From Pelagomonas calceolata (Eukaryota; Sar; Pelagophyceae; Pelagomonadales; Pelagomonadaceae), in contig CAKKNE010000002.1 in assembly GCA_918797485.1 (NCBI GenBank), forward strand, positions 4,492,501 to 4,556,500: DNA of 64,000 nucleotides. The letters run 5' to 3'. Under the pieces are notes generated by a model. The model did not search any database. It saw only the letters and a program-made list of their open reading frames with translations, and was not told the origin of the DNA. Below are positions 1-64,000 of the stretch, in pieces; positions within the stretch are counted from its first letter, which is position 1, and each line of letters starts with the position of its first letter. The position numbers were made by a program, and so were the translations under genes.

Positions 1-12
1 TAGTGCGCAGGG

Positions 13-1317
13 ATGCCGCGACCACTCCTGCGGGGACTCCTGCTATGCCTGGCTGCCAATGGCCTGCAGCCACTGGCACTCATCACGCGGCGCCGGACAG
101 GCCGCAGCGGTGCGAGGGCATCCGTGCGCAGCAGCAATGATGCGAGACGTCTGGCATCCGTGCGCAGCAGCGATGAAAAACGGCCCAACCTCGCGCGCAC
201 GGCGAGCGCCGCCGCATTGGTCGCCGGCACGACCGTCGGCGGCGGCTTCCTCGGGCTGCCCGCGGTCGTCAAGCCTGCTGGCTTCGTGCCGACCGTCGTG
301 ACGCTGACGGCGTCCTGGCTCTTCTTGCTCGCGGAAGCATTAGTAGTCGCCGAGGCTGTCGGGCGGTGCCGCGGGAGCGCTTCGCTGACGACAGTAGCAG
401 AGACCGCCGGCGCGAGCAAACTCGCGGTGCGGGGTTTATTCTTCGCGCTCGTAACAGCAACGCTTGCATCTCAGCTGAGCAAGGCCGGGACGCTCCTCCC
501 AAACCTCTCGTACCGCGCGGCGACACTCGCAGCCGCGGTCGCCGCTTGCCTCGCTGCGCTCGGCCCCTCAACAAAGCGTGCGGCGGACCTGAATGCCGTT
601 TTGACCGCTGTGTTCGCCATAAGCGCAATCGGCGTCGGTCTGACCGCGACCACCGCAATCGAGTCGGGCGCGCTCGCCTTCGACGCGTCACGACTAGCCA
701 TCACGAATGCGGCCGCGGCGCGGCGGTCGGTTCCGACGATCCTCCAGCTACTCGTATTTGCGGAGACTGTGCCCACGGTCAACGAACTGCTCGACGGCGA
801 CGCCCCGCGCATCCGGGCGGCGCTCACGTTTGGCTCGCTCGCGCCGCTGGTCCTCGAGGCGGCCTGGGCTTGTTTAGGATTAGGCGTGATCACTCGCGGC
901 GACCCGTTCGAACACCTGCTGGGGTCGGATCCGACACGACTGTGCGCCATCCTGCTCGCCGGCTCGGCCGTCGCGACGACGGCGCTCGGTTCTATATTGG
1001 CGCTGAAGTCCGACGTCGCGCCGACGGCATCCCGGCCGCGCCGTGCAGCGTTATACGCGACGCTGCCGGCCGTCGCCGTCGCGCTGACGTCGCCGGAGGT
1101 CTTCTTCAAGGCGATGGACTTCGCCGGGGCGTATCCAGTGGCGATCCTCTGGGGACTCTTCCCGCCGCTGGCGTGTCTGAAGTTGCGGCGGACGACGTCT
1201 GGCGCGCGGTCGGCGGGCCCCGACGCGTGGCTCGTGGTCCTCGCGGCTGTATCTGGTCTTTTTGTCGCGTCGACGGCGGCGAGAGATTTGCGGGGGTTGT
1301 TTAGACTGTTGTTTTAA
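13..1317 (+). CDS. Plastid-type aromatic amino acid permease (Trp/Tyr permease family)
   Basis: 434-residue polytopic membrane protein. After a basic N-terminal region of about 60 residues (likely presequence) comes GTTVGGGFLGLPAVV, the glycine-rich first helix typical of the Trp/Tyr-specific (HAAAP) permeases, then roughly ten further hydrophobic segments to the end. Family members are proton-coupled importers of tyrosine or tryptophan; algal and plant homologues with such extensions are usually plastid-envelope proteins. The presequence holds a short internal repeat, ASVRSS twice about 13 residues apart, visible as a DNA direct repeat near 118 and 154. Single exon. The start is only 13 bases into the window, so an upstream exon cannot be excluded. 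Family call is fairly firm; substrate and plastid location are inferred. Confidence 0.75.
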   Translation: MPRPLLRGLLLCLAANGLQPLALITRRRTGRSGARASVRSSNDARRLASVRSSDEKRPNLARTASAAALVAGTTVGGGFLGLPAVVKPAGFVPTVVTLTASWLFLLAEALVVAEAVGRCRGSASLTTVAETAGASKLAVRGLFFALVTATLASQLSKAGTLLPNLSYRAATLAAAVAACLAALGPSTKRAADLNAVLTAVFAISAIGVGLTATTAIESGALAFDASRLAITNAAAARRSVPTILQLLVFAETVPTVNELLDGDAPRIRAALTFGSLAPLVLEAAWACLGLGVITRGDPFEHLLGSDPTRLCAILLAGSAVATTALGSILALKSDVAPTASRPRRAALYATLPAVAVALTSPEVFFKAMDFAGAYPVAILWGLFPPLACLKLRRTTSGARSAGPDAWLVVLAAVSGLFVASTAARDLRGLFRLLF

Positions 1318-1337
1318 CGTCGCACGACTAGTTTTTA

Positions 1338-1362
1338 GCTAGCGGCTGTAAGACACTAGCAA
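1338..1362. promoter_or_regulatory. CTAG dyad, copy 1
   Basis: Imperfect inverted repeat with half-sites GCTAGCGGC and GACACTAGC, 228 bp upstream of the GPN3 start. One of 13 related copies in the window, all in 5' spacers. Ends in the 16-mer TGTAAGACACTAGCAA, also present in copies 4 and 10. Function unknown. Confidence 0.6.
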
Positions 1363-1589
1363 TATGCAAGGCGCCGCCGCGGCACGCAGCTCTAGGGCCC
1401 TCAGGCGACCGCAGAGCTAGCGGGACACATATATATACAGCATAAGTCACTGCAGCCAAAGCGCTCGCATCCCTGCGGCACCAGCGGCAGCGGGAGCTTG
1501 CCTCCAGGGAGACAGCCACTTGACAGCAGCAAGCGCGGCGGCGCAGCGCCAGCAGCCAAGAGACAGCAGCAGCAACAGCTAAAAAAAAG

Positions 1590-2450
1590 ATGGTCTACGG
1601 CATCGTCACCATCGGCCCGGCCGGCGTGGGAAAGACCACCATGTGCCACGCGCTCCAAATCCACGGGAGATTACATAAGCGCGGCATATACGTCGTGAAT
1701 CTGGACCCGGCGGCGGACACGCTGCCCTACGAGCCCGATATCGATGTGCGAGAATTGATAAGGGTCGAGGACGCGATGCGGGAATTTGGGTATGGCCCCA
1801 ATGGCGGTTTAATATACTGCATGGAGTACCTCGCGATGCATTTGGAATGGCTGGAAGACAAGATTTCGGAGTTTGGGGAGGATGACACGTTGCTGTTCGA
1901 CTGCCCCGGCCAAATAGAGTTGTATACGCATCTGCGGGCGATGCCGCAATTGGTAAGAGCATTGCAGGAGTCTTGTCATGTCAAATTATGCGCCACGTTT
2001 CTCGTCGACGCGGTGTCCATCGACCAGCCGGCGAAGTTCGTCGCCGCGGCGTTGGCGGGCCTGTCGGCGATGCTGCAGCTGCCCGTGCCGCACGTGACGG
2101 TACTATCGAAGAGCGACGCGTTGGGGGACGAGGCGAAGCTCGAGGCGTTTCTGGAAGAGGGTAGCGCGGTGTTGTTCGTGCGGAACCAGAACCAGATCAG
2201 AGATGAAGAAGGACGGACGCCGAATAGGAGTCACGATCGACTCCATGACGCGATCTGCTCGGTGCTGGACGACCACGCGATGCTTTCCTATGTCCCGTTC
2301 ACGGTCAAGGACGAGGACGCGGCGGCGCACGTCCTCGCCTTTTGCGACCACCTGACGATGTACTCGGAGAATGCCGAGGTGAACATCCCGCGCGACCTGG
2401 ATGGGGACTCGGGGATTGATCCCTCCGTCAGTTTCCCGGGGCTCGGGTAA
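1590..2450 (+). CDS. GPN3: GPN-loop GTPase 3
   Basis: 286-residue GTPase of the GPN family, which with GPN1 assists assembly and nuclear import of RNA polymerase II. P-loop GPAGVGKTT at about 9-17, the defining GPN insertion at 69-71 inside GYGPNGGLIYCMEY, switch motif DCPGQIELYTH from 104, and a base-recognition motif LSKSD in place of NKxD. The GPNGG context and the acidic C-terminal tail fit GPN3 better than GPN1 or GPN2. Length is normal (human GPN3 is close to 284). The start is the first in-frame Met and places the P-loop at the expected distance. Intronless; faces the next gene tail to tail. Confidence 0.9.
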   Translation: MVYGIVTIGPAGVGKTTMCHALQIHGRLHKRGIYVVNLDPAADTLPYEPDIDVRELIRVEDAMREFGYGPNGGLIYCMEYLAMHLEWLEDKISEFGEDDTLLFDCPGQIELYTHLRAMPQLVRALQESCHVKLCATFLVDAVSIDQPAKFVAAALAGLSAMLQLPVPHVTVLSKSDALGDEAKLEAFLEEGSAVLFVRNQNQIRDEEGRTPNRSHDRLHDAICSVLDDHAMLSYVPFTVKDEDAAAHVLAFCDHLTMYSENAEVNIPRDLDGDSGIDPSVSFPGLG

Positions 2451-2510
2451 TTTGTCTCGGTACTAGATATGACTCGAATCCGCGTCGATGGTGTCTCCTC
2501 GCGCGTCTGC

Positions 2511-2539
2511 TCGATGGCGTGGAGGCTCTACGCCATCGA
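2511..2539. repeat. Hairpin with introner core word in a 3' spacer
   Basis: Perfect 10-bp inverted repeat, TCGATGGCGT and ACGCCATCGA, separated by 9 bases, in the tail-to-tail spacer between GPN3 and the next gene. The same two arms form the internal hairpin of the introners elsewhere in the window. No terminal repeats or target duplication are visible around it, so it may be a fragment of an old element or a 3'-end structure. Confidence 0.55.
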
Positions 2540-2607
2540 CGATCCGTGGAGGCTCGCGTGTAGCGAATCTTCTTACTTGCTTGGTCTTGGGGGGAATGTG
2601 GGCGCAT

Positions 2608-4254
2608 CTACTCGATGACGAGCTCCGCGAAGGACACGGAGTACTCCGTGCCTTTCGACAGCCAGCCCTTGCTCTTGGTGGCGGTCACCTCGTAGAGGTC
2701 CGGGCGGTTGACGAGGTACTCCCCCAGCGCCGTCGTGTGCGACTCGAGGTCGGCGAAGCGCTCCTTGTCCGTGAGGCCCGCGAAGGTCTGGTACAGAGCT
2801 TCGTCGGCGTCCGTGGAACCAGCACAAACGATCTTCGCCGCGGCCGGGCTGAGGATCTCGCAGGCGAACTTGGCGACGCGCTTGACGGCGACCTTGGCGT
2901 TGTCCGTGTCCTCCGTGGCGCCGCGCGTCGACGCGCGCGCGAGGCCGAAGCCCCAGCCGCTCAGGCGCGTCTGCGCCGCCTTCTCCGAGCCGTCTCTCTG
3001 CAAGGCCCGCAGGAAAGTTTCGATGCAGCGGCGGCGCACCTGCGTTTGTCGATACGTGAGTTGAGTACGATGCATCGTCGATAGCGTGATGTGTATCCCG
3101 GCGTCGATGGCGTCAAGCGCACGACATCGCCGCATCCGAATCGAAGAGAGGACGCCGCGTACGACGTCGGGCTGGCGCAAGGCCGAGAGGGGCAGGCCCC
3201 GGAACGTGAGCGGCTCGAGCATGGCGGCGCCCATGGTGGCCTGGGCTCTGTACCCACCTGTGTGGAACTCATTTTACCGCGCGTTCGACGCACCCGACGC
3301 ACCGGTTGATTCCACACAGGCACGCACCGAAGTCGTTGAAGAAAACGCGACACTCGTGGAGGATCTTCTCCGAGAGCACGGCCTCCTTCTCGACGGTCGC
3401 CGCCTCCTGGTCCTTCACGGTCGCCGTGCCGGCCTTGGCGACGACGCGCGCGCCCTTGCGGTCGCAGAGTTCCGCGGCGGAGCCCGGGAGCGACGCGCGG
3501 CGCGGCGTCGCCGCGTGGCGCAGGGGCTTCATCCACTTGACGACCTTGCAGAACTGGACGCGGACGCAGCCGATCTCCTTCGCAAGGCGGACGTCGGCGC
3601 TCGACACGGACGAGCGGGCCCGCTTCGGCTCGGGCTCGTCCTCGTCGACGTTGTGGCTCCCGAGCGACCGGCGCGCGGCGGCCGCGCTCCCGAACTGGAA
3701 GGGCCACGAGCTCTCGGTGTCGGCGAAGAAGCCCCGGACCTGCGCGGGCGGCCCTCGGTGACGCCGTCGACGCGAAGGTTTTGCGACGCGGCCGCCGCGC
3801 CACGTACTCCGTCTCGCCGGGGCCGAACCAGAAGTAGTGGTCCGGGACTGAGGTGTCCACCCCGTCCTCCGCATCGCCCTCGACGGCCGCCGACGTGTAG
3901 ACCGTGTCCGGCTCGCCGCGGTCGACGTAGACTCTAGCCCCGTAGGACACGCCGTCCGGCGGCGGTCTTAACAGGGAGCACTTGACCTGGAACTTGACGC
4001 CCGGTTCCTGCGTGCGGGACGCGTCTCGCCGACGCCGTCGATGCGAATATGGAAAAGACGCGGGGCCAGACGGCGCAGTAGTAGGCGAAGGTCGCCGTGG
4101 CCTCCTCGTCCTCGGAGGCCTCCTTCCAGTAGGAGATCGGGAGCAGGGTCTCGGGCTTGTCGTCGCCGCCGACCACGAGCTTGGCGGAGAAGAACTCCTT
4201 CGCCTCGTCGACGTTGACCTGCTTCTTCGCGGTGTGGCTCTCCGCGGCGCCCAT
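2608..4254 (-). CDS. Conserved-looking protein of unknown function, five exons
   Basis: Not recognised. Reconstructed exons are 4254-4072, 4007-3804, 3739-3328, 3257-3163 and 3039-2608, giving 441 codons; all phases agree (0, 0, 1, 0). It starts MGAAESHTAKK, so Gly2 could be myristoylated if Met1 is removed, but this is only a possibility. The middle is basic and acidic (DEDEPEPKRARSS), and the C-terminal 140 residues look helical, with regular Leu/Ala spacing. No catalytic motif or membrane segment is evident. It is the most intron-rich gene here; its introns of 64, 64, 70 and 123 nt look like introners in stages of decay (see those entries). Start chosen because it is the first Met of an open first exon. 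Confidence 0.65.
3040..3162 (-). other. Intron, 123 nt, decayed introner
   Basis: Donor GTACGCGG and the 8 bases after the acceptor CAG, GTGCGCCG, agree at 6 of 8 positions, as expected for a decayed target duplication. Phase 0. The inside keeps the core word GCGTCGATGGCGT at about 3101-3113. Splicing joins PDV to VRRRC and keeps the frame open. Confidence 0.6.
3258..3327 (-). mobile_element. Short introner-derived intron, 70 nt
   Basis: Both recognisable ends remain (CTGTGTGGAATCAACC and GAGTTCCACACAG on the gene strand), but most of the interior is lost. Donor octamer GTGCGTGC against post-acceptor GTGGGTAC: 6 of 8 match. Phase 1. Splicing GT...CAG joins NDFG to GYRAQ in frame. This is an internally deleted copy of the family seen complete at 5150-5351. 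Confidence 0.75.
3740..3803 (-). other. Intron, 64 nt
   Basis: Phase-0 GT...CAG intron predicted from the frame change between PGETEY and VRGFFADTE. GT follows the acceptor (GTCCGGGG). A nearby alternative donor, GTACGTGG, resembles the 3' octamer better but gives the wrong frame. Confidence 0.5.
4008..4071 (-). other. Intron, 64 nt
   Basis: Phase-0 GT...CAG intron predicted between FAYYCA and EPGVKFQVK. It contains CATCGACGGCGTC, a variant of the introner core word. A second in-frame donor near 4059 is possible. It is the only resolved intron whose downstream exon does not begin with GT. Confidence 0.45.
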
Positions 4255-4761
4255 TGTGTGAGTGCTTCGCGACGAAGGCGTGCGCTGAGGATAATCTGAA
4301 GCCTGCGCGGCGCGGCGCTGAACGACGGGACCACGACCCGGCGCAAGGCGACGCGATCGGCGCCGCGGAGACGGCGCGCGCGGACGGCGCGGGCAGTGGA
4401 CGCGACGCCAGGCGGTCCCCGCGTCCCTGGCGGCCCACACGCGCCGTTCAAGCTGCCTGGCACCGAGCGCGCGCAGGGCTATATCTCTGCGTAGGAGGCG
4501 CCAAAGTTCGCGGCGCTGCGTCGCGCAGTGATTTCAGTGAGTCCACTACGCGCTGCGACGGCGCGCGGCGACCCCTATGGGCTGTGGGCGTCGTATGCGC
4601 GCTGCCAATGCGCAGAGCGGACCGAGACGCGGAGCGGTGCCTCGGGGGTCGAGCTTGATAGGTCCCGGCAGACCTACCCCGGCCAAGACGCCATCGCCGC
4701 GCCCGGACGAACTATCAGCCGGCTGAAGGCCAGGCGTTGAAGCTAACACACACAGCTGACC
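4255..4761. other. Intergenic spacer, nothing recognised
   Basis: About 500 bp between the start of the five-exon gene and the 3' end of the J-domain gene. Short chance reading frames only; no motif, dyad or repeat recognised. It should hold the promoter of the gene reading leftward. Confidence 0.5.
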
Positions 4762-5640
4762 TTACGACACGACACACCCCCCCTGCTCCCCGCTCACATC
4801 CCGCCCGGCCCTCCTCGCGCGCGCCTTCGCCTTCAGTCGATCGACGACGTTCTGCTTTTCTTGCCGCACGGCGTTCATCGCCGCCGCGTCGTTCCTTTCT
4901 TCCTGGGACCGGATCTTGCGCTCGAACCATTTCGTCGTCGTCGTCTTCTCGCCGTCGCGCGTTCTGTTGGTCTGGAAGACGGGGTCCCTTTGGACGGTGT
5001 CGCCATCCCCATAATGCCAGGCGTTCCACGTGTCGCCGTCGACGCCGGAGCCCCCTCCTGGATACGCATGCGGCGCCGTCGGTGATTTCCTGATAGACGT
5101 GGGGCGCTTGGCCAGAGGCGACGTGGCGTTGCCGATCTCAGCGTCGTACCTGTGTGGAAATCAAATTTTACGGCGCGTTCGTGCTGAATCGTCGCGTCGT
5201 CCTCCACGCCATCGACGCGACGCTTGCTCGATGGCGTGGCGATGTCGGTTCCTCACCGCTCGACGGAGCCAGCACGGCCGCGTCGTCGCCGTAAAATGAC
5301 TTGGTGAAGAATTATCGGGTGCACCCGACACACTGGTTGATTTCCACACAGGGTCGTACGCGCGTCGCGCGCTGTCGTCTGTCAGCGTCGAGTGCGCATC
5401 CACGAGCCGCTGGAAGCGCGCCACGGCCGACGCGTCGCCCGGGTGCAGGTCCGGGTGGCTCTCCTTCGCGAGGCGGCGGAACGCGCCCTTGACGTCGGCC
5501 TCGGAGGCGTCGTAGGCGATCTCCAGCGTGCGGTAGTGGTCCCGTCGTCTTGCGGAGCCGCGGTAGTGGCGTCGCGCGCGCCTGCTGTTTCGTGCCGTGG
5601 AGGTGGTGCAGACTGTCAGTGCTGCAGGTGCTCTATACAT
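4762..5640 (-). CDS. J-domain (DnaJ/Hsp40) protein interrupted by an introner
   Basis: Exons 5640-5360 and 5149-4762, 222 codons, phase 2. Exon 1 has a basic N-terminal stretch and then a J domain: DHYRTLEIAYDASEADVKGA, the HPD signature in ESHPDLHPGD, and the end helix in SARRAYD. The domain's closing AYD is split by the introner and restored exactly on splicing (AYDAEIGN). The remaining 120 residues are hydrophilic, ending in a basic helical stretch and CVVS. J domains stimulate Hsp70 ATPase. The N-terminus before the J domain could be an organelle presequence. An in-frame upstream Met at 5751 is possible but lies only 11 bp from the CTAG dyad, so 5640 is preferred. Confidence 0.85.
5150..5351 (-). 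mobile_element. Introner 1 (202 bp), in the J-domain gene
   Basis: Non-autonomous DNA element with near-perfect terminal inverted repeats CTGTGTGGAAATCAA and TTGATTTCCACACAG. Flanking octamers 5142-5149 and 5352-5359 agree at 7 of 8 (gene strand GTACGACG/GTACGACC). The functional intron is 5150-5359: GT comes from the upstream duplication and CAG from the element end, and splicing restores the pre-insertion codons. Internal hairpin at 5204-5239 with 12-bp arms CCACGCCATCGA and TCGATGGCGTGG. Inserted sense to the gene, taking the CAACCAGTG end as 5'. Confidence 0.92.
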
Positions 5641-5761
5641 CCTCGGCAAGGGCGTGCGTGCCAGCTGCGATTCGTACAGTATCCAGCGATGGAGAAAGCG
5701 ACTACTAACGGGCTGGTTGGCCCAGCGAGGCGATTTTTGGTGCCCGTGCACGCGCCACCAA

Positions 5762-5788
5762 GCTAGCGGCGCGTAAAGACACTAGCAA
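5762..5788. promoter_or_regulatory. CTAG dyad, copy 2
   Basis: Half-sites GCTAGCGGC and GACACTAGC, spacer slightly longer than in other copies. It lies 122 bp upstream of the J-domain gene start. Confidence 0.55.
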
Positions 5789-5789
5789 A

Positions 5790-5882
5790 ACTAATTCGGC
5801 CACTTATACTCAGGAACCGTACGAAAGACCAGAGTCCGACCCCTCGTCGGGGCAGGTACGTGGTCAGCGCAAGGAACGGGAA
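5790..5882 (-). pseudogene. Truncated duplicate of the 3' end of the plastid membrane protein gene at 7580-8410
   Basis: This stretch matches 7558-7675, the last codons and 3' flank of the downstream gene. Shared blocks include ACTAATTCGGCCACTTATAC, CCGACCCCTCGTCGGG and a CAGGAACGGGAA-like end. The coding part corresponds to FLALTTYL...PDEGSDSG but has a deletion of about 25 bp and no upstream exon. It sits between the J-domain promoter dyad and the 3' end of the glycosyltransferase-like gene. It looks like a broken host-gene fragment left by a local duplication. Confidence 0.65.
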
Positions 5883-5894
5883 CGAGCGTTGCAT

Positions 5895-7247
5895 TCAAAA
5901 GTGGAAGAAGAGCGGCCCATGGTCGTGGATCGGGACGGCGGGCGCTCGCCTGGCGAGCTCCGCGGCGAAAAAGCCGTCGGCCGCGTGGAGACGCCCCTGC
6001 GACGGCTGGGGCTTGCCATCTTCAAAGAGGCCGACGGCGAACGTCACGTTGCGCATCGCCGACGGCCGCACGAGCATGCACCCCAGGTCGATCGCCGCAA
6101 TGCGAAAGGCCACTCTCTGGAATCTTTTGAGAAGGTGGCAGAAGAAGTCCACCGCGGTCGACCCGACGTCCGGGCGCGCGTTGAACACGGCGAGCTGGTG
6201 CCGGAAGAAGTCGACGTGGTAGATGTTGTCTCCATTGGTAACATGGATGAAGTCGCAGCCGCCTCGCCGGCGCATCTCGAGGAGCCACAGGTCCGTCAGG
6301 ATGTAGCCAAAGACTTTGATCTTGACGCCCCAGCGTCGCCTGAAGGCCGCCTCGGCGCGCTGGTAGCGATCGTCGAAGCGCTCGTGGATCTCGAAGCTGC
6401 CCGACGCGTTCTGATCAACGCACGACGCCTCGAACGCTACGCGGCGGCGGAAGCAGGGCGACAGCGGGAGCCGCCTATCCGTGTTGGCGAGGTGCACCTC
6501 CAGGTCCACCGGCGTCCCGGCCGCGCGCGCGGCCGCCCGCATTGTCTGCAGCATCGTACCGATCACGCTCTTGTGGCCATCGTAGCTACGGACGTATGCG
6601 CAGATGCGGGTCGCGTTCTGCGCGTGCGTCGCTCCAGCCCGCGCCGCCGCCGCGTCTAAGTCCGCGGGTCGGCCGCACGCGCAATTGCCGCCGACCGGCC
6701 GGCACGTCACGCCGCGGGATCCTTGCCGTCCTACGTTCAGCCTGTCGTCGCACCCGCCGACGTGATGGTCCGTGGGACACGCCACCTGTCCGTACTTGGC
6801 CTTCTCGGCGGCGGAGATATTCACGCAGCCGAAGCTGCGGCCCTCCCCTCGGCCGTGGTCGCGGAAGTGGTCGAGGAGCGCGCCGACGTTGCAGCCCTTC
6901 TTGCAATAGTGATACTCGAGGTCCGCGTAGTTCTTCGCGTAGCACGTGGCGTTCTCGGCGCGCGCTTGCTCCGCGGCCGCGTGCTTGCTCTTTTTACGGA
7001 GCTTCCACTCGCGCCGGTGTTGGGCGACGCGTTCTTTGTGGGTTGTGTGATTGACGGCGTGCGTGTGATTGACTCCGTCCAAGCGCCTTCGACGGGCGTC
7101 ATCTCGTCGCCGGAGTCTCGTCACCTCCGATATATTCACCTGAAACGAGCCAAGTCCCGCGCGGCAGGCCGGCGGTGACGCGGCGACGACGGCCGCGACT
7201 GCGGCGAGGGCGAGGCTGGCGCGCCACATGTGGGCTTGCGAGAGCAA
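5895..7247 (-). CDS. Secreted/Golgi glycosyltransferase-like protein
   Basis: 450 residues. An N-terminal signal sequence (MWRASLALAAVAAVVA, allowing a start at 7229) is followed by a basic linker with N-glycosylation sequons (NHT, NHT, NAT, NIS) and a Cys-rich block (CYAKNYADLEYHYCKKGCN). The C-terminal half resembles a nucleotide-sugar glycosyltransferase fold: ICAYVRSYDGHKSVIGTM, then FIHVTNGDNIYHVDFFRHQL, where GDN is in the place of a metal-binding DxD, and later AAIDLGCMLVRPSAM and GFFAAELARR. No specific GT family could be named. The secretory pathway is inferred from signal and sequons. Ends just short of the duplicated gene fragment. Confidence 0.6.
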   Translation of the reverse strand: MLSQAHMWRASLALAAVAAVVAASPPACRAGLGSFQVNISEVTRLRRRDDARRRRLDGVNHTHAVNHTTHKERVAQHRREWKLRKKSKHAAAEQARAENATCYAKNYADLEYHYCKKGCNVGALLDHFRDHGRGEGRSFGCVNISAAEKAKYGQVACPTDHHVGGCDDRLNVGRQGSRGVTCRPVGGNCACGRPADLDAAAARAGATHAQNATRICAYVRSYDGHKSVIGTMLQTMRAAARAAGTPVDLEVHLANTDRRLPLSPCFRRRVAFEASCVDQNASGSFEIHERFDDRYQRAEAAFRRRWGVKIKVFGYILTDLWLLEMRRRGGCDFIHVTNGDNIYHVDFFRHQLAVFNARPDVGSTAVDFFCHLLKRFQRVAFRIAAIDLGCMLVRPSAMRNVTFAVGLFEDGKPQPSQGRLHAADGFFAAELARRAPAVPIHDHGPLFFHF

Positions 7248-7384
7248 GTTTCAACTCAAGATTTACAACTGAGCCCTTGCACGCGGTCTTGTCTCAAAAT
7301 GGATGGAGTAGAAGTATTTCCGCCCGCTGGCGGTTGCGACAACGAGGGACTGGGGACCAGGGCTCGCGAGACCGTAAATTGTTA

Positions 7385-7406
7385 GCTAGAGTGCTAAGAC
7401 ACTAGC
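7385..7406. promoter_or_regulatory. CTAG dyad, copy 3
   Basis: GCTAGAGTG and GACACTAGC half-sites, shorter spacer, 138 bp upstream of the glycosyltransferase-like gene start. Confidence 0.5.
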
Positions 7407-7579
7407 CAGGCCGGGAGGGTACGGGGAACCCTGCGACGTAACTAGCCTCAGCCTCGGCCAGAGGACGCTGTTATGAAAGAAGCGGCACGCGCCCGCCGCC
7501 GATGAATCGGCGACGCGCGGTGTTAACCCCACTAGTCCTAGCACCGTAAACATGGATACTAATTCGGCCACTTATACGA

Positions 7580-8410
7580 CTAGGACCCATATGATAGCCC
7601 GGAATCCGACCCCTCGTCGGGCTTCGCCGTGAACGCCTTCCACCCCAAATACGTCGTCAGCGCCAGGAACGGGAAGGCGCCGCAGAAGATGAGCGGCTCG
7701 ACGGGGTCGCCGACGACGCCGTGCCACGCCAATTTGCACCACCGCAACACCATCTGGATGTAATTTGGATAAAAATTCAAATGAGCGTTGTAGAAGGACA
7801 CCATCAGCACCATCGTCGATGTTAACAGACTGGCAGCGAATCTGTTCATCTTCCGCGTACTTTCACCTTCTTCCGGCTGCGGGATCGCGTATTTGAGAGC
7901 TACGGCCCCCAGCCACGACAGCAGCCCGTTCAGGAAGGACAGGCGACAGGTCAAATATTCGAACTCGTGGTTCGCCTGCAAGAACCCCATAGCAGTATCT
8001 CGCCCTACTAACGTTTTGACGGCGTGGGCCGTGCCCTCGCCTGAACTCAGTAACATGGTACCTGTCACCGTGGAGACAAATACACAAAGCACCTCGCAGG
8101 CGAAACTGCCCACTAATAGGACTTTGATCATCTTCTTCGCCTGGCGGACCCACTTGTGGTCGGCTTCGCGCGTGACCAGCGATTCGTCGTCCTTGTACTC
8201 CTGGGACGTGGCCATGACCGCGCCGGCCACGAGGGCCGCCGGCGCGCCGAGGTTGCAGGTCCAGTCGAAGGCCCCGGTCGCGACCTCGAAGACGTCCGCG
8301 GCGCTCGCCTTCACGGGCGCATGGCGCGGCGTTCGCTTGTGTTGTAGCGTGAGCCGCGGCCCCGTGAAGGCCTGGGTGGCTGCAGCTATCAATGCGGTGC
8401 GCACGAGCAT
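7580..8410 (-). CDS. Plastid-targeted multi-pass membrane protein of unknown function
   Basis: 276 residues. The N-terminus reads MLVRTALIAAATQAFTGP: a short hydrophobic signal, then Ala-Phe-Thr-Gly-Pro, which fits the stramenopile bipartite plastid signal in which Phe follows the signal cleavage site. About five hydrophobic segments follow, including KVLLVGSFACEVLCVFVS, FLNGLLSWLGAVALKY, SLLTSTMVLMVSFYNAHL and a segment near the C-terminus. The last part is acidic and Ser-rich (PDEGSDSGLSYGS). No enzyme motif seen and the family is not recognised. Start chosen at the Met that exposes the plastid signal; upstream in-frame Mets give an implausible leader. A broken copy of its 3' end lies at 5790-5882. 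Confidence 0.7.
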   Translation of the reverse strand: MLVRTALIAAATQAFTGPRLTLQHKRTPRHAPVKASAADVFEVATGAFDWTCNLGAPAALVAGAVMATSQEYKDDESLVTREADHKWVRQAKKMIKVLLVGSFACEVLCVFVSTVTGTMLLSSGEGTAHAVKTLVGRDTAMGFLQANHEFEYLTCRLSFLNGLLSWLGAVALKYAIPQPEEGESTRKMNRFAASLLTSTMVLMVSFYNAHLNFYPNYIQMVLRWCKLAWHGVVGDPVEPLIFCGAFPFLALTTYLGWKAFTAKPDEGSDSGLSYGS

Positions 8411-8805
8411 GGTTTTGCAGCCACTGCCTCCCTGGCTCCAATAGACAAGCTCGTACGACTGGCGGCTGGGGTTTCTCTTGCCGGATGCCTGCTCAGCTAT
8501 AATTGGGGTACGCTCGCAGCCTCCCGCTGACCTCCTTCGCGCGCAGCGATGCTGCCAATGTGCTATCAGCTCTGAGAGCAAATGCAAACCTTGATGCGAG
8601 GAGGCCCGCCTGGCAGCAAGTTCACGGCTCGTCGTATGGCAGTCGACCCCTCCAGGGCTGCTGGATAGGTAACTCGTGAGGCGTTCTAGCGGTCTGTAAG
8701 ACACTAGCAACAGCAAGCCTATGCCTTTGTGCAAAGAGCTATCGCATTGATGCACCAGACGCAGCTTTGGCACGAGCATCGTGACCTTTAGGCAACACAG
8801 CAGCT
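8411..8805. other. Divergent promoter spacer
   Basis: 395 bp between two divergently transcribed genes. Apart from the CTAG dyad at 8686-8710, no element was recognised. Confidence 0.45.
8686..8710. promoter_or_regulatory. CTAG dyad, copy 4
   Basis: CTAGCGGTC and GACACTAGC half-sites. Lies between divergent genes, 276 bp from the left start and 96 bp from the right start. Confidence 0.6.
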
Positions 8806-9812
8806 GTGCTCCGATCAATGTGGCGCGCGAGGCATGTGGCGTCATGTGCCGCTGCTGCCTGGATCGGCAGCCGCGCGTCCGCGACGCCAGGACACCCTGC
8901 ACTCAAGCATGGCACTCCAATAAGCCATCGCACGCGCTACGACGAAAACTACGTGGTGCATTTTGACCAGCGAGCGCGAGACCCTTTGTGGGTGGTCGAG
9001 CGGCTGACGAAGCAGCGGCTCGACGCCGAGGCCGAGCACCCGCCAGGCCGCCGTGACGCGCGCTATCTGGAGGCCGCAGACGTGCCTGCCCGCCTGCGGT
9101 CGCGGCTCGCGCACTACAAGCACAGCGGATTCGATCGAGGCCACCTCGCGCCGGCGGCGGATCACCGCGGCTCCAGAGACGCTGTGCAGTGCCGAGGCGG
9201 CGTCCTCGATTGCGTCGATGGCGTCCCGGAGAAGCGTCAACCTCCACGCCATCGAGCAATGTCTCGCGCAGGTCGACGTTCTACCTCGACAACATGGCGC
9301 CGCAGGATAGTCTTCTCAACCGAGGACCCTGGCTGAAGCTTGAGGAGCTCTGCCGGAGCGTCGCTCAAGTCGCCGACGAGGTCTACGTCGTTTCAGGGCC
9401 GCTATTTCTGCCCGAACGAGAAAAGGACGGTCTGCGCATGCGGCATCGTGTGCTCGGCAGCCCGCCGAGCGTGACCTGGGTCCCGTCGCATTTTTTCAAG
9501 GTGGTGCTCGCCGAGCGAGGTGGCGTTTCGTACATCGGCTGCTTCGTTTTACCGAACGGGAAGTGCGACGACGACCTCTCAAGATGGCTCGTACCACTGG
9601 AGAACTTGGAAGCCGCCGCAGGACTGATTCCGTTCCCCGACGCGCTCACCGACGAAGCCGCGCGCGACGCCCTCGCCGCGGCGGAGGCGCACTGGTGCCC
9701 GCGCGGCGCCGGCGTCAATGCCGGCGTCGCGCGCGAACGGGCCGACATTCGCCATCTCTGCGACCTCCTGCCCGCAAACGCGCTCGCCGCGCGGAAGGCG
9801 CTCCCGCCGTAG
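8806..9812 (+). CDS. DNA/RNA non-specific endonuclease, EXOG/NUC1 type
   Basis: Exons 8806-9188 and 9272-9812, 307 codons, phase 2. A hydrophobic/basic N-terminus (MLRSMWRARHVASCAAAAW) fits a mitochondrial or membrane leader. The beta-beta-alpha-metal nuclease signature DRGHLAPAADH lies at 110-120, with catalytic His113. The exon join gives AVQSTFYLDNMAPQD, the conserved second motif with the Mg-binding Asn. Between them these make a standard EXOG/EndoG core that degrades DNA and RNA. The motif is complete only when the 83-nt intron is removed, which supports the splice. Dyad copy 4 lies 96 bp upstream. Confidence 0.85.
9189..9271 (+). other. Intron, 83 nt, keeps the introner hairpin
   Basis: Donor GTGCCGAG, acceptor CGCAG followed by GTCGACGT, phase 2. 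Inside, TCGATGGCGT (9215-9224) and ACGCCATCGA (9246-9255) form the perfect 10-bp hairpin also found inside full introners, while the terminal repeats are no longer visible. Confidence 0.75.
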
Positions 9813-9883
9813 CGGTTGTGAATGTAAAGATACGGTTGTGTGGATGTTATGCGTCCAGGGGGAGGAGGCGACAAGGGGGTGGC

Positions 9884-12118
9884 CTACGCGTCGTCCGCGC
9901 AGGGCGGGCACTCGTTTTGACCACTTTTCCCGTGGCCGTAGCGGCAGTCGGCGCCCCAGGAGCACGCGCCGCCGGCCAAGGCCCGGTCGTGGCTGAACTT
10001 GCAGTCGTCGCCGTTCTTGCACATGTCTCGGAGGAAGTAGCAGCACACGACGGCCTTCGGGTCCTTGCCTGAAAAGTTCCGCGGGACCTTCCGCTGCGGC
10101 GGCTTCTTGAAGCCCACGCGCGGCTGGGGGAAGTTCCGCTGGTATTTCTCGTTCTTCTCGCGCGACTCCGTCCGCACGGGGAAGAGCTTCTTCTTGCGCG
10201 GTTGTTCTGGAGAGTCTCCTTTGCCCCGGTTGGGGTGCTCGTAGAAGCCCCTCCCGCGGCCGCGCCCGCGGCCGCGGCCCTGGGAGCCTCGCTGATACCC
10301 GCCTTGGTAGAACGCGTTCTGGTGCGTCGGTGGGGCAAGAGGAGGCGGCACGAACAATTGGGGCACGAATTCGCCGTTCTGCACCGTGAGCTGCGTCGGC
10401 GCCGTGCCGTCGTCAACAGCGAGGCACCGCAGGAAGCAGACGTCCGGCCTGGATCTAGCGTCCGCTACCACTGTCTTCGCATGGGGTTGGACTGTTTTTA
10501 AGGCCGTGCCCGCGTCGTCGAGGACACCCAATCGCAACGCTAGCACTTCATGAGCGCCTCTAGCAGCCGCATGTGCTGGCGGTTCTCCGAGTCGCGCTCT
10601 TGAAGCCCTAGGTAAGCCGACAACGAGCCTACCTTCGACGAGATGCGCAGCCAGCAGCACCCTCAGATCAGCTAACGGTTGATTAGCGTCACCTCTGAGA
10701 GTAGGCAGTAGTGGCGCACAAGCAGCCAAGTCCGGGCAGGACTGCTCGACGAGCGGCGGAGCGTCGTTCCGCACGACAGCCAACCCTTGAGCTTCCAAGA
10801 ACGCACTTAACTCCAAGCGAGCTAATTCTTTGCCAAATTCATCATCAGACGCGTCCGTAGCCCGCGCCAGCACGGACCAGGGCACGGCGCACGGCGCCGC
10901 GTTCGCGACCGGCGCGAGCTCCCGCCCGACGTCGCACAGCTGCTCCATCTCTTTCTTCGAACCCAGCAGTAGTAGGGAGGGCGCCGCGATGTCCTCGAAG
11001 TGCTCGTTGACTAATCTAACGTCCGTCTCCGCCGTCAAGGGCGTGTTCAGGGCCTCGCGGCCCCAGCATTCTACTCTCACACCACCCTCGCCTAGTCTAG
11101 CAGACAGTTCGCGCTCCGCACCCAGAGGATCGTTCGCGTACTTGTGCGGGTCGCACTGCAGCACGAACGTGCCCACCCAGGAGCCCCGTTCCTTCCGTAA
11201 CGCTACACTGTCGAGAGGCATGTTCCTAGGTCTATCCGGACAAGCACACCCGGGCATGTGCGCGTGGACGCGCTGCCCGCAGGCCCAGGCCCGCGCCTCG
11301 CCGGCAGCTACCGGCGAGAAGAAGTGCTCCTGCTGGACGTAGGCGGACTCCTTGACCTGTGCGGGATACCGTCTCGCGTCGCGTCGACGGCGTCCGGGGC
11401 GACCGTACTCTCTCGTCGCGCCGCGTCGACGGCGACGGGCACGCGTGCAAAGAGGACGCCGCGTTCGTACAGGCGGTCGGCGCGGCTGCTGGGGCATCGG
11501 AGCTTGCACAGGTGGCGGCGGCGGCGGCGGCGCGGGCGGCGCCGCCGGCGGCGCGGGCGCCGGGGCGGCCGGGCCGATGCCGAAGGTCGCCAGTCGGTCC
11601 AACTGCGCGCGCCGCTCCGAGTTCTCCGAACTTCCATCAGTACTTTCAGGTGTGGTCTCAGAAACAGGAGCGGCGTCCGACGAGTCGGGCGTGACCGACG
11701 GCGTCTTGGACTTGGCTTGCGCCGGCGGCGGCGGCGCGCGGCGCAGTTCCATGGGCTTGGACGATCTAGCTTCGCTCAAGCGCGCCCCGTCGCGCGACCA
11801 CCTTTCTTGCTTCGGCGGGAGTTCGATGACCGTCCCGGTAGGGACCACATCTCTGGCGTTCGCGCGGCCGTGGTTGTCTATGAGCGTAAATTCGACCTCG
11901 GACCCTTGTTCCAGCGAAAGGAAGTCCTCACAATCGCGACTGCGGAAGTGGACGTGGAACTCGCGCGCGTTCGCCTTCGTCGATTTATGTCTCCTGAGAA
12001 ATCCGAAGCCGCCGTCTCCACTATCATAGTATTTTAGAGCATCGACGACGCCGATGAGCCGGTCCTCCTGGTTGTCGACGCGCTCCTGGGGCTCGGCGTG
12101 GGGGATGACGCCGGCCAT
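9884..12118 (-). CDS. Cold-shock-domain / CCCH zinc-finger RNA-binding protein
   Basis: Exons 12118-11471 and 11356-9884, about 706 codons. Residues about 20-100 form a cold-shock-like fold (GGFGFLRRHK, then REFHVHFRS, then GSEVEFTLID). Next come a Ser/Pro-rich linker and a proline run, then a long conserved-looking middle with CxC/His residues (HAHMPGCACPDRP). The C-terminus has an RGG-type GRGRGRGRGRGF block and a CCCH finger CYFLRDMCKNGDDCKFSH (C-x7-C-x5-C-x3-H, using the preceding Cys), followed by a second incomplete finger CSWGADCRYGH. The combination indicates an mRNA-binding or translation/decay regulator; the target is unknown. The ORF also reads through the intron because its length is a multiple of three. 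Confidence 0.75.
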   Translation of the reverse strand: MAGVIPHAEPQERVDNQEDRLIGVVDALKYYDSGDGGFGFLRRHKSTKANAREFHVHFRSRDCEDFLSLEQGSEVEFTLIDNHGRANARDVVPTGTVIELPPKQERWSRDGARLSEARSSKPMELRRAPPPPAQAKSKTPSVTPDSSDAAPVSETTPESTDGSSENSERRAQLDRLATFGIGPAAPAPAPPAAPPAPPPPPPPVQAPMPQQPRRPPVRTRRPLCTRARRRRRGATREYGRPGRRRRDARRYPAQVKESAYVQQEHFFSPVAAGEARAWACGQRVHAHMPGCACPDRPRNMPLDSVALRKERGSWVGTFVLQCDPHKYANDPLGAERELSARLGEGGVRVECWGREALNTPLTAETDVRLVNEHFEDIAAPSLLLLGSKKEMEQLCDVGRELAPVANAAPCAVPWSVLARATDASDDEFGKELARLELSAFLEAQGLAVVRNDAPPLVEQSCPDLAACAPLLPTLRGDANQPLADLRVLLAAHLVEGRLVVGLPRASRARLGEPPAHAAARGAHEVLALRLGVLDDAGTALKTVQPHAKTVVADARSRPDVCFLRCLAVDDGTAPTQLTVQNGEFVPQLFVPPPLAPPTHQNAFYQGGYQRGSQGRGRGRGRGRGFYEHPNRGKGDSPEQPRKKKLFPVRTESREKNEKYQRNFPQPRVGFKKPPQRKVPRNFSGKDPKAVVCCYFLRDMCKNGDDCKFSHDRALAGGACSWGADCRYGHGKSGQNECPPCADDA
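11357..11470 (-). other. Intron, 114 nt (frame-neutral)
   Basis: Inferred from an out-of-character Arg-rich stretch between PQQPRRPP and VKESAYVQQ. Donor GTACGAAC, acceptor CACAG followed by GTCAAGGA, phase 0. Contains two copies of GCCGTCGACGCG, a variant of the core word. Retention would add 38 residues without a stop. Confidence 0.55.
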
Positions 12119-12605
12119 GGTTCTTGCGCTGTTGTTTATTTGGTCGGTGCCTCCCCGCCGGGTCGCGCGCGCGCGCCGTCCGGCGGCTCTCTGGCCCTGC
12201 GAGAGAGTGCCTGCTCGCCCGAAGCAGGCTAGTTGCGGTCTCGCGCCGCTGTTTTTTGTGGGAGCGCTTTAACGCACACCTCTGGCGAGCTCCGAGCGCT
12301 GTCACACAGCCACCGGGTGCGCTGGCTGGCTGCTTTCGGCCAGCGACTGTGAAACTTTGTGGAGGGGAAATGCTAGTGTCTTACAGGCCGCTAGCGTGCC
12401 GAAACGCGACCTCTCCGCCAAAGACCTCTGCCCCAGCCGTCGCGAGGCCTGTGGGGACGCGTCGGCGCCGGGGGCAGAGATGCTCGCTTCGAAGCGCCAG
12501 CAAAGCCAGCACACGTAATTCAGGGGCCAACGCGTCCCTCGAACATCCCTACAAACAGTCGGCGGTGGGAAGCCTAGCCCCGGAGGCGTTGGTTTCTAGC
12601 CTACA
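12119..12605. other. Divergent promoter spacer
   Basis: 487 bp between divergent genes. It holds the dyad at 12370-12394; nothing else recognised. Confidence 0.45.
12370..12394. promoter_or_regulatory. CTAG dyad, copy 5
   Basis: TGCTAGTGTC and GCCGCTAGC half-sites (opposite orientation to copies 1-4), 212 bp from the cyclase start and 252 bp from the RNA-binding protein start. Confidence 0.6.
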
Positions 12606-14579
12606 ATGGGCAAGGGCTCGCACGATCCGCAAGCAAACGAACCGGCCAAGCTAGCCGCGCGGACGCTGACGATGAAGCGCAGCGCGTCGCGCGATTTATT
12701 GGGGGACGCCCTGGACTGCGCCGCCTCATGCATCGACGCCGCGGCGCTGGACGCGTACCGTTTAGATTATGCCTCGTCCGCGCTCGGCGTCCCGTTATCC
12801 GGACACTTCTTTACACTGCGTTTGCGTTTCGTTCGCACTCCCGCCGAGCTCTCGAGGCGTCGCCGGCGTGCCACGGGGCACGGAGAGCCACGGAGACGCC
12901 AAATCTCTGCAAAATCACACACCCGTGCCACGCCGCCAGCAAACCGCCAAAAAAAAAAACGCAGGTATCGATTGGGAGCGATGCGCGGCGCGAAGGGCGA
13001 GCAGCCGTCGGCCAACGACGACAAGGCCGCCATGATTCAAAGAGAATATGAGCTCACCGAGGCCCTCAAGAAGAAGACGGAGGAATTACATGCGGCCCAG
13101 CGCCAAGTGGAAGAATTGACGAGGGCTACGAGAGATCTTGATGCCGTGCGGGCGTCCTTCGCCACGGCCGATGCGGCTCTCGATCGCATCCAATTGACGG
13201 CGAGGAATAACCTCCGGGAGCGCATGGAGTCGCGTCGCACGAAGCGCGTCGCTCGCGTCGAGAAGGCCACCTCACAAGTAGCGAAGAACAGCGCCGCCGG
13301 ACCCATCGAAGGCTCCTCATACAGTTTCACGACGGGCGCGCCCGTCACGACGGAAGTGCTCGTCGCGAGAGGCGTCGTCGCGGCGCCGGAGCAGGCCGCC
13401 TTCGAGATCGTGCCGATGGCCTCGGCGTCGAGCCCCTTATTCGTCTTCACGGACGAGACCGTCAACAGCCTGTACGGCGACCGCTTCATTAGTGGATTTG
13501 AGCGCATGGGCTTTGTTGTCCATAGGATCGTGATCCCCGACGGCGAGGACGCGAAGACGCTGGAGGTCTACGCTGAATTAGCCGATCGCGTCTTGACCGT
13601 GGGCATTGATAAACTCTCAATCTTGATCTCGCTGGGAGGTGGGGCCGTCGCGAACGTGTGCGGCTTCATCGCGTCGACGTTGCATAGGGGTATTGGCCTC
13701 ATCCACTTCCCGACTACCTTACTCGCCCAGTGCGACGCCGCCATCAGCCATAAACAAGCAGTCAACGCGCCGCACGGCAAGAATTTGGTCGGGAGTTACT
13801 ATGCTCCGATCCGCATCGTCGTCGACCCTGATGTCTTGCAAACTCTAGATGACTGGTTGCTGCCGGACGGCATGGGCGAGATCGTCAAACACGCTCTCTG
13901 TCAGGATGCGACTCTGCTGAAGATGCTGGACGAGTACGACGGTCCACTGACGGATCCCGCCTTCTTGGAGCGGGTTGTTCGTCGAACGATCGAGTTGAAG
14001 TGTCAGGTTATTGATATTGATCCCAAGGAGAAGCGCGAGGCGGTGGTGCTCGTGTATGGGCATACGCTCGGCCATCCCATCGAGGCGATTTCGCATCGAC
14101 CGGGGAGTCTCTGTTGCTTGTCGCACGGGCAAGCGGTCGCGATTGGCTGCGTCGTCGCGGCGCGCGTCGCCGTGAAGATGGGTCTGTGTGATCATGCTGT
14201 GATACAAAGAACCGTGGACCTATGCAAGAAGTACGAGCTGCCTACGGTGGTTCCTGCGGATCAGTCCGTCGATAGAATTATGGCGAAACTACCGTACAAC
14301 AAGACGTGGACGCAAGAAGGTACCGTGATGGCTCTACTGGAGGACATTGGCCGGTTATTTAATGTCGACCAGTCGTATCTGCTACCCGTGTCGGAGTCCG
14401 TTATTAGAGAAGCTGTCACGGAGACGATGGCGCCCCCGGGCACCGTGATCAGAGGTGCCGGTAGTTCGGGCTTCTTACGCAGAAACAAGGTCTCGGCGAA
14501 CGACATCCTCGAGGCGGCGGACAAGCCTATTCCTGGCTCTGGTTGGGACAAGAATAGCGCCGTGCCGCACGCCTGTTAA
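12606..14579 (+). CDS. Sugar phosphate cyclase, 2-deoxy-scyllo-inosose synthase-like (DHQ synthase superfamily)
   Basis: Exons 12606-12754 and 12965-14579, 587 codons. The first about 165 residues are a helical, Arg/Lys/Glu-rich extension (EYELTEALKKKTEELHAAQ). The rest is a 3-dehydroquinate-synthase-type domain: ISLGGGAVANVCGFIAST (NAD-binding glycine motif), GIGLIHFPTTLLAQCDA, KQAVNAPHGKNLVGSYY, DGMGEIVKHAL, and GHTLGHPIEAISH with metal-ligand histidines. KQAVN...GKNLVG.YY is the pattern of 2-deoxy-scyllo-inosose synthases rather than the GKTAVN of true DHQ synthase, so it probably cyclises a sugar phosphate other than DAHP. Substrate unproven. The N-terminal extension is unusual for the family. 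Confidence 0.8.
   Translation: MGKGSHDPQANEPAKLAARTLTMKRSASRDLLGDALDCAASCIDAAALDAYRLDYASSALGVPLSGHFFTLRLRFVRTPAELSRRRRRATGHGEPRRRQISAKSHTRATPPANRQKKKRRYRLGAMRGAKGEQPSANDDKAAMIQREYELTEALKKKTEELHAAQRQVEELTRATRDLDAVRASFATADAALDRIQLTARNNLRERMESRRTKRVARVEKATSQVAKNSAAGPIEGSSYSFTTGAPVTTEVLVARGVVAAPEQAAFEIVPMASASSPLFVFTDETVNSLYGDRFISGFERMGFVVHRIVIPDGEDAKTLEVYAELADRVLTVGIDKLSILISLGGGAVANVCGFIASTLHRGIGLIHFPTTLLAQCDAAISHKQAVNAPHGKNLVGSYYAPIRIVVDPDVLQTLDDWLLPDGMGEIVKHALCQDATLLKMLDEYDGPLTDPAFLERVVRRTIELKCQVIDIDPKEKREAVVLVYGHTLGHPIEAISHRPGSLCCLSHGQAVAIGCVVAARVAVKMGLCDHAVIQRTVDLCKKYELPTVVPADQSVDRIMAKLPYNKTWTQEGTVMALLEDIGRLFNVDQSYLLPVSESVIREAVTETMAPPGTVIRGAGSSGFLRRNKVSANDILEAADKPIPGSGWDKNSAVPHAC
12755..12964 (+). 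mobile_element. Introner-like intron, 210 nt, diverged family
   Basis: Donor octamer GTACCGTT and post-acceptor octamer GTATCGAT match at 6 of 8; both encode the same AYRL junction, so splicing gives DAYRL once. Phase 2. Length equals that of the full introner-1 intron, but the ends are not the CTGTGTGG type; the 3' end is an A-run then CGCAG. The interior is 70 codons without a stop, so the unspliced form stays open. Probably a different or old introner family. Confidence 0.55.
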
Positions 14580-14882
14580 TGCTCACAGACAGAAAAGCCC
14601 TCCCTCCCCTCCCCCCCCCACCAACCACATACCCTGGTGCGCCTACCAAGGCGCCTCCGGCCTCAGACGACGCTATATACCGCTGAAAGCAAAATTCCCC
14701 TCCCGCGTCCGATGGGGGCCCCGACCCGGCTACACGCCGGTGCGGAGGTGTTAATAACTGGTTTTGATTATACTACTGTACGTGCGCACGCGGCGACGGG
14801 CGTCGCGGCATAAAAACGATGTCACGTCGATGTCTAACGTCGATGATGAATGATGGAGAAGGAATGATGAATTTTCGTGAAT
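14580..14882. other. Tail-to-tail 3' spacer
   Basis: About 300 bp between two convergent genes: a C-rich run followed by AT-richer sequence with ATTAATAACTGG-like stretches. No dyad and no hairpin recognised. Confidence 0.4.
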
Positions 14883-15935
14883 TCAGAGCGCCTCGCTCAG
14901 GACCCAGGCACTGAGGAGATGCCAGAGGCCGTGCGTGACGAGGTAGGAATTGTAGCGGCGGCGTTTCCGGCACGCGATCGCCACGGCGAAGAGGACAAAC
15001 GCGGTGGCCGCCGGCCAGACTGGCGCGGACCGCGCCGCGGCGGCGCCCACGGCGCTCGCGAGGGCGATGTCGCACCGGCTGAGTCGGTGCGTCCACAGAG
15101 GTCCGCGGAGGCAGCAGCAGCCCGTCTGGACACTGTGGAAAATTGTGGAGACGGCGGCCAGCGCCCCGACGCCCAGACGCGGCCAGCCCTGCAGCGACCA
15201 CGCGGCCACGACGTAGGCGACATTCGTCGCTAGGAACACAAAGCGAGCCGACCGCCCCAGCCCGGTCGGCGCCCACTCGCAGACTGTGGCCGGCGTCGCT
15301 ACGAATCCGAACGGTCGCCGGAGGCGCTGTTGCCGTAACGCGTGGCCGATATGGCGCACTTCGGGCGTCCACTCGTCCAACACGCACGATATGGAGATCT
15401 CATGTGCGTTGTTGATCAGTCCGGGGGCACACGTGAGCCAGGCGCACCTAGCAGCGTGCCGCCCGTCCGACGCGAAGAGATAGAAGCAGCCGAAGAAGAG
15501 GCTACACCCCCAGAGCTTGCCCGTCACCGAGTGGTACGCGGCGAGCCGCCCGAACTTTGCGTAGGCCACCGCCCACTGCAACAGATGCGACAGGACCGTT
15601 GCGAGGATGAGCGGCAGCTGATGTCTAAGCTCGGTCGCGTACCAGCGCAGGCTCACGACGACCATCGCCGAGTAGAACGCCGTATCTGCGCGTCCGTCCA
15701 ATTCTGCACCGAAGACGCTGCAGAGGTCTAGGCGCCGTGCTAGGTAGCCATCAGCCCCGTCCGATAGGCCACCGAGCACAAACATTGCACAGAAGGTAAT
15801 ATCTGGGCGCGTCTCCCAGTACGCGGCGACTAGCATTGGACCACATGCCAGCCGGAAGAGCGACAGGGCATTCGGGAGGTGTCGCAGGGCCGATCTGCTG
15901 CCTCTGTCTGCTGGGTGGGGCATTTGTTTGGGCAT
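14883..15935 (-). CDS. CDP-alcohol phosphatidyltransferase fused to a CREST-like membrane domain
   Basis: 350 residues, single exon. The CDP-alcohol phosphatidyltransferase signature is complete: DGYLAR at 62-67, then Gly76, Asp80 and Asp84 (DG-x2-AR-x8-G-x3-D-x3-D), in an N-terminal half that makes phosphatidylglycerol phosphate or a related phospholipid. The C-terminal half is another polytopic stretch with STIFHS, RCDIALAS and HGLWHLLSA; this Ser/His...Asp...His-x3-His arrangement recalls the CREST hydrolase superfamily (alkaline ceramidases, TMEM8-like). The first call is firm, the second tentative. A hydrophilic segment (about 183-220) joins them; no intron with matching phase was found there. 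Confidence 0.75.
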   Translation of the reverse strand: MPKQMPHPADRGSRSALRHLPNALSLFRLACGPMLVAAYWETRPDITFCAMFVLGGLSDGADGYLARRLDLCSVFGAELDGRADTAFYSAMVVVSLRWYATELRHQLPLILATVLSHLLQWAVAYAKFGRLAAYHSVTGKLWGCSLFFGCFYLFASDGRHAARCAWLTCAPGLINNAHEISISCVLDEWTPEVRHIGHALRQQRLRRPFGFVATPATVCEWAPTGLGRSARFVFLATNVAYVVAAWSLQGWPRLGVGALAAVSTIFHSVQTGCCCLRGPLWTHRLSRCDIALASAVGAAAARSAPVWPAATAFVLFAVAIACRKRRRYNSYLVTHGLWHLLSAWVLSEAL

Positions 15936-16074
15936 CGATGCCCTGAGGCTGCCGAGCCGCTACCACGGATCAGTAGCGGTCCGGAGGAAGCAGTTAGACG
16001 CCGGGAGGCAGCCCGCCGGGCCGCGAGCGCCGCACCCAGCCCCCCTTAAGCTTGGGCCGCTTGGCAGCCTCTTT

Positions 16075-16096
16075 CTAGTGTGTTACTGCCCCTAGC
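16075..16096. promoter_or_regulatory. CTAG dyad, copy 6
   Basis: CTAGTGTGTTACTGCCCCTAGC, between divergent genes: 99 bp upstream of the quinone reductase start, 140 bp from the phosphatidyltransferase start. Confidence 0.55.
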
Positions 16097-16194
16097 AAGC
16101 TCGGCTCCCACAAAATCGCTCCGAGCGCTGCCAAAAACACAAGCGGGCCACTCAGGAATCAAGGAAGGACGCCTGTCGACGCGATCAGCCACCC

Positions 16195-16968
16195 ATGAGC
16201 CGCAACCCGATGCTCGACACGCTCTGGCAATTCCTGCAAAGCGTCCGGGACGGGGGCCCCCACGCCGTGGCGAACCAGCTGTCGCAGGGCTGGGTCCCGC
16301 CACCAAAACAGACGGAACGGACGCGCAAGGTGCTGCTCGTCCACGCGCACCCGCTGCCGGGCTCGTTCTCGACAGCATTGGCGTCGGCGGTGCAGCGCGG
16401 CCTCGAGAAGGGCGGCGCCGAGGTCACTCACCTGAACCTCTACTCTATGAAATTCGACCCGCGCCTCAGCGCCGACGAGCGGCGGCGCTACCTCGGGCCG
16501 ACGGCCAAGGACCCGAAATTGCCGCCCTACCCGACGGTCCCACGCGACGTGCGACAGCATGTGGAGGCGCTGAAGACCCACGACGCCGTCGTGTTCGTGT
16601 ACCCGACGTGGTGGTTCAACGTGCCGGCCATGTTGAAAGGGTGGTTGGACCGCGTGTTTTTACCCGGCGTCGCCTTCAAGCTGCCTCATTTAGAACCGGC
16701 CGGCTCACCTGTGAGGGGAGGCCTCGTGCCCTGCCTCGACCACATCCAAAAAATGGGCATCGTCTCGACCTACGGCGCGCCGCGGCACATCACGAATGTT
16801 TGTGGAGACAACGGGCGGCAGATGCTCTGCCGCGCCATCCTGCCCCTGTTTTCTGCTGATTGCGCCGTGCACCACCACGGCCTCTACGAGATGGACTGCT
16901 GCGACGCGGCGCGGCGCGGCGCGTTTTTGAATGAGGTGGAGCGGTACTACGGGGAGGAGTTCCTCTGA
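16195..16968 (+). CDS. NAD(P)H:quinone oxidoreductase, NQO/MdaB flavodoxin-fold family
   Basis: 257 residues. After a 40-residue leader comes KVLLVHAHPLPGSFSTAL, the FMN/FAD phosphate-binding strand-loop of the NQO family, and then VVFVYPTWWFNVPAMLKGWL, the family hallmark (Y-P-x-W-W...P-A-x-x-K-G-W-x-D-R). Later THITNVCGDNG-like and CCDAARRG segments complete the flavodoxin fold. Members reduce quinones by two electrons with NAD(P)H. A plastid signal is not obvious; probably cytosolic. Intronless. Confidence 0.82.
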   Translation: MSRNPMLDTLWQFLQSVRDGGPHAVANQLSQGWVPPPKQTERTRKVLLVHAHPLPGSFSTALASAVQRGLEKGGAEVTHLNLYSMKFDPRLSADERRRYLGPTAKDPKLPPYPTVPRDVRQHVEALKTHDAVVFVYPTWWFNVPAMLKGWLDRVFLPGVAFKLPHLEPAGSPVRGGLVPCLDHIQKMGIVSTYGAPRHITNVCGDNGRQMLCRAILPLFSADCAVHHHGLYEMDCCDAARRGAFLNEVERYYGEEFL

Positions 16969-17094
16969 GCCGCGCCCTGTCGGAGAATCATGCTTGTGTA
17001 AATAATAGACTGTTATCACAACAACACCGGCGGCGACGTATGAGGGCCGGCCCCAGCCGGGTGGCTAGGCGGCCTAGCTCTGAGCAAAGCAACA

Positions 17095-19068
17095 TCAGTA
17101 GCCCGCGGCACAGCCGTCGCCGCGGCCGTCGCTGCCGGCCCATAGGACGCACCCGTGGCCGTCGCGCGTCCGTTTCTTCGAAGAGCCGTCTGGGCGAGCA
17201 ACGATGCACTGGCCGCGGCCGAACATCTTCCGGGCGTGGCCGGCGATGCCTCTCGCGCCAAAATAGCCCTGGTAGCCCGCCAGCTCGACGAAATCGACGG
17301 CGTCGCGCGGGAAGCCCTCCTCGAAGTGCACCACGATGGAGCCGCGATCCGCCTGCAGCATGTCCGGCCGCTTGTCCTGGAGGTCGCCCGAGGCGGGCGC
17401 GATGCAGAAGCGCGGCGCGTCGAGGGCCGCCTGCGGGTCCATGCCGCGGTCGAGGAGGTTGGAGAGGACCTGAACGTGGCCTTGCGGTTGCATGAACCCT
17501 CCCATGACCCCAAACGCCGCGTAGAACTCACCTCCACCTGTGTGGAAATCAACCAGTGCGACGGGTGCACCCGACAATTCTTCACTAAGTCATTTCTCGG
17601 CGATGACGCGGCCGTCCTGGCTCTGTCGAGCGGTGAGGAACCAGCATCACCACGCCATCGAGCAGGCGTCGCGTCGATGGCGTGCAGGTCGACGCGACGA
17701 TTCAGCACGAACGCGCCGTAAATTTGATTTCCACGCAGACCTCCACCATCCGTCACCATGCCTGGAATGATCGTATGGTACGGCCGCTTCCCGGGTCCGA
17801 TACAATTCGGATGCCCCTCTTGCAAGACAAAATTGCGTCCTCTGTTCTGGAGCGAGAAGCCGCAGCCCTCCGGCACGAGCCCGGAACCGAACGCCTCGAA
17901 GTTCGAGCAGATGAACGAGCAGGCGTTGCCGGCCGCGTCGACGCAGCACAGGTATGTTGTGTCGGTGCCTAGGTTCTCGAGCGCAGCGGACACGGCGCGC
18001 GCCTCTGAGAGATGGGCGTCGGCGCTCGCCGGCGTGCCGTCGCCGATGTCTGCGAGACCTTTCGCGAAGGCCATTCGGAGCGCTTCCACCTGGCGCAGGA
18101 CGTCCTCCGGTCGCCCGCTCGACGGTGGTAGCTGCTCCAACGTCGCGAGTGCCATCAGCGCCACGAGGCCTGACCCATTCGGAGGGAGTTCGTGGACCGT
18201 CTTTCCACCTGTGCGGGGACGGGCAGTGAACCCACACGCCATCGCTGTGAAGCTTGAAGAAGGACACCGGACGCGGACGGAACGTCGTCGACAGCGGCTC
18301 GACTCGCTCCGTCGCGTGCGCCGCCAGGTCCTCGAGAGACAGGACGCCGCCCTTGGCCCGGACACACTTCACGATGGCCTCGGCGACCGGGCCCTTGTAG
18401 AAGCCCTCGGCACCTTTTGAGGCGAGCGTTCTGAGAGTCGCCGCGAGCTCAGGGTTTCTGAGCACTTCGCCGTGCCGCGGCGGCCGGCCGTCGACGAGCA
18501 ACGACGCGGCGCCCGGGTTACCTTCCAGCCCGCCCCAGCGTAGCAGCTGATGCGCGTTGTCGCTCCAGAGCTGCGCGGCGACGACGTGTATGGGTACGCC
18601 TTCTTCGCTCATCTCGATCGCCGGCGCCAGTACGTCCGCCAGCGGCAGCCGCCCGAAGTCCGAGACGCAGTCGGCCCAGCTCGCAGCGGCGCCGGGGACC
18701 GTCACGCAGTGGACGCTGTCGGCAGGCAACCGATTCGCGCCGTCGCCGGCGGCCGCCCGCGCCCGCTCGGGCGTCAGCGCTTGCGGCGCGCGACCGGAAC
18801 CGTTGAGACCGCGCACCGTCTTGGTCGCGGCGTCGTAGTACAGACAAAACGCGTCGCCGCCGAGTCCACACATGCATGCCTCCGTCACGTTTAACGCCGC
18901 GACCGCTGCGACGGCCGCGTCGGCCGCGTTGCCTCCAGCCTTCAGGATGCGCAGGCCGGCTTCGCTTGCGAGCGGTTGCGAGGTGCAGCAGACGCCATGC
19001 GTGCAGAGCATGGGTGAGCGCCGGCTGGCGAACTGCAGCGGTTCTGTGGCTTCTGCGATTGCAGCCAT
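17095..19068 (-). CDS. GGT: Gamma-glutamyltransferase (Ntn-hydrolase), three exons
   Basis: Exons 19068-18279, 18208-17747 and 17537-17095, 564 codons, phases 1 and 1. Large-subunit signatures: HGVCCTSQPLASEAGLRIL, AGGNAADAAVA, MCGLGGDAF and LNGSGRAP. The small subunit begins at the nucleophile Thr in DTTYLCCVDAAGNA, followed by NRGRNF, PYHTIIPGM and, only after introner removal, VTDGGGEFYAAFGVMGG, which is essentially invariant in the family. The enzyme transfers or hydrolyses gamma-glutamyl groups of glutathione. No signal peptide is evident, as in many bacterial-type members that are cytosolic or have short leaders. An in-frame Met at 19098 is an alternative start. Confidence 0.9.
17538..17738 (+). 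mobile_element. Introner 2 (201 bp), in the gamma-glutamyltransferase gene
   Basis: Ends CTGTGTGGAAATCAA and TTGATTTCCACGCAG. Perfect 8-bp target duplication ACCTCCAC at 17530-17537 and 17739-17746 (gene strand GTGGAGGT). Intron 17538-17746 on the minus strand, phase 1: GT from the upstream duplication, CAG from the element. Splicing restores VTDGGGEF. The element lies antisense to the gene, yet still supplies a CAG because its ends are symmetric. The usual hairpin arms are present around 17655-17690. Confidence 0.93.
18209..18278 (-). other. Intron, 70 nt
   Basis: Donor GTCCGCGT, acceptor GCACAG followed by GTGGAAAG, phase 1. Joins STTFR to GKTVHELPPNGSG, matching the family pattern STTYRG...PPNGQG. 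Contains GCGATGGCGTG, a partial core word. The octamers no longer match. Confidence 0.75.
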
Positions 19069-19350
19069 GGCTGTTATTGATCGTTTATAGATGCACAACG
19101 AGCTCTACGCGCCACGCGCACGCTTTTTGCAATTTTGCTCTCTTTGGCTGGCTTGTCTCAGCTTGGATTCAGCTCTGCAGCTACGCGCACACGCGACGCT
19201 GTGAGCTATTCGGCCACGCAGCGCTGTTGCGAGACCCGGACGATTGCGCAGAACGCGCGCAGCGGTAGCCAGACGTAGCCAAAAGCCACAGTGGGGACAG
19301 GCTGCCACACTGCATAAAACACAGCTGCCAGCGTGCGACGAGGACGAACG

Positions 19351-19989
19351 ATGAGCGCCATCGTCCACCGAGATCTCATAGATGCCTCCGAGCTAGACAG
19401 CCTCCTGCAGCGGCTCACGACGGCGCAGAACGACAAGGAGCGTCTCCGGCACTTGAAAACCGCGGCGCGGAACTACACCTTCGACGGCGGCCAGATCGCG
19501 CGGTTGCTCGCACCGATGGCGGCCTCTCCGGCGGCGGCCGTCGAAGCCGCGGTCATGCTGCTGCGGCGCGCGGTGCCGCGGGCCGCTGATCCGGCGGCCG
19601 TCGAGACCGCGGTCGCAGCACTGGTTTACGACGAGCAGCGCGCGGACGTGAAAGCGAGGCTCGGCCTCGGCCCGGGCGACATCACGGACGCGGCCGAGCC
19701 CCTCGCGGTGAGCTCGACGGCGGCGGACGAGGCGCTCCGGGGCTTCGCCGACCGGTCGGGCGCCATCGCTCTCAACTGCCCGGCGGTCCCGACGGCCGAC
19801 GGCCGAGGCGTCACCATGAGCGTGCCGGTCAAAGTCATGTTCCATAATCCAGCGGACGACAACAAGGTCCGCTTCGCGATGATGGACGACGCGGCGTTCC
19901 GCGACACGTTCGGCATGGACCGCGGCGCCTTCGACGCGCTTCCGCAGTGGCGGCAGATCGCGCTGAAGAAGGAGAAGGGGTTGTTCTAA
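19351..19989 (+). CDS. Small helical protein, DUF4476-like
   Basis: 212 residues. The N-terminal 90 residues are helical with the pattern RLTTAQNDKERLRHLKTAAR...YTFDGGQIARLLAPM, resembling DUF4476 repeats (proline-rich-receptor type, function unknown). The C-terminal half contains MSVPVKVMFHNPADDNKVRF and FRDTFGMDRGAFDALPQW. No signal or membrane segment. Start taken at the Met before SAIVHRDL; an upstream in-frame Met at 19333 adds six residues. Its 3' end is 16 bp from the stop of the convergent gene. Confidence 0.6.
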   Translation: MSAIVHRDLIDASELDSLLQRLTTAQNDKERLRHLKTAARNYTFDGGQIARLLAPMAASPAAAVEAAVMLLRRAVPRAADPAAVETAVAALVYDEQRADVKARLGLGPGDITDAAEPLAVSSTAADEALRGFADRSGAIALNCPAVPTADGRGVTMSVPVKVMFHNPADDNKVRFAMMDDAAFRDTFGMDRGAFDALPQWRQIALKKEKGLF

Positions 19990-20005
19990 GAAAATGTGTC
20001 AAAAC

Positions 20006-21103
20006 TTACGATGCCTGGCCCGCCCCGAAAATCTTCTTGCGCATGGCTGCTCGTGTCTCGTTGAGCCGCGCAGCCGCGTCGCCGGCCTTCTCCTTGATCT
20101 TCTCGCGGACCTTCTCACGTTTATGTTGGACGGAGTCCGCCAGGGCCGCCGTCATGACGCGCTTGACGACGAGCTTCTGGAAGTCGCGCATCGTGCCGCA
20201 GTAGGCCGCGACGCGCACGGCGTGGTCCAGGCGCACCTTGCGGCCCCTCAACGTGACGGCACACCGCTCGACCGCCAGCGACCCGATATGTATCAGCTCG
20301 TCGTCGAACGCAGGCCGGATCGTCGCGTACGTCTTCCTCAGGTCCTCCTGCAGCTCCTTTTGAGCGTGGTCGGCCGCTCTAGCCTGGACCCGCGCCGCGA
20401 CGCGCGCTTTGACGCGCTCCCGCGCCGCCTGCAGGCGCTCGGCGTAGGACTGCTTCCCCGGCGACGACGCCTCCGCCGCGTCCCAGTCCGCCGCCGCGCT
20501 CTCCATGTAGGCCTCGTGCTCGTCATCCGACTCCGAGTCTTCTCCATCGAGCGACCGGAGGAGCTCCAGCCGTTTCCGAACCGCGTCCTTGTCGTCGACG
20601 TGGAGTAAACGCCACCTTAATTCTTTCTCCAGGACTCGTCTTTTCTTGGCGGCCGACTTGGCCTTGAGGCGCGCGTCCCGTCGCTTCCAGAATGCGCCGT
20701 TGCCCTCGTCGACGACGACCGTGCACCCCTCGACGGCCACGTGCTCGATCATCTTGCCCCGGAAGCCCACGACCCAGGGCACGTGCATGCCCAATGAGAA
20801 AGTTTGCGGCCCCGCGAGGCTGAGTGTTCCCAGCACTCCAGTGGTGGTGCATCTCAAAATGTCGATGGTGGCGAAAGTCGTGGACGTGTCGCCCTTGACG
20901 ACCAGTCCTCTCAGCTCGAAGACGCCGGCGAGGGGCCGGACGACGAGCGTTTTTATCGATACGTCCGTGCCGAGTTCCTTGCGCATCTGTTTCAGGACCA
21001 TGGGTTTTACGACTAATAGTAGGAAAGCGTTATAGCTCACGATGCTCGCGCAGACGGCGGCGGCCGCCAGCTTTGGCAGCTCTCCTTCGAGCAGGGAGAG
21101 CAT
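20006..21103 (-). CDS. Single-pass membrane protein with long basic coiled region, unknown function
   Basis: 365 residues (381 if the Met at 21151 is used). One N-terminal transmembrane segment (AAAAVCASIVSYNAFLLLVV), then a beta-rich stretch with repeated V/L-G patterns (VSIKTLVVRPLAGVFELRGL, TFATIDILRCTTTG, EHVAVEGCTVVVDEG), reminiscent of AsmA-like bridge proteins but too weak to assign. The remainder is strongly charged, helical, Ala/Arg/Lys-rich (YAERLQAARERVKARVAARV), ending MRKKIFGAGQAS. No enzyme motif. Location probably an organelle or ER membrane, inferred from topology only. Confidence 0.6.
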   Translation of the reverse strand: MLSLLEGELPKLAAAAVCASIVSYNAFLLLVVKPMVLKQMRKELGTDVSIKTLVVRPLAGVFELRGLVVKGDTSTTFATIDILRCTTTGVLGTLSLAGPQTFSLGMHVPWVVGFRGKMIEHVAVEGCTVVVDEGNGAFWKRRDARLKAKSAAKKRRVLEKELRWRLLHVDDKDAVRKRLELLRSLDGEDSESDDEHEAYMESAAADWDAAEASSPGKQSYAERLQAARERVKARVAARVQARAADHAQKELQEDLRKTYATIRPAFDDELIHIGSLAVERCAVTLRGRKVRLDHAVRVAAYCGTMRDFQKLVVKRVMTAALADSVQHKREKVREKIKEKAGDAAARLNETRAAMRKKIFGAGQAS

Positions 21104-21765
21104 TTTAGCAGTCCCCCGGTCTTTCTCGCGGCACCAGGCCCAGCCAAACAAGCTCTCCCAAAGTGTGAAGGCTCTCCGTCAATTTGCAGCCAATTTTCGT
21201 GCTGGAACCGATGCGAATCGATGCTGGAGCAGTGATTTTCGTTCTTGAACGGGTCACTGGCTCATTGGCAGGGTCAGACGCCCCTCGAAGCCACAGACAA
21301 AAACCAGCCTGAGCTCCCCCTCGTCGATTTGAAATTTGGGACTCTTGCCCTGTCGCCGACGCATGCACGCGTCCATTGTACCGCGACGCATCCGTGTCGA
21401 ACGCTAGCGGGCATGTGACGCTAGCAATTTGGTGATTAACCTGTGTCGCTGATCGACAAGAGGGCCGTATAACAGCTCGAGGAGCAGCTCCAGCGGACTT
21501 TTCGGCACACGGCAGTGTCCAACAGACCTACAAGCGCTCGCCACTGCACTGACGCGCCGCCGCGAGGGTTAGCGACGGCGATTGAGCTCCTTTGTGTCGC
21601 TGGACAAGCCAGCCCGCAAAGCGAGCGAGACGCGGCAGCCGCGCACCCAAGAAGTTATTGGATCGCTGGCCAGCGCCGCCGCGCCGCCCTGCACCGCTGG
21701 GAGACGTGCAAAGAGAGACACTCGCCGCCGCGCACCGAACTCACCCACGACAAAACGCAGGCACC
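21104..21765. other. Divergent promoter spacer of RPS5 and the membrane protein
   Basis: About 660 bp. Contains the dyad at 21403-21427; the last 200 bp before RPS5 probably include its 5' leader. A CGCAG directly before the start codon (21756-21760) could be an acceptor of a leader intron, but no donor could be fixed. Confidence 0.4.
21403..21427. promoter_or_regulatory. CTAG dyad, copy 7
   Basis: GCTAGCGGGCATGTGACGCTAGC: both half-sites are GCTAGCG-type, making it the most symmetric copy. 339 bp upstream of RPS5 and 300 bp from the other gene. Confidence 0.6.
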
Positions 21766-22353
21766 ATGGCCGAGACCGCGAGCGAGATCAAGCTCTTCGG
21801 CAAGTGGACCTACGACGATGTGGAGGTGAACGACATTTCCTTGGAGGACTACATCGCCGTGAAGGGCAAGCACAGCGTCTACCTGCCGCACACGGCCGGC
21901 CGCTACCAGAAGAAGCGCTTCCGCAAGGCCCTGTGCCCCATCACGGAGCGGCTGGCGTGCGCCCTCATGCGCAAGGGCCGCAACAACGGCAAGAAGCTGA
22001 AGGCAGTTCGGGTCGTGCAGTCGACCTTAGATATTGTGCACCTCCTCACGGACCAGAACCCGATGCAGGTGCTCGTCCAGGCTATTATTCAGGCCGGGCC
22101 CCGCGAGGACTCGACGCGAGTTGGTTCGGCGGGCGTCGTGCGGCGGCAGGCGGTCGACATGTCGCCGTTCCGGAGGGTGAACATGGCCCTGTACCTACTC
22201 TGCACGGGCGCGCGCGAGGCGGCCTTCCGCAACGTGAAGACCATCGCCGAGTGCCTCGCCGACGAGATCATCAACGCGGCGCGCGGCTCGTCGAACAGCT
22301 ACGCGATCAAGAAGAAGGACGAGATCGAGCGCGTCGCCAAGGCGAACCGATAG
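21766..22353 (+). CDS. RPS5: 40S ribosomal protein S5 (uS7)
   Basis: 195 residues, normal length. Eukaryotic uS7 signatures in order: [96 protein letters not shown] and [16 protein letters not shown] at the C-terminus. Part of the small-subunit head at the E site, contacting mRNA and tRNA. Intronless, although many neighbours carry introners. Confidence 0.96.
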
Positions 22354-22422
22354 GCAGTTCCATTGTTGGGTAACGTGGTTCGTTCACAAATAGTCGCGTC
22401 GATGGCGTAGTTAGGAACTTAG

Positions 22423-23280
22423 TCACCGCTGCCGCTTCGTCGCCGTCGCGAGGATGTGGGGCCGGAACGGCAGCGGCATGGCGTCCGCCGAGAAGGGCTC
22501 GACCCTCAAATCCTCGAAGTCCCAGGAGGCTCTCAAGATCTTCTCCGTGTCGCGCCACTGGCAGCCGTTGCCCACGATCTCGAGGATCGGCGCCAGCGTC
22601 TTCTGCAAGTAGCGCAGCGGTGTTCCCTCAGGCGCCGCGACGTGCTCCATCAGCAAGAGCGTGCCGCCCGGCTTCAACGCGCGCGCGGCCTGCTGCAGGA
22701 CCATCGACGGATCCTCGACACTACAAAGCACGTGCGTAAAATACGCCGCGTCGAACGTACCCGACGCGACGTCCAATTCCAACGTCTCGGCCTTGTACCA
22801 CCGCGTCGAGCGGACCATGCTCGCGTCGAGGTCCTTGGCCGCCTCGTCCTGCATCTCCCTGAAATATGAATTGGGCTCGATGCCGACCCAGGACTTCGGC
22901 GCGGTTCCATTTTCAAAGCACTTGAAGGTCGTCCCGGGGCCGGGGCCGAACTCGATGACGTTCAGGCCGGCCAGTTTCGTGGAGAGGCCTAACCTCTCGC
23001 AGCGCGGCGGGAGCATGGCTGGGTCACTCGACAGCTTTTGACACAACTTCGAGAAGAAGCTGTCCTGGAGGTCCTTGTTGGACTTGAGGGCGACAAGGAA
23101 GCCGGCCATGAGTACGTTCATTACTACACACGACCAGGTGAGGAACCTGAGGACCTTCCCGACCTTGCCCGTGCGCGGGAAGAACATCCTCGCAGAAATA
23201 ATGACGACGAGCGCTGCTGAGAGGAAGCTCAAGGCGACGGGCGGTACGCAGCAGGGGCAGACGCCGAGGTTCAGAGTCAT
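22423..23280 (-). CDS. METTL7-like SAM-dependent methyltransferase, membrane-anchored
   Basis: 285 residues. Two hydrophobic segments at the N-terminus (VALSFLSAALVVIISA and FLTWSCVVMNVLMAGFLVAL), then a class I methyltransferase: motif I VIEFGPGPGTTFKCF, FTHVLCSVEDPSMVLQQ, and RALKPGGTLLLMEHVA, with ILEIVGNGCQWRDTEKIL after it. LCSV...LKPGG...EHV...GNGC is the METTL7 (thiol S-methyltransferase) pattern; human METTL7A/B are ER/lipid-droplet membrane proteins. The start Met follows a leader rich in direct repeats (TGCTGCCGGTGCGG at about 23283-23326). Confidence 0.82.
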   Translation of the reverse strand: MTLNLGVCPCCVPPVALSFLSAALVVIISARMFFPRTGKVGKVLRFLTWSCVVMNVLMAGFLVALKSNKDLQDSFFSKLCQKLSSDPAMLPPRCERLGLSTKLAGLNVIEFGPGPGTTFKCFENGTAPKSWVGIEPNSYFREMQDEAAKDLDASMVRSTRWYKAETLELDVASGTFDAAYFTHVLCSVEDPSMVLQQAARALKPGGTLLLMEHVAAPEGTPLRYLQKTLAPILEIVGNGCQWRDTEKILRASWDFEDLRVEPFSADAMPLPFRPHILATATKRQR

Positions 23281-23282
23281 TG

Positions 23283-23326
23283 TTGCTGCCGGTGCGGTGT
23301 TTGCTGCCGGTGCGGTTTTTGCTGCC
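23283..23326. repeat. Direct repeats in the METTL7-like gene leader
   Basis: Two to three imperfect copies of TTGCTGCCGGTGCGG in tandem immediately before the start codon; probably untranslated leader. Confidence 0.5.
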
Positions 23327-23499
23327 GTGTGGTGTTTGGGCAGTCTCTGCTCTACAGCTTTGGGTGGCGCTAGAAAGGGGCTTAGTGCTGCGGGCTGCCC
23401 GCAGAAGCTTGTGCAGCGCCCTTGGCGAGTAGGCAAGGCTGCCCGCACGGTGTTTTAGAGCCCAAACGGTGCGTCGGCGCCGTGAGCTCGAGCTGAAAA

Positions 23500-23583
23500 G
23501 CAAGAGATTGCCATTGAAAAAGCTACTAGAAAACGCGGCAAGAGATAGCAATTACCCACGCCGACGGCAAGAGATAGCCATTA
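23500..23583. repeat. Three direct repeats of GGCAAGAGATAGCMATTA
   Basis: Copies near 23500, 23537 and 23566; the last two match at 17 of 18 bases, the first is diverged. They lie 220-300 bp upstream of the METTL7-like start, in the position of an upstream regulatory region. Confidence 0.5.
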
Positions 23584-23854
23584 ACCGTCGAAAACGGCAG
23601 AAGACAACAATCCGGAAACGTCCTCGCGCGCCGCCGTTGGAAAATGAGCCCGCGCGACGGGGAGCCAAGGGAGCGTGCACAGGAGTCCCCAACGCCGTCG
23701 ACGCGGCCTGCCTAGGGTAGTCTAAATTCCTTCGTCGGTATGACTTTACACACTGCTTTCGGTTTGCGGCGGACCTTCTCGGTCGGCCGCAGGGGAAGGG
23801 AGCGAGCGATTCTAAGGGGCGTCTCCGCGCGTGCGGCCGGAGACGGCAAGGAGT

Positions 23855-25126
23855 CTAGGCCGCGACGGCCTCCTCGGTTTGTGCTCTTCTGGCATCGTCG
23901 AGCTCGCACGCCGCGCGCGTCGCCTTGACCAAGCGACTGACGGCCCGCGTCACGTCCACAGCATCGGCGTAGCGCTGCAGGAAGCGCTGGGCCGCGGCGT
24001 TGGACTGTAACGCGCGCGCGAGGTCGCCCTCCGTCGCGGCCAGCCGCCCGCGCCAGCGGTGGGCCACGCCGCCGCCGAGGACTCTTGCTACAGTGTCGTC
24101 GGGGGCGTCGTCAAAACGTTGCAGGCAAGTGCGAGCGTACGCCTCCAGCGCGTCGAAGGCGTCCTGCTCCGTCGCCGCGTCGAAGGCGTCCATGATGACG
24201 GGGACGCCATGCGCGGCGATGAGGCCGGCACACCTTGCTAATGCCCATGATCTCAGTTCACCACCATCAAAATCTCGCGGCCGTCCGAGAGGTAGGTCGC
24301 CCGGTTCATCGGCGTTGAATCGACGCATGGTAGAGAAAGCTAAAGTGGTATGCATGCCGTTGACGAGCTGGAGCTTTCTGTCCGAGAGAAAGGCCGCAGC
24401 AGCATGACTCGTAGGCGCGTGGACCTCGGCCCCGAAGGCCTCGCCGAAGGGCGGCGGCTTCTTCCGGTTTATGCGAGGATCGAGGGAAGCGATGACGCCG
24501 CCCCACGACTCGCACGACATGCGGATCGTACCTCGCGTAGCATCTACACTTCTCTTCGTCGACACGCGATCGACGACGCAGTCCACCACATCGACGCGAT
24601 CGCCCAGCTCGTCTCGCAATGCAACAACGGCCGAGTGGTCGTTCTCGCAGCAGTACAGAGTTTTTTTGTCGGTAGAACCCGCTTTCGAAGCACACTCGAA
24701 CAAGTGCGTCATCACGGGGTTCAGGAAGGGCCCCAACGAACACGAGACCGTCGTCGCTCTGGCCAGCGTCGCGCCGAGGGCCTCGACGTCATCTGTTACG
24801 ATGAGACTCGCGCCGCTCGCCGCCGCGAGCCCGTCGTGGAAATCTAAAGTAGTGACGTGCTCGTCGTTGACCAGCACGTCGATGTTTTGCCTTCCTTTTT
24901 CGAGGAGGCCGGCCCAGGCCGGGTCCTTCGGGGTGTCTAAAACAGCGAAGTCGTGGTTTTTGTCGGCGAGCGCGGGCACTACTAACGAGAGGCCGAGCTT
25001 GCCCGCGCCGACGTGGACGTGGTAGGGCTTGGGCGTCGGCGCGAGGGCGCGCGCCGACCGCGCCGACGCTATTAGTAAGAGCGCGCTGCGGCTGGGCGCC
25101 AAGCAGGATCTCGATCTCCGCGCCAT
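23855..25126 (-). CDS. Mannitol dehydrogenase-like polyol dehydrogenase, probably plastid-targeted
   Basis: 423 residues. N-terminal signal (SALLLIASARSARA) followed by LAPTP, resembling a stramenopile plastid signal junction. Then HVGAGKLGLSLVVPAL, the NAD-binding loop of the long-chain polyol dehydrogenases, and the catalytic KLQLVNGMH (K-x4-N-x2-H), which defines the mannitol-1-phosphate/mannitol dehydrogenase family. The C-terminal helical domain follows (VIMDAFDAATEQDAFDAL). Mannitol is a common storage and osmotic solute in heterokont algae, so reduction of fructose-6-phosphate is plausible but the exact substrate is unproven. An in-frame Met at 25168 is an alternative start. Confidence 0.8.
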   Translation of the reverse strand: MARRSRSCLAPSRSALLLIASARSARALAPTPKPYHVHVGAGKLGLSLVVPALADKNHDFAVLDTPKDPAWAGLLEKGRQNIDVLVNDEHVTTLDFHDGLAAASGASLIVTDDVEALGATLARATTVSCSLGPFLNPVMTHLFECASKAGSTDKKTLYCCENDHSAVVALRDELGDRVDVVDCVVDRVSTKRSVDATRGTIRMSCESWGGVIASLDPRINRKKPPPFGEAFGAEVHAPTSHAAAAFLSDRKLQLVNGMHTTLAFSTMRRFNADEPGDLPLGRPRDFDGGELRSWALARCAGLIAAHGVPVIMDAFDAATEQDAFDALEAYARTCLQRFDDAPDDTVARVLGGGVAHRWRGRLAATEGDLARALQSNAAAQRFLQRYADAVDVTRAVSRLVKATRAACELDDARRAQTEEAVAA

Positions 25127-25558
25127 CGTTTGAGCTCGCGCCGCGGATACGGCGGTTTGGCTGTACAAGAGCGCCTCACGGGCGGTCTTTTACCAGTTTT
25201 AAGCTGGTCGGGCCGCGCACGCTGCCCTCCTGCTCGGTGATGATCCGCTCTAGAAACCTGATTTGCGGCCTCCAAAAGCGCCCGGGGGCTCTCGCCAGCC
25301 CCCCTTGCAGTCGGCTGGAGGCCTCTGGGAGGGCTGCCGTAGGCCGAGGGGAAACAGGGTGCATTTTTATCACAGTAGGTTCCTAGATCCACCTGCTAGT
25401 ATCCTTCCCCTTTAACTGTCGTCAGCAAGCGCGAACCAGGAACCTCCCGACGCATAGGTCTCCGGAAACAGTACAACGCATCACTTTGACGCCATAAAGG
25501 CAGCAACTCATTGGGCTAATTGCTGCTCAGGAATTACTACGAGGAATATTGCGAAAAA
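25127..25558. other. Divergent promoter spacer
   Basis: About 430 bp between the polyol dehydrogenase and globin genes. No dyad or repeat recognised; the 150 bp before the globin start are more AT-rich than the surroundings. Confidence 0.4.
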
Positions 25559-26305
25559 ATGGCTGCGGACCTTCAGAAGACCGTCGAAATCGTCCAGTCA
25601 TCATGGCAGAAGATCGTTGCAATCAGCGCTTGAAATCTCTCAATTTTTGTCGGAGAGGCTGCAAAAAAGGCTGCGGTTTGACGCGCGTCGAGCACAAACG
25701 CAGCGGTCGTGGTCGCCCCGCGACGCGGCGAAGGCGCAGAACGCGTCGCGCCGCGGAAATCGCGACCGGCGCGATCCGCGCGGGACGCGGCGGTCCGACG
25801 TCGGGATGAGTCAAGATCCTCACTTGCAGCCGGCGCACCCCGCGACGCGCGAGGCCACGACGGCCGCGACGGTCGAGCGCCCTCGCAGGTCGACGCGGGC
25901 GTGACGCACGAGGCGGCCGGCGTCATCCTGTTCAAGCACATCTTCCGCATCGCGCCGCAGGCGCTGCCGCTCTTCAGCTTCGGCCGGGTCGAGGGCGCCG
26001 AGGTCAACGACGCGCTCTTCGCGCAGGAGGCCCTCAAGGCGCACGCGACTAAGGTTGTGGCCACGGTCGAGACGGCCGTCGGCATGCTCACGAAGCTCGA
26101 CGAGCTCGTGCCGATCCTGACGAGCCTCGGCACGAAGCACGTCGGCTACGGCGTCGTGCCGGAGCACTACGCGATCGTCGGCGAGGCGCTGATCGCGACG
26201 CTTGGCGACGCCCTGGGCGACGCCTTCGACGCCGAGACGAAGGCCGCGTGGGTGGCCGTGTACGGCATCGTGCAGAAGACGATGATCGGGGACAACTACA
26301 ACTAG
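25559..26305 (+). CDS. Globin (non-symbiotic/neuroglobin-like single domain)
   Basis: Exons 25559-25615 and 25889-26305, 157 codons, the usual single-domain globin length. Spliced start MAADLQKTVEIVQSSWQKI then VDAGVTHEAAGVILFKHIF and RIAPQALPLFSF (CD1 Phe). Distal His E7 in ALKAHATKVV, proximal His F8 in LGTKHVGYGVVPEHY, and H helix WVAVYGIVQKTMIG. All haem-contact positions expected of a functional globin are present. The pattern resembles plant/algal non-symbiotic and neuroglobin-type proteins, which act in oxygen sensing or NO dioxygenation. No signal peptide. Confidence 0.88.
25616..25888 (+). other. Globin intron, 273 nt
   Basis: Phase 0; donor GTTGCAAT, acceptor CTCGCAG followed by GTCGACGC. 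The exon-1 frame ends at a stop a few codons past the donor, and exon 2 completes the globin A-B helices, so an intron is required. Longest intron resolved here; no CTGTGTGG ends and no hairpin seen. Confidence 0.75.
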
Positions 26306-26594
26306 CCGGTGCCAGCTGGCGGAGTGAATCTCAACACGACCACTAGTGTTCCGAGTAATCTGATGATGATGATGCTACTTTTGGAAGCCCACCGCACCGC
26401 AGAGCCCGGCGCTGGGGGATGCGCCTTGCCGACGGTTTTCGCCGGCACAAGCCTCGGCAGCCCCTCCACGACGCCCCCAGAACAAAAAGACGCCTCGCCG
26501 ACGCCCGCCAGGAACCCGACCTCTGGCACAGCGGCGCAAGAGAGCGGAGCGCTAAAGCAGGCCGCAGGCGCTGCCCGAGCCCACACAAGGCGCC

Positions 26595-29229
26595 ATGGAG
26601 ACCACCCCCGGGTCAACCATGGCCGCCCCGCCCTTATCGGAGGGCGGCACGACGACCTACCGCGAGCTCAATAGGGACAAGACGCGCCTGCCGCGGTGGA
26701 TGGACGACGTGATGCACCGGAAGCCGCGCTGGGCCTCCGACGCGTACAACGACGAGCCCGCTTCCGTCACGGAAGGTGTAAGGACTCAAAGAGCTAGGCA
26801 TGCCGCGGTCTTCGAGGAGCTGCGACGGCAAGTGCGCGTGCACTCGCCCCAGTTGTCGAAGCTGCTCGGGAAAGTGTGGCTCGGCGAGGACGAGCTCGTG
26901 AAGAAACTTTGTGTGGAGGCGGACAAGGTCCACGATACGATCGTATCGAGTCAGAAGGAGCGTTCAGAATTGATCAAGCAGTCGAAGAAAGCACTGTCTA
27001 TCGTTGAGAGGCAATTGGCCGACGTCAAGTATGAGCTAGCTGTATCGAAAGCCACTTTACGTGAAAGAGAAGCGGAGTGCGCGTCGAACAAGTCCCTCGT
27101 GGAAAGTCTCAACGAGGAGCTCGGAGCTCTGCGGGAGCAAGTGGGCAAATACGTCGAGGGCCACGTCGACGACATCGGGGACCGGTACGAAGCTTTGAAG
27201 GCTGAGAGGATGAAGCTCATGACGGAGGAGGACCCTGCCACGGGCGAAGCCTATCCCCTCGCCGAGATCGAACGACTCGCGAAGAATCGCCTGCAAGGCG
27301 TCTTCGAGATGAACGACGAAGTGGACGAGATCCTCGCGAAGTGCCAACGCAGTCACGACTCGCTGAAGCATGGTCTGAGGGATCTGACGGGATTGGTCGC
27401 TAGTGTCGACCCCGACGACTTCCGCGTGTCCAAGTCCTACAAACTCAAGAAGAAGCCGTCTACTGACGTTGGTTGTCAACATGTTACGATTAAGGTGGAA
27501 GGTGTTCGTGTCAATAAATCCTTACCACCACCTGTTGTTGAGGAGCCGGCGGAAGAAGGTCTCACGATGCCTCTGTTGCTGCGGAAGCAGATGTGCGAGT
27601 TCCCTCCCTCCCAAAGGATACCGTCGTTGCAAGCTACTTTGAGACTTATATTATCGTTATATCTGGAAAAACTCATGTATGACAAGCTCTGCGACGCGAA
27701 CCACAAACGAAGGGTGGAACTGGGCGCGTTTCCCCACAAATATCTACTGAAGAAGTTCGGGCTGCAGAATTTGGCGGACGAGCAATGTACGCAGCTCGTG
27801 GCCGCTGTCGCGTACCACAAGGACGAGTCGAAGCGAGTTAGACTATTTGGTGAGTATTTAGGGATGGGCGACTTCGCGAGGCCGCCGGTCTATGGCGTGC
27901 GCGATGGGAACTTCGTCTTCGGTATTTTGGTCGCTTTACGCAAGGCGAACGAGTTCACGGAGGCGGTTTGTAGCGGCGTCCGTTCACGAGTCGACGCGAG
28001 TCGCGCGTCGCGTCGATGGCGTCAAGAGTGGCGGCAGCAGTCCGGCCGACGCTCGCGCTGGCGCCCACGCCGTCGCCGCGACGGCATGCCACAGCGAGTG
28101 TGTCGACACGACGTACGCCATCGACGCGTCGACGAGGGGATTCCCACGCGTTTGACGCACACAGGTCCTCCAGGACAAGGACCAGCAGATCGACATTAAC
28201 CGGAAGAAAGCTGTTGATGTGATGCGGGCGTGCTTTAAGCCGATCCTGCCGGACCAGGGCGCGAAACTACTACACCGAGTGCAGAACCTACCCCCACCTA
28301 GTGTGTCGAGAAATCCGAAGTGCATCGATCTCGACGATCTCTTAGAATTAACCCACAACACCTGGGCAACCACGTCAAGGAACTGGCGCACGCATCTCGA
28401 GTTCTTATATGCACGACATGCCAACCTCTACCGAGTCAAGGAAGAAATGCGTTTCGCGAATGACAATGGGATACTGTCGCAGGACGTCATCCTGGTCCAA
28501 GAAGAACGGGCGAAGAACTACACGCTGCGAGATGCGCGTAGACCTCTCTACGACCTCCAGCAACAAGGCGACGTCGTGTCGCAGCTGATGAAGGAACGGG
28601 CGTCGATGGACGACGACGATCTCCACGGCAAGAAGCGGCCGGAGCTGGTGGCGGCCATGCCCTTCGAAGCGTTCGATGCTTGTATCCGGGAGATAGATCC
28701 CTATGTCGAGGAAAATGATATTCGAAGGATTTTTGACGATTGTAAAAAATTACAAACGCATCGCATCGAGACGTCGTTCCGGGAATTATGGGTCAGACAT
28801 GAACTTGTTGATGGTGTCGCGAATATCAACCAGCCTCCGGATGAGGAACCGGTCCTCTCGAAATTGATGCGAGGCGTGGAACCTTCGTTCGAGACCACGC
28901 GGAAGATGAAGGCGTTACCTCGCATGAAATCGCCGAAAAAACGCAAAGAAGGTTTTGATGTCCCAAGGGCGGAAGATCCCGAGGACCCCCACGCGGCCTA
29001 CTTCTGGTACAGCAAAGAGTTCGAGACGAGCGTCTGGACGCCGCCGTGGGACCCGAAGCTGTTCGAGGTGCAGGAGGTCGAGCGGGACGTGTTCTTGGAG
29101 GTGTGCTTGGACGAGTTCTTGCTTCCCAACTCGCCCTTTGGCTCATTATTGGACAAGCTGCCGACGGACCTCTGGCCGAACGCGGAGGCGTACCTGGAGC
29201 AGCTCGAGGGGGGCGAGACGCTGTTCTAA
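26595..29229 (+). CDS. Large coiled-coil protein with EF-hand-like and WW-like segments
   Basis: Exons 26595-27977 and 28165-29229, about 815 codons (donor choice could shift by four). Residues 100-260 are a long coiled coil (SIVERQLADVKYELAVSKAT...). A conserved-looking helical domain follows (RIPSLQATLRLILSLYLEK, ELGAFPHKYLLKKFGLQ). Near the C-terminus, AFDACIREIDPYVEENDIRR has EF-hand-like spacing, and AAYFWYSKEFETSVWTPPWD looks like a WW-type motif with Tyr-Trp...Trp-x-Pro-Pro. No enzyme motif. A structural or cytoskeletal role is a guess only; the family is not recognised. Upstream Met used; a second Met lies 12 codons later. Confidence 0.65.
27978..28164 (+). other. Intron, about 187 nt, with introner hairpin arms
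   Basis: Acceptor GCACACAG followed by GTCCTCCA; best donor GTCCGTTC (5 of 8 match), phase 0; GTTTGTAG at 27966 is the alternative. Inside, TCGATGGCGT at 28013-28022 and ACGCCATCGA at 28115-28124 form the family's 10-bp inverted repeat. The 3' end still reads GACGCACACAG, close to the introner terminus. Confidence 0.65.
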
Positions 29230-29276
29230 GTTACTAGTACTGAACGAAGACGATTACACGATGCCATCTCAGGCAT

Positions 29277-30056
29277 CTATTCCTCCTGCCGGCGGCGCTT
29301 CTGCACCAATCCAGCCAGGTTCGACTCGGAGGGAGGTCGCCGCTGGCCCGGCCGTTTTCGCGCTCTTATTAACGCGGCGAGCTGGGTCGTCTCGACGTCT
29401 TGCACGTGGCACAGCGCCCTCAACACCAGCGCCCGGACCTGTGTGGAAATCGCGTCGTCCTCCACGCCATCGACGCGACGCCTGCTCGATGGCGTGGCGA
29501 TGCCGGTTCCTCGCCGCTCGACGGAGCCAGCACGGCCGCATCATCACCGAGAAATGACTTAGTGGTTGATTTCCACACAGGCCCGGACGTGGATCTGTTC
29601 CTCGTCGTCCAACCCGCTCAACAAAAACGTGAGGCCGCGGCGCGGGTGCTCCTCCTCCTCCTGCGCGTGTATGAGGTCGCGGCGATGGCGTACGGGTGCC
29701 CCCAGACACAAGGACGCCGCGGACCGCACGAGTTCCCCGATCGTCACGCCCGCCGCGGCGCTGGCGAGCCACGACCGCGGCAGCGCCACGGGGCAGGGCG
29801 TGAGGCGCATGCTCGTCAGGCTTCGTAATGACGTCGCCCGCGAGACGCCGCGCGGCGGCTCGCCCACGAGCTTCCAGGGCTCGATCGGCGCCTGGCCCAC
29901 GATCAGCAGCCGCAGCGTCGACTGCATGGTGTGCGCACTCATGCTCTGCTCGTGCGCGCTGTCGGCGAGTTCTTCCAGCGGCGTCGAGGCGAGCGCGTAG
30001 TTGTGCGGCGGCGACGCCGGCCGCGCCGCGGGCGCTTTCTGCAGGAAGTTGCCCAT
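29277..30056 (-). CDS. Protein of unknown function interrupted by an introner
   Basis: Exons 30056-29589 and 29438-29277, 209 codons, phase 0. Starts MGNFLQKAPAARP; Gly2 with Lys7 is compatible with N-myristoylation, favouring this Met over one at 30203. Contains ALASTPLEELADSAHEQSM, MQSTLRLLIVGQAPIEPWKL, and a helical AGVTIGELVRSAASLCLGAP, then EEEEHPRRGLTFLLSGLDDEEQ. The basic C-terminal tail (LIRARKRPGQRRPP...VQKRRRQEE) is reached only through the spliced form. No family recognised. Confidence 0.6.
29439..29580 (-). mobile_element. Introner 3 (142 bp, internally shortened)
   Basis: Terminal CTGTGTGGAAATC and GTTGATTTCCACACAG. Perfect target duplication GCCCGGAC at 29431-29438 and 29581-29588 (gene strand GTCCGGGC). 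Intron 29439-29588 on the minus strand, phase 0; splicing restores QIHVRALV. About 60 bp shorter than copies 1 and 2, the loss lying next to one end; the hairpin is kept. Inserted sense to the gene. Confidence 0.92.
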
Positions 30057-30579
30057 TGGCTTGTTCTGGCCAGTGTGTCCTGTGGGCTTTGTTGTGCCGG
30101 GGGCAGCCGTACTTGTAGCGCGGCGGCCCCAGCTGGCTGCCTTAGACCTCTGCTGCGGTTTTTGGCTATTTTCGCGGCGGCTGCTGGCCGTGCGCGGGCC
30201 CAATTAAGACAGTATCCTCCCCCCTGGTTGTTCTGCCTCGATCTATGACCTGTCCTTGACCCTCCACGTCAGCCACAAAAAAGAGGCGCGTGCGAGGGCT
30301 CCGGCCCGGGCCCGGGCCCCGGGACTCGTTGCGGTACGAGTGTGGGCGTCTTGGGCCCCCGCGGGCGCGGTGGGCGCGCGGCGACCGCCGGCGGTCGAAC
30401 GGCGCTTGACCTCGCTGAAGAGACATGCAGTAACTCTTTCCGGGCACGACTGCGCCAGGAGAAGCCCGATCGCGGAGGTCGCATTTGGAGATGGCTGGCG
30501 CACACGACGCCACAGGCTGCGGATTACACCTCTCAAAAAGCCAAAGAGATCGAATACATAGCGTCAGCTGATCGCATCC
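30057..30579. other. Divergent promoter spacer
   Basis: About 520 bp. Contains a GGCCCGGGCCCGGGCC-type GC run near 30302-30322; no CTAG dyad and no credible gene. Confidence 0.4.
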
Positions 30580-31440
30580 ATGCCCTTCTTCAGCTCCGCA
30601 CCGCCGCCGCCGCCGCCGCCGAGCTGGGAGATCGATGCAGCCCTGCAGCACGACTTTGCCAAGGCTTGTGCGATAGTAATCGCCGTGTCATTGACGACGC
30701 ATATGATCGCGCGGTTCCTGCCGCTCCACGACGTCAAAACACTACAACAACGAAAGACAATAACGCTAGAGCATCGCGTCGAGGCCGGCGAACGCTTATT
30801 GCTCACGCCGTTCTGGACCGTCATAGCGTATCTCGCAATAAACGCAACTTTAGAATTGAAAGGCTCGCGAGACCTACGCTGGCACGGCGCCACGTTTTAT
30901 TCAAGGTGGTGCTCGCTGCTCTACTGTGCGAAGATGGCGGTCGACGTCCCTTTGAGTGCCTACGAATTAAGAGAGAAACGATCCGCGCAGCTCATGATGG
31001 TCGCGCACCACCTGTTGTCATTTGTGGCCATCGGCTGCGGGCTAGCGACGAAGCGCTGCGCGTTTTTTGCCTGTATGGCATTGTGCGCGGAGGCCTCGAC
31101 GCCGTTCCTCAACAATATTACCGCAGCCAAGCTCTTTGGCGGGCAGCGAGGGGCCGATTCGCTCCTTCATTTCCTCTCCGGTATTATGCTGTGGATCGCC
31201 TACGTACCTTTTAGGATGGTCAATTTTCCAATTTGGCTGTGGGTGTGGTCCTCGGATATACAGAGTGATCCATTAAACACATCACAAAGGTGCACGTGGT
31301 TCGAGCTCGCCTTCCACCCGGGTGTCATCCTGTTGCTCTTGTACCTGTCGAGCGTCTGGTTCGTGGCCATCACGAAAGGATGCGTCAAGGGCATCCGGAA
31401 AGCTTTCCAGGCGCCGAGCCGCGTCGCCAAGGACGATTGA
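30580..31440 (+). CDS. TLC-domain (TRAM-LAG1-CLN8) membrane protein
   Basis: 286 residues with about seven hydrophobic segments. The TLC hallmark histidine pair is in SAQLMMVAHHLLSFVAIGCG, preceded by FYSRWCSLLYCAKMAVDVP and followed by CMALCAEASTPFLN and a long final TM hairpin. TLC proteins include ceramide synthases and TMEM136/TLCD lipid regulators; the short length and lack of a Lag1 motif favour the TMEM136/TLCD group. Probably ER membrane. A proline run (APPPPPPPSW) opens the protein. Confidence 0.78.
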   Translation: MPFFSSAPPPPPPPSWEIDAALQHDFAKACAIVIAVSLTTHMIARFLPLHDVKTLQQRKTITLEHRVEAGERLLLTPFWTVIAYLAINATLELKGSRDLRWHGATFYSRWCSLLYCAKMAVDVPLSAYELREKRSAQLMMVAHHLLSFVAIGCGLATKRCAFFACMALCAEASTPFLNNITAAKLFGGQRGADSLLHFLSGIMLWIAYVPFRMVNFPIWLWVWSSDIQSDPLNTSQRCTWFELAFHPGVILLLLYLSSVWFVAITKGCVKGIRKAFQAPSRVAKDD

Positions 31441-31518
31441 GGGCCGGGGGCGTGGCCGCTAGGTGTGAGTGTACTAAGATTAAACGAAACAAGACTTAGC
31501 GAGCGGCGATGCGTGCGG

Positions 31519-31685
31519 CGGTCGGAGCGATGCGTCTGCGCATTTGCGGTGGTGGCGTGCCGGTAGAGTGTGCAGTACCGGCGTGGCCTCACGCCGTCAA
31601 TGCGATGTTACCGGTCGGAGCGATGCGTTTGCGCGTTGCGGTGATGGCGTGCCGGCGTGACCTCACGCCGTCGATGCGATGCTAC
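31519..31685. repeat. Two-unit tandem repeat at a tail-to-tail junction
   Basis: Imperfect direct repeat: unit 1 about 31519-31611, unit 2 about 31612-31685, both running GTCGGAGCGATGCGT...GGCGTGCCGG...CTCACGCCGTC...GCGATG. Unit 1 has an extra 15-bp insert. GATGGCGT and ACGCCGTCGATG in it resemble the introner core word. It abuts the stop codon of the next gene. Confidence 0.6.
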
Positions 31686-33295
31686 CACATGCGAAACCCA
31701 TACTGGTAGTAGAACTTGTCCTCGGCCTCGCGCCACTCCTCGACAGAGCCAGTCTTTCCGTAGCCGGCGTTGCCGTACCAGTTGTACAACTCGTCGCCGC
31801 AGCGCGGGTCGTAGCCCCGCGGCGCGCGCACAACGAGGTCGTCTCCATCGCTCGTCGACTGCACCGCGAGGCCCGACACTGATATACTCTGCAATCGCTC
31901 GGGCAGTGTTGTGGATGACGGGTGGTTGAAGAGGTCCGCAACGGGCGCGAGCGCCGGGTTCAGGCCGTCGCGGAGATGACTCAAGTCGAAGGCCCGCGTC
32001 AGCACGAGGAGACACGCGCGGAACGACACATGCTCATCAACCGGCGCGAGGCGACGCACGCTCTCCGAGGCCTCGGTCAGCTGCCTGAGTGTGTCCTCCA
32101 GGAGGGCGTCGCCCTCCATTTCACCCCGTTGACACCGCTCGACGGGGTGGTCGCGCAGCGAGTCCCTCCCTTCAAGGCCCCAGTCGAGGCTGAGCGCGTG
32201 CGGCCGCCACCGCTCGCACGACGCGACGCCGACGTACGCCGCGGCCAGGGCGCCGGCCAGGAGGCACTGCGGCGGCCCCGCGAAGTCGTGCGCGTCCAAA
32301 GCCTCCGCGGCCGCTTCGGCGCCCAAAATACTATCAAAGGGCACGCGCGCGAGCTCGTCGTTCCGCCGCAGGTCGCGCGCCGCGTAGACGCCCCGGCCGC
32401 CCCTACCGTCCGCCGCGATGCGACACCTTGATAGGTCTACGGTGCACGTCGTAAAGGAGGCCAAATCAGCTAATGCAGCGGCGTCGACGCGCGGCGCCGC
32501 GATTAAGGCCGGCGATTTTTGTATAAGGTCTTCCTGCGTGTCGGCGTCCGGCGCCGGCGCCAGCGCGCAGTACAACAACGCCCTATGTTCAACACCAGAA
32601 GTCTTCTTCGCCCCGAAATGCAACAACGACGCGTCGTAGGCGATGACGTCTCCCACACCAAAGGGCGCGCTCCGCTTGATATTATCAGATCGGTCCGCGA
32701 AGACCGTCGCGCCGGCGTCGCCGTCTTCTACGTCATCCAGAGCCACAAATAATACAATACGGTTGGGGATGCCGCCCCACGTGTCCCTATGTAAAGCTTG
32801 ATGAGTGGCGCCGATCGACGCCGTCAGCGCGCCGAGCTCCACTATTTCTAGCGGACCGGTTCCCTCTAGTAAAGTGCGGGCTTTTTCGACACCAGCGAGG
32901 CATGCTTTAATTGCTGTCGCCGCGACATTGCTTACTACCGGTTCTTCGATCGGCAATAGTAGATCAGCTCTACTACCAGCGAAGGACAGCCGCATGGGTG
33001 TTGAGAGAGAAAGACGTGTCCCGGGCACGAAGCGGGCGTCTTCCGGTACTGCGTCTTCGACGGCGAGCCATTTTTCTACTTCTGCTCGGAGCTCTCTACA
33101 ACATTCCTTGTCTACAATATTGTTGACGCGGGCGACGCCGTTGTTTAATAGGTCCTGGCCCAGATCATTTGATGGCTTTAGTGGAGTCGCTACTGCTGCG
33201 AGCGCGGCCTCGTTGCCCTGCTTGGCGGCGGGCTTGGTCGTTGCGGAGAGGGCCGCTGTCGTTGCGAGCAGTGTGAACCATCGCAGGGCATGCAT
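31682..33295 (-). CDS. Fusion: phytanoyl-CoA-dioxygenase-like 2OG oxygenase + SET-domain methyltransferase
   Basis: 537 residues, single exon, with a hydrophobic N-terminus (FTLLATTAALSATTKP) suggesting an organelle or secretory signal. Residues about 45-270 look like a 2-oxoglutarate/Fe(II) oxygenase: iron ligands HRDTWGG (H-x-D) and YDASLLHFG, and a co-substrate Arg in EHRALLYC. From about 295 comes a SET domain of the Rubisco-LSMT/SETD3 type: GRGVYAARDLRRNDELARVP, ALAPVADLFNHPSS and GDELYNWYGNAGYGK. So it could both hydroxylate and methylate protein substrates; none is known. No intron signal was found between the domains, so the fusion appears genuine. Confidence 0.75.
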   Translation of the reverse strand: MHALRWFTLLATTAALSATTKPAAKQGNEAALAAVATPLKPSNDLGQDLLNNGVARVNNIVDKECCRELRAEVEKWLAVEDAVPEDARFVPGTRLSLSTPMRLSFAGSRADLLLPIEEPVVSNVAATAIKACLAGVEKARTLLEGTGPLEIVELGALTASIGATHQALHRDTWGGIPNRIVLFVALDDVEDGDAGATVFADRSDNIKRSAPFGVGDVIAYDASLLHFGAKKTSGVEHRALLYCALAPAPDADTQEDLIQKSPALIAAPRVDAAALADLASFTTCTVDLSRCRIAADGRGGRGVYAARDLRRNDELARVPFDSILGAEAAAEALDAHDFAGPPQCLLAGALAAAYVGVASCERWRPHALSLDWGLEGRDSLRDHPVERCQRGEMEGDALLEDTLRQLTEASESVRRLAPVDEHVSFRACLLVLTRAFDLSHLRDGLNPALAPVADLFNHPSSTTLPERLQSISVSGLAVQSTSDGDDLVVRAPRGYDPRCGDELYNWYGNAGYGKTGSVEEWREAEDKFYYQYGFRMW

Positions 33296-33689
33296 TTTAG
33301 CTGCAGTGCTTTGAAATGCTACAGTGCAGTGCGTCTTCGTGCGGCGCTCTCACTGAGTCTCAGCGCAGTGCTCTCAGTGTGTGCAGCGCCTCAAGTGCAT
33401 GCCGAGCACCACATGCCTCAAATACGCGTCGGCAGCGCGGAAGTCGAACAATAAAAGGCCGGATCCAGCCCAAATGAGCACTGATGATGCTCTGTACCGC
33501 GAGTGCAGCAGCCGCGGACACGAGCTTGTGAGCTTGTGGTCGGGTTTTGGCGCAATCAGCTCTCCAATGAGCTCCTGCGAGACTGTCGTACGTCCCCCGC
33601 ATGACTCCCATCCGCCGGTACCCCTTCAAATAATTTGCAGCGCTCTTTGAGCACTCTGAGATCAGGTCTGCAGCGGCCCTGAACGTCAG
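33296..33689. other. Divergent promoter spacer
   Basis: 394 bp with several CAGTGC-type short repeats near 33310-33380; no CTAG dyad. No gene seen. Confidence 0.4.
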
Positions 33690-35180
33690 GTGTTCCGTCC
33701 GCGACAAGCCGCGCCGATGGCCGCCGCGATGGCGCAGCCGCGCCCCATTCCACCCCCGACGGGGGCAGCGCCAACCCACGAGGTCTGGGAGGTAGCAGAA
33801 CCGCCCTTAGCAGAACCTGAAGCGCCGCTCCCAGGAACCTCCCATTGGCAGAACCTCCCACGCACCATCCGCCGCGAGGGCGAGGCCGCCGCCGCCGCGC
33901 GCGCGGCGGCCCTGGCGGCGCAGGCCGGGGCGCGGCCCGCGGTCGCGCCGCTGCCGCTGCCGCGCGCGCTAAGGCGAGAGGGCCCGCCGCTGCCGCGCTA
34001 CAATAGGGAAGGAGAGGCCGCCGCCGCGGCGCGCGCGGCCGCTGTAGCAAGAGCCGCGCTCGACGCCCTGCCGCAGCCGCCGGCTCACCGCCTCGACCCG
34101 ATTACACCAAGACGTAGGGTCAATGCGAACATCCACCTGTCGCTGACGACGGAGTTCGCGACTCTTGTTGGTGAAACTCCACCCTCCTTCCCCTGTCCTA
34201 GTCGTCGGAGGAACGGGCCTACGTTACACGTCTCACTGCAGCCGGAATTTGCAGAGCTCCTGGGCCTGGAGGAGTCGGACGAGGACGACGACGACAGATC
34301 TATTCTATCCGCTGTGTCCTTCAGCGCGCGGTGCGTGCCTATTGATGAAGAGGAACGGCCGCGCTCCGCCGGTAGCACGGTGTCATTCCGAGTACGGCCG
34401 ACGTCTCCAGCAAGTGTCGTCAGCGAGGACATCGAGGCCGACGCGACGTGGTGCGGCAACTGGCGTTCTCGAAGGGCGGCGCAGGAGCCCGAGGACGAGA
34501 TGGACGTCACGTCATTGAGGACGGCGTTGGCGCTCGCGCGGCGCGACGCCGCCGCAGCGAGAGCCGACGCCGCCGCGGCGAGGAGACATGCGAGACGGCG
34601 AGCGGGCGCCGCCCGAGCGGACGCTTTAGCAGCTCGAAGATCAGCGCGCGACGCGGCCGAGGCCTTCGATGCCGTGGCCGAGGCGGCCGCGGCGGCTGCC
34701 CGGGACGCGTCTCGCGCGCGCTCGAATCAAGCAGCAGCAGAAGCGGCCCACGCGGCAGCTAGAGCGCAACTACGCCGCGCTAGGGACGGCGAGGTCTTCG
34801 TGGACGCGCTGGACGCGTTGGAGGCCTTCGACGACGTACCTCCACCACCGCCAAAAGTCGAGCCGCCACTGACTCCGGAAACAGCGTTGACTGCGTGCGA
34901 GCGGGCCTTCCTGCCCCAAAAACTGCAGCCGCTTTCATTAGATGCGTTGGCCGATCTGGATCGGCGCGTCCAACACCTGGGGGATGAACTGAAGCGCCAG
35001 GTCGTCGACCGCGCGCGCTGCGGCGACGAGGCGTCCCAGTGCGCGCTGTGTTGCTCGGCTTCCAAATCAATTGCGTTTGTCGACTGCGGCCACGCCGTCT
35101 GCGGCGCGTGCGTCGAGCGCGTCGACCGGTGTCCTTTTTGTAGAGGGCCTGCGCAGCCGACGATCCGCATACACCTCTGA
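33690..35180 (+). CDS. RING-finger protein with Ala/Arg-rich helical body
   Basis: 496 residues. N-terminus proline-rich; repeated EGEAAAAARAAA-type segments at about 63-75 and 108-120; an acidic patch (ESDEDDDDRS); a long Ala/Arg coiled stretch (LARRDAAAARADAAAARR). C-terminal RING: CALCCSASKSIAFVDCGHAV then CGACVERVDRCPFCRGP, a C3HC4 zinc pattern with C-x2-C at each end. Such C-terminal RINGs are usually E3 ubiquitin ligases; the substrate is unknown. An in-frame Met at 33717 is an alternative start. Confidence 0.75.
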   Translation: MFRPRQAAPMAAAMAQPRPIPPPTGAAPTHEVWEVAEPPLAEPEAPLPGTSHWQNLPRTIRREGEAAAAARAAALAAQAGARPAVAPLPLPRALRREGPPLPRYNREGEAAAAARAAAVARAALDALPQPPAHRLDPITPRRRVNANIHLSLTTEFATLVGETPPSFPCPSRRRNGPTLHVSLQPEFAELLGLEESDEDDDDRSILSAVSFSARCVPIDEEERPRSAGSTVSFRVRPTSPASVVSEDIEADATWCGNWRSRRAAQEPEDEMDVTSLRTALALARRDAAAARADAAAARRHARRRAGAARADALAARRSARDAAEAFDAVAEAAAAAARDASRARSNQAAAEAAHAAARAQLRRARDGEVFVDALDALEAFDDVPPPPPKVEPPLTPETALTACERAFLPQKLQPLSLDALADLDRRVQHLGDELKRQVVDRARCGDEASQCALCCSASKSIAFVDCGHAVCGACVERVDRCPFCRGPAQPTIRIHL

Positions 35181-35237
35181 ATTCGAATTCCCTTCCCCCC
35201 TGTTGCTGCTGGACATAAGGTCTACTCTACACAAGTC

Positions 35238-36536
35238 TTAGAAGAAGGGAGGGCATTTCGACGCGTAGGATCCCTCGAGAGTTCCCCCACGGCTCTTGAG
35301 GAGGCGACGGGCGCTCACAATGTTTGCGCTGCAGACGCTTCCCGAGGAAAGTTCACGACGGTTATAATACCCAACTTGCTTCAAGTTCGGGCAGCCCTGT
35401 ACGATGCCCAGCAACTCCGCCGCGCCCCATTCAGCAGCCAAAGTAGAACTAACAGTTGCCTTGCGGAGACTCGCCGCTGAAGAACTTTTGACTATGATGT
35501 CGACAACAGCAGGTGTCACGCATAAATCGGACTGGTCGCGGCGAGTTATAAATAAATTAATTTCCTCCAGTTGGCATCGGTTGCAGATGATGCGCATACA
35601 CTCGTCGTCTATATCTACTGCAGAGAGCCTTCGAAGCATGGGCGCCGCAAGCGCCAGCTGCTCGAAAAATTCAGTCGGTGCCATGCGCGGAATAAGCGCG
35701 TTCTCGAAAGGCCCCGCGAGTTCGCGCAGGTTCGGAAAGCCCCTCACCAGTTGAAGGCCCGCTTCTGGCCACAGTTGCGGAGAAAATGATCCGAAGAAAT
35801 TAGTGAAGCACAAACTGGTAACACGATCCCGCAGCGGCGTCTCCAGGAGTCGTGCCACGAAATCCGGCGTCACAGCGGCCCTGGGGATAACCACCCTCGT
35901 CACATGCACGCAGGTCTCCGCCGCCACCGCAATCACGTCAAAACAAATAGGCATTTCATGTATTTGGCTGTCCCACTCCCTCACGAATTTGAGTTCTCTG
36001 AGGCGAGGAAATTGCCTCGCATAGGTCTCGGCCGGACTCAGGCCTCCTGTCGGAAGCACGACGTATTCGAGCAACGGACAAGCCTGACTTACGGCGACAA
36101 AGTGCGTAGGCTGGATGTTCGGCACACGTGGCACATAAAGGTTTTTCAGCAGAGGGCACGCCCGGCATAGAATCAAGAGGGTGTCTGGGGTGATGTGATT
36201 GTCTCTGGGGGGCTCGATAGACAGTTGGTTCAATAGGCCCCCCGTGCTAAGGACGAACGACTCAAGCGCCGTCGTGACGGCTGGGAACCCGCTCACGGTG
36301 TTCAGATATCGGCAGCCCGCCCCAAACACCCGACCAATGGCGACGAGCGCTGCATTTTGGAGGGAATTTCGAGCGTAAAATCGCTTGTACACGTCGTGGT
36401 GCTTGACGGCGCGGGTCACGACTTGCTTGCATGACCCAGCCGAGCAGCGCAGGGCTAATAATTCGGCCTTTCCCGGCAGGAACTCCGCCACGCGCGCCTG
36501 CAGCTCCACCGGTAGGTCCGTGAGACCGGTCGCCAT
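35238..36536 (-). CDS. F-box/LRR-like protein
   Basis: 432 residues. The first 45 residues (LTDLPVELQARVAEFLPGKA) have the Leu-Pro-x-Glu-Leu...L spacing of an F-box. The rest consists of leucine-rich segments of irregular length: CPLLKNLYVPRVPN, CPLLEYVVLPTGGL, FPRLRELKFVREWD, FPNLRELAGPFENA and CPNLKQVGYYNRREL. This layout is typical of SCF-type substrate receptors, although binding to Skp1 is only inferred. Start at the Met preceding ATGLTDLP; an upstream Met at 36560 adds eight residues. Dyad copy 8 lies 61 bp upstream. Confidence 0.7.
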   Translation of the reverse strand: MATGLTDLPVELQARVAEFLPGKAELLALRCSAGSCKQVVTRAVKHHDVYKRFYARNSLQNAALVAIGRVFGAGCRYLNTVSGFPAVTTALESFVLSTGGLLNQLSIEPPRDNHITPDTLLILCRACPLLKNLYVPRVPNIQPTHFVAVSQACPLLEYVVLPTGGLSPAETYARQFPRLRELKFVREWDSQIHEMPICFDVIAVAAETCVHVTRVVIPRAAVTPDFVARLLETPLRDRVTSLCFTNFFGSFSPQLWPEAGLQLVRGFPNLRELAGPFENALIPRMAPTEFFEQLALAAPMLRRLSAVDIDDECMRIICNRCQLEEINLFITRRDQSDLCVTPAVVDIIVKSSSAASLRKATVSSTLAAEWGAAELLGIVQGCPNLKQVGYYNRRELSSGSVCSANIVSARRLLKSRGGTLEGSYASKCPPFF

Positions 36537-36596
36537 GCTCGATTTTGATCCCTGGCGCACACCACAAGCTAAACGAGCAAAGGGTCAAAAGCCGCA

Positions 36597-36621
36597 GCTA
36601 AGCGGCCGTAACACACTAGCA
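36597..36621. promoter_or_regulatory. CTAG dyad, copy 8
   Basis: GCTAAGCGGCCGTAACACACTAGC, left half-site with one extra A. Between divergent genes: 61 bp from the F-box-like start, 177 bp from the TPR gene start. Confidence 0.5.
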
Positions 36622-36797
36622 CACAGCCCAGCCAAGCAAAAACCCCTGGATTGTTCACGCTGGTGGCCTAAACCGCTCTCTCTCTGGCTCATTACGCGAC
36701 CGTACCTATTTACGGGAGGTCCCGCAAGACTGACCTCCTCGAAACGACGACTCCAGCGACGGCAGAGACAGCCCCAGCAGAACCCACAGCCGCAGCG

Positions 36798-39361
36798 ATG
36801 GCAGAGGACCAAAGCCAGCCCATCCCCACGCGCGGCCGCCTCGCGCCGAGCTGGAGCGAAGCCCTCGCGAGAACGGACAAGCCCAAGCTAGGGGGAGATG
36901 CCTGCTGGGGCGGCGCCGCGACCTTAGCGGAGGAGCTCGCTCTACTCGGCGACTTCATGGCACCCAGGAGAATCGAGGACGCCGTCGAGCAAGGACTGGT
37001 GAACGCCGTCTCGGAAGCCTGCAAAACCGCTTGTAATGCGGAGGCTTTCCGGATTGGGCCGCCGACGCAGTGTCGGCTCAGTGGTGATCCAGCCTTGCTC
37101 TGCTGCGTGACGGCCAAGTCCGCGGATTCATTGGCCAAAGAGTTGGAGAAGGACCCGGCCAACGTAAAAGTCGACGCCGTCGACGACGCGAACGCGCGCT
37201 CGGCCTGCGGTGACGTGCTGTTATCCGGTGCGCGAGTAGGTTGTGTGTTGGTCGAGCGTGCGAGTGGTGCCCGCGCCCATATTGCACTCGTAGAAAACGT
37301 GGACTACGCCGAGGCTTTGCGGTTACGCAACGCCGACGCGGCGGCACGGTTCAATGCGCTAGCGCCTCGGTCTACCAGAGAGTCCGCAGTACCGAGAGTG
37401 TTCCGGACGGCGTTGTGTGTACATGGTCTGGACTCGGCGCGGGGCCTGGGCTGGTCAAAATTAGCCGAAGCCTTACATGCACTGAACGAATTGCGGCGCC
37501 ATCCGTCCAAAGCCAGACGCGGCGATGAGGCTTCCCTAGAACTCTGTGATAGACCTCTGTACGTCAACGACAAAAACGTACTTCGCGATAAGGAAGACCA
37601 CGGCCTCACAGATGATCAAGAGTTCCTCAGCTTCTCGACTGATGCGCCCCTCACCGAGGAACGCACAAGGAAGGTCCTCTCAGACTTACGAAGACGAGTC
37701 CTAGCAGCACACCGAGGCGGCGGCCTCACCTGCGAGCAGCTGCGTCGAGACTCGCGGCGGAACACGTACAAGACTGGCAGCTATTTTACTGATGACGGCG
37801 ACCTCGAAGAATTGGATCGGGATTTGGTGGAGCAGGCGAAGCTACGACTGCAGAATGGCGAGATGCTGCAGCGGCCCCTGGATCTCTTCGACAAGGCTCC
37901 TGTCCAGAAGATAACATACTCGAAGGAGACCGCGTTAGTTGTGGCAGAAGATGAAGACCAGCGGGCTACCAAAAAAAGAAGAGGTGGCGCTCTGTTGCGG
38001 CTCGTGGAGTCGGCGAGACCGCCTCCTCCACTCTTCGGGCCGCCACCGCCGCGGACGGCCGACGAGCAGCGCTGCGCCGCCGCTGTTGATTGCGCTCGGT
38101 TGGAGCCTGCGTGGAAATCAACCAGTGCGTCGGGTGCACCCGACAATTCGTCACTAAGTCATTTCTCGGCGATGGCGCGGCCGTCCTGGCTCGGTCGAGC
38201 GGTGAGGAACGAGCACCACCACGCTATGGAGCAGGCGTCGCGTCGATGGCGTGGAGGACGACGCGACGATTCGAATGCGCCGTAAAATTTTGATTTCCAC
38301 ACAGGTTGGAGCTGGAAGCCGCCGGTACGTCCAAGAACAACTCCGTCTTAGGTGCAGCCTTACCGGGAGGGGCTTTACGCGACATGCGGGCGAGGCAGCT
38401 CCTCGCCATTTTTGTCAGGTCCTGCGGAAGCGCCAATAGAGGCTCAGATGTCCTATCGGTCCAAAGCGCCTACGCCGCTTGCCTGTTACGTGTCTTGAAG
38501 CACGACGCCCCTTATCCGGAAGCCTGGTCTCCAACAGAACCACTCGGCGCGCAGGGGGCCCTGTGGCGCGCGACACGGCTCGGCGACTCGAACTTGGAGC
38601 ATAGGGAGGCGGCTCTGAGACCGGCTCCCTTGCACGGTACTGCGAGAGATTGTAAAGCTCGAGCGGACGTCGCCGACGACGCCTACGAGGCCATTGGCCA
38701 TTTGACGGCGGCATTGGGTGCTTCTCCCTCCAATGCTTCGTTACTGGCTCAAAGAGCGGCAGCTTATCTAGCTTGCGACCTGACGAACCACGCCCGCTCC
38801 GACGCCGCGAGATGCTTGGCCTTAGCACCGGCCTGGGACGGCGCGTTGAGATGTGCCGCGCAAGTCGTGCACGGGTCGCAGCCGATGCTGAGCGCCTTGC
38901 AGGACTACGCCGCTTTGGTCCGACGGCAGGCGCCGGCTCCTTCCGATGTAACGGACGCTCCACCTGTCTCGGGAGATATTGCGTCGTTGAAAAGTTACGC
39001 GGACGGGGAATTCCGAGCCAAGCGCCTCCCCGAGGCCGTGACGGCCTATACCCGATGCATCGCAAAATGTGCGGACGAGGACGACGTCGACCCACAAACG
39101 GTGGCGGCTTTGTTCTCGAACCGGGCCGCGGCCTGCATGGCTCTCAATTCATTCGGCGACGCTCTTAGGGATGGGGTTGCTGCCGCAGCTGTAAAGCCGG
39201 ACTGGGTCAAGGGACATGTGAGAGTCGCTTTAGCGCTGCGGGCCCTGAACCTACCTAGGGAAGCCATCGCGGCCTACCACAGCGCTCTCAGGTGCAAACC
39301 GGGCGACGCGGACCTCAACCTAGGCCTCTGCGACGCCGTCCAAGAAGCTAGTTCTAAATAA
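36798..39361 (+). CDS. TPR protein with a nucleotidyltransferase-like N-terminus, interrupted by an introner
   Basis: Exons 36798-38098 and 38305-39361, 785 codons, phase 2. The N-terminal third (LAEELALLGDFMAPRRIEDA... FRIGPPTQCRLSGDPALLCC) weakly recalls the fold of TRF4-type nucleotidyltransferases, but the catalytic Asp pair is not evident, so this is speculative. The middle is charged and disordered. The C-terminal part carries TPR-like helices: AYEAIGHLTAALGASPSNAS, then SYADGEFRAKRLPEAVTAYT, SNRAAACMALNSFGDALRD and VRVALALRALNLPREAIAAY, as in co-chaperone adaptors. Both halves read continuously only when the introner is removed (DCARLELEAAG). Its stop overlaps the 3' end of the next gene by 8 bp. 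Confidence 0.75.
38107..38304 (+). mobile_element. Introner 4 (198 bp), in the TPR protein gene
   Basis: Ends CTGCGTGGAAATCAACC and TTGATTTCCACACAG. Perfect target duplication GTTGGAGC at 38099-38106 and 38305-38312. Intron 38099-38304, phase 2. Sense to the gene. Compared with copy 2 it is nearly the same sequence along its whole length, so both are young. Confidence 0.93.
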
Positions 39362-39839
39362 ATCTGTTATTCATGTAGTCCCGCAGCTTTGCGTTCTCGG
39401 TCCGGAGCTTGTCGTTTTCTTCTCTCAATTTCTCGTTGGCCGACTCCAACACTTGATTGGCCGCGACGAGCTCCTCGTTTCGTCGCCGGAACACGCGACA
39501 CGCACTCTCAGGAGAATGGTCGAATAATCTTTGCCGTTCCCGCGCCTCGGGCGCCGAGGCGCGTCGATGGGGCCGTCGCGGCCCGTATTTCGACACCCGC
39601 CCATCCAGACCCGGATCATAATCATCGAGCTTATCTAAAATCTGGCCGTGCGTCTTCTCGGCCTTGCGGATGAGCGACGCGCAGCGCTCGGCGTCCTTCA
39701 TGTCGCCCGGTTTGTCCGTGAAACTTCCTTTCCGGAAGGAGAAGGACGCTCTTGACGAGCGGGACGACCGGTCCGATCTTGCTGAAACGGGCCTGCTTCC
39801 TTGGAAGGACGACCGCGCCGACGGGGGGCGGAAGCTCAT
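39354..39839 (-). CDS. Short Ser/Arg-rich coiled-coil protein
   Basis: 161 residues. N-terminal 45 residues are Ser/Arg-rich (SRPVSARSDRSSRSSRAS), then a basic middle, and a C-terminal coiled coil with clear heptads (NQVLESANEKLREENDKLR TENAKLRD). No other domain. Tail-to-tail with the TPR gene; the two stop codons overlap within 8 bp, so the 3' UTRs must be antisense to each other's coding ends. Confidence 0.6.
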   Translation of the reverse strand: MSFRPPSARSSFQGSRPVSARSDRSSRSSRASFSFRKGSFTDKPGDMKDAERCASLIRKAEKTHGQILDKLDDYDPGLDGRVSKYGPRRPHRRASAPEARERQRLFDHSPESACRVFRRRNEELVAANQVLESANEKLREENDKLRTENAKLRDYMNNRFI

Positions 39840-40328
39840 GGTTTTTGGCTAGTCCTCTTGGTGGTGCTGCGTGCTGCGGCGCTCGACAGCCCCTTCTTTT
39901 GGTGGCAGACGCTGCCTCGGGTGGGGTGAGTCGCCTTTGCGGCGGCCGGCGCGGTCCTACGGCCTTTACCGGAGGCAGACAGGCCATGCAATTGCGAGCA
40001 GGGCGGGCGCTCCACATCGGCTCCGCTAGGTGCCGGCGCGCGAGCTCTCGCCGCACGCATAAGAGCGGTCGCGAGGCGCCCCGGGACTACTCATGGCGCT
40101 GCCGTCGCGCGGGTCTCAAGTTCCCCCGTCACGCCGCGACAACGACGCCCACGAGTCCTCGCACCGTGGTCTAGCACCGTGACAGAGCCCCCCACGCCGT
40201 CGCCGCGGGGGCGACGCCATCCCCACAACAACGAAAAACGAGAATGTGCAGCGAAAGTTATATGGCGCGCGCGGGCCCTGGGGGTGGGGGGAGTTCCGGC
40301 CGTGCGCCTGCACACACTCTTTGCGGCC
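39840..40328. other. Intergenic spacer, nothing recognised
   Basis: 489 bp upstream of the short coiled-coil gene and downstream of the Sfi1-like gene. No dyad, repeat or gene recognised. Confidence 0.45.
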
Positions 40329-42155
40329 CTAGCCGCCCTCCTCGATGAGGTCCCGGATGTCGCAGCTCATCTCCACCTCCGCCGCGAGCGCCTCGATCTG
40401 GGGTTCCAGGTCTTCCTCGCACAGATCAATAGCTTCGGGCAAGGCATCCGCGACGGCTTCGCGCCCGGCACAGACCCGCTCGGAACACTTGATCTGCGTT
40501 TCGACGCACTGCCGCATGACCTCCACCTCCTCGAGCTGCGCCTTCAGGATGTCATCCAGCCTCGAGACCTGATCGCCCAGAGTCGTAATGCTTTTCTGCA
40601 AGTAGATCGTCCTCCGCTTCGCGCGGAAGGCCACGGCACCCTTGTCGTAGTACTCCCAGGTCACCCAGCCCTTCTGCAGGTAACTCTTCATCATCCTATT
40701 AATGAATCCCGTCATCAGCGCCCGCTGCCGGTCGTAGTTGTCGACTTTATACTTCCACTCCTTGATGACCACGCGCTTCATGTGCGTCAGCATCTGGCCC
40801 AGGATGCGTTTCAACAACATCTTCTTGTCGTCGGACAGAGCGTCGAACGCGGCGGCGGTCTGCGCCATGACGATATCCTCGTAGAGCTTCTCGTTTATTT
40901 TCATATCTTTCCGAGCCTGCTCGACGGCGAACTGGAGGTGCTTGATCTGCTCCTCGGGCGGCATGTTCGCGGAGTAGACCTCGGACTGCCATTTTCTTAT
41001 AGCCATACTGACTTTGAGGTTCAGGATGCGCTTGAAAAATCTTTTACAGGTCTTGTAGATTTTGGTCGCCTCGGCCGCCTTGATCTTCCACTCCATGAAG
41101 ACCGCGCGCTTGCCCTCGGCGCCGCCCTTGCCGAAGATGCCGATGAGGAACGCGCGTTTTTTGTCGTCGACCGTACGCAGCCGCATGTTCACGAAATTCC
41201 GCATCTTCTCTTCCAGCTCCTGCTCGGCGATCTCCATGCGCTTCTTCGCCTCGACGACCAACGGTTCGAGCTTCTTTATCTCGCGCGGGTCCGCGAAGCC
41301 GACCATCGTGTTGCAGTCGCCCGCCCACTGCGACCACGCCTTCGCCAGCAAGATCTTCACGCGGCCCATCATGACGCGCATGATGACCTTCACCAATTCG
41401 GAATGTTCCACGAAGAAGATGATGTCATCCAATTCATGCATCTCGTCGTGGATCTCTTCTAATCTATGGGTAATTCTGTTGACGTTCTCCTGGTTGATCT
41501 TCGCGCGCTGCTGCGCCGTCATGGACAGCGACACTCGCCTATTCCCTTTGCCGTCGTTGGCGATGACGGGCGCCGTGCGCGTCTTCTGCATCATTTCCTC
41601 GGCCTTGAAGCTTACTTGCTTGCCGTAGGACGGCGCGCCGCCGCCGTAGCCGCCGCCTCCACTACTCCCGTAGCCGCCGCCGCCTCCGGAGGAGCCGAAG
41701 TAGCCGCCGCCACCACCACCGCCGCCGCCCGGTGGTGCGCTAAAAGGATCGTTCGCGTCGCCGCCGTAGGGATCCGCCGGGATCGACGAGCCGTAGCCCC
41801 CTCCACCTCCACCGTAACCTCCTCCTGAGGAGCCATATCCACCGGAGCTACCGTAGCCGCCGCCGCCGCCTCCACCGTAACCGCCGCCGCCGCCGTACGA
41901 GGCGCCCTTGATCGCGGGCAGACCGCCGCCGCCGCCGCCGTAGCCGTCCTCGATCATGTTCCCTCCGCTCAGTTTCGCCTCGGCCTTCGACAACGTAATG
42001 CAGGTCTGCTCGAGCATGTATTTGACGGGCTGGAGCGCTTCCGCGGGCCGGCCGTGGCCGCCCTGCGCGCGACTCATGACGGCGCCGCTGTCGTACCAGT
42101 CCCGCTCGCGCTCCTTGAGTTGCTGGCGGGTGACGCGCGGGAGCGCGACGGCCAT
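40329..42155 (-). CDS. Glycine-rich, Sfi1-like Trp-helix repeat protein
   Basis: 608 residues. Residues about 70-180 are a Gly/Tyr/Ser-rich low-complexity region (repeats of GYGSSGG and YGGGGG). The C-terminal 400 residues are helical with regularly spaced Trp-containing units: LLAKAWSQWAGD, AVFMEWKIKAAE, MAIRKWQSEVYS, RVVIKEWKYKVDN and LQKGWVTWEYYDKGA. This resembles Sfi1/centrin-binding repeats, so a role in centrosome or basal-body-like structures is possible but unproven. Acidic tail. Intronless. Confidence 0.65.
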   Translation of the reverse strand: MAVALPRVTRQQLKERERDWYDSGAVMSRAQGGHGRPAEALQPVKYMLEQTCITLSKAEAKLSGGNMIEDGYGGGGGGLPAIKGASYGGGGGYGGGGGGGYGSSGGYGSSGGGYGGGGGGYGSSIPADPYGGDANDPFSAPPGGGGGGGGGYFGSSGGGGGYGSSGGGGYGGGAPSYGKQVSFKAEEMMQKTRTAPVIANDGKGNRRVSLSMTAQQRAKINQENVNRITHRLEEIHDEMHELDDIIFFVEHSELVKVIMRVMMGRVKILLAKAWSQWAGDCNTMVGFADPREIKKLEPLVVEAKKRMEIAEQELEEKMRNFVNMRLRTVDDKKRAFLIGIFGKGGAEGKRAVFMEWKIKAAEATKIYKTCKRFFKRILNLKVSMAIRKWQSEVYSANMPPEEQIKHLQFAVEQARKDMKINEKLYEDIVMAQTAAAFDALSDDKKMLLKRILGQMLTHMKRVVIKEWKYKVDNYDRQRALMTGFINRMMKSYLQKGWVTWEYYDKGAVAFRAKRRTIYLQKSITTLGDQVSRLDDILKAQLEEVEVMRQCVETQIKCSERVCAGREAVADALPEAIDLCEEDLEPQIEALAAEVEMSCDIRDLIEEGG

Positions 42156-42813
42156 GGACCGCGCGCCGGCGCGCGCCTTGCCTTAACGCCGCTTCGACGC
42201 TCTCCGGGGCTGCCTCGGCGCGCCTTGTGCGCTTGCCGTAGGGTCGCCGCGGAGTCGCTGGGCTCGTCTGTGAAGGGGCGGGGCTGCCCCTTGCTTGCGC
42301 GGTGGACGCGCGACGCTTTTAACACTGGCGCGGCAGAGAGAGGCAGCGCTACTATAGTGTAACTAGGGCATCGTTTCGTTATGGCGTTTCTGCCGTCCTC
42401 GGTGCTGGGGTGGTGTCGTGAGGGGTGCCGGGGCAGCGTTGTAGTGGGGGAGGAGTCCCGGGGCAGCCTGCAGTTCCGGTGGCCTTGGGAGGCCCCTCGG
42501 CGTCGCTTTTGGACTGGGATCCGTCGCGAGGACTCCGGAGGGCGCTGCTGCCGCGGCGGCAAGCGTCCGGCTTCCAGCCGCGCCGGCCGAGGAGCAGTAG
42601 CCAAGTCTGCGAGTTGCCACTTGGCATAGCAAAACGCACGCGATCGCAATCTGTCCTTGCACGAGCGCTTGCGACGCATCACTTCAAGCGCAGACCGCTG
42701 TGCGACTCGCTGGCTTGCATTCAATCCGTGCCGGGCAAGCGCCACAATCGCTGGGCTTGCAGCACACTGCTCGCAGCGCTAGCTCCGCGCATCGATCCGC
42801 GACAGCAGCCATC
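42156..42813. other. Long divergent promoter spacer
   Basis: 658 bp. Contains short G-rich direct repeats (GCCGGGGCAGC and CCGGGGCAGCC near 42428-42470). No CTAG dyad and no gene recognised. Confidence 0.4.
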
Positions 42814-43548
42814 ATGCGGCGACGGTGTACGCTGCGACGAGCAGCGCTCGCCTTTCTCGTCCACGGCGCGACGGCGCAGGACCCGCTCGCCGGCTTCGGC
42901 GGCGGCGACGCCTACGGCGCGCCGCCGCCGCAGCCCATGGCGCCGGGCCCCGGCGGGCCGCCGGGCATCGCACCAGCACGAGGTGGAGGCGGCCTGGGCG
43001 GCAAGCTCGCCTTTTTGACGATCGGCGCCGGCGCGGTGAAAGCTTTTGACACATTCCAGAGCCAAAAGAAACAAAGGGAGCACGAGTCGCAACTCAGCAA
43101 GCTCCAGACAAGTGTTGCCGTGAAACGCGTCGAGAGCGAACAGGTCGCGCAGCAATTGCAGACCTGCTACCAGACGGTACGAAGCTTACAACAAGCCTTG
43201 TATGAGTCTGAACAAGAAGCCCTACAGCGCGACTACGAGGAGTTCAAGGCCCCCGATTCGGATGGCGACGAAAGGATCAGTATGTACGAGTTCGGGGCTT
43301 ATATCAAAAATTACATGAAGGCCTACCCGCACATCCCCGAGGAAGATTATCCTACGTTTGATGATTTCGATCGCAACGGCGACGGGACCGTGACCTTCAA
43401 GGAGTGGCAGGCCTACCTCAAGGAGCAGAAGGCCGAAGCGAAAAGCTCGAAGGCCTCGCAGAAGGGCTACGAGGGCCTGTCGAAGACGGCGGACAAATCC
43501 CAAAGCTTCGCGGAGATGTACCGCAAGCTGAAGGCTGCCGGGGGGTGA
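42814..43548 (+). CDS. Secreted or lumenal EF-hand protein
   Basis: 244 residues. Signal peptide RRAALAFLVHGATAQ, then a Gly/Pro-rich stretch and a hydrophobic segment (KLAFLTIGAGAVKAF) that could be an anchor. A coiled coil follows (QLSKLQTSVAVKRVESEQV), then two EF-hands: DSDGDERISMYEF (about 170-182) and DRNGDGTVTFKEW (about 205-217), both with canonical Asp/Glu ligands. Lys-rich tail. Probably a Ca2+-binding protein of the secretory pathway or a membrane surface. Confidence 0.75.
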   Translation: MRRRCTLRRAALAFLVHGATAQDPLAGFGGGDAYGAPPPQPMAPGPGGPPGIAPARGGGGLGGKLAFLTIGAGAVKAFDTFQSQKKQREHESQLSKLQTSVAVKRVESEQVAQQLQTCYQTVRSLQQALYESEQEALQRDYEEFKAPDSDGDERISMYEFGAYIKNYMKAYPHIPEEDYPTFDDFDRNGDGTVTFKEWQAYLKEQKAEAKSSKASQKGYEGLSKTADKSQSFAEMYRKLKAAGG

Positions 43549-43738
43549 GGGCGTAAGGGTGTTGGAGCGTTATGTTCGCGGCGGCGGCGTGCGCGTTGCG
43601 TCGCGGCGGCTCGATGGCGTCACACTGGCTTCATTGGCGCAACCTTGGGTGCAGGAAATCCCACGGAAAGGCGCGGGGAGGCGTCGCCCGGTGGCTCGGC
43701 CAATAGGTCCCCCACCGCCACGCCATCGCCGCGTTACA

Positions 43739-44890
43739 CTACGAATCCTTATCCGCATCCATCCCCGCCTTCGCATCCGTCCAGTCGCCCGCGAGTTGTA
43801 AACTGACAGTATGCTTCGCAGCTTTCTCTCCGAGCGCCTCCGTCTGCAGCACCTCGACGGGCAAAGCACCGGACGATCGCCGCAAGCCGTTGCAAGCCCA
43901 CGTCTTACTGTGTTCGTCCCTGAGCTCCCACCTCACATTACACTTCCAGTCGCGGTGCTGCCTTAAGAAAGCTACTTTTTCATCAATAGACATGGCCTCC
44001 AAATCTTCCAGAGAACCCGACGCGGGTGCCTCCATGGTAAAGCGTTGACCAAAAACACTCTTGCACCGCCGCATCATCTCGTCGTCCTCGCCGCCCCAGC
44101 CCCAGTAGTTGTTCGGGAAGCCGTTGATCCTCGCGAAGTCATTTGTGGTCCAAGCACACACGCCCCCGAAATAGTCTTTGTTGCCACTGTAGCGGTCCCA
44201 GACGCGCGCGATGTGCAGGGGCTTGTCTTCTAATGGCAACGCGGCGTAGGCCGCGCCTAGGTCGTCTGATGGGAGTAAATCGACATCATGAAAAATCAAC
44301 GAGTCGCACTGGTCCCTTTCGGCTAGGATTGCTCCTACGTTCAGCAGTTGTCCTCGGTTGAACTTCCTCTGGTCATCGGACTGCTCGATGACATAGACGC
44401 GATGGTCGTCGCAAGATGCAGATAGGAACCGAGCCATGTGCGGGATAAATTTCCTTAAATGTTCCGACCGCTTCTGTTCCTTGTGGGCGTCGCGGAACGG
44501 CACGATCACGGCAACTCTCTTGGCCTTTGGTCTCTCTGATAGGGGCACGCCTTTCTCGGCTAGGTCCGAGTCGTCTTCGGGCGCCCAGACGCGGGCCGAG
44601 GGGTGGTAGTTCGGGACCCGTACTTCCGTGGTTATCACCTCGAGATCCTTACCCGGCACGGGTATGAACTCGAAGTCGTTCTCCGGCGTTCTTACGACGT
44701 GGCCCGACGCGCGCTCGTTTTTCCTCCTCAACACGGCGACGACCCAGCTGTCGTCCTCGCCCGGCAGCTCGTATTCGATGACGCCGTCCCGGTCCCGGAA
44801 CTTGGCGAAGGTGTCGCCGGCCGGCGGGTTGCGGATGCGCACGGCTTGGCCCGGTTTTAGGGCTGTGCTTGTGCTGTCCATCGCAGCCAT
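43739..44890 (-). CDS. Beta-1,4-galactosyltransferase-like (GT7) enzyme
   Basis: 383 residues. GT7 signatures in order: VAVIVPFRDAHKEQKRSEHL, IEQSDDQRKFNRGQLLNVG, SLIFHDVDLLP (DVD metal site), YFGGVCAWTTNDFARINGFP and NNYWGWGGEDDEMMRR. These fit the UDP-Gal transferases of the beta4GalT family. Unusual points: there is no N-terminal signal-anchor, and the first 90 residues look like a small SH3/Tudor-like beta domain (ALKPGQAVRIRNPPAG...SWVVAVLRRKNERASGHVV). The enzyme may be cytosolic or may use an unrecognised leader exon. A start three codons downstream is possible. Confidence 0.82.
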   Translation of the reverse strand: MAAMDSTSTALKPGQAVRIRNPPAGDTFAKFRDRDGVIEYELPGEDDSWVVAVLRRKNERASGHVVRTPENDFEFIPVPGKDLEVITTEVRVPNYHPSARVWAPEDDSDLAEKGVPLSERPKAKRVAVIVPFRDAHKEQKRSEHLRKFIPHMARFLSASCDDHRVYVIEQSDDQRKFNRGQLLNVGAILAERDQCDSLIFHDVDLLPSDDLGAAYAALPLEDKPLHIARVWDRYSGNKDYFGGVCAWTTNDFARINGFPNNYWGWGGEDDEMMRRCKSVFGQRFTMEAPASGSLEDLEAMSIDEKVAFLRQHRDWKCNVRWELRDEHSKTWACNGLRRSSGALPVEVLQTEALGEKAAKHTVSLQLAGDWTDAKAGMDADKDS

Positions 44891-45030
44891 GGTTGCTGCA
44901 GAGGGTCTCTAGTGGCGCAGCGATGGCGTCAGCTGGGTGTTGCGTCGAGGGCGATGCCGCAACGATGCCACGCGCGGCAAAACGTGCTAGCGCGTCTTTT
45001 TTGCGGCGCAAGTTGCGCTCGGACGGCTGC

Positions 45031-45055
45031 TTGCTAGTGTCTCACTGCCGCTAGC
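45031..45055. promoter_or_regulatory. CTAG dyad, copy 9
   Basis: TTGCTAGTGTC and GCCGCTAGC half-sites, 61 bp upstream of the ankyrin protein start and 141 bp from the galactosyltransferase start. Confidence 0.6.
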
Positions 45056-45115
45056 TCGGAGCGCATCAGAAAACGCGCGCGCGGCCTTATAGCTCATTTT
45101 TAGTAGCTATCGACG

Positions 45116-45778
45116 ATGGCAGAAGCCAGCGGTGGCGCGCCCGCGAACGCGGCGTCGCAGAGCAGCTTAAATGACCAGCTGCTTGTCGCCGCCGGGATGG
45201 GGGACCTCGCAGCGCTGCGCGAGGCCCTCGCCGCGGGTGCCGACGTAGAGGCGAGGATGACCGAGAATGGCGTCACCAGGACGCCACTCGCTCGCGTTGT
45301 CAATCCCCCCATGTCCATATCTGACGAAAGGAGGACAGCGTGCGTACGCGCCCTGCTTTTAGCTGGCGCATCGCTCTCAGCGCCCATAACAACTCCTGGG
45401 GGGAATCGTTGGATGCCGTTGCATGACGCAGCATTCCTTGGGTTGTACACAGTGTGCAGACTGCTTCTAGACGCCGGCGCAGACGTGAACGCACTGCACG
45501 GAGACACTTATACTCCGCTTCACTACGCTGCAAACCGTAGCCACCAAAAGATCATCGCCCTGTTCCTCTCGCGCGGGGCCGTAGACGGCCCGAACGTGGA
45601 CCGATTGGCTAGTTCATCGTACCTCGAGAAGGTCAGGGCCGCCGGCGGTTTCGCAAACTACCAGAAGCAGCACCGCGCAAAGCTGGTCGCGATGCTCGCG
45701 CCGAAGTTCGCCCACATGCTCCCGCCGGAGCTTGTGTCCGTCGTGATCATGTTCTGGGCCCCTGTCGGCCTCCACTAG
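45116..45778 (+). CDS. Ankyrin-repeat protein
   Basis: 220 residues. About four ankyrin repeats: LLVAAGMGDLAALREALAAG ADVEAR, VRALLLAGASL, MPLHDAAFLGLYTVCRLLLD AGADVNAL, and TPLHYAANRSHQKIIALFLS RGA. C-terminal 50 residues helical with an SOCS-box-like PPELVSVVIMFW that is not assigned. A protein-protein interaction adaptor by family; no partner known. Confidence 0.8.
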   Translation: MAEASGGAPANAASQSSLNDQLLVAAGMGDLAALREALAAGADVEARMTENGVTRTPLARVVNPPMSISDERRTACVRALLLAGASLSAPITTPGGNRWMPLHDAAFLGLYTVCRLLLDAGADVNALHGDTYTPLHYAANRSHQKIIALFLSRGAVDGPNVDRLASSSYLEKVRAAGGFANYQKQHRAKLVAMLAPKFAHMLPPELVSVVIMFWAPVGLH

Positions 45779-45811
45779 TTGTGCCGTGTGTAAAGTGAAA
45801 TATAGAGCAAC

Positions 45812-46630
45812 TTACGCCGCCAACGCCCGATAAAAATGAGTCACGAGGAAGTGGTTCTTGAGAGGTTTGCCGTGGAAACCGAACGCCCCACCGCCCCAGC
45901 AGCCCTTCGTGCACGGCTCGCTCGGCTTGCCGGCCTCGCAGTGCCGCCGACCCGCGGCCGTCGCCTCGAGGAGCCGGAGCATCTGGGGTTTGCGTTGGCT
46001 CCGCATCGCGCTGATCAAGGCGTCTCCACGCGCATCGACCGCGGCCGTGCAGGTCAGATTCGCGCGGTCGAGGCATTTCAAGAGGGCAACGTCGCCGGCG
46101 CTTTGCGCCTTGTAGCGTCCCGGCGCGCACGTGCCGACGACGGGGCGGATCTGTGCCAGCGCGGCCCGCGAGAACAGATGCATGCCGGGAGACCTATCAC
46201 AAGCGCACTGGCCGAAGGTGAGCGGGTCTGAGGATGCGTACCGCCCCAAGAACGCCCTGAGCCGCTTCAGGTGGACCACCGAGTCGTCCTCGACCATCGC
46301 GAGCCAGTCGAAACCGCTTTGTGCCGCCGCGTATTCGACTGCCGACCGGATCGGGAGCCAGGGCGTGAATCCTTTTGTGTCGTCGTGCGTCACGGCGACG
46401 TTGCGAGTGATGAACTTCCGCGCGCTCTTGCGCCGCGCGACGGTGGCGCCGCGGCTCGCGTTGTACTGGCGCGCGCTTACGGCGATCGTGACGTCGTCGC
46501 AGTCTTTGAGCCACGTGCTCGCGACGGCTTCGAGCGACCGCGACGGCGGCCAGCGCGAGGGGACGACGCAAAGAATCCGACCCGGCTCGGCGGCCGCGAG
46601 GGTCGCGAAGCAGAGCCAGGGAGTTTTCAT
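45812..46630 (-). CDS. Secreted GT31-like (Fringe/core-1 type) glycosyltransferase
   Basis: 272 residues. Signal peptide MKTPWLCFATLAAA, then GRILCVVPSRWPPSRSLEAV, TWLKDCDDVTIAVSA and the donor/metal motif DWLAMVEDDSVVHLKRL, where EDD replaces the classical DDD of Fringe-type GT31 enzymes. Later LTFGQCACDRSPGMHLFSRA and a Cys-rich C-terminal part (CEAGKPSEPCTKGCWGGG). The short length and missing anchor segment suggest a soluble lumenal protein; activity unproven. Confidence 0.65.
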   Translation of the reverse strand: MKTPWLCFATLAAAEPGRILCVVPSRWPPSRSLEAVASTWLKDCDDVTIAVSARQYNASRGATVARRKSARKFITRNVAVTHDDTKGFTPWLPIRSAVEYAAAQSGFDWLAMVEDDSVVHLKRLRAFLGRYASSDPLTFGQCACDRSPGMHLFSRAALAQIRPVVGTCAPGRYKAQSAGDVALLKCLDRANLTCTAAVDARGDALISAMRSQRKPQMLRLLEATAAGRRHCEAGKPSEPCTKGCWGGGAFGFHGKPLKNHFLVTHFYRALAA

Positions 46631-46761
46631 TATTTTTGCAATGTCATGCCAAGCATTGATGAGATATTTGGATCGTTGTGATATATGCGCTTGGTGAGCA
46701 TACCGTGGACCACAGGACTGGCCAATGCGCGCGTCGCGTCAGTCGTACAAAACCCGTTTTG

Positions 46762-46787
46762 GCTAGCGTCCTGTAAGACACTAGCAA
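46762..46787. promoter_or_regulatory. CTAG dyad, copy 10
   Basis: GCTAGCGTC and GACACTAGC half-sites, 88 bp upstream of the TilS start and 132 bp from the GT31-like start. Contains the identical 16-mer of copies 1 and 4. Confidence 0.6.
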
Positions 46788-46874
46788 AGCAAGAGGCTGC
46801 TGCTGCACAGGCGAGTTGTACGCTGCTGAACACGAAGCACTCATTTCTGACAAAGATCAAATCACTGCTATGAC

Positions 46875-48278
46875 ATGCGCCACGTGCTAATGCTCGCCCT
46901 CGCTATCAGGCGAGCCTCCACCCTGCTGCCGCCTGCAGCACCGACGCTGCGCACCGCACGCTTCGCGACGGACGCGTCGAGAGCCCTGGAGCGGCGCTTC
47001 GACGCCGCCCTGAGAGACGACTGCGGCGTCCGCGCGAACGATACCGTGGTCGCTGCCATCTCCGGCGGCGTCGATAGCACGTGTCTCTTGCATTTGCTCG
47101 CGCGGGCCGAGTGCCGAGTGAAGGTCGTGACCTTCGACCACCGCCAGCGCGGCGCCGCCTCGACGGAGGACGCGGCCTTCGTGCGGCGCCTCGCGGCGCG
47201 CTACGGTTTGGAATGCGACACGCACGTCTGGGAGGGCGACAAGGGCACTGCAAATGAGTTCCGCGACTGGCGCCGTCGGACGCTTCTTGAGACAGAAGGC
47301 GACCACGTCGCGACGGCGCACCATGCTGATGATGAAACAGAACTGTTCCTGCTGCGGCTGGCGCGCGGCGCGCGCCTGACCAAGGTGCTGGGCGGCATGC
47401 GCATGCGGAAGCCGCCCTTCGTCCGGCCTTTACTAAGGGAGCCGAAGAGCGAACTGAGGAAGTACCTCGAGGATAATAACGAAGAGTGGCGCGACGACGC
47501 GTCGAACGCCGACCCAAGTTACGGGAAGCGGAACCGGGCGCGCCTCGAGGTCGTGCCGCCCCTGGATGCGCTCTGCGAAGGCGGCCTCTCCTCGAAACTG
47601 GATAATTTGAGGCGCCAGGCTGAGGCCGTGCAGGCCTGGATCGACGCCGAAGCCGATACCGTGCTCGCCGCGCGGCGCTCGGGCGCGCTGCCCCTGGCGA
47701 CTTATCGGGAGGCGCCGGAGCCCGTGCGCCTCGAGGTGCTGGACCGCCTCGCGGCCGACGCCGCGGCGACGGACGGGAGCTACGCGGTGCCGTACGCCGT
47801 GCTCTGCGACGCCGACGCGAAGCTCTGTGGTGGCGAGGCGGCGTGGACGCTGCACCTGCCGCGCGGCGTTTTGTTGAGGGTCGGCCACGGCGCGCTGTCG
47901 TGCGCGGAGCCCCCGCCTTCGAGAAGCGTCGGTCGCGTCCGCGTCGACGGGCGGCTCGGGCATCTGTCCGTGGCCCTAGATAGGGGCCTCGCCGTGCCGG
48001 CGCCGGCCGACGGGGCCCTGGAGCTGCGGCCGCGGCAGGCCGGCGACCGCTTCCGCGCGCCGTGGCGCGACGGCCCGCAGAAGCTCTCGACGGTGCTGCG
48101 CGGCCAGCGCATTCGCGACGCGGACGACCGCGCCGCGACGGTCGTGCTCGCCTGCGGGGAGCGCGTCCTCGCCGCGTTCCCGCCGGGCGGCGACGCGCTC
48201 GTCTGCGCGGCCGAGGACGGCGACGGGGAGGTGCTCGTGGACGTCGCGTCGACTTCGTCGATGGCGGGTGATGCGTAG
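46875..48278 (+). CDS. TILS: tRNA(Ile)-lysidine synthase, organellar TilS
   Basis: 467 residues. Arg/Ala/Ser-rich presequence without acidic residues up to about 33, fitting a mitochondrial or plastid transit peptide. PP-loop VVAAISGGVDSTCLLHLLAR (SGGVDS at 63-68), VTFDHRQRGAASTEDAAF, HVATAHHADDETELFLLRLA (the N-type PP-ATPase hallmark) and YGKRNRARLEVVP. The C-terminal tRNA-binding part contains LELRPRQAGDRFRAPW. TilS converts C34 of tRNA-Ile(CAU) to lysidine so that AUA is read as Ile, needed for organelle-encoded tRNAs. Intronless; the 3' end reaches into the leader of the next gene. Confidence 0.9.
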   Translation: MRHVLMLALAIRRASTLLPPAAPTLRTARFATDASRALERRFDAALRDDCGVRANDTVVAAISGGVDSTCLLHLLARAECRVKVVTFDHRQRGAASTEDAAFVRRLAARYGLECDTHVWEGDKGTANEFRDWRRRTLLETEGDHVATAHHADDETELFLLRLARGARLTKVLGGMRMRKPPFVRPLLREPKSELRKYLEDNNEEWRDDASNADPSYGKRNRARLEVVPPLDALCEGGLSSKLDNLRRQAEAVQAWIDAEADTVLAARRSGALPLATYREAPEPVRLEVLDRLAADAAATDGSYAVPYAVLCDADAKLCGGEAAWTLHLPRGVLLRVGHGALSCAEPPPSRSVGRVRVDGRLGHLSVALDRGLAVPAPADGALELRPRQAGDRFRAPWRDGPQKLSTVLRGQRIRDADDRAATVVLACGERVLAAFPPGGDALVCAAEDGDGEVLVDVASTSSMAGDA

Positions 48279-48292
48279 AGGTGTGTTTTTGT

Positions 48293-48311
48293 CTAGAGAT
48301 AGAGTCACTAG
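48293..48311. promoter_or_regulatory. Possible degenerate CTAG dyad
   Basis: CTAGAGATAGAGTCACTAG, 62 bp upstream of the next start in the short spacer after TilS. Symmetric CTAG ends like the dyads, but the interior differs. Weak. Confidence 0.3.
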
Positions 48312-48372
48312 AGCAACTCTGCCCAGCCTCCGACTAGCCTCCACAGCAAAACGCAGCTTGCTGGACTTACAG

Positions 48373-49134
48373 ATGGCCGAAAGGGTCTATCGCATCCCCG
48401 GGCCGCTGGAGAGCTTCGCTTCCTGGCCCGCGTGGCAGCGAGAAGTGCACCTCACCCACTGCTGCCAATTTTGCAGGGATCCATTCACATGCCCTCTTTT
48501 TGCCAGCCTCAAAGTATGCGCTAGGTGTGGACAGAAGGGCTGTTCGGATTGCGTTAGAGGCTGCGACGATTGCTCTGAATGGGGGGGTCCCGACTGCGAC
48601 TGCGACCAGGACGACGTCCTCGAGTACGGGTGCACTTGCCAGCGGTCCACGCCCCGCTACTGCTATGAGTGTCACCATGGACCTTTACAGCAAGTGCACT
48701 GCGGCAAGGTTGTCTGCGCCAGGCACCTCAAATGGCACGACGACACCGCGGAGGCCTGCGCGCACACTCACCACTGGAGGTCCAAAGGCTGCTGCGACTG
48801 TATTCTCCATCAGCGCAAGTGCCGCGACACGCTGGTGCGCGAGGTGGAACGCAATCTATTGCTCGGTGCCAAGGACCGCGCCGCGCCGGCCAAGGACGCG
48901 CCGAAGGCGACGGTCGTGCTCGATCGGCTCGTGCGGAGCGGCCAGGAGCCGATGGCGAGCGTCGTGCTCGACTTTGCGGGCGGCCGGCGCAACAACGGGC
49001 CGCGCAGCAGAATGCCAAGGCCGAAGTTGAGGGCCAAGAAGGATACGAGAATGAAGGCGCCCCGGAAGATGCTCGCCAAGCTGAACGGTCCCTGGCCGGA
49101 GAAGCCCCGACGCGTGGTCGAGGGGCGCTTGTAA
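48373..49134 (+). CDS. Cys/His-rich protein of unknown function
   Basis: 253 residues. N-terminal two thirds hold many paired Cys/His: HCCQFCRDPFTCPLF, CARCGQKGCSDCVRGCDDC, DCDCDQDDVLEYGCTCQ, RYCYECHHGPLQQVHCGKVV and CARHLKWHDD, consistent with several zinc-binding sites of B-box/FYVE-like spacing but no named domain. The C-terminal 80 residues are basic (RPKLRAKKDTRMKAPRKML). Start at MAERVYRIPG; a Met at 48268 is in frame but would overlap TilS. Confidence 0.65.
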   Translation: MAERVYRIPGPLESFASWPAWQREVHLTHCCQFCRDPFTCPLFASLKVCARCGQKGCSDCVRGCDDCSEWGGPDCDCDQDDVLEYGCTCQRSTPRYCYECHHGPLQQVHCGKVVCARHLKWHDDTAEACAHTHHWRSKGCCDCILHQRKCRDTLVREVERNLLLGAKDRAAPAKDAPKATVVLDRLVRSGQEPMASVVLDFAGGRRNNGPRSRMPRPKLRAKKDTRMKAPRKMLAKLNGPWPEKPRRVVEGRL

Positions 49135-49308
49135 TGTGCAGTATTATTTAGATTTGAGACGCCTCCTGCGGCTCGCGGGAGAGCCATGCTCTCCCGGCTT
49201 TTGTGCTCCCACACGCGATTCGGTACGCCCAGCGCTGCCTAAAAGCCATTAATAGAGGCACCCCGCCGTCGTGGGGCTGCCCGTAACGATCAGCACGATG
49301 GGGCAGCG

Positions 49309-50820
49309 ATGATCATTGGCCTCAGATGCGAGCTGGAGGGCCGGCGGCCGCCAGTCACGTTCTCGGACGACGCCTCCGTCGGGACCATGAGCACGCTCGG
49401 ATCGCCCTACCGGCGGGCGACGGTCACCATTTCGGATGACGCGAGCGTGGGCTCCTACTCGACGTGGTCGACGTGGGGCAGCCCACCGGCGCTGTCCGAG
49501 GAGGAGCTGGCGGCCCGGCGAGCGGCGCGGCAGCGGCGGCGCGCCGCGCACGCCGTCGCGCAGCAGCTCGACTTCATGTACCAAGAAAGGGAAGCGTACC
49601 GCCGCGACGCGCCGCTGCGGCGCAAGCGCGCGCTGGCGAGGAAGGGTCCTGGCGACTTTGGATTAAAAGTGCCGGAGCTCGCGCCGCGGCCCGTGACGCC
49701 CGTTTTACCCGTTGGCAACACTATGACGGGTCTGACCACCAAGGGGCGCAAAAAGAATGCACAACTCGAGCTCAAAGCCGCCGCGGCGTTTCTGGAGAGA
49801 GGCGGCAAGGCCGAGGCCGTCGCGCGGGCCGCCGCCAAGTTCAAGAAAGTGGGCAAGCTCCGCACCGTGAGCCGCGGATCGCGCACGCGCGCCCCGCGGC
49901 TCACGAACATGAGGCGGGAACTTCCGGAGCCGGCGCCGCAGCCCGAGCCCGCTCCCCTCTTAGATTCGCGGCGCCTCGAACGGCGCTTAAAACGCGACGT
50001 CGCCAACTTGCACAAAGCGAAGCCGAGCCCGACGCATCTCAAGGCGAAGCGTGGTCGCGCCCACGCGCTGCGGCTGCGACGGCGCCTCAAGGCGGCGCTC
50101 GGCGACGCCGTGCTCGTGTCCGGCGGTGGAGATGCGAATCTAAGGCGAGAACGGGCGTTCCTCGACGCGCTGTCGCCGACGGGCATCGCCAATGATCAAC
50201 AGCGCATGGCCGCCGGTGACTTCCGCGACGCCCTCGCGAAGCGACTGGATTACCGCATCGACCACGGCGCGGCGAGCGACCTGGCCGCGTTCTTCGGCGG
50301 GCACGACGTGCGTTTGCCCGACGTGCCGGGCGGGTTGCAACGGGCGGCGCGCCTGGACGCAGAGAAATTCTGCGGTGCGATCGTCCGCGGCGTCGCGCGT
50401 CGCGCGTCGATCGAGGCCGTAGCGCGGGAGGAAGAGTTGGAGGCAGCAACTGCGCGACACCTGGAGTGGCGGGCGGCGAACAAAAGAAAGCGGAAGGAGC
50501 GCCGGCGCCGCCGGAAGTTCGACGCGAGTGCCACCCTCAGCGACCTGCGGGCGGCCGAGGCCATGGTCACTCGCGGCGACGAAGACATGCGGATAACTCG
50601 GAAACTCGGCAAGGCCATCGCGGCGCGCTTGGATCCCTCCCACCCGCGGCAGGTGCGCACGGCAAAGCTCCTCGCGCCGCCCGACCCGCGCCGGGGCGGC
50701 ATCTTGCACGACGCGCCGAGCCCCTTCCTGACGAGCGCGTCGGCGCCGTGGGAGTACAAGGACTTCGCCGACTTGCCCGAAGCTGATCAGCGGATATTAG
50801 CCGGGTTGATAAGTACATAG
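49309..50820 (+). CDS. Basic, helical protein of unknown function
   Basis: 503 residues, strongly Arg/Ala-rich. N-terminal internal duplication: VTFSDDASVGTMST at about 21-34 and VTISDDASVGSYST at about 39-52. Later segments: LARKGPGDFGLKVPELAP, NTMTGLTTKGRKKNAQL, a positively charged helical stretch (RRLKRDVANLHKAKPSPT), and a less charged part (DFRDALAKRLDYRIDHGAAS). No known domain. Possibly nucleic-acid binding, inferred from charge only. Stops 9 bp from the stop of the convergent gene. Confidence 0.55.
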   Translation: MIIGLRCELEGRRPPVTFSDDASVGTMSTLGSPYRRATVTISDDASVGSYSTWSTWGSPPALSEEELAARRAARQRRRAAHAVAQQLDFMYQEREAYRRDAPLRRKRALARKGPGDFGLKVPELAPRPVTPVLPVGNTMTGLTTKGRKKNAQLELKAAAAFLERGGKAEAVARAAAKFKKVGKLRTVSRGSRTRAPRLTNMRRELPEPAPQPEPAPLLDSRRLERRLKRDVANLHKAKPSPTHLKAKRGRAHALRLRRRLKAALGDAVLVSGGGDANLRRERAFLDALSPTGIANDQQRMAAGDFRDALAKRLDYRIDHGAASDLAAFFGGHDVRLPDVPGGLQRAARLDAEKFCGAIVRGVARRASIEAVAREEELEAATARHLEWRAANKRKRKERRRRRKFDASATLSDLRAAEAMVTRGDEDMRITRKLGKAIAARLDPSHPRQVRTAKLLAPPDPRRGGILHDAPSPFLTSASAPWEYKDFADLPEADQRILAGLIST

Positions 50821-50828
50821 CACACAAG

Positions 50829-52610
50829 TTACACCGTCTGGCCCAGCGGCACGGCCTTGTTCGTCCAGTTGATCAGCGAGTTGTGCACCCCCAAACCCTT
50901 CGGCCGCACGACGCCGTCCACGTCCACATACTCGTCGTCGGCGATGGCGTCCTCCAGGTCCTCCTCGTCGTCCGAGAAGACGACGGGCGACTGGCTCGCG
51001 ACCGCGTCCCGCGCGCGCCCCAGGTCCGTCTTGACCACATTCTTCGCGATACATGCATGGGCCGCCTGCTCCTTGAGCGCGTGGAAGAGCTCGGGGCAAC
51101 GGGACAAAGCAGAATTGATGATTTGCGCACTCAGGACGCCGTCGCCCAGAAGCCCATTCACCATGGGCCGCAGCCGCAATTCCAGAAGCGTCTTTATGGA
51201 ATGGCGTTCGTCGTCCGACTTACTCGCGACGCAGAAGAGCTGCGACAAGTCATCGACGCCCCCTCCACTTCTCTCGAAAAGCTCAAGCAGCCCGGGCAGC
51301 TTGGCTTCCAGAGGCTCCCTCCTCGACGTACCGGGATAGGTGTCCGCCAGCAACCGCAACGCGAGTAATAAGCCCAGCGCGTTCAGACCGTCGTCGCCAC
51401 CAAAGTGCTCCCAGAGCGCTTCGAAGTGGTCACCGTTGAGGCTGGCCACAGCCGCGCGGAAGTTCGACCGTGACACGGTCTTCTTAGCATCAAACAAGTC
51501 CGCCACCTTCACTAGCAAAGGCGCCTCCGCCTCAATAACGGTCCTATCCAACAAAAAGTGGAGCTCGCACGCCCTTAAAAAAGCCTTCAGTGCCTGCCAC
51601 TTGAGCTGGGCCTTTCTATCGTCCTTTCGAAACCGCTCCAGCTGGACCCTTCTGATAACCTCCTCCCGCGTCTCGTTCCGCTCCAGGATCAGATTTTTGC
51701 CGGACTGGTGGTAGACGTGCGTATCATCATTTGTGTTTGTTGGAGGGCGCTTCGATGGAGCCGACCTAGGACGCCTTGTTGTCAAGAGGGGCTGCCGCTT
51801 CAGGGGCCGCGCGCTGTGGAAGTCGTGCGTGGCTTTGGTCTGGCGGTGTTGCCTTCGCGCCCGCGGGTCCACGTGCTGCGGGCCGCGCGGCACGGGCTCG
51901 CGCCCATCGACCAAATGGCCGTACGTGTCCCTGCGAATGGAGGCGGACTTGGGCCTCGCCCGACTCCGTCGCAGCCGTTCCTTTTTGCGACGCCCGACTT
52001 CGGCTAACGTAGCCGTGGTCTGCGACGAGTAGAACTCGGACCCGCGGAACGTTTCCTTGAGCACGTTTTTGGCAAATGCCCCGGCGCCGGGGAAGCGCGC
52101 CTCGTCGGGCCAGCACCGACACGAGAATGTTGTACTTGGACCGGCCACATAGCCCAGCGTCTCGTTCCTCAGAGGAGGCGCCCACTCGTCCGCTAATAAT
52201 GACACGGACGCCGCCTCGAAGCTTGTGACCGATGGCACTCCTTTATTGGTACGGTCCGCGGACCGCCTCACTATGGTCGAGGCGCCCCTCCCTCCATACC
52301 GATACGCGGCGCCCCGCATACTCCCGGGCGGCACCACGGCGTTGCCCGCGTAGAAGTGGCCCTCCCTCCCGACAACGGGGCGCGGTTCCGTTCGCTGGTG
52401 GTGGTAGGCGAAGAGTCTTTCATGTAAATCGACCGGCACCGGTTCGGGCGCCGGCTTTTGTTCTGGTATCGGAGGCGGTGCGGGCTTCTTCCTCCGAATC
52501 TTGCGCAGCAGCGGGTCGCGCGTCGAACAGCCATAAAGCCGCGCGCGCCGCAGGGTCTCTGTCCGAGGCTTGTACTCCGCATATGAGCGTGGGGCTGCTG
52601 GTCCACCCAT
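50829..52610 (-). CDS. Large protein of unknown function with helical C-terminus
   Basis: 593 residues. N-terminus Pro/Arg-rich (KIRRKKPAPPPIPEQKPAPE), then an alternation of basic linkers and short Trp/Tyr motifs. Residues 330-560 are helical: RRVQLERFRKDDRKAQLKWQ, LLVKVADLFDAKKTVSRSNF and LRLLADTYPGTSRREPLE, spaced somewhat like EF-hand or calponin-type repeats but without clear ligands. An acidic patch, FSDDEEDLEDAIADDEYVDV, precedes the end. Family not recognised. Convergent neighbour overlaps nothing. Confidence 0.5.
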   Translation of the reverse strand: MGGPAAPRSYAEYKPRTETLRRARLYGCSTRDPLLRKIRRKKPAPPPIPEQKPAPEPVPVDLHERLFAYHHQRTEPRPVVGREGHFYAGNAVVPPGSMRGAAYRYGGRGASTIVRRSADRTNKGVPSVTSFEAASVSLLADEWAPPLRNETLGYVAGPSTTFSCRCWPDEARFPGAGAFAKNVLKETFRGSEFYSSQTTATLAEVGRRKKERLRRSRARPKSASIRRDTYGHLVDGREPVPRGPQHVDPRARRQHRQTKATHDFHSARPLKRQPLLTTRRPRSAPSKRPPTNTNDDTHVYHQSGKNLILERNETREEVIRRVQLERFRKDDRKAQLKWQALKAFLRACELHFLLDRTVIEAEAPLLVKVADLFDAKKTVSRSNFRAAVASLNGDHFEALWEHFGGDDGLNALGLLLALRLLADTYPGTSRREPLEAKLPGLLELFERSGGGVDDLSQLFCVASKSDDERHSIKTLLELRLRPMVNGLLGDGVLSAQIINSALSRCPELFHALKEQAAHACIAKNVVKTDLGRARDAVASQSPVVFSDDEEDLEDAIADDEYVDVDGVVRPKGLGVHNSLINWTNKAVPLGQTV

Positions 52611-53088
52611 TTTGCGGCTGCCCCGCGCGCACGGCTGGCGTGTGTCGGTGCTCTCGGCGCTTCTCGCGGCACTGAGCCTGCTCGCACAGCTTGTATAATC
52701 TGCGCTGCGTCCAGCGCCTCCCGCGCGCGGCCGTGCAACATCAGACCTCGGAGCTATCTCGAGCGAGACGTCCCGACCGGCTCTGTGGAGCCGTGATCGT
52801 CAGAGAGGGAGCTGCTCGAAAAAGCTAGTAGCTCCGAGCACCAGGCCATCCGAGCTCGTAAATTGAGCGCGGCTCGTACGCGTCGGGCAGCCCCCCCTGC
52901 TCGGGCAGCCCACGCGTCGTTGCACGCCTCGCTGCGGCCCGGCCCCGGCTTGGGCGCAGAACGCGCGCCGCCGCCCCTGCGGCAGCCCTGAAACTAAACT
53001 TTCGCACAGCTGCGCGTCGGCCTCGGCTGTGGCCTGAACCAGAGGGCGCCGCCGCCCCCGCCAGCCTGAAACTAAACTTTCGCACGCC
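52611..53088. other. Upstream spacer with a tandem duplication
   Basis: 478 bp between divergent genes; holds the repeat listed separately. A weak CTAG-like pair (AAAAGCTAGTAGCTCC near 52822) is not counted as a dyad. Confidence 0.4.
52987..53085. repeat. Tandem duplication ending at the start codon
   Basis: CTGAAACTAAACTTTCGCAC occurs at about 52988-53007 and again at 53066-53085, 78 bp apart, with the flanking GC-rich sequence also roughly repeated. The second copy ends 3 bases before the ATG, so the duplication covers the leader and probably the start-site region. Confidence 0.65.
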
Positions 53089-55878
53089 ATGCCGCCGGGC
53101 CGCAAGCCGGAGCCGGTCGCCACGGCCGCGGCCATCGCCGCCATCGTCGAGGAGACCCATCAAAAGGAGTACCGGCCCATCCTCCAGGCGTTGGACGTGC
53201 GGCTCGCCGCGACGCGCGAGGGCCAAAAGAAGGAAAGGTACCGCGTCTTGGTCAGCGACGGCACGCACTTTTTGAGATGCATCGCCGCGGAGGCGCTGGC
53301 GCCGCTTTGTGCGGAGACTGGCACTCTCAAAAAGGGCTGCCTGATCCAGCTGAAGCAGTGGCGCGTCACTCGCATCCAGACGCGAGCGGTCATTGTGCTG
53401 CTGGACGTGGAAGTTGTCTGTGGCCCCTTGGCGAAGATCGGCGCGCCGGTGAACTACGCGGCCCCCGAGGAGATCAAGAAGGAGCAACTTAAACAATCGT
53501 CGTCCCAGGGCTACCAGGATTTGGCCGAGGACGTGGTGTTGGGCATCGCGCGGGCCATGGGCGCCATGCGGCCCGGCGGCCCGTCGCAGGCGGGGGCCGG
53601 GCCCACGGCGCAGCGCGAGATCACCTCCAAAAGCTACCAGATGGACATTGCGCGGGACGTCGCGGCCCTGGACGCGGCGCTCGACGCCGGCATCGCGCGG
53701 CCGCGGGACGCGGACTGCGCGGCGCGAGCGGCGAATGTCAGGGACGCCGCGGCTGCGGGTGCGCCCGCGGGCACGTCGGAGAAGGCCCGGAACGTGTTGC
53801 GGAGGACCGTCGCGCGGCATCTGGCGGGCTGCCGCGACGACGCGGACCCGGACCAGAACGACGGGCCCCTGCCGTTGGCCGCGTTTGCTGCCTTAGATGC
53901 TCTCAGACACACCGCAACCTCCGTCGACGACGTCTCCGAGGCGTCGGCGAAGGATGCCGAAGCCTTAGCTCGGTTGGCCCGGCGCGTCCACCACCACGAC
54001 TTTTTGCTGAGGCCCTCGGCCCTTGGTTTATTAGCGTCGGTCGCCGCGAGACAAGAAGCGCGCCACGCCAAGGTCAAGGAGGCCGCGCGCAACGGCAAGC
54101 CGCCGTCGCCAAGTGATCGAGCTTTGTTTGATGAGTTAAGACGCTGCGCGCAGTGCGTCCTTTCTCGTTTGCTGGCGTGGCCTGAACGAGCGGCGCGATC
54201 GCGGGCCGTCATCGAGGCTAGTAACAAGAAGACGGCGGAAGATGATGCTGGAGGTGCCTTGGCTTTCTACGACGCCATTGCTTGTGGGGAGGCTTTACGA
54301 GCTCTCTCGCTGTTGGGAAGGCTGGGCGTCGTCGGCGCGACGGCGGATCAGACCGATAGCGCGCCGTTAGTTGCGCTCTTGGGCGACCGGAGCGCCGTCG
54401 CCGAAGGTCTGGCCGCGACGGACGACCCCGTCGCGGCGGCCAAGGCGCCGGCCAAGGCTACTGTTGGAAGAGCTGTCGCAGCGTGTTTGCGGGCGGCGTG
54501 CGAAGGCGAGGCCTGGGAACCCAGAAGGCCCGGCGACGATGATGAAAGGCAGTTGTGGCTCGACGACGTCGCCGCGCACGACGGGCCCCGCTTACTGTTA
54601 GAGCTTTTACTATCGCGAGAAGATGCCAACGGCGTCGAGGACTGCGGTTGCGACGATGCGTTTGAGATATTGTCGGCGCTAGCGCGAGTGCCACGGCACC
54701 AGGGCGCGGTCGTCGAGAGAATCGTGCGGAGGGTGGGAGGCGGTGTTTTCAGCGCACATGCGGCGGGCATGGCCCTGTATCAAATGGTCGACGGCTCGAC
54801 CCATAAAAAGGGCGAACTTGCGATCTTGACAGCACTGGAGGCCATCCGCGAACGCGCCCGCACGTGCCGGAACGGCGCCGACTTTAATAAGAGAAAGGGC
54901 ATCAAGCCCATCAAGAACGGCGAAGAACTGAAGAAAGCAAGTGCCGAGGCCGACGCGGCCATGGCCGAATTGCTCGCCGAGGAGGACCGCGAAAAGGAAT
55001 CTAAGAAGAAGAAAAAGAAGAAGAAGAAGCCCCCGTCGTTGGACGAGAAGCCTCCCGTCGTCGTGGAGCCTACGCCTGAAGAATCGGAAGGCGAGGACGA
55101 GTCGGATGATGACGTCGATTTATTGGCCTTCGCGGGCGGGCGGGCCGCCCAGCAGGTCCGGCAACAACGAGAAAAGAAGAAGGCCGCCGAGGTCAAGGAC
55201 GAGCCCAAGCCGGTGGTGGAAGAGAAGAAGCCCCGCGCGTCCAAGGCCGAGCGCCGGCGCCAGGCGAAATTGGAACGCGAGAAGTCCGAGCAGCGCAAGC
55301 GCGACAAGGAGGAGCGCCTCGCGCGCGAGCGCGCCCAGGCCGAGCAGCGGCGCCGGTCCGCCGAGGGGCGGGCCCGGGCCCAGGCCGAGAAAATACAAGC
55401 GCCCCCTCCAAAGGCCGTCGCGCCGCCGCCGGTCCAGGCCTGGGGCGGCGCCGCGTCTCAGAAGCCCGAGCCTTCTTTTAGTTTGAATGACGACTTTCCG
55501 CCTCCTTCTGCACCAGCGTCGCCGCCCGCGCCTGCGCGCCTCCTGGACCTCTCGGCGTCGCGACCGCTGCAGCCCGCGGCGGCGGCGCGCGCCGCCGACG
55601 ACGTCGACGATTTGTTACGAGCGGCCATGGACGTGACACTGGACGACAGCGACCCGCGCGTGCCTACGCGCCGCGCCGCTGCGCCGATTGGACCGCCGGG
55701 AGTTGGGGCCATCGGCCGCGCGCCGGGCCGGCCGCCAGTCGATGAACCGCCGCCGTCGTGGGGTTTTGGCTCAACGGGGCCGCAGCTCGGTGCCGTGGGG
55801 CTGCCGTGGGCGGGTCTGGCCGGCGTGCGGCCGGAGAATCCGGCGGTCGCGAACCCGTCACCGTTCGGTGGCTTTTGA
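53089..55878 (+). CDS. RPA70N-domain protein with helical body and Lys-rich coiled tail
   Basis: 929 residues. Residues about 27-110 match the N-terminal OB fold of replication protein A large subunit (RPA70N): PILQALDVRLAATREGQKKE, YRVLVSDGTHFLRCIAAEAL, LKKGCLIQLKQWRVTRIQTR and IVLLDVEVV. The RPA DNA-binding OB folds do not follow; instead there is a 450-residue helical, ARM/HEAT-like region (PLPLAAFAALDALRHTA and others), a run of ten lysines, an acidic patch (EGEDESDDDVDLLAF), a long Lys/Arg/Glu coiled coil and a Pro/Ala/Gly tail. RPA70N binds repair and checkpoint proteins, so this may be a genome-maintenance adaptor. Intronless. Confidence 0.75.
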   Translation: MPPGRKPEPVATAAAIAAIVEETHQKEYRPILQALDVRLAATREGQKKERYRVLVSDGTHFLRCIAAEALAPLCAETGTLKKGCLIQLKQWRVTRIQTRAVIVLLDVEVVCGPLAKIGAPVNYAAPEEIKKEQLKQSSSQGYQDLAEDVVLGIARAMGAMRPGGPSQAGAGPTAQREITSKSYQMDIARDVAALDAALDAGIARPRDADCAARAANVRDAAAAGAPAGTSEKARNVLRRTVARHLAGCRDDADPDQNDGPLPLAAFAALDALRHTATSVDDVSEASAKDAEALARLARRVHHHDFLLRPSALGLLASVAARQEARHAKVKEAARNGKPPSPSDRALFDELRRCAQCVLSRLLAWPERAARSRAVIEASNKKTAEDDAGGALAFYDAIACGEALRALSLLGRLGVVGATADQTDSAPLVALLGDRSAVAEGLAATDDPVAAAKAPAKATVGRAVAACLRAACEGEAWEPRRPGDDDERQLWLDDVAAHDGPRLLLELLLSREDANGVEDCGCDDAFEILSALARVPRHQGAVVERIVRRVGGGVFSAHAAGMALYQMVDGSTHKKGELAILTALEAIRERARTCRNGADFNKRKGIKPIKNGEELKKASAEADAAMAELLAEEDREKESKKKKKKKKKPPSLDEKPPVVVEPTPEESEGEDESDDDVDLLAFAGGRAAQQVRQQREKKKAAEVKDEPKPVVEEKKPRASKAERRRQAKLEREKSEQRKRDKEERLARERAQAEQRRRSAEGRARAQAEKIQAPPPKAVAPPPVQAWGGAASQKPEPSFSLNDDFPPPSAPASPPAPARLLDLSASRPLQPAAAARAADDVDDLLRAAMDVTLDDSDPRVPTRRAAAPIGPPGVGAIGRAPGRPPVDEPPPSWGFGSTGPQLGAVGLPWAGLAGVRPENPAVANPSPFGGF

Positions 55879-56002
55879 GACCATCTTTTGCCCTCAAAGG
55901 GCGTTGGTTAATTCATATTTTGAGTGCATTTTTGCGCGTTGCTAGAATTACAGGCACAGGTGCTTATGCTCACAGTGTGCAGCGAATGGTGCAGCTGGCC
56001 CG

Positions 56003-57181
56003 CTACTGCATCATGTCGAGGGCCGTCAAGATGCGCGGCTTCTTCGCGAGGCACTCGCGCACGTAGCGGTCGAGCTCGCGGAACGTGTGCGCGTCGATCA
56101 TGTCGATGCTGATCTCGATCTCCTCCTTGGTGGTTTTGTCGATGGCGTCGGGGCACATCGTGTCCAGCTTCTCGACGAGCACGCACATCTCCTCCGGCGT
56201 GATGTGGTAGATGGCGTGGCTGAACCGCGTCTTCTCCATTAAATCGGGCATGGGCGTGAGATCCGGTGCCACGGCCTCGACCTCGGCCCAGCTCTCCGCC
56301 GACGAGACCGACGGGGGAGCGATCTCCGACCACGTCGTCGTGGAGGACGGCGGCGAGGGCTTCTCGCCCGTCGACGGTTTGTCGCCGGCCTCGAGCATAG
56401 CCAGCTGCTGCTTCGTCAGGCCCGCGGGTGGCTCCTCGTCGCACGTAGTCTTCGGCGGCACGTCCGTGCCCGCGCGCACGAGCATGTAGAATACGAGCGC
56501 CAGCGCCGCGACGACGGCCCACACAGGTCGGTTGCGGGCCGTGGGTTGCCGCCCACAAGCCTCCGGGAACTTCTCCACCGGACTTAGGGTCCACGTGTCG
56601 CCGTCGCTGCACGCGCTCAGCAGTAATTGGGAATGCTGCTCGTCGACGGCGAAGATCTCGATGCCCAGGCCCATGACCGCCCTCCTTGCGGCATCGAGGC
56701 CGCCACCCGCCTTACGCGCGGCGGTCATCGCCTGCAGCGGCTGCTCCGCGAGGCCGCAGACCGTCGTGAGATACGCGCGCGCGTCCCGGACGCCGGCGCA
56801 CTCGCCGTGCTTCTCCCACTCGTGCGTCTCGAAGTCAACTATATGAGAAGTGCCTTCGCCCGTCGCGCCGTAGCACTGGACGACGCGGCGCGGGTCCGCC
56901 GTCGAGAGCGACGGCTTGGCGCACTCGGACGTGCCGTAGGGCGCGACCTCGGGCCAGAGACCGTGCACCGACGGCGTCGGGTGGCTGTAGGCTCCCTGCC
57001 CGAGTCCCGTCTGGAGCGTCAGGACGCCGCAGAGCGCCACGCCGTCGCCGCAGACCATCTGGCCCTGCGCGGCCGGCCACTGCCGCGGCGGCGGCATGTT
57101 GTTCCGCGCTAGCACGAGCAGCGCGCCGCCCGCGACGGCGGCGAGGAGGACGAGGCCTCGCCTGGTTTTGTGGGAGAGCAT
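56003..57181 (-). CDS. Fusion: RNase T2 + transmembrane helix + BET-type ET (NET) domain
   Basis: 392 residues, single exon. N-terminal hydrophobic segment (LVLLAAVAGGALLVL) then an RNase T2 domain with both catalytic signatures: VHGLWPEVAPYG (His73) and ETHEWEKHGECAG (His120, His125). After 210 comes a transmembrane helix, WAVVAALALVFYMLVRAG (about 221-238), then a disordered Ser/Pro/Glu linker and a C-terminal ITPEEMCVLVEKLDTMCPDA... KEEIEISIDMIDAHTFRELDRY, which is the extraterminal domain of BET bromodomain proteins (human BRD4: [21 protein letters not shown]). Topology would place the RNase in the lumen and ET in the cytosol. ET domains normally bind short basic peptides. No report of this architecture is known to me. 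Confidence 0.8.
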   Translation of the reverse strand: MLSHKTRRGLVLLAAVAGGALLVLARNNMPPPRQWPAAQGQMVCGDGVALCGVLTLQTGLGQGAYSHPTPSVHGLWPEVAPYGTSECAKPSLSTADPRRVVQCYGATGEGTSHIVDFETHEWEKHGECAGVRDARAYLTTVCGLAEQPLQAMTAARKAGGGLDAARRAVMGLGIEIFAVDEQHSQLLLSACSDGDTWTLSPVEKFPEACGRQPTARNRPVWAVVAALALVFYMLVRAGTDVPPKTTCDEEPPAGLTKQQLAMLEAGDKPSTGEKPSPPSSTTTWSEIAPPSVSSAESWAEVEAVAPDLTPMPDLMEKTRFSHAIYHITPEEMCVLVEKLDTMCPDAIDKTTKEEIEISIDMIDAHTFRELDRYVRECLAKKPRILTALDMMQ

Positions 57182-57575
57182 GATTCTTAGTATGCGGTTT
57201 GTGGATTTGAGCGCCGTGGTGCGCTGCTGCGTCGTTGGATATCGCGGTGGCGTCGCGGCTGGCTCGCCTCGCGCGCGCTGCGTATCAGAGCAGTGCTAAG
57301 GACCCTTGGGTTTCCTCAAAGAAATCGCCCGCGCGCGCTCTCTGCTGGCCAGGGCGCGACGACGCAGCGAAAAGAGACACCCCGCGGAGTCCGAGCGACG
57401 CGTAAGAGTCTAGGCACTGTCAAAAACCCAGCGCTGCTCGAAGTTATGGACTCCAAGCTAGCGTCGTCCCACACTAGCAAAATCCGCAAGCCAGTCAGAG
57501 GCCACTCACAGCGACGCCAGTAGCATTGCAAGTGTTGTGACTCAACAACGCAGCTCCTGGCACCGCAGAGACGCC
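57182..57575. other. Divergent promoter spacer
   Basis: 394 bp; holds the dyad at 57457-57480. Nothing else recognised. Confidence 0.45.
57457..57480. promoter_or_regulatory. CTAG dyad, copy 11
   Basis: GCTAGCGTC and ACACTAGC half-sites, 96 bp upstream of the DUF1350 gene start and 276 bp from the RNase T2 fusion start. Confidence 0.55.
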
Positions 57576-58805
57576 ATGCAGCAAGTTGCGTGGCTCCTCG
57601 CAACGTATATTGCGTGTACGAGCGCCCTGCTCCCTACGGCTGGACTCGTAGCCACCACGCCGGCAGCCAGAGGCGCCACGACCAGACTCGCAGCCACGAC
57701 GCCGTCGCTCGGTCTCTACGGCGACTGGGAGCCGAGTGCGGGCGGCAGCTACGTCCTCGAGGCGGCGGACGGCCCCGAGGCCGCGAAGGGCGTCGTGCAC
57801 TTTTTGGGAGGCGCGTTCGTCGGCGCGGGGAGCCAGCTCACGTACCGCTACCTGCTCGAGCGCTTCGCCCAGGCGAACTATGCGGTGATCGCGACGCCGT
57901 TCCGGCTGTCCTTCGACTACCAGTCGGTCTGCGACGCCGTCGAGGCGTCGTACGACGCGGCGCGCGCCGAGGCACAAGAAAGGGGCTACGGCAGCGACCT
58001 CGAGGTCGTCGGCGTCGGCCACTCCTGCGGCGCCCTGCTCCAGGCGCTCATCGCGACGCGGCGGCCGAACGAGCGGCGGCGGCTCGCGCTCCTGTCGTAC
58101 AACAACAAGCGCGCCGCGGAGGCGATCCCGCTCTTCGAGTCGGTCGTGGCGCCCATCGCCGTCGAGGCCGTCGCGGAGTCGCTCCCGACGACGCCCTTCG
58201 CGCGGCAAGCCTTATCGCTGCTGCGGAACGCCGGCGAGGAGTTGTTGGATGCAGCCACCGACACGGACAGCCAGAACCCCTTCATGCGGCTGCGCGCCGC
58301 GGCGCCGGCGAACGTGCGCGCGCTCGGCGACGCCTTCGTCGGGGAGACGTCGACGATCGCGCGCCAGGGCCTGGAGCTCGCGGACCAGCTCCCCGACCTG
58401 CTGGGCGAGATCGCGGGCGGCGCGCGCGAGTTCGAGCCCGAGCCGCGCGAGATGCGCGAGCTCCTGCGGCTCTCGTTCCGGGCAGAAGACGTGCTCGTGG
58501 TGCAGTTCGACGACGACCAGCTAGATGAGTCGGACGAACTCTACAGCGTGCTGCGGGACTCGGTCGCGCGGCGCCAGGCCGAGGGCGAGGTCGAGGGCGC
58601 GGCGCCGGCCGTGCGTCTTGCCAGATTGGGCGGCACGCACGTCACGCCGCTGACGCAGGACATCTTCCTGCCGGCCGAGAAGGTGTCGGAGTACGCGTCG
58701 GCCGCGGCGAACGTGTCGCCCGTCATCGAGGCGCCGCGGCGGTCGTTCCTCCGCGACGTCGACGCGACGTGGGGCGAGCTCGAGGCGTGGCTCGCGCCGA
58801 GGTAA
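57576..58805 (+). CDS. DUF1350 alpha/beta-hydrolase-like protein, probably plastid
   Basis: 409 residues. Short hydrophobic signal (WLLATYIACTSALLPT) followed by a Thr/Ala/Arg-rich stretch, compatible with a heterokont plastid leader. Then VVHFLGGAFVGAGSQLTYRY and LERFAQANYAVIATPFRLSF, the DUF1350 core, and VVGVGHSCGALLQALIA with the nucleophile elbow GHSCG. The family is found in cyanobacteria and plastid-bearing eukaryotes; function unknown. The C-terminal helical part (LRDVDATWGELEAWLAPR) is typical. Start at the Met that exposes the signal. Confidence 0.85.
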   Translation: MQQVAWLLATYIACTSALLPTAGLVATTPAARGATTRLAATTPSLGLYGDWEPSAGGSYVLEAADGPEAAKGVVHFLGGAFVGAGSQLTYRYLLERFAQANYAVIATPFRLSFDYQSVCDAVEASYDAARAEAQERGYGSDLEVVGVGHSCGALLQALIATRRPNERRRLALLSYNNKRAAEAIPLFESVVAPIAVEAVAESLPTTPFARQALSLLRNAGEELLDAATDTDSQNPFMRLRAAAPANVRALGDAFVGETSTIARQGLELADQLPDLLGEIAGGAREFEPEPREMRELLRLSFRAEDVLVVQFDDDQLDESDELYSVLRDSVARRQAEGEVEGAAPAVRLARLGGTHVTPLTQDIFLPAEKVSEYASAAANVSPVIEAPRRSFLRDVDATWGELEAWLAPR

Positions 58806-58908
58806 GGTGTACTACATGTCGATAGTTGTTAAGCACACACTGATACATGCGATCGATGGAGATAAGACTTGTTGCGATGTCGATGTTCGATGTTCGAAAT
58901 ATGAGGCC

Positions 58909-59295
58909 TCAGGCCTCGCGCACGTGGAATTGCAGCTCGTCGCCGACGCGCGCCGCGTCGACCGAGAGGCCCGCCATGTAGTCGTGGCCGGGGCTGAACG
59001 CGTGCGGGCCGTAGCGTATCACGTCGCCGGTCCGCGAGACGAGGTCGCGAATGGGACGCACCTCGCCTCGCAGGCCTACGAGTAGTTCGCGGTCGAGCTG
59101 CGCCCGCTCGGCCGGCGTCGCCGCGTGCCGCGCGTCGTCGATGGCCGAGAGCGGCGGCTTCCCGTTCAGCCCGGTAATGACGGCGCCGCCGCGCGCGACG
59201 GCCGTGACCCGGGCGGGCTCGCCGACCGGACGCGTGAGAGCCACCACGGCGCCCATGACGCATGCGCTGCGCAGCACCACATGCAGGGCCCGCAT
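58909..59295 (-). CDS. Small signal-peptide protein, weakly PDZ-like
   Basis: 128 residues. Signal-like start LHVVLRSACVMGAVVAL, then ARVTAVARGGAVITGLNGKP and a C-terminal RVGDELQFHVREA. GGAVITGLNGKPP resembles the carboxylate-binding loop of a PDZ domain and the last strand fits too, but the intervening stretch is longer than usual. No protease domain precedes it. Low-confidence family hint; it could also be a stand-alone chaperone-like domain. Confidence 0.5.
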   Translation of the reverse strand: MRALHVVLRSACVMGAVVALTRPVGEPARVTAVARGGAVITGLNGKPPLSAIDDARHAATPAERAQLDRELLVGLRGEVRPIRDLVSRTGDVIRYGPHAFSPGHDYMAGLSVDAARVGDELQFHVREA

Positions 59296-59707
59296 GGTCT
59301 CCTCCTTGCCCAGCTCGTTTCAGATGTAAAGATGTGTTACCATGCAATATGTACCCTACGCACCTTGTTATATTGATTCCGCACTGCACTCCTGCTTTTA
59401 TTATAGCTGCTCTCGCTTGCGTTGCCGCAATAGCTCTGACCTTCAGCTGCAAAAACTTGACGTGTCTAGAGACTATACAGGCCGCTAGCTAAAGCCGGTT
59501 GCCATATTGCAGCCGGCACATAACGCGCCGGCCGCGCTGGTCATTGCGAGCGGGTTACGGCCCTCTACCAGTAAGTAGCCAGCGGCCTCGTGGAAATTTG
59601 CGGGCGTCGTCGTTCCGTCGGACACGAACGGTCCCAAAAAACCGACGACCCGTCAGAGCAAAACAGCCGTCGCGCGGACGCGTACGGCACACGGGCACCC
59701 AGTAACA
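59296..59707. other. Divergent promoter spacer
   Basis: 412 bp, with the dyad at 59466-59489. The segment 59330-59420 is AT-richer than the surroundings. Confidence 0.45.
59466..59489. promoter_or_regulatory. CTAG dyad, copy 12
   Basis: CTAGAGACT and GCCGCTAGC half-sites, 219 bp upstream of the UBX gene start and 171 bp from the small protein start. The left half-site is the most diverged of the set. Confidence 0.5.
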
Positions 59708-60410
59708 ATGGCCAAGACGCGCAAAGGCAAGGGCAAGGGCGGCGGCCGGAAGCGGAAGCCCTGCGAGCTCGGCGACCTCTGCCCGTACAAGCACGAGGGC
59801 CAGCATAGGGGGGAATACTGCCACCCGGGCGATCCCGACCATCCCGACACGGTCAAGCCCGCCGCGAAGAAGCCCGCGGGCCGCGGCCGTAGATTAGGGG
59901 GCACCACCGCGGGCGGTGGAGGCCGGACGCTCGGCCGCGGCGGCCCGGCGCCGGCCCCGAAGCCGGCCAAGAAGCCCGCGGCCCGCAAGGCCCCCGCGGC
60001 AAAGAAGCCGGCCGCCAAGAAGCGCCGCCGGTCGTCGGACGTCATCGACCTCGCGGCGTCCTCGGGCGACGAGGCGCCGCCGCCGCGCCGGTCGCCGCGC
60101 CGCGCGGGCGCCCCCGCGCCGGCCATCGACCTCGCGGCCTCGTCCGACGACGAACCCGCGCCGGCGCCCGCGCCCCGGCCGAAGCGGCGCAAGCGCGACG
60201 TCCTCTCAGATTCGTCGGACGACGAGGCCCCGCCGCCGCGGCCGCCGCCGCCGCGCAAGAAGGCCCCCAAGGCGGCGCCCATCGACGTCGACGCCGAGGC
60301 GCCGATCGACGTGGACGTCGACGACGACGAGCCCGCGCCGACGCCGCCGTCGCCGCGCGCGCCGCCCGAGACGCCCATCGACGTCGACGCGCTCGACTCG
60401 GACGACGGCG

Positions 60411-60441
<31 letters not shown>

Positions 60442-61114
60442 GCGGCGCCCGCGCGTCGACGACGACCTGCGCCTCGCGCTCGCGCTGTCGCGCGGCGAGC
60501 GCCCCGGGGGCGGCGCGCCGTTCGGCGGCGGCGGAGAGGCGCGGCCGGAGCGCTACGCGCCCTTCGGCGGCGACGCGGAGCTGCGCCGAGCCCTCGCCGA
60601 GTCGCGGCGGCGGCGCCGCGAGGCCGAGGAGCTCGAGCGCGCCCGGGCGCGGAGCCGCGCGACCGAGGCGCGCGCGGTCGTCGACGAGACCGAGGACGCC
60701 TACGCCGCCTCGCTGCGCGAGGACCAGGCCAAGGACCGCCGGCGCCGCGAGGCGGCCGCGGCGCAGGCGGCCGTCGACGCGGCCAAGGCCGCCGAGAAAC
60801 AGAGAGAGGAGGCCCTGGTGGAGCGCCGCGCGGCCGCCAAGGCGCGCGTCGATTCCACAGAGGAGGCGGCGGGCCCGGCGGCGAAGCGCGTGCGCGTGCG
60901 GCTGCCGGCGGGGCCGCCCCTCGCGCGGGCCTTCCGCGAGGGCGACGCCATCTCAGTCGTCCGCGACTTCGTCGACGCGTCGGGCCGCGCGCCCCGGAAC
61001 TTCGCGCTGGTTTATGCTGGCCCGCCGAAGCGGACCCTCGGCGACGACGACGCGCCGCTCTCCTCGCTGGGCCCGGGGCCCGTGGCGCTGATGGTCGCGG
61101 ACCTCGACGCCTAG
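59708..61114 (+). CDS. PBZ + SIM-like + UIM-like + UBX protein (putative p97 adaptor)
   Basis: 468 residues. N-terminal zinc finger of PBZ type: KPCELGDLCPYKHEGQ then HRGEYCHPGD (Cys19, Cys25, His33, His39); one residue longer between Cys25 and His33 than the classical finger, so PBZ-like. Then DVIDLAASSGDE and AIDLAASSDDE, hydrophobic-plus-acidic stretches fitting SUMO-interacting motifs, and two UIM-like helices (DLRLALALSRGE, ELRRALAESRRR). After a charged coil (AYAASLREDQAKDRRRREAA, as in FAF1/FAF2) the last about 75 residues form a UBX domain: VRVRLPAGPPLARAFREGDA ... PRNFALVYAGPPKRTL. UBX binds Cdc48/p97. The set suggests an adaptor that could read PAR, SUMO and ubiquitin; each binding activity is inferred. 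Confidence 0.75.
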
Positions 61115-61165
61115 CTGTACATCTATCCCCCCCCCACGTATAACAAGATGTCTTAACACACCACA

Positions 61166-62394
61166 TCACGGCTGCTCGAAGACGCGCCACGGCTCCTCGA
61201 CGTCGTCGAGGTCGTCGTCCGCGTCGCCGAAGGAGAGCGCGTTCCGGGCCGCGCGCCGCCGCTCCGCCGCCCAGCGCCCTATTTTCAACGGCCTGAGCCA
61301 GGGCGGCGGGGCGCCGACGCAGAGGTTGAACTGGACGCACAGCTTGACCGGGAACCAGATGACGTAGGACCAGAGGACGCCCGCCGCCCACCAGGCCACG
61401 ACCTGCGCGGACGTCGCATTTCGTTAACCCAACGCACTGCCTGCTTTCCACGCAGGGCCGCGACGGGCGCGTCGCTATCGGACCCGTCGAGACTCATCGC
61501 CTCCAGGACGAGGAAGCCGCACGCGAGGAGCACGAGGGGCAGCACGACGGCGTGGCCGAGCGCCTCGAGGGTCTTCTGCGTGCATCTGAAAACCGTTTCC
61601 CGCTTGCGGCCCCGCCGCTCGAAGCGCGCGCACGGACACGCCAACAAAAACCACAGGAGCTCCGCCAGAATTAGGAGAGGCACGGAGATGTAGGCGACCG
61701 TTATTTGCGCGTTGTGCGCGTAGTTGTTTAGCGACGTCCAGGGCCGCTCGGCGCGCGACGCGGCACCCGCCGCCCAGATCGCGTAGGCCTGCTGGACGAG
61801 TTCCGCCGCGAGGGCCTCGCTTCTCCCATAAGGATGGGCCGGGTCCCGTAAGCAAAAGAGGGCCGGGTGGTTGTTCCTCGCGTAGAACCAAAAGTCCTCG
61901 AGGTAGCCGCGAGGGAAGGGCGAAAACCACTTGAGCAGCGACGGCGTCGTCTGGACGTCATCCAACCCTTTACCCCAGTAGCACCGGCCCTTCACGAGGC
62001 CCATCTCCCGCAGGTGCCTTACTCGTTCAACCGCCATGGCCTGGACGAAGCGCTTCCAGCCCCGCCGCGAGACGAAGGGGCCGCTCGAATCGTCGATCTC
62101 CTGCAGCGCGCGCCCGACGCCTCTCCGGTCTCGCAACAGCCCCTTCAGAATCGCGTTGCCCGTCTCGCGCACGTAGTGCACGACCGCGTCGGACCGGACG
62201 CCCTGCCGCAGCTCCTCCGCGCTCAGGCGCCCGTCGCCGTTCGTATCGAGCAAGTCGAAGATGGGCTCCGCGCCGCTCACGTCGATGACGTCCGCGTTGG
62301 ACAGCGCCGCCAGCACCGCGAGCTCGTTCGGCGGGCCCAGGGCCGCCTGGCGGGCTTCACACTCGGCGTCGGAGGCATCACTGGCGCGCATCAT
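61166..62394 (-). CDS. EF-hand multi-pass membrane protein
   Basis: Exons 62394-61465 and 61402-61166, 388 codons, phase 0. An EF-hand, FDLLDTNGDGRLSAEELRQG (about 46-65), is followed by soluble helices and three membrane segments: TVAYISVPLLILAELLWFLL, ALGHAVVLPLVLLACGFLVL and, across the splice, VVAWWAAGVLWSYVIWFPV. The end is charged (DADDDLDDVEE). The third membrane segment is complete only when the relic introner is spliced out. Possibly a Ca2+-regulated channel or transporter subunit; family not recognised. Start at MMRASDAS; an upstream Met at 62532 lies almost at the dyad. Confidence 0.65.
61403..61464 (-). mobile_element. Relic introner intron, 62 nt
   Basis: One end keeps the family terminus (CTGCGTGGAAAG on the gene strand), the other has decayed to CGTCCGCGCAG. 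Donor octamer GTCGCGGC and post-acceptor octamer GTCGTGGC differ at one position. Phase 0. Splicing joins SDSDAP to VVAWWAAG. One extra base lies between the left terminus and the duplication. This is the smallest recognisable copy and shows how introners shrink to short ordinary introns. Confidence 0.8.
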
Positions 62395-62964
62395 TGTTTT
62401 ATGGGGCGGTGGAGCGGTGGGCGGCGCGCCGTGGGGGCGGGCTGCGCCGCCGGGCTCTTCCTCCGCCTCGGGCCACGTCGACGACGCGCAGGCGCCTGCG
62501 CTCGCCTTGTATCGAGGCCAAACACAAAACAAAACGAGGATGCTTGGCTTGCTAGTGTCTTACGGCCGCTAGCGCGGTTCGTGGGCGTGTGTTCTTTTTG
62601 AGAAGATTAATGAGAACGGTATTGGGTCTCGGGAAGCCTTGCTCACGAGATTGCGATGCGAGCATAATCCAAGCTCCAGCCTTTTTCCCGCCGCCATCCT
62701 CCACAGTTTCGCCGTCATCGTGAGCGTTGGACGCGCGACTCGCAGAGTGAGCCTCTTTTTTGATCGGCGGACGCGTAGCGAGCCGGTGGGTTAAGTTGTG
62801 ACTTAGGCCTAAGTTGGCAGCTTTTTTGCTACAACAAGCCAAATCAGAGCGCCGGGCGCGCGAGACGATAACGAGCGTCGGGAGTAACAGGTCATTCCAC
62901 CCGAAAACCGCTCGCGCGAGACGCCGTCGCCGCGCCGCGTTCGCAGACGTAACGACGAGAAAAG
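62395..62964. other. Divergent promoter spacer
   Basis: 570 bp; contains the dyad at 62549-62573. The remaining sequence shows no gene or repeat. Confidence 0.45.
62549..62573. promoter_or_regulatory. CTAG dyad, copy 13
   Basis: TTGCTAGTGTC and GCCGCTAGC half-sites, 155 bp upstream of the EF-hand membrane protein start and 392 bp from the kinase start. Nearly identical to copy 5. Confidence 0.6.
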
Positions 62965-64000
62965 ATGGGCTGCGGCGCCTCCGCGCCCATGGAGGAGAAG
63001 ACGAGCCCCCTCGACGTCGACCGCACGCCGTCCGCGCGGCTGCGGGTCGAGCGGTCGCTCTCCGCGTCCGTGCGCGGCGAGACCGCCGTGACGTTACGAG
63101 GCTACGAGTTCTCCGGAACACTCGGCTACGGCGCCTTCGCGCGCGTGCTCAAGGCGCGCCATATAGCATCAGGTGGAGACCGCGCCGTCAAGGTCATCGA
63201 CAAGGCGGTGCTACGGAAGAAGAAGACGATGAGGAGGAGCGGCTCGGCGATTGCCGTCTCGTCCGCGCTAGATAAACTCGAGGCGGAGATCACTTTGCAA
63301 AAAGACTTCGCGCACGGTCATATTATCAGGATCTTCGAGGTCGTCGAGGACCCGGTCGCGGACCGCACGTTGCTCGCTGTGTGGAAATCAAATTTACGGC
63401 GCGCTCGTCCTGAATCGCTGCGTCGACCTCCACGCCATCGACGCGACGCCTGCTCGATGGCGTGGCGATGTCGGTTCCTCACCGCTCGACAGAACCAGCG
63501 CGGCCACGCCATCGCCGTGCACCCGACACACTGGTTGATTTCCACACAGGTTGCTCGTGATGGAGCTCGCCGCCAGAGGACCGGTCATGACGTTTGACGG
63601 GAAGCTCTTCTCCTGTGCGGTGTCCGGGGAAGCCGTCGAAGCCGACCGAGCGGCGCGCATCGTGGCCGAGGTCGCGTCGGCGTTGTCCTACTTGCACATG
63701 CGGCACGTCGCGCACCGCGACCTCAAGCCGGACAACATCCTGCTGGATGCAAGGGACGCGGCGAAGCTCTGCGACTTCGGCGTGTCGCACACCTACGGCA
63801 ATTCCCTGGGCGGCCGGGACGGCGACAGCGGCGCCTTCGACCGCAACGTCTACGGCGCGGACCGGGCCAAAAGGTTGAAAGAAATAGGAAGAGCCAAGTC
63901 CGCGGCGCAAGTCGCGCAGACCGAGGGCACCTACGCGTACTGGGCGCCGGAGATGATGAACGAAGCGGCGACGTTCAACGCCTTCTCGTGCGACTGCTGG
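62965..64000 (+). CDS. CaMKK-like Ser/Thr protein kinase (3' end outside the window)
   Basis: Exons 62965-63368 and 63552 to beyond the edge; phase 2. Starts MGCGAS, compatible with N-myristoylation and palmitoylation. Kinase domain: [16 protein letters not shown] (Gly loop), [14 protein letters not shown] (VAIK Lys), [20 protein letters not shown], the hinge [13 protein letters not shown] created by splicing, [12 protein letters not shown] (catalytic loop), [10 protein letters not shown] (DFG) and [11 protein letters not shown] (activation segment). The ELxxxGPVM hinge recalls calmodulin-dependent kinase kinases and related SnRK1-activating kinases. The partial C-terminus prevents checking for a calmodulin-binding tail. 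The introner sits between the alphaC region and the hinge. Confidence 0.85.
63377..63551 (+). mobile_element. Introner 5 (175 bp), in the kinase gene
   Basis: Ends CTGTGTGGAAATCAA and GGTTGATTTCCACACAG. Perfect target duplication GTTGCTCG at 63369-63376 and 63552-63559. Intron 63369-63551, phase 2; splicing yields RTLLVMEL. Element antisense to the gene. Hairpin arms CCACGCCATCGA (63430-63441) and TCGATGGCGTGG (63454-63465). Slightly shortened near the far end compared with copies 1, 2 and 4. Confidence 0.93.

Follow-up and report, generated by a model that had tools for sequence, protein, structure and literature searches.

The 64,000-nt stretch of Pelagomonas calceolata DNA analyzed here (the window) contains six copies, E1–E6, of a short repeated element. 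Judged from sequence, we consider it roughly 93% probable that these copies and the family to which they belong are introners, taking the 5′ splice donor from the target duplication and supplying their own CAG acceptor. The predicted introns are as follows.

E1: 5150–5359, minus strand, phase 2, in a DnaJ-domain gene; duplication copy 1 (5352–5359) plus a 202-bp element (5150–5351), copy 2 at 5142–5149
E2: 17538–17746, minus strand, phase 1, in a gamma-glutamyltranspeptidase gene; copy 1 (17739–17746) plus a 201-bp element (17538–17738), copy 2 at 17530–17537
E3: 29439–29588, minus strand, phase 0, in a host gene without a Pfam match; copy 1 (29581–29588) plus a 142-bp element (29439–29580), copy 2 at 29431–29438
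E4: 38099–38304, plus strand, phase 2, in a TPR-containing gene; copy 1 (38099–38106) plus a 198-bp element (38107–38304), copy 2 at 38305–38312
E5: 63369–63549, plus strand, phase 2, in a protein kinase gene; copy 1 (63369–63376) plus a 173-bp element (63377–63549), copy 2 at 63550–63557
E6: 3258–3327, minus strand, phase 1; copy 1 (3320–3327) plus a 62-bp deleted element (3258–3319), copy 2 at 3250–3257 with 2 mismatches

Insertions in the window

An initial annotation of this DNA had proposed five introners, each flanked by a matching 8-bp duplication. All five elements are present at those loci with their duplications, which are perfect 8-mers in four cases and carry a single mismatch in E1 (GTACGACC / GTACGACG). 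Their profile E-values in the window range from 4e-39 to 2e-71, and the reversed window returned one match at E 4.3. The count of recognizable copies rises to six with E6 (3258–3319), a sixth, older copy of the family that the annotation lacked. Its duplications read GTGCGTGC / GTGGGTAC; the E6 reading frame has 213 and 216 open codons if spliced and, unspliced, reaches a stop after 19.

We confirmed that removing copy 1 together with the element rebuilds the motifs AYD, VTDGGGEF and LLVMEL, and that the five original loci cover phases 0 (E3), 1 (E2) and 2 (E1, E4 and E5). In the spliced proteins, the Pfam G_glu_transpept match of E2 (124–299) spans junction 207 and the Pkinase match of E5 (51–289) spans junction 138. 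The DnaJ domain of E1 (81–143) extends just 3 residues beyond junction 140, the E4 junction falls outside the matched region, and a Pfam search with the E3 host protein returned no match. A codon model made strong coding calls for E1 and E5, weak ones for E2 and E4 and none for the E3 flanks, so the E3 host frame is the least supported among E1–E5. Folding of the predicted intron RNAs gave z-scores of -5.4 (E1) and -2.8 (E2), with the ends paired; such pairing is expected from inverted repeats, and we do not take it as evidence of mechanism.

Genome-wide distribution

The genome holds 1,642 exact matches to the 14-bp element end (833 + 809), against 0 + 0 for the reversed control. The 15-bp inverted repeat CTGTGTGGAAATCAA...TTGATTTCCACACAG bounds each element; sampled copies are 52–206 bp long, lack coding capacity and carry the 8-bp duplication. 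Being short and non-coding, with terminal inverted repeats and a target duplication of fixed length (8 bp), the elements are non-autonomous, MITE-like DNA transposons. We sampled 99 copies, of which 80 have duplications with at most one mismatch. A coding strand could be assigned for 75, including 52 strong calls, leaving 24 without a call. The family thus recurs as near-identical predicted introns at many unrelated gene positions, 75 of the 99 sampled copies lying in coding genes. Coding DNA is enriched among the insertion sites (62/80 copies versus 1,598/3,000 random window positions).

These features bear on whether the family instead spread through an RNA stage, its introns reverse-splicing into other transcripts that were then reverse-transcribed, a route once proposed for Micromonas introners according to excerpts of PMC3879977. 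Such a route would yield copies spliceable in the sense direction of the gene, as the placed sampled copies are predicted to be. A spliced-out intron, however, enters in one orientation only, and among 60 assignable copies the two element orientations occur 35 and 25 times; the presence of both argues against reverse splicing. Inverted ends and 8-bp duplications are, moreover, marks of DNA transposition, and we regard spread as RNA as very improbable.

Donor and acceptor sites

In all 75 called copies, the predicted intron starts with GY inside duplication copy 1 and ends in CAG. After removal, a single frame runs through both flanks in each of the 52 strong calls. Splice sites supplied by duplication, element or both, together with a restored frame, are among the hallmarks of an introner. 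The proposal that the duplication supplies the donor and the element the CAG acceptor fits both the window and the 99-copy sample, as far as splicing can be predicted. The accompanying claim of frame restoration likewise extends to the strong calls of the genome sample, although the E3 host frame has little independent support. By contrast, the statement that all duplications begin with GT on the gene strand holds for E1–E5 and was a small-sample result, because GC takes its place in 24 of the 75 called copies (GT in 51). The predicted donor rule is therefore GY rather than GT. Per available site, GT appears to be retained at some 5 to 6 times the rate of GC. Intron phases track codon availability.

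The two signals also resist decay. Among decaying duplications, 0 of 40 mismatches fall on the two donor bases. The outermost three bases of the element end are changed on the donor side in 7/75 copies and on the acceptor side in 0/75 (p = 0.013); over the whole 14-base end, decay did not differ significantly between the sides (acceptor-only exact in 14, donor-only exact in 9, p = 0.40).

Could the GY that opens the duplication reflect a target preference of the transposase rather than selection for splicing? GY is found on one strand in 80 of 80 good duplications, among them all 18 uncalled copies with good duplications, for which selection on coding genes alone is not obviously an explanation. 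The duplication center is also weakly palindromic (C3 34, G4 41, C5 28 and G6 35 of 75), and some hAT transposases favor GTNNNNAC. Yet a strand-blind bias should be symmetric and place GY on either gene strand, whereas GY is on the coding strand in 75/75. Position 1 is G in 75/75 but position 8 is C in just 26/75, so GY is one-sided, and the untouched donor bases of decaying duplications likewise speak against a preference of this kind. We therefore judge target preference an unlikely account of the GY rule by itself, although a partial preference may act alongside selection. Two uncalled copies with poor duplications, L022 and L033, lack a GY donor on their best-scoring strand.

Relatives at the insertion sites

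Public proteins are continuous across the junction at all three sites searched; the uninterrupted relative at the E4 site is P0008. At two of the three sites, other public proteins read into the element (P0004–P0006, P0017, P0019, P0020 and P0022 in all), and the E1 site has both uninterrupted and filled relatives. Proteins of the latter kind are what plain, unspliced transposon insertions would give, with host genes broken or using other splice sites, but intron-blind gene calls would produce them too. Retention would introduce a stop or frameshift in 54 of 62 copies, truncating or shifting the protein. Against unspliced insertions stand also the exact frame kept on removal in every strong call, the conserved donor and acceptor bases and the enrichment in coding DNA, and we give this explanation almost no credence. 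Within the C1/C5 duplication, we found no empty sites: both copies carry element ends at 14/14 loci, a comparison of end positions at insertions present in C1.

The filled and uninterrupted versions of one and the same site in public data suggest young insertions that could be traced in natural populations. More tentatively, and with odds against it, the family may act as a 3′ splice-site cassette usable in both directions, with filled and empty alleles still segregating in ocean populations of P. calceolata and its close relatives and with its transposase coming from another source. If so, intron gain, donor choice and the cost of each would be measurable in wild populations.

Proposed model of intron gain

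We propose that a transposase moves the element and duplicates 8 bp of target. Each end appears to carry an acceptor module consisting of a putative branch-point-like motif (TTGAT), TTTCC and CACAG. With the same inverted repeat at its two ends, the element would carry the whole module twice, offering an AG to a gene in either orientation. If GT or GC opens the duplicated 8-mer as read on the gene strand, copy 1 would serve as the 5′ splice site, and the exon would be restored by copy 2. Excision from GY to CAG would remove copy 1 plus the element and leave the message unchanged, as the frames, the conservation and the uninterrupted relatives suggest. Genic insertions without a sense-strand GY would be lost to selection, and GC donors would be retained less often than GT. 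Copies would later decay through internal deletion and point mutation, keeping GY and CAG.

Candidate transposases

Whole-genome Pfam searches for an autonomous partner (hAT, MULE, IS1595 Merlin-like and DDE_4) found none with matching ends. The sole match to these models is one hAT gene, which we rejected as the partner: the element end is absent from the surrounding 8.5 kb at up to 3 mismatches of 14. As for descent from hAT elements, the 8-bp target duplication agrees, a length common to hAT and other superfamilies, and the one hAT gene found is not enclosed by the same ends. Searches with the KDZ and PF21787 models were uninformative, as control genomes also gave no match. A long end pair at C1:549,074-552,511 looks like two separate short copies. 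Three exact patterns (31, 21 and 23 bases) had no match in viral contigs, a search that diverged copies escape and from which near-genome records were possibly excluded.

Relation to known introners

How introns arise has long been asked, and introners rank among the best-documented explanations. In the present family their logic can be read from the sequence by itself: the element brings a symmetric acceptor, the donor derives from the target, unspliceable insertions are apparently lost, and the two splice signals are conserved while the rest decays. Huff, Zilberman and Roy reportedly described introner elements of Aureococcus anophagefferens in 2016, the same mechanism was reportedly published for algal introners in that year, and introner-length introns were reported in P. 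calceolata in 2022. That the P. calceolata elements are a new family using this known algal mechanism is well supported.

The 2016 Aureococcus work is cited in excerpts of PMC9481584, PMC7789003 and PMC10228655. As described, its introners share with ours a pelagophyte host, introns of ~200 bp, direct and terminal inverted repeats of constant length, one carried and one co-opted splice site, and both orientations. Unlike the Aureococcus elements, for which an excerpt of PMC7789003 gives canonical splicing motifs, a third of called P. calceolata donors are GC, a comparison by description only. A 2022 survey (PMC9860276) describes Symbiodinium microadriaticum introners that likewise have inverted repeats, a 3′ site on the element and a 5′ site from the duplication, but with 4-bp rather than 8-bp duplications. 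In an Aureococcus sp. MAG example from the same survey, both splice sites lie on the element and the transcript gains 12 bp, whereas P. calceolata elements are predicted to add nothing.

Micromonas pusilla introners, as outlined in sections of PMC3879977 and PMC4815162, resemble ours in their thousands of copies, decayed partial copies and frequent GC donors, which reach 46% in complete D-IE1. Most of the intronic ones share a single orientation with respect to their gene (34 are on the opposite strand), unlike the P. calceolata elements, in which both orientations are common; reverse splicing was proposed for them, whereas ours have clear 8-bp duplications. The introner/GC-donor link drawn for Micromonas in those sections now extends to a pelagophyte. 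GC-AG introns make up 39.6% in Aureococcus and 22.2% in M. pusilla, an abundance termed an enigma in 2011 (PMC3033335).

Introners in the window and their family

The elements have inverted ends and lie between 8-bp duplications. The duplication supplies GY (GT or GC) and the element supplies CAG; excision keeps the frame exact, insertions occur in both orientations, and both splice signals are conserved. All five elements of the initial annotation (E1–E5) are present in the window with the ends and duplications described there, except that the E1 duplication pair carries one mismatch, and their introns do occupy phases 0, 1 and 2. A sixth copy, E6, had been missed.

Introner copies in the window (element coordinates, gene strand, intron size and phase)
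5150-5351, minus, E1; 210 bases, phase 2
17538-17738, minus, E2; 209 bases, phase 1
29439-29580, minus, E3; 150 bases, phase 0
38107-38304, plus, E4; 206 bases, phase 2
63377-63549, plus, E5; 181 bases, phase 2
3258-3319, minus, E6; 62-bp copy, two mismatches in duplication

The donor-side ends of E2 and E4 carry a T-to-C change (CTGCGTGG). If E6 is spliced, the frame is open for 213 codons upstream and 216 downstream of the junction; unspliced, it meets a stop after 19. A profile of the element recovered E1–E5 with E-values from 4e-39 to 2e-71, along with weaker fragments; the reversed window gave one match, at E 4.3. Weak matches at 9234-9323 (E 0.005) and 61423-61455 (E 0.11; terminal sequence TTTCCACGCAG) resemble decayed pieces of the element.

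Genome-wide, there are 833 forward and 809 reverse exact matches to the 14-base end CTGTGTGGAAATCA, and none on either strand to its backwards control. We sampled 99 different copies, 80 of them with no more than one duplication mismatch and 19 with more. They came from the window, loci at all 100 listed exact-end places (all on contig 1), 24 of 40 similarity places and two stretches fetched for other reasons; because of these sources the sample represents mostly one chromosome and favors copies with one intact end or high similarity. A codon model built from 29 long window ORFs, applied per flank and blind to splice sites, called the coding strand for 75 of the 99 (52 strong calls, flanks judged separately; 23 weak calls, a common frame built in). 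The 75 copies given an orientation span 52 to 206 bp, most commonly 203, and the shorter ones look like internal deletions.

The duplication supplies a GY donor

All 75 called copies begin the donor-side duplication, the copy excised with the element, with GY on the coding strand, and all 75 end the intron with CAG. The initial annotation had every duplication starting with GT. That is true of the window's five, but 24 called donors are GC and 51 GT, so the donor rule is GY and the GT-only window is a small-sample effect. Its claim that removal restores the frame exactly was borne out in the wider sample: after GY...CAG excision, one frame runs across both flanks in 52/52 strong calls. Irrespective of calls, all 80 good duplications (at most one mismatch) have an initial GT or GC on one strand or both; among random 8-mers drawn from these loci the figure is 32%.

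A Pfam scan of 7 of the 15 GC-donor proteins written out found a domain across the junction in five. The junction is clearly inside the domain at L005 (APH/EcKL kinase fold), L025 (Pyr_redox_2) and L091 (PP2C), and within ~5 residues of the domain end at L040 (XRN_N) and L044 (hydrolase); at L098 the domain ends before the junction, and L094 had no Pfam match. In coding flanks GT is rarer than GC (4.9% versus 13.6% of positions) yet commoner as donor, so GT is retained ~5.5 to 6 times as often per available site. Introner phases follow codon-position availability (GT 21/4/16, p = 0.93; GC 7/9/5, p = 0.50, against the codon-position background).

Selection and target preference

A transposase blind to strand is expected to leave a symmetric duplication. 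The duplication's center is weakly symmetric (C3 34, G4 41, C5 28, G6 35, of 75) and its ends are asymmetric, with G at position 1 in 75/75 and C at position 8 in 26/75. Element orientation, assignable in 60 of the 75 oriented copies, splits 35 to 25 between the two directions. Copies with at most three duplication mismatches hold 40 in total, none of them at positions 1-2 (p = 1e-5). The outermost three element bases are altered at 7/75 donor-side and 0/75 acceptor-side ends (p = 0.013), although the whole 14-base end does not differ between sides (p = 0.40). Copies were called coding more often than random window positions (62/80 versus 1,598/3,000, p = 1e-5), and a retained element would introduce a stop or frameshift in 54 of the 62. 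We infer that unspliceable insertions are lost.

Some transposase preference for GY may also contribute. Of the 24 uncalled copies, 18 have good duplications, each of which shows GY on a strand; these copies may reflect such a preference, or may instead adjoin short exons or lie within untranslated regions. Among the other six, with poor duplications, four have GT, and L022 and L033 lack GY on the best-scoring strand.

Filled and uninterrupted relatives

We compared public proteins, whose prediction method is not stated, at the protein level with the genes holding E1, E4 and a GC-donor copy (L044, C1:703,100-704,600). The E1 gene reads across the junction without interruption (RRAYDAEIGN or RRMYDAEIGN) in P0001 (93% identical, contig 1,640 bases), P0002 (92%, 2,443) and P0003 (74%, longest contig 120,308). 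In P0004, P0005 and P0006 that exon leads straight into element sequence (RRAYDPVWKS), as in the unspliced window. Because P0001 and P0006 share exon variants absent from the window, filled and uninterrupted forms of the E1 gene occur in close relatives.

The L044 gene is uninterrupted through FPG/LNNSSETG (slash, junction) in P0010 (93%, contig 34,657), P0011, P0015 (74%, longest contig 90,210) and P0024, and reads into an element in P0017, P0019, P0020 and P0022. The E4 gene is uninterrupted in P0008 (83%, 785 aa, the query length; contig 5,949) and the more distant P0009, with no filled form among the matches listed. Where an uninterrupted gene sits on a contig of 34 to 120 kb, a genomic empty site is the simplest explanation; on a short contig it could instead be a spliced transcript. 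P0016, an L044 relative, shares the exon and then continues into different sequence that includes introner-like translated pieces; a rearranged element, or a different one, may occupy this site there.

Mobilization and splicing

The elements probably move by cut-and-paste transposition, with a transposase acting in trans. The GY...CAG introns are presumably spliced, with TTGAT as putative branch point. The genome's sole hAT match is a single-copy, 721-codon frame (Pfam E 1.1e-4):

L042:3880-6042 (C4:4499880-4502042), minus, hAT-like frame

No introner end at up to 3/14 mismatches occurs in the 8.5 kb around it, and a decayed internal introner piece sits just upstream (L042:6020-6173). This frame is possibly a host gene. 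Genome searches for MULE, IS1595 and DDE_4 gave no match; those for KDZ and PF21787 were uninformative on the introner transposase.

Relation to known introners

The introners of the pelagophyte Pelagomonas calceolata belong to an already known kind of element; the family itself is new. Huff et al. (2016) reportedly described one splice site co-opted from the duplicated target in Aureococcus and Micromonas. A 2022 survey lists introner families with their own 3' site and a 5' site from the duplication (PMC9860276). GC-AG introns, 39.6% in Aureococcus and 22.2% in M. pusilla, were called an enigma (PMC3033335), and introners have been linked to GC donors in Micromonas (PMC3879977, PMC4815162). 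The 2022 P. calceolata genome paper reports an intron length peak at ~210 bp, called characteristic of Aureococcus introners (PMC9481584). In the library searched, it is the only paper found on introners and Pelagomonas, and no account of the P. calceolata ends, duplications, donor shares or alleles turned up there, though its Supplementary Note 3 may hold some.

Genome setting

The window spans 4,492,501-4,556,500 on contig 2. The genome comprises 32,445,274 bases in 8 contigs: six of 6.28, 6.14, 5.39, 5.31, 5.29 and 3.91 Mb (32,315,327 bases) and two sharing 129,947. Window GC is 64.3%. The genome paper puts strain RCC100 at 32.4 Mb and 63.6% GC, with six nuclear contigs plus plastid (90 kb) and mitochondrion (39 kb), and describes a 393-kb duplication shared by the ends of contigs 1 and 5 (PMC9481584). 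In the genome analyzed here, 1,400 bases at C1:226,870 recur at C5:226,768 with 99% identity, and the first ~362 kb of both contigs form a near-identical duplication. Both copies carry element ends at 14/14 loci compared, so these insertions seem to predate the duplication or to have been copied between the two.

Paired introners ~70 to 620 bases apart, with short stretches between, occur at four loci (L036, L040, L004, L020). The window also holds a second short repeat of ~25-31 bp (families D16 and D19), type CTAGCGG..TGTAAGACACTAGCAA, in both orientations:

1338, 8686, 36598, 46763, second short repeat
16070, 45029, 62547, similar sequences
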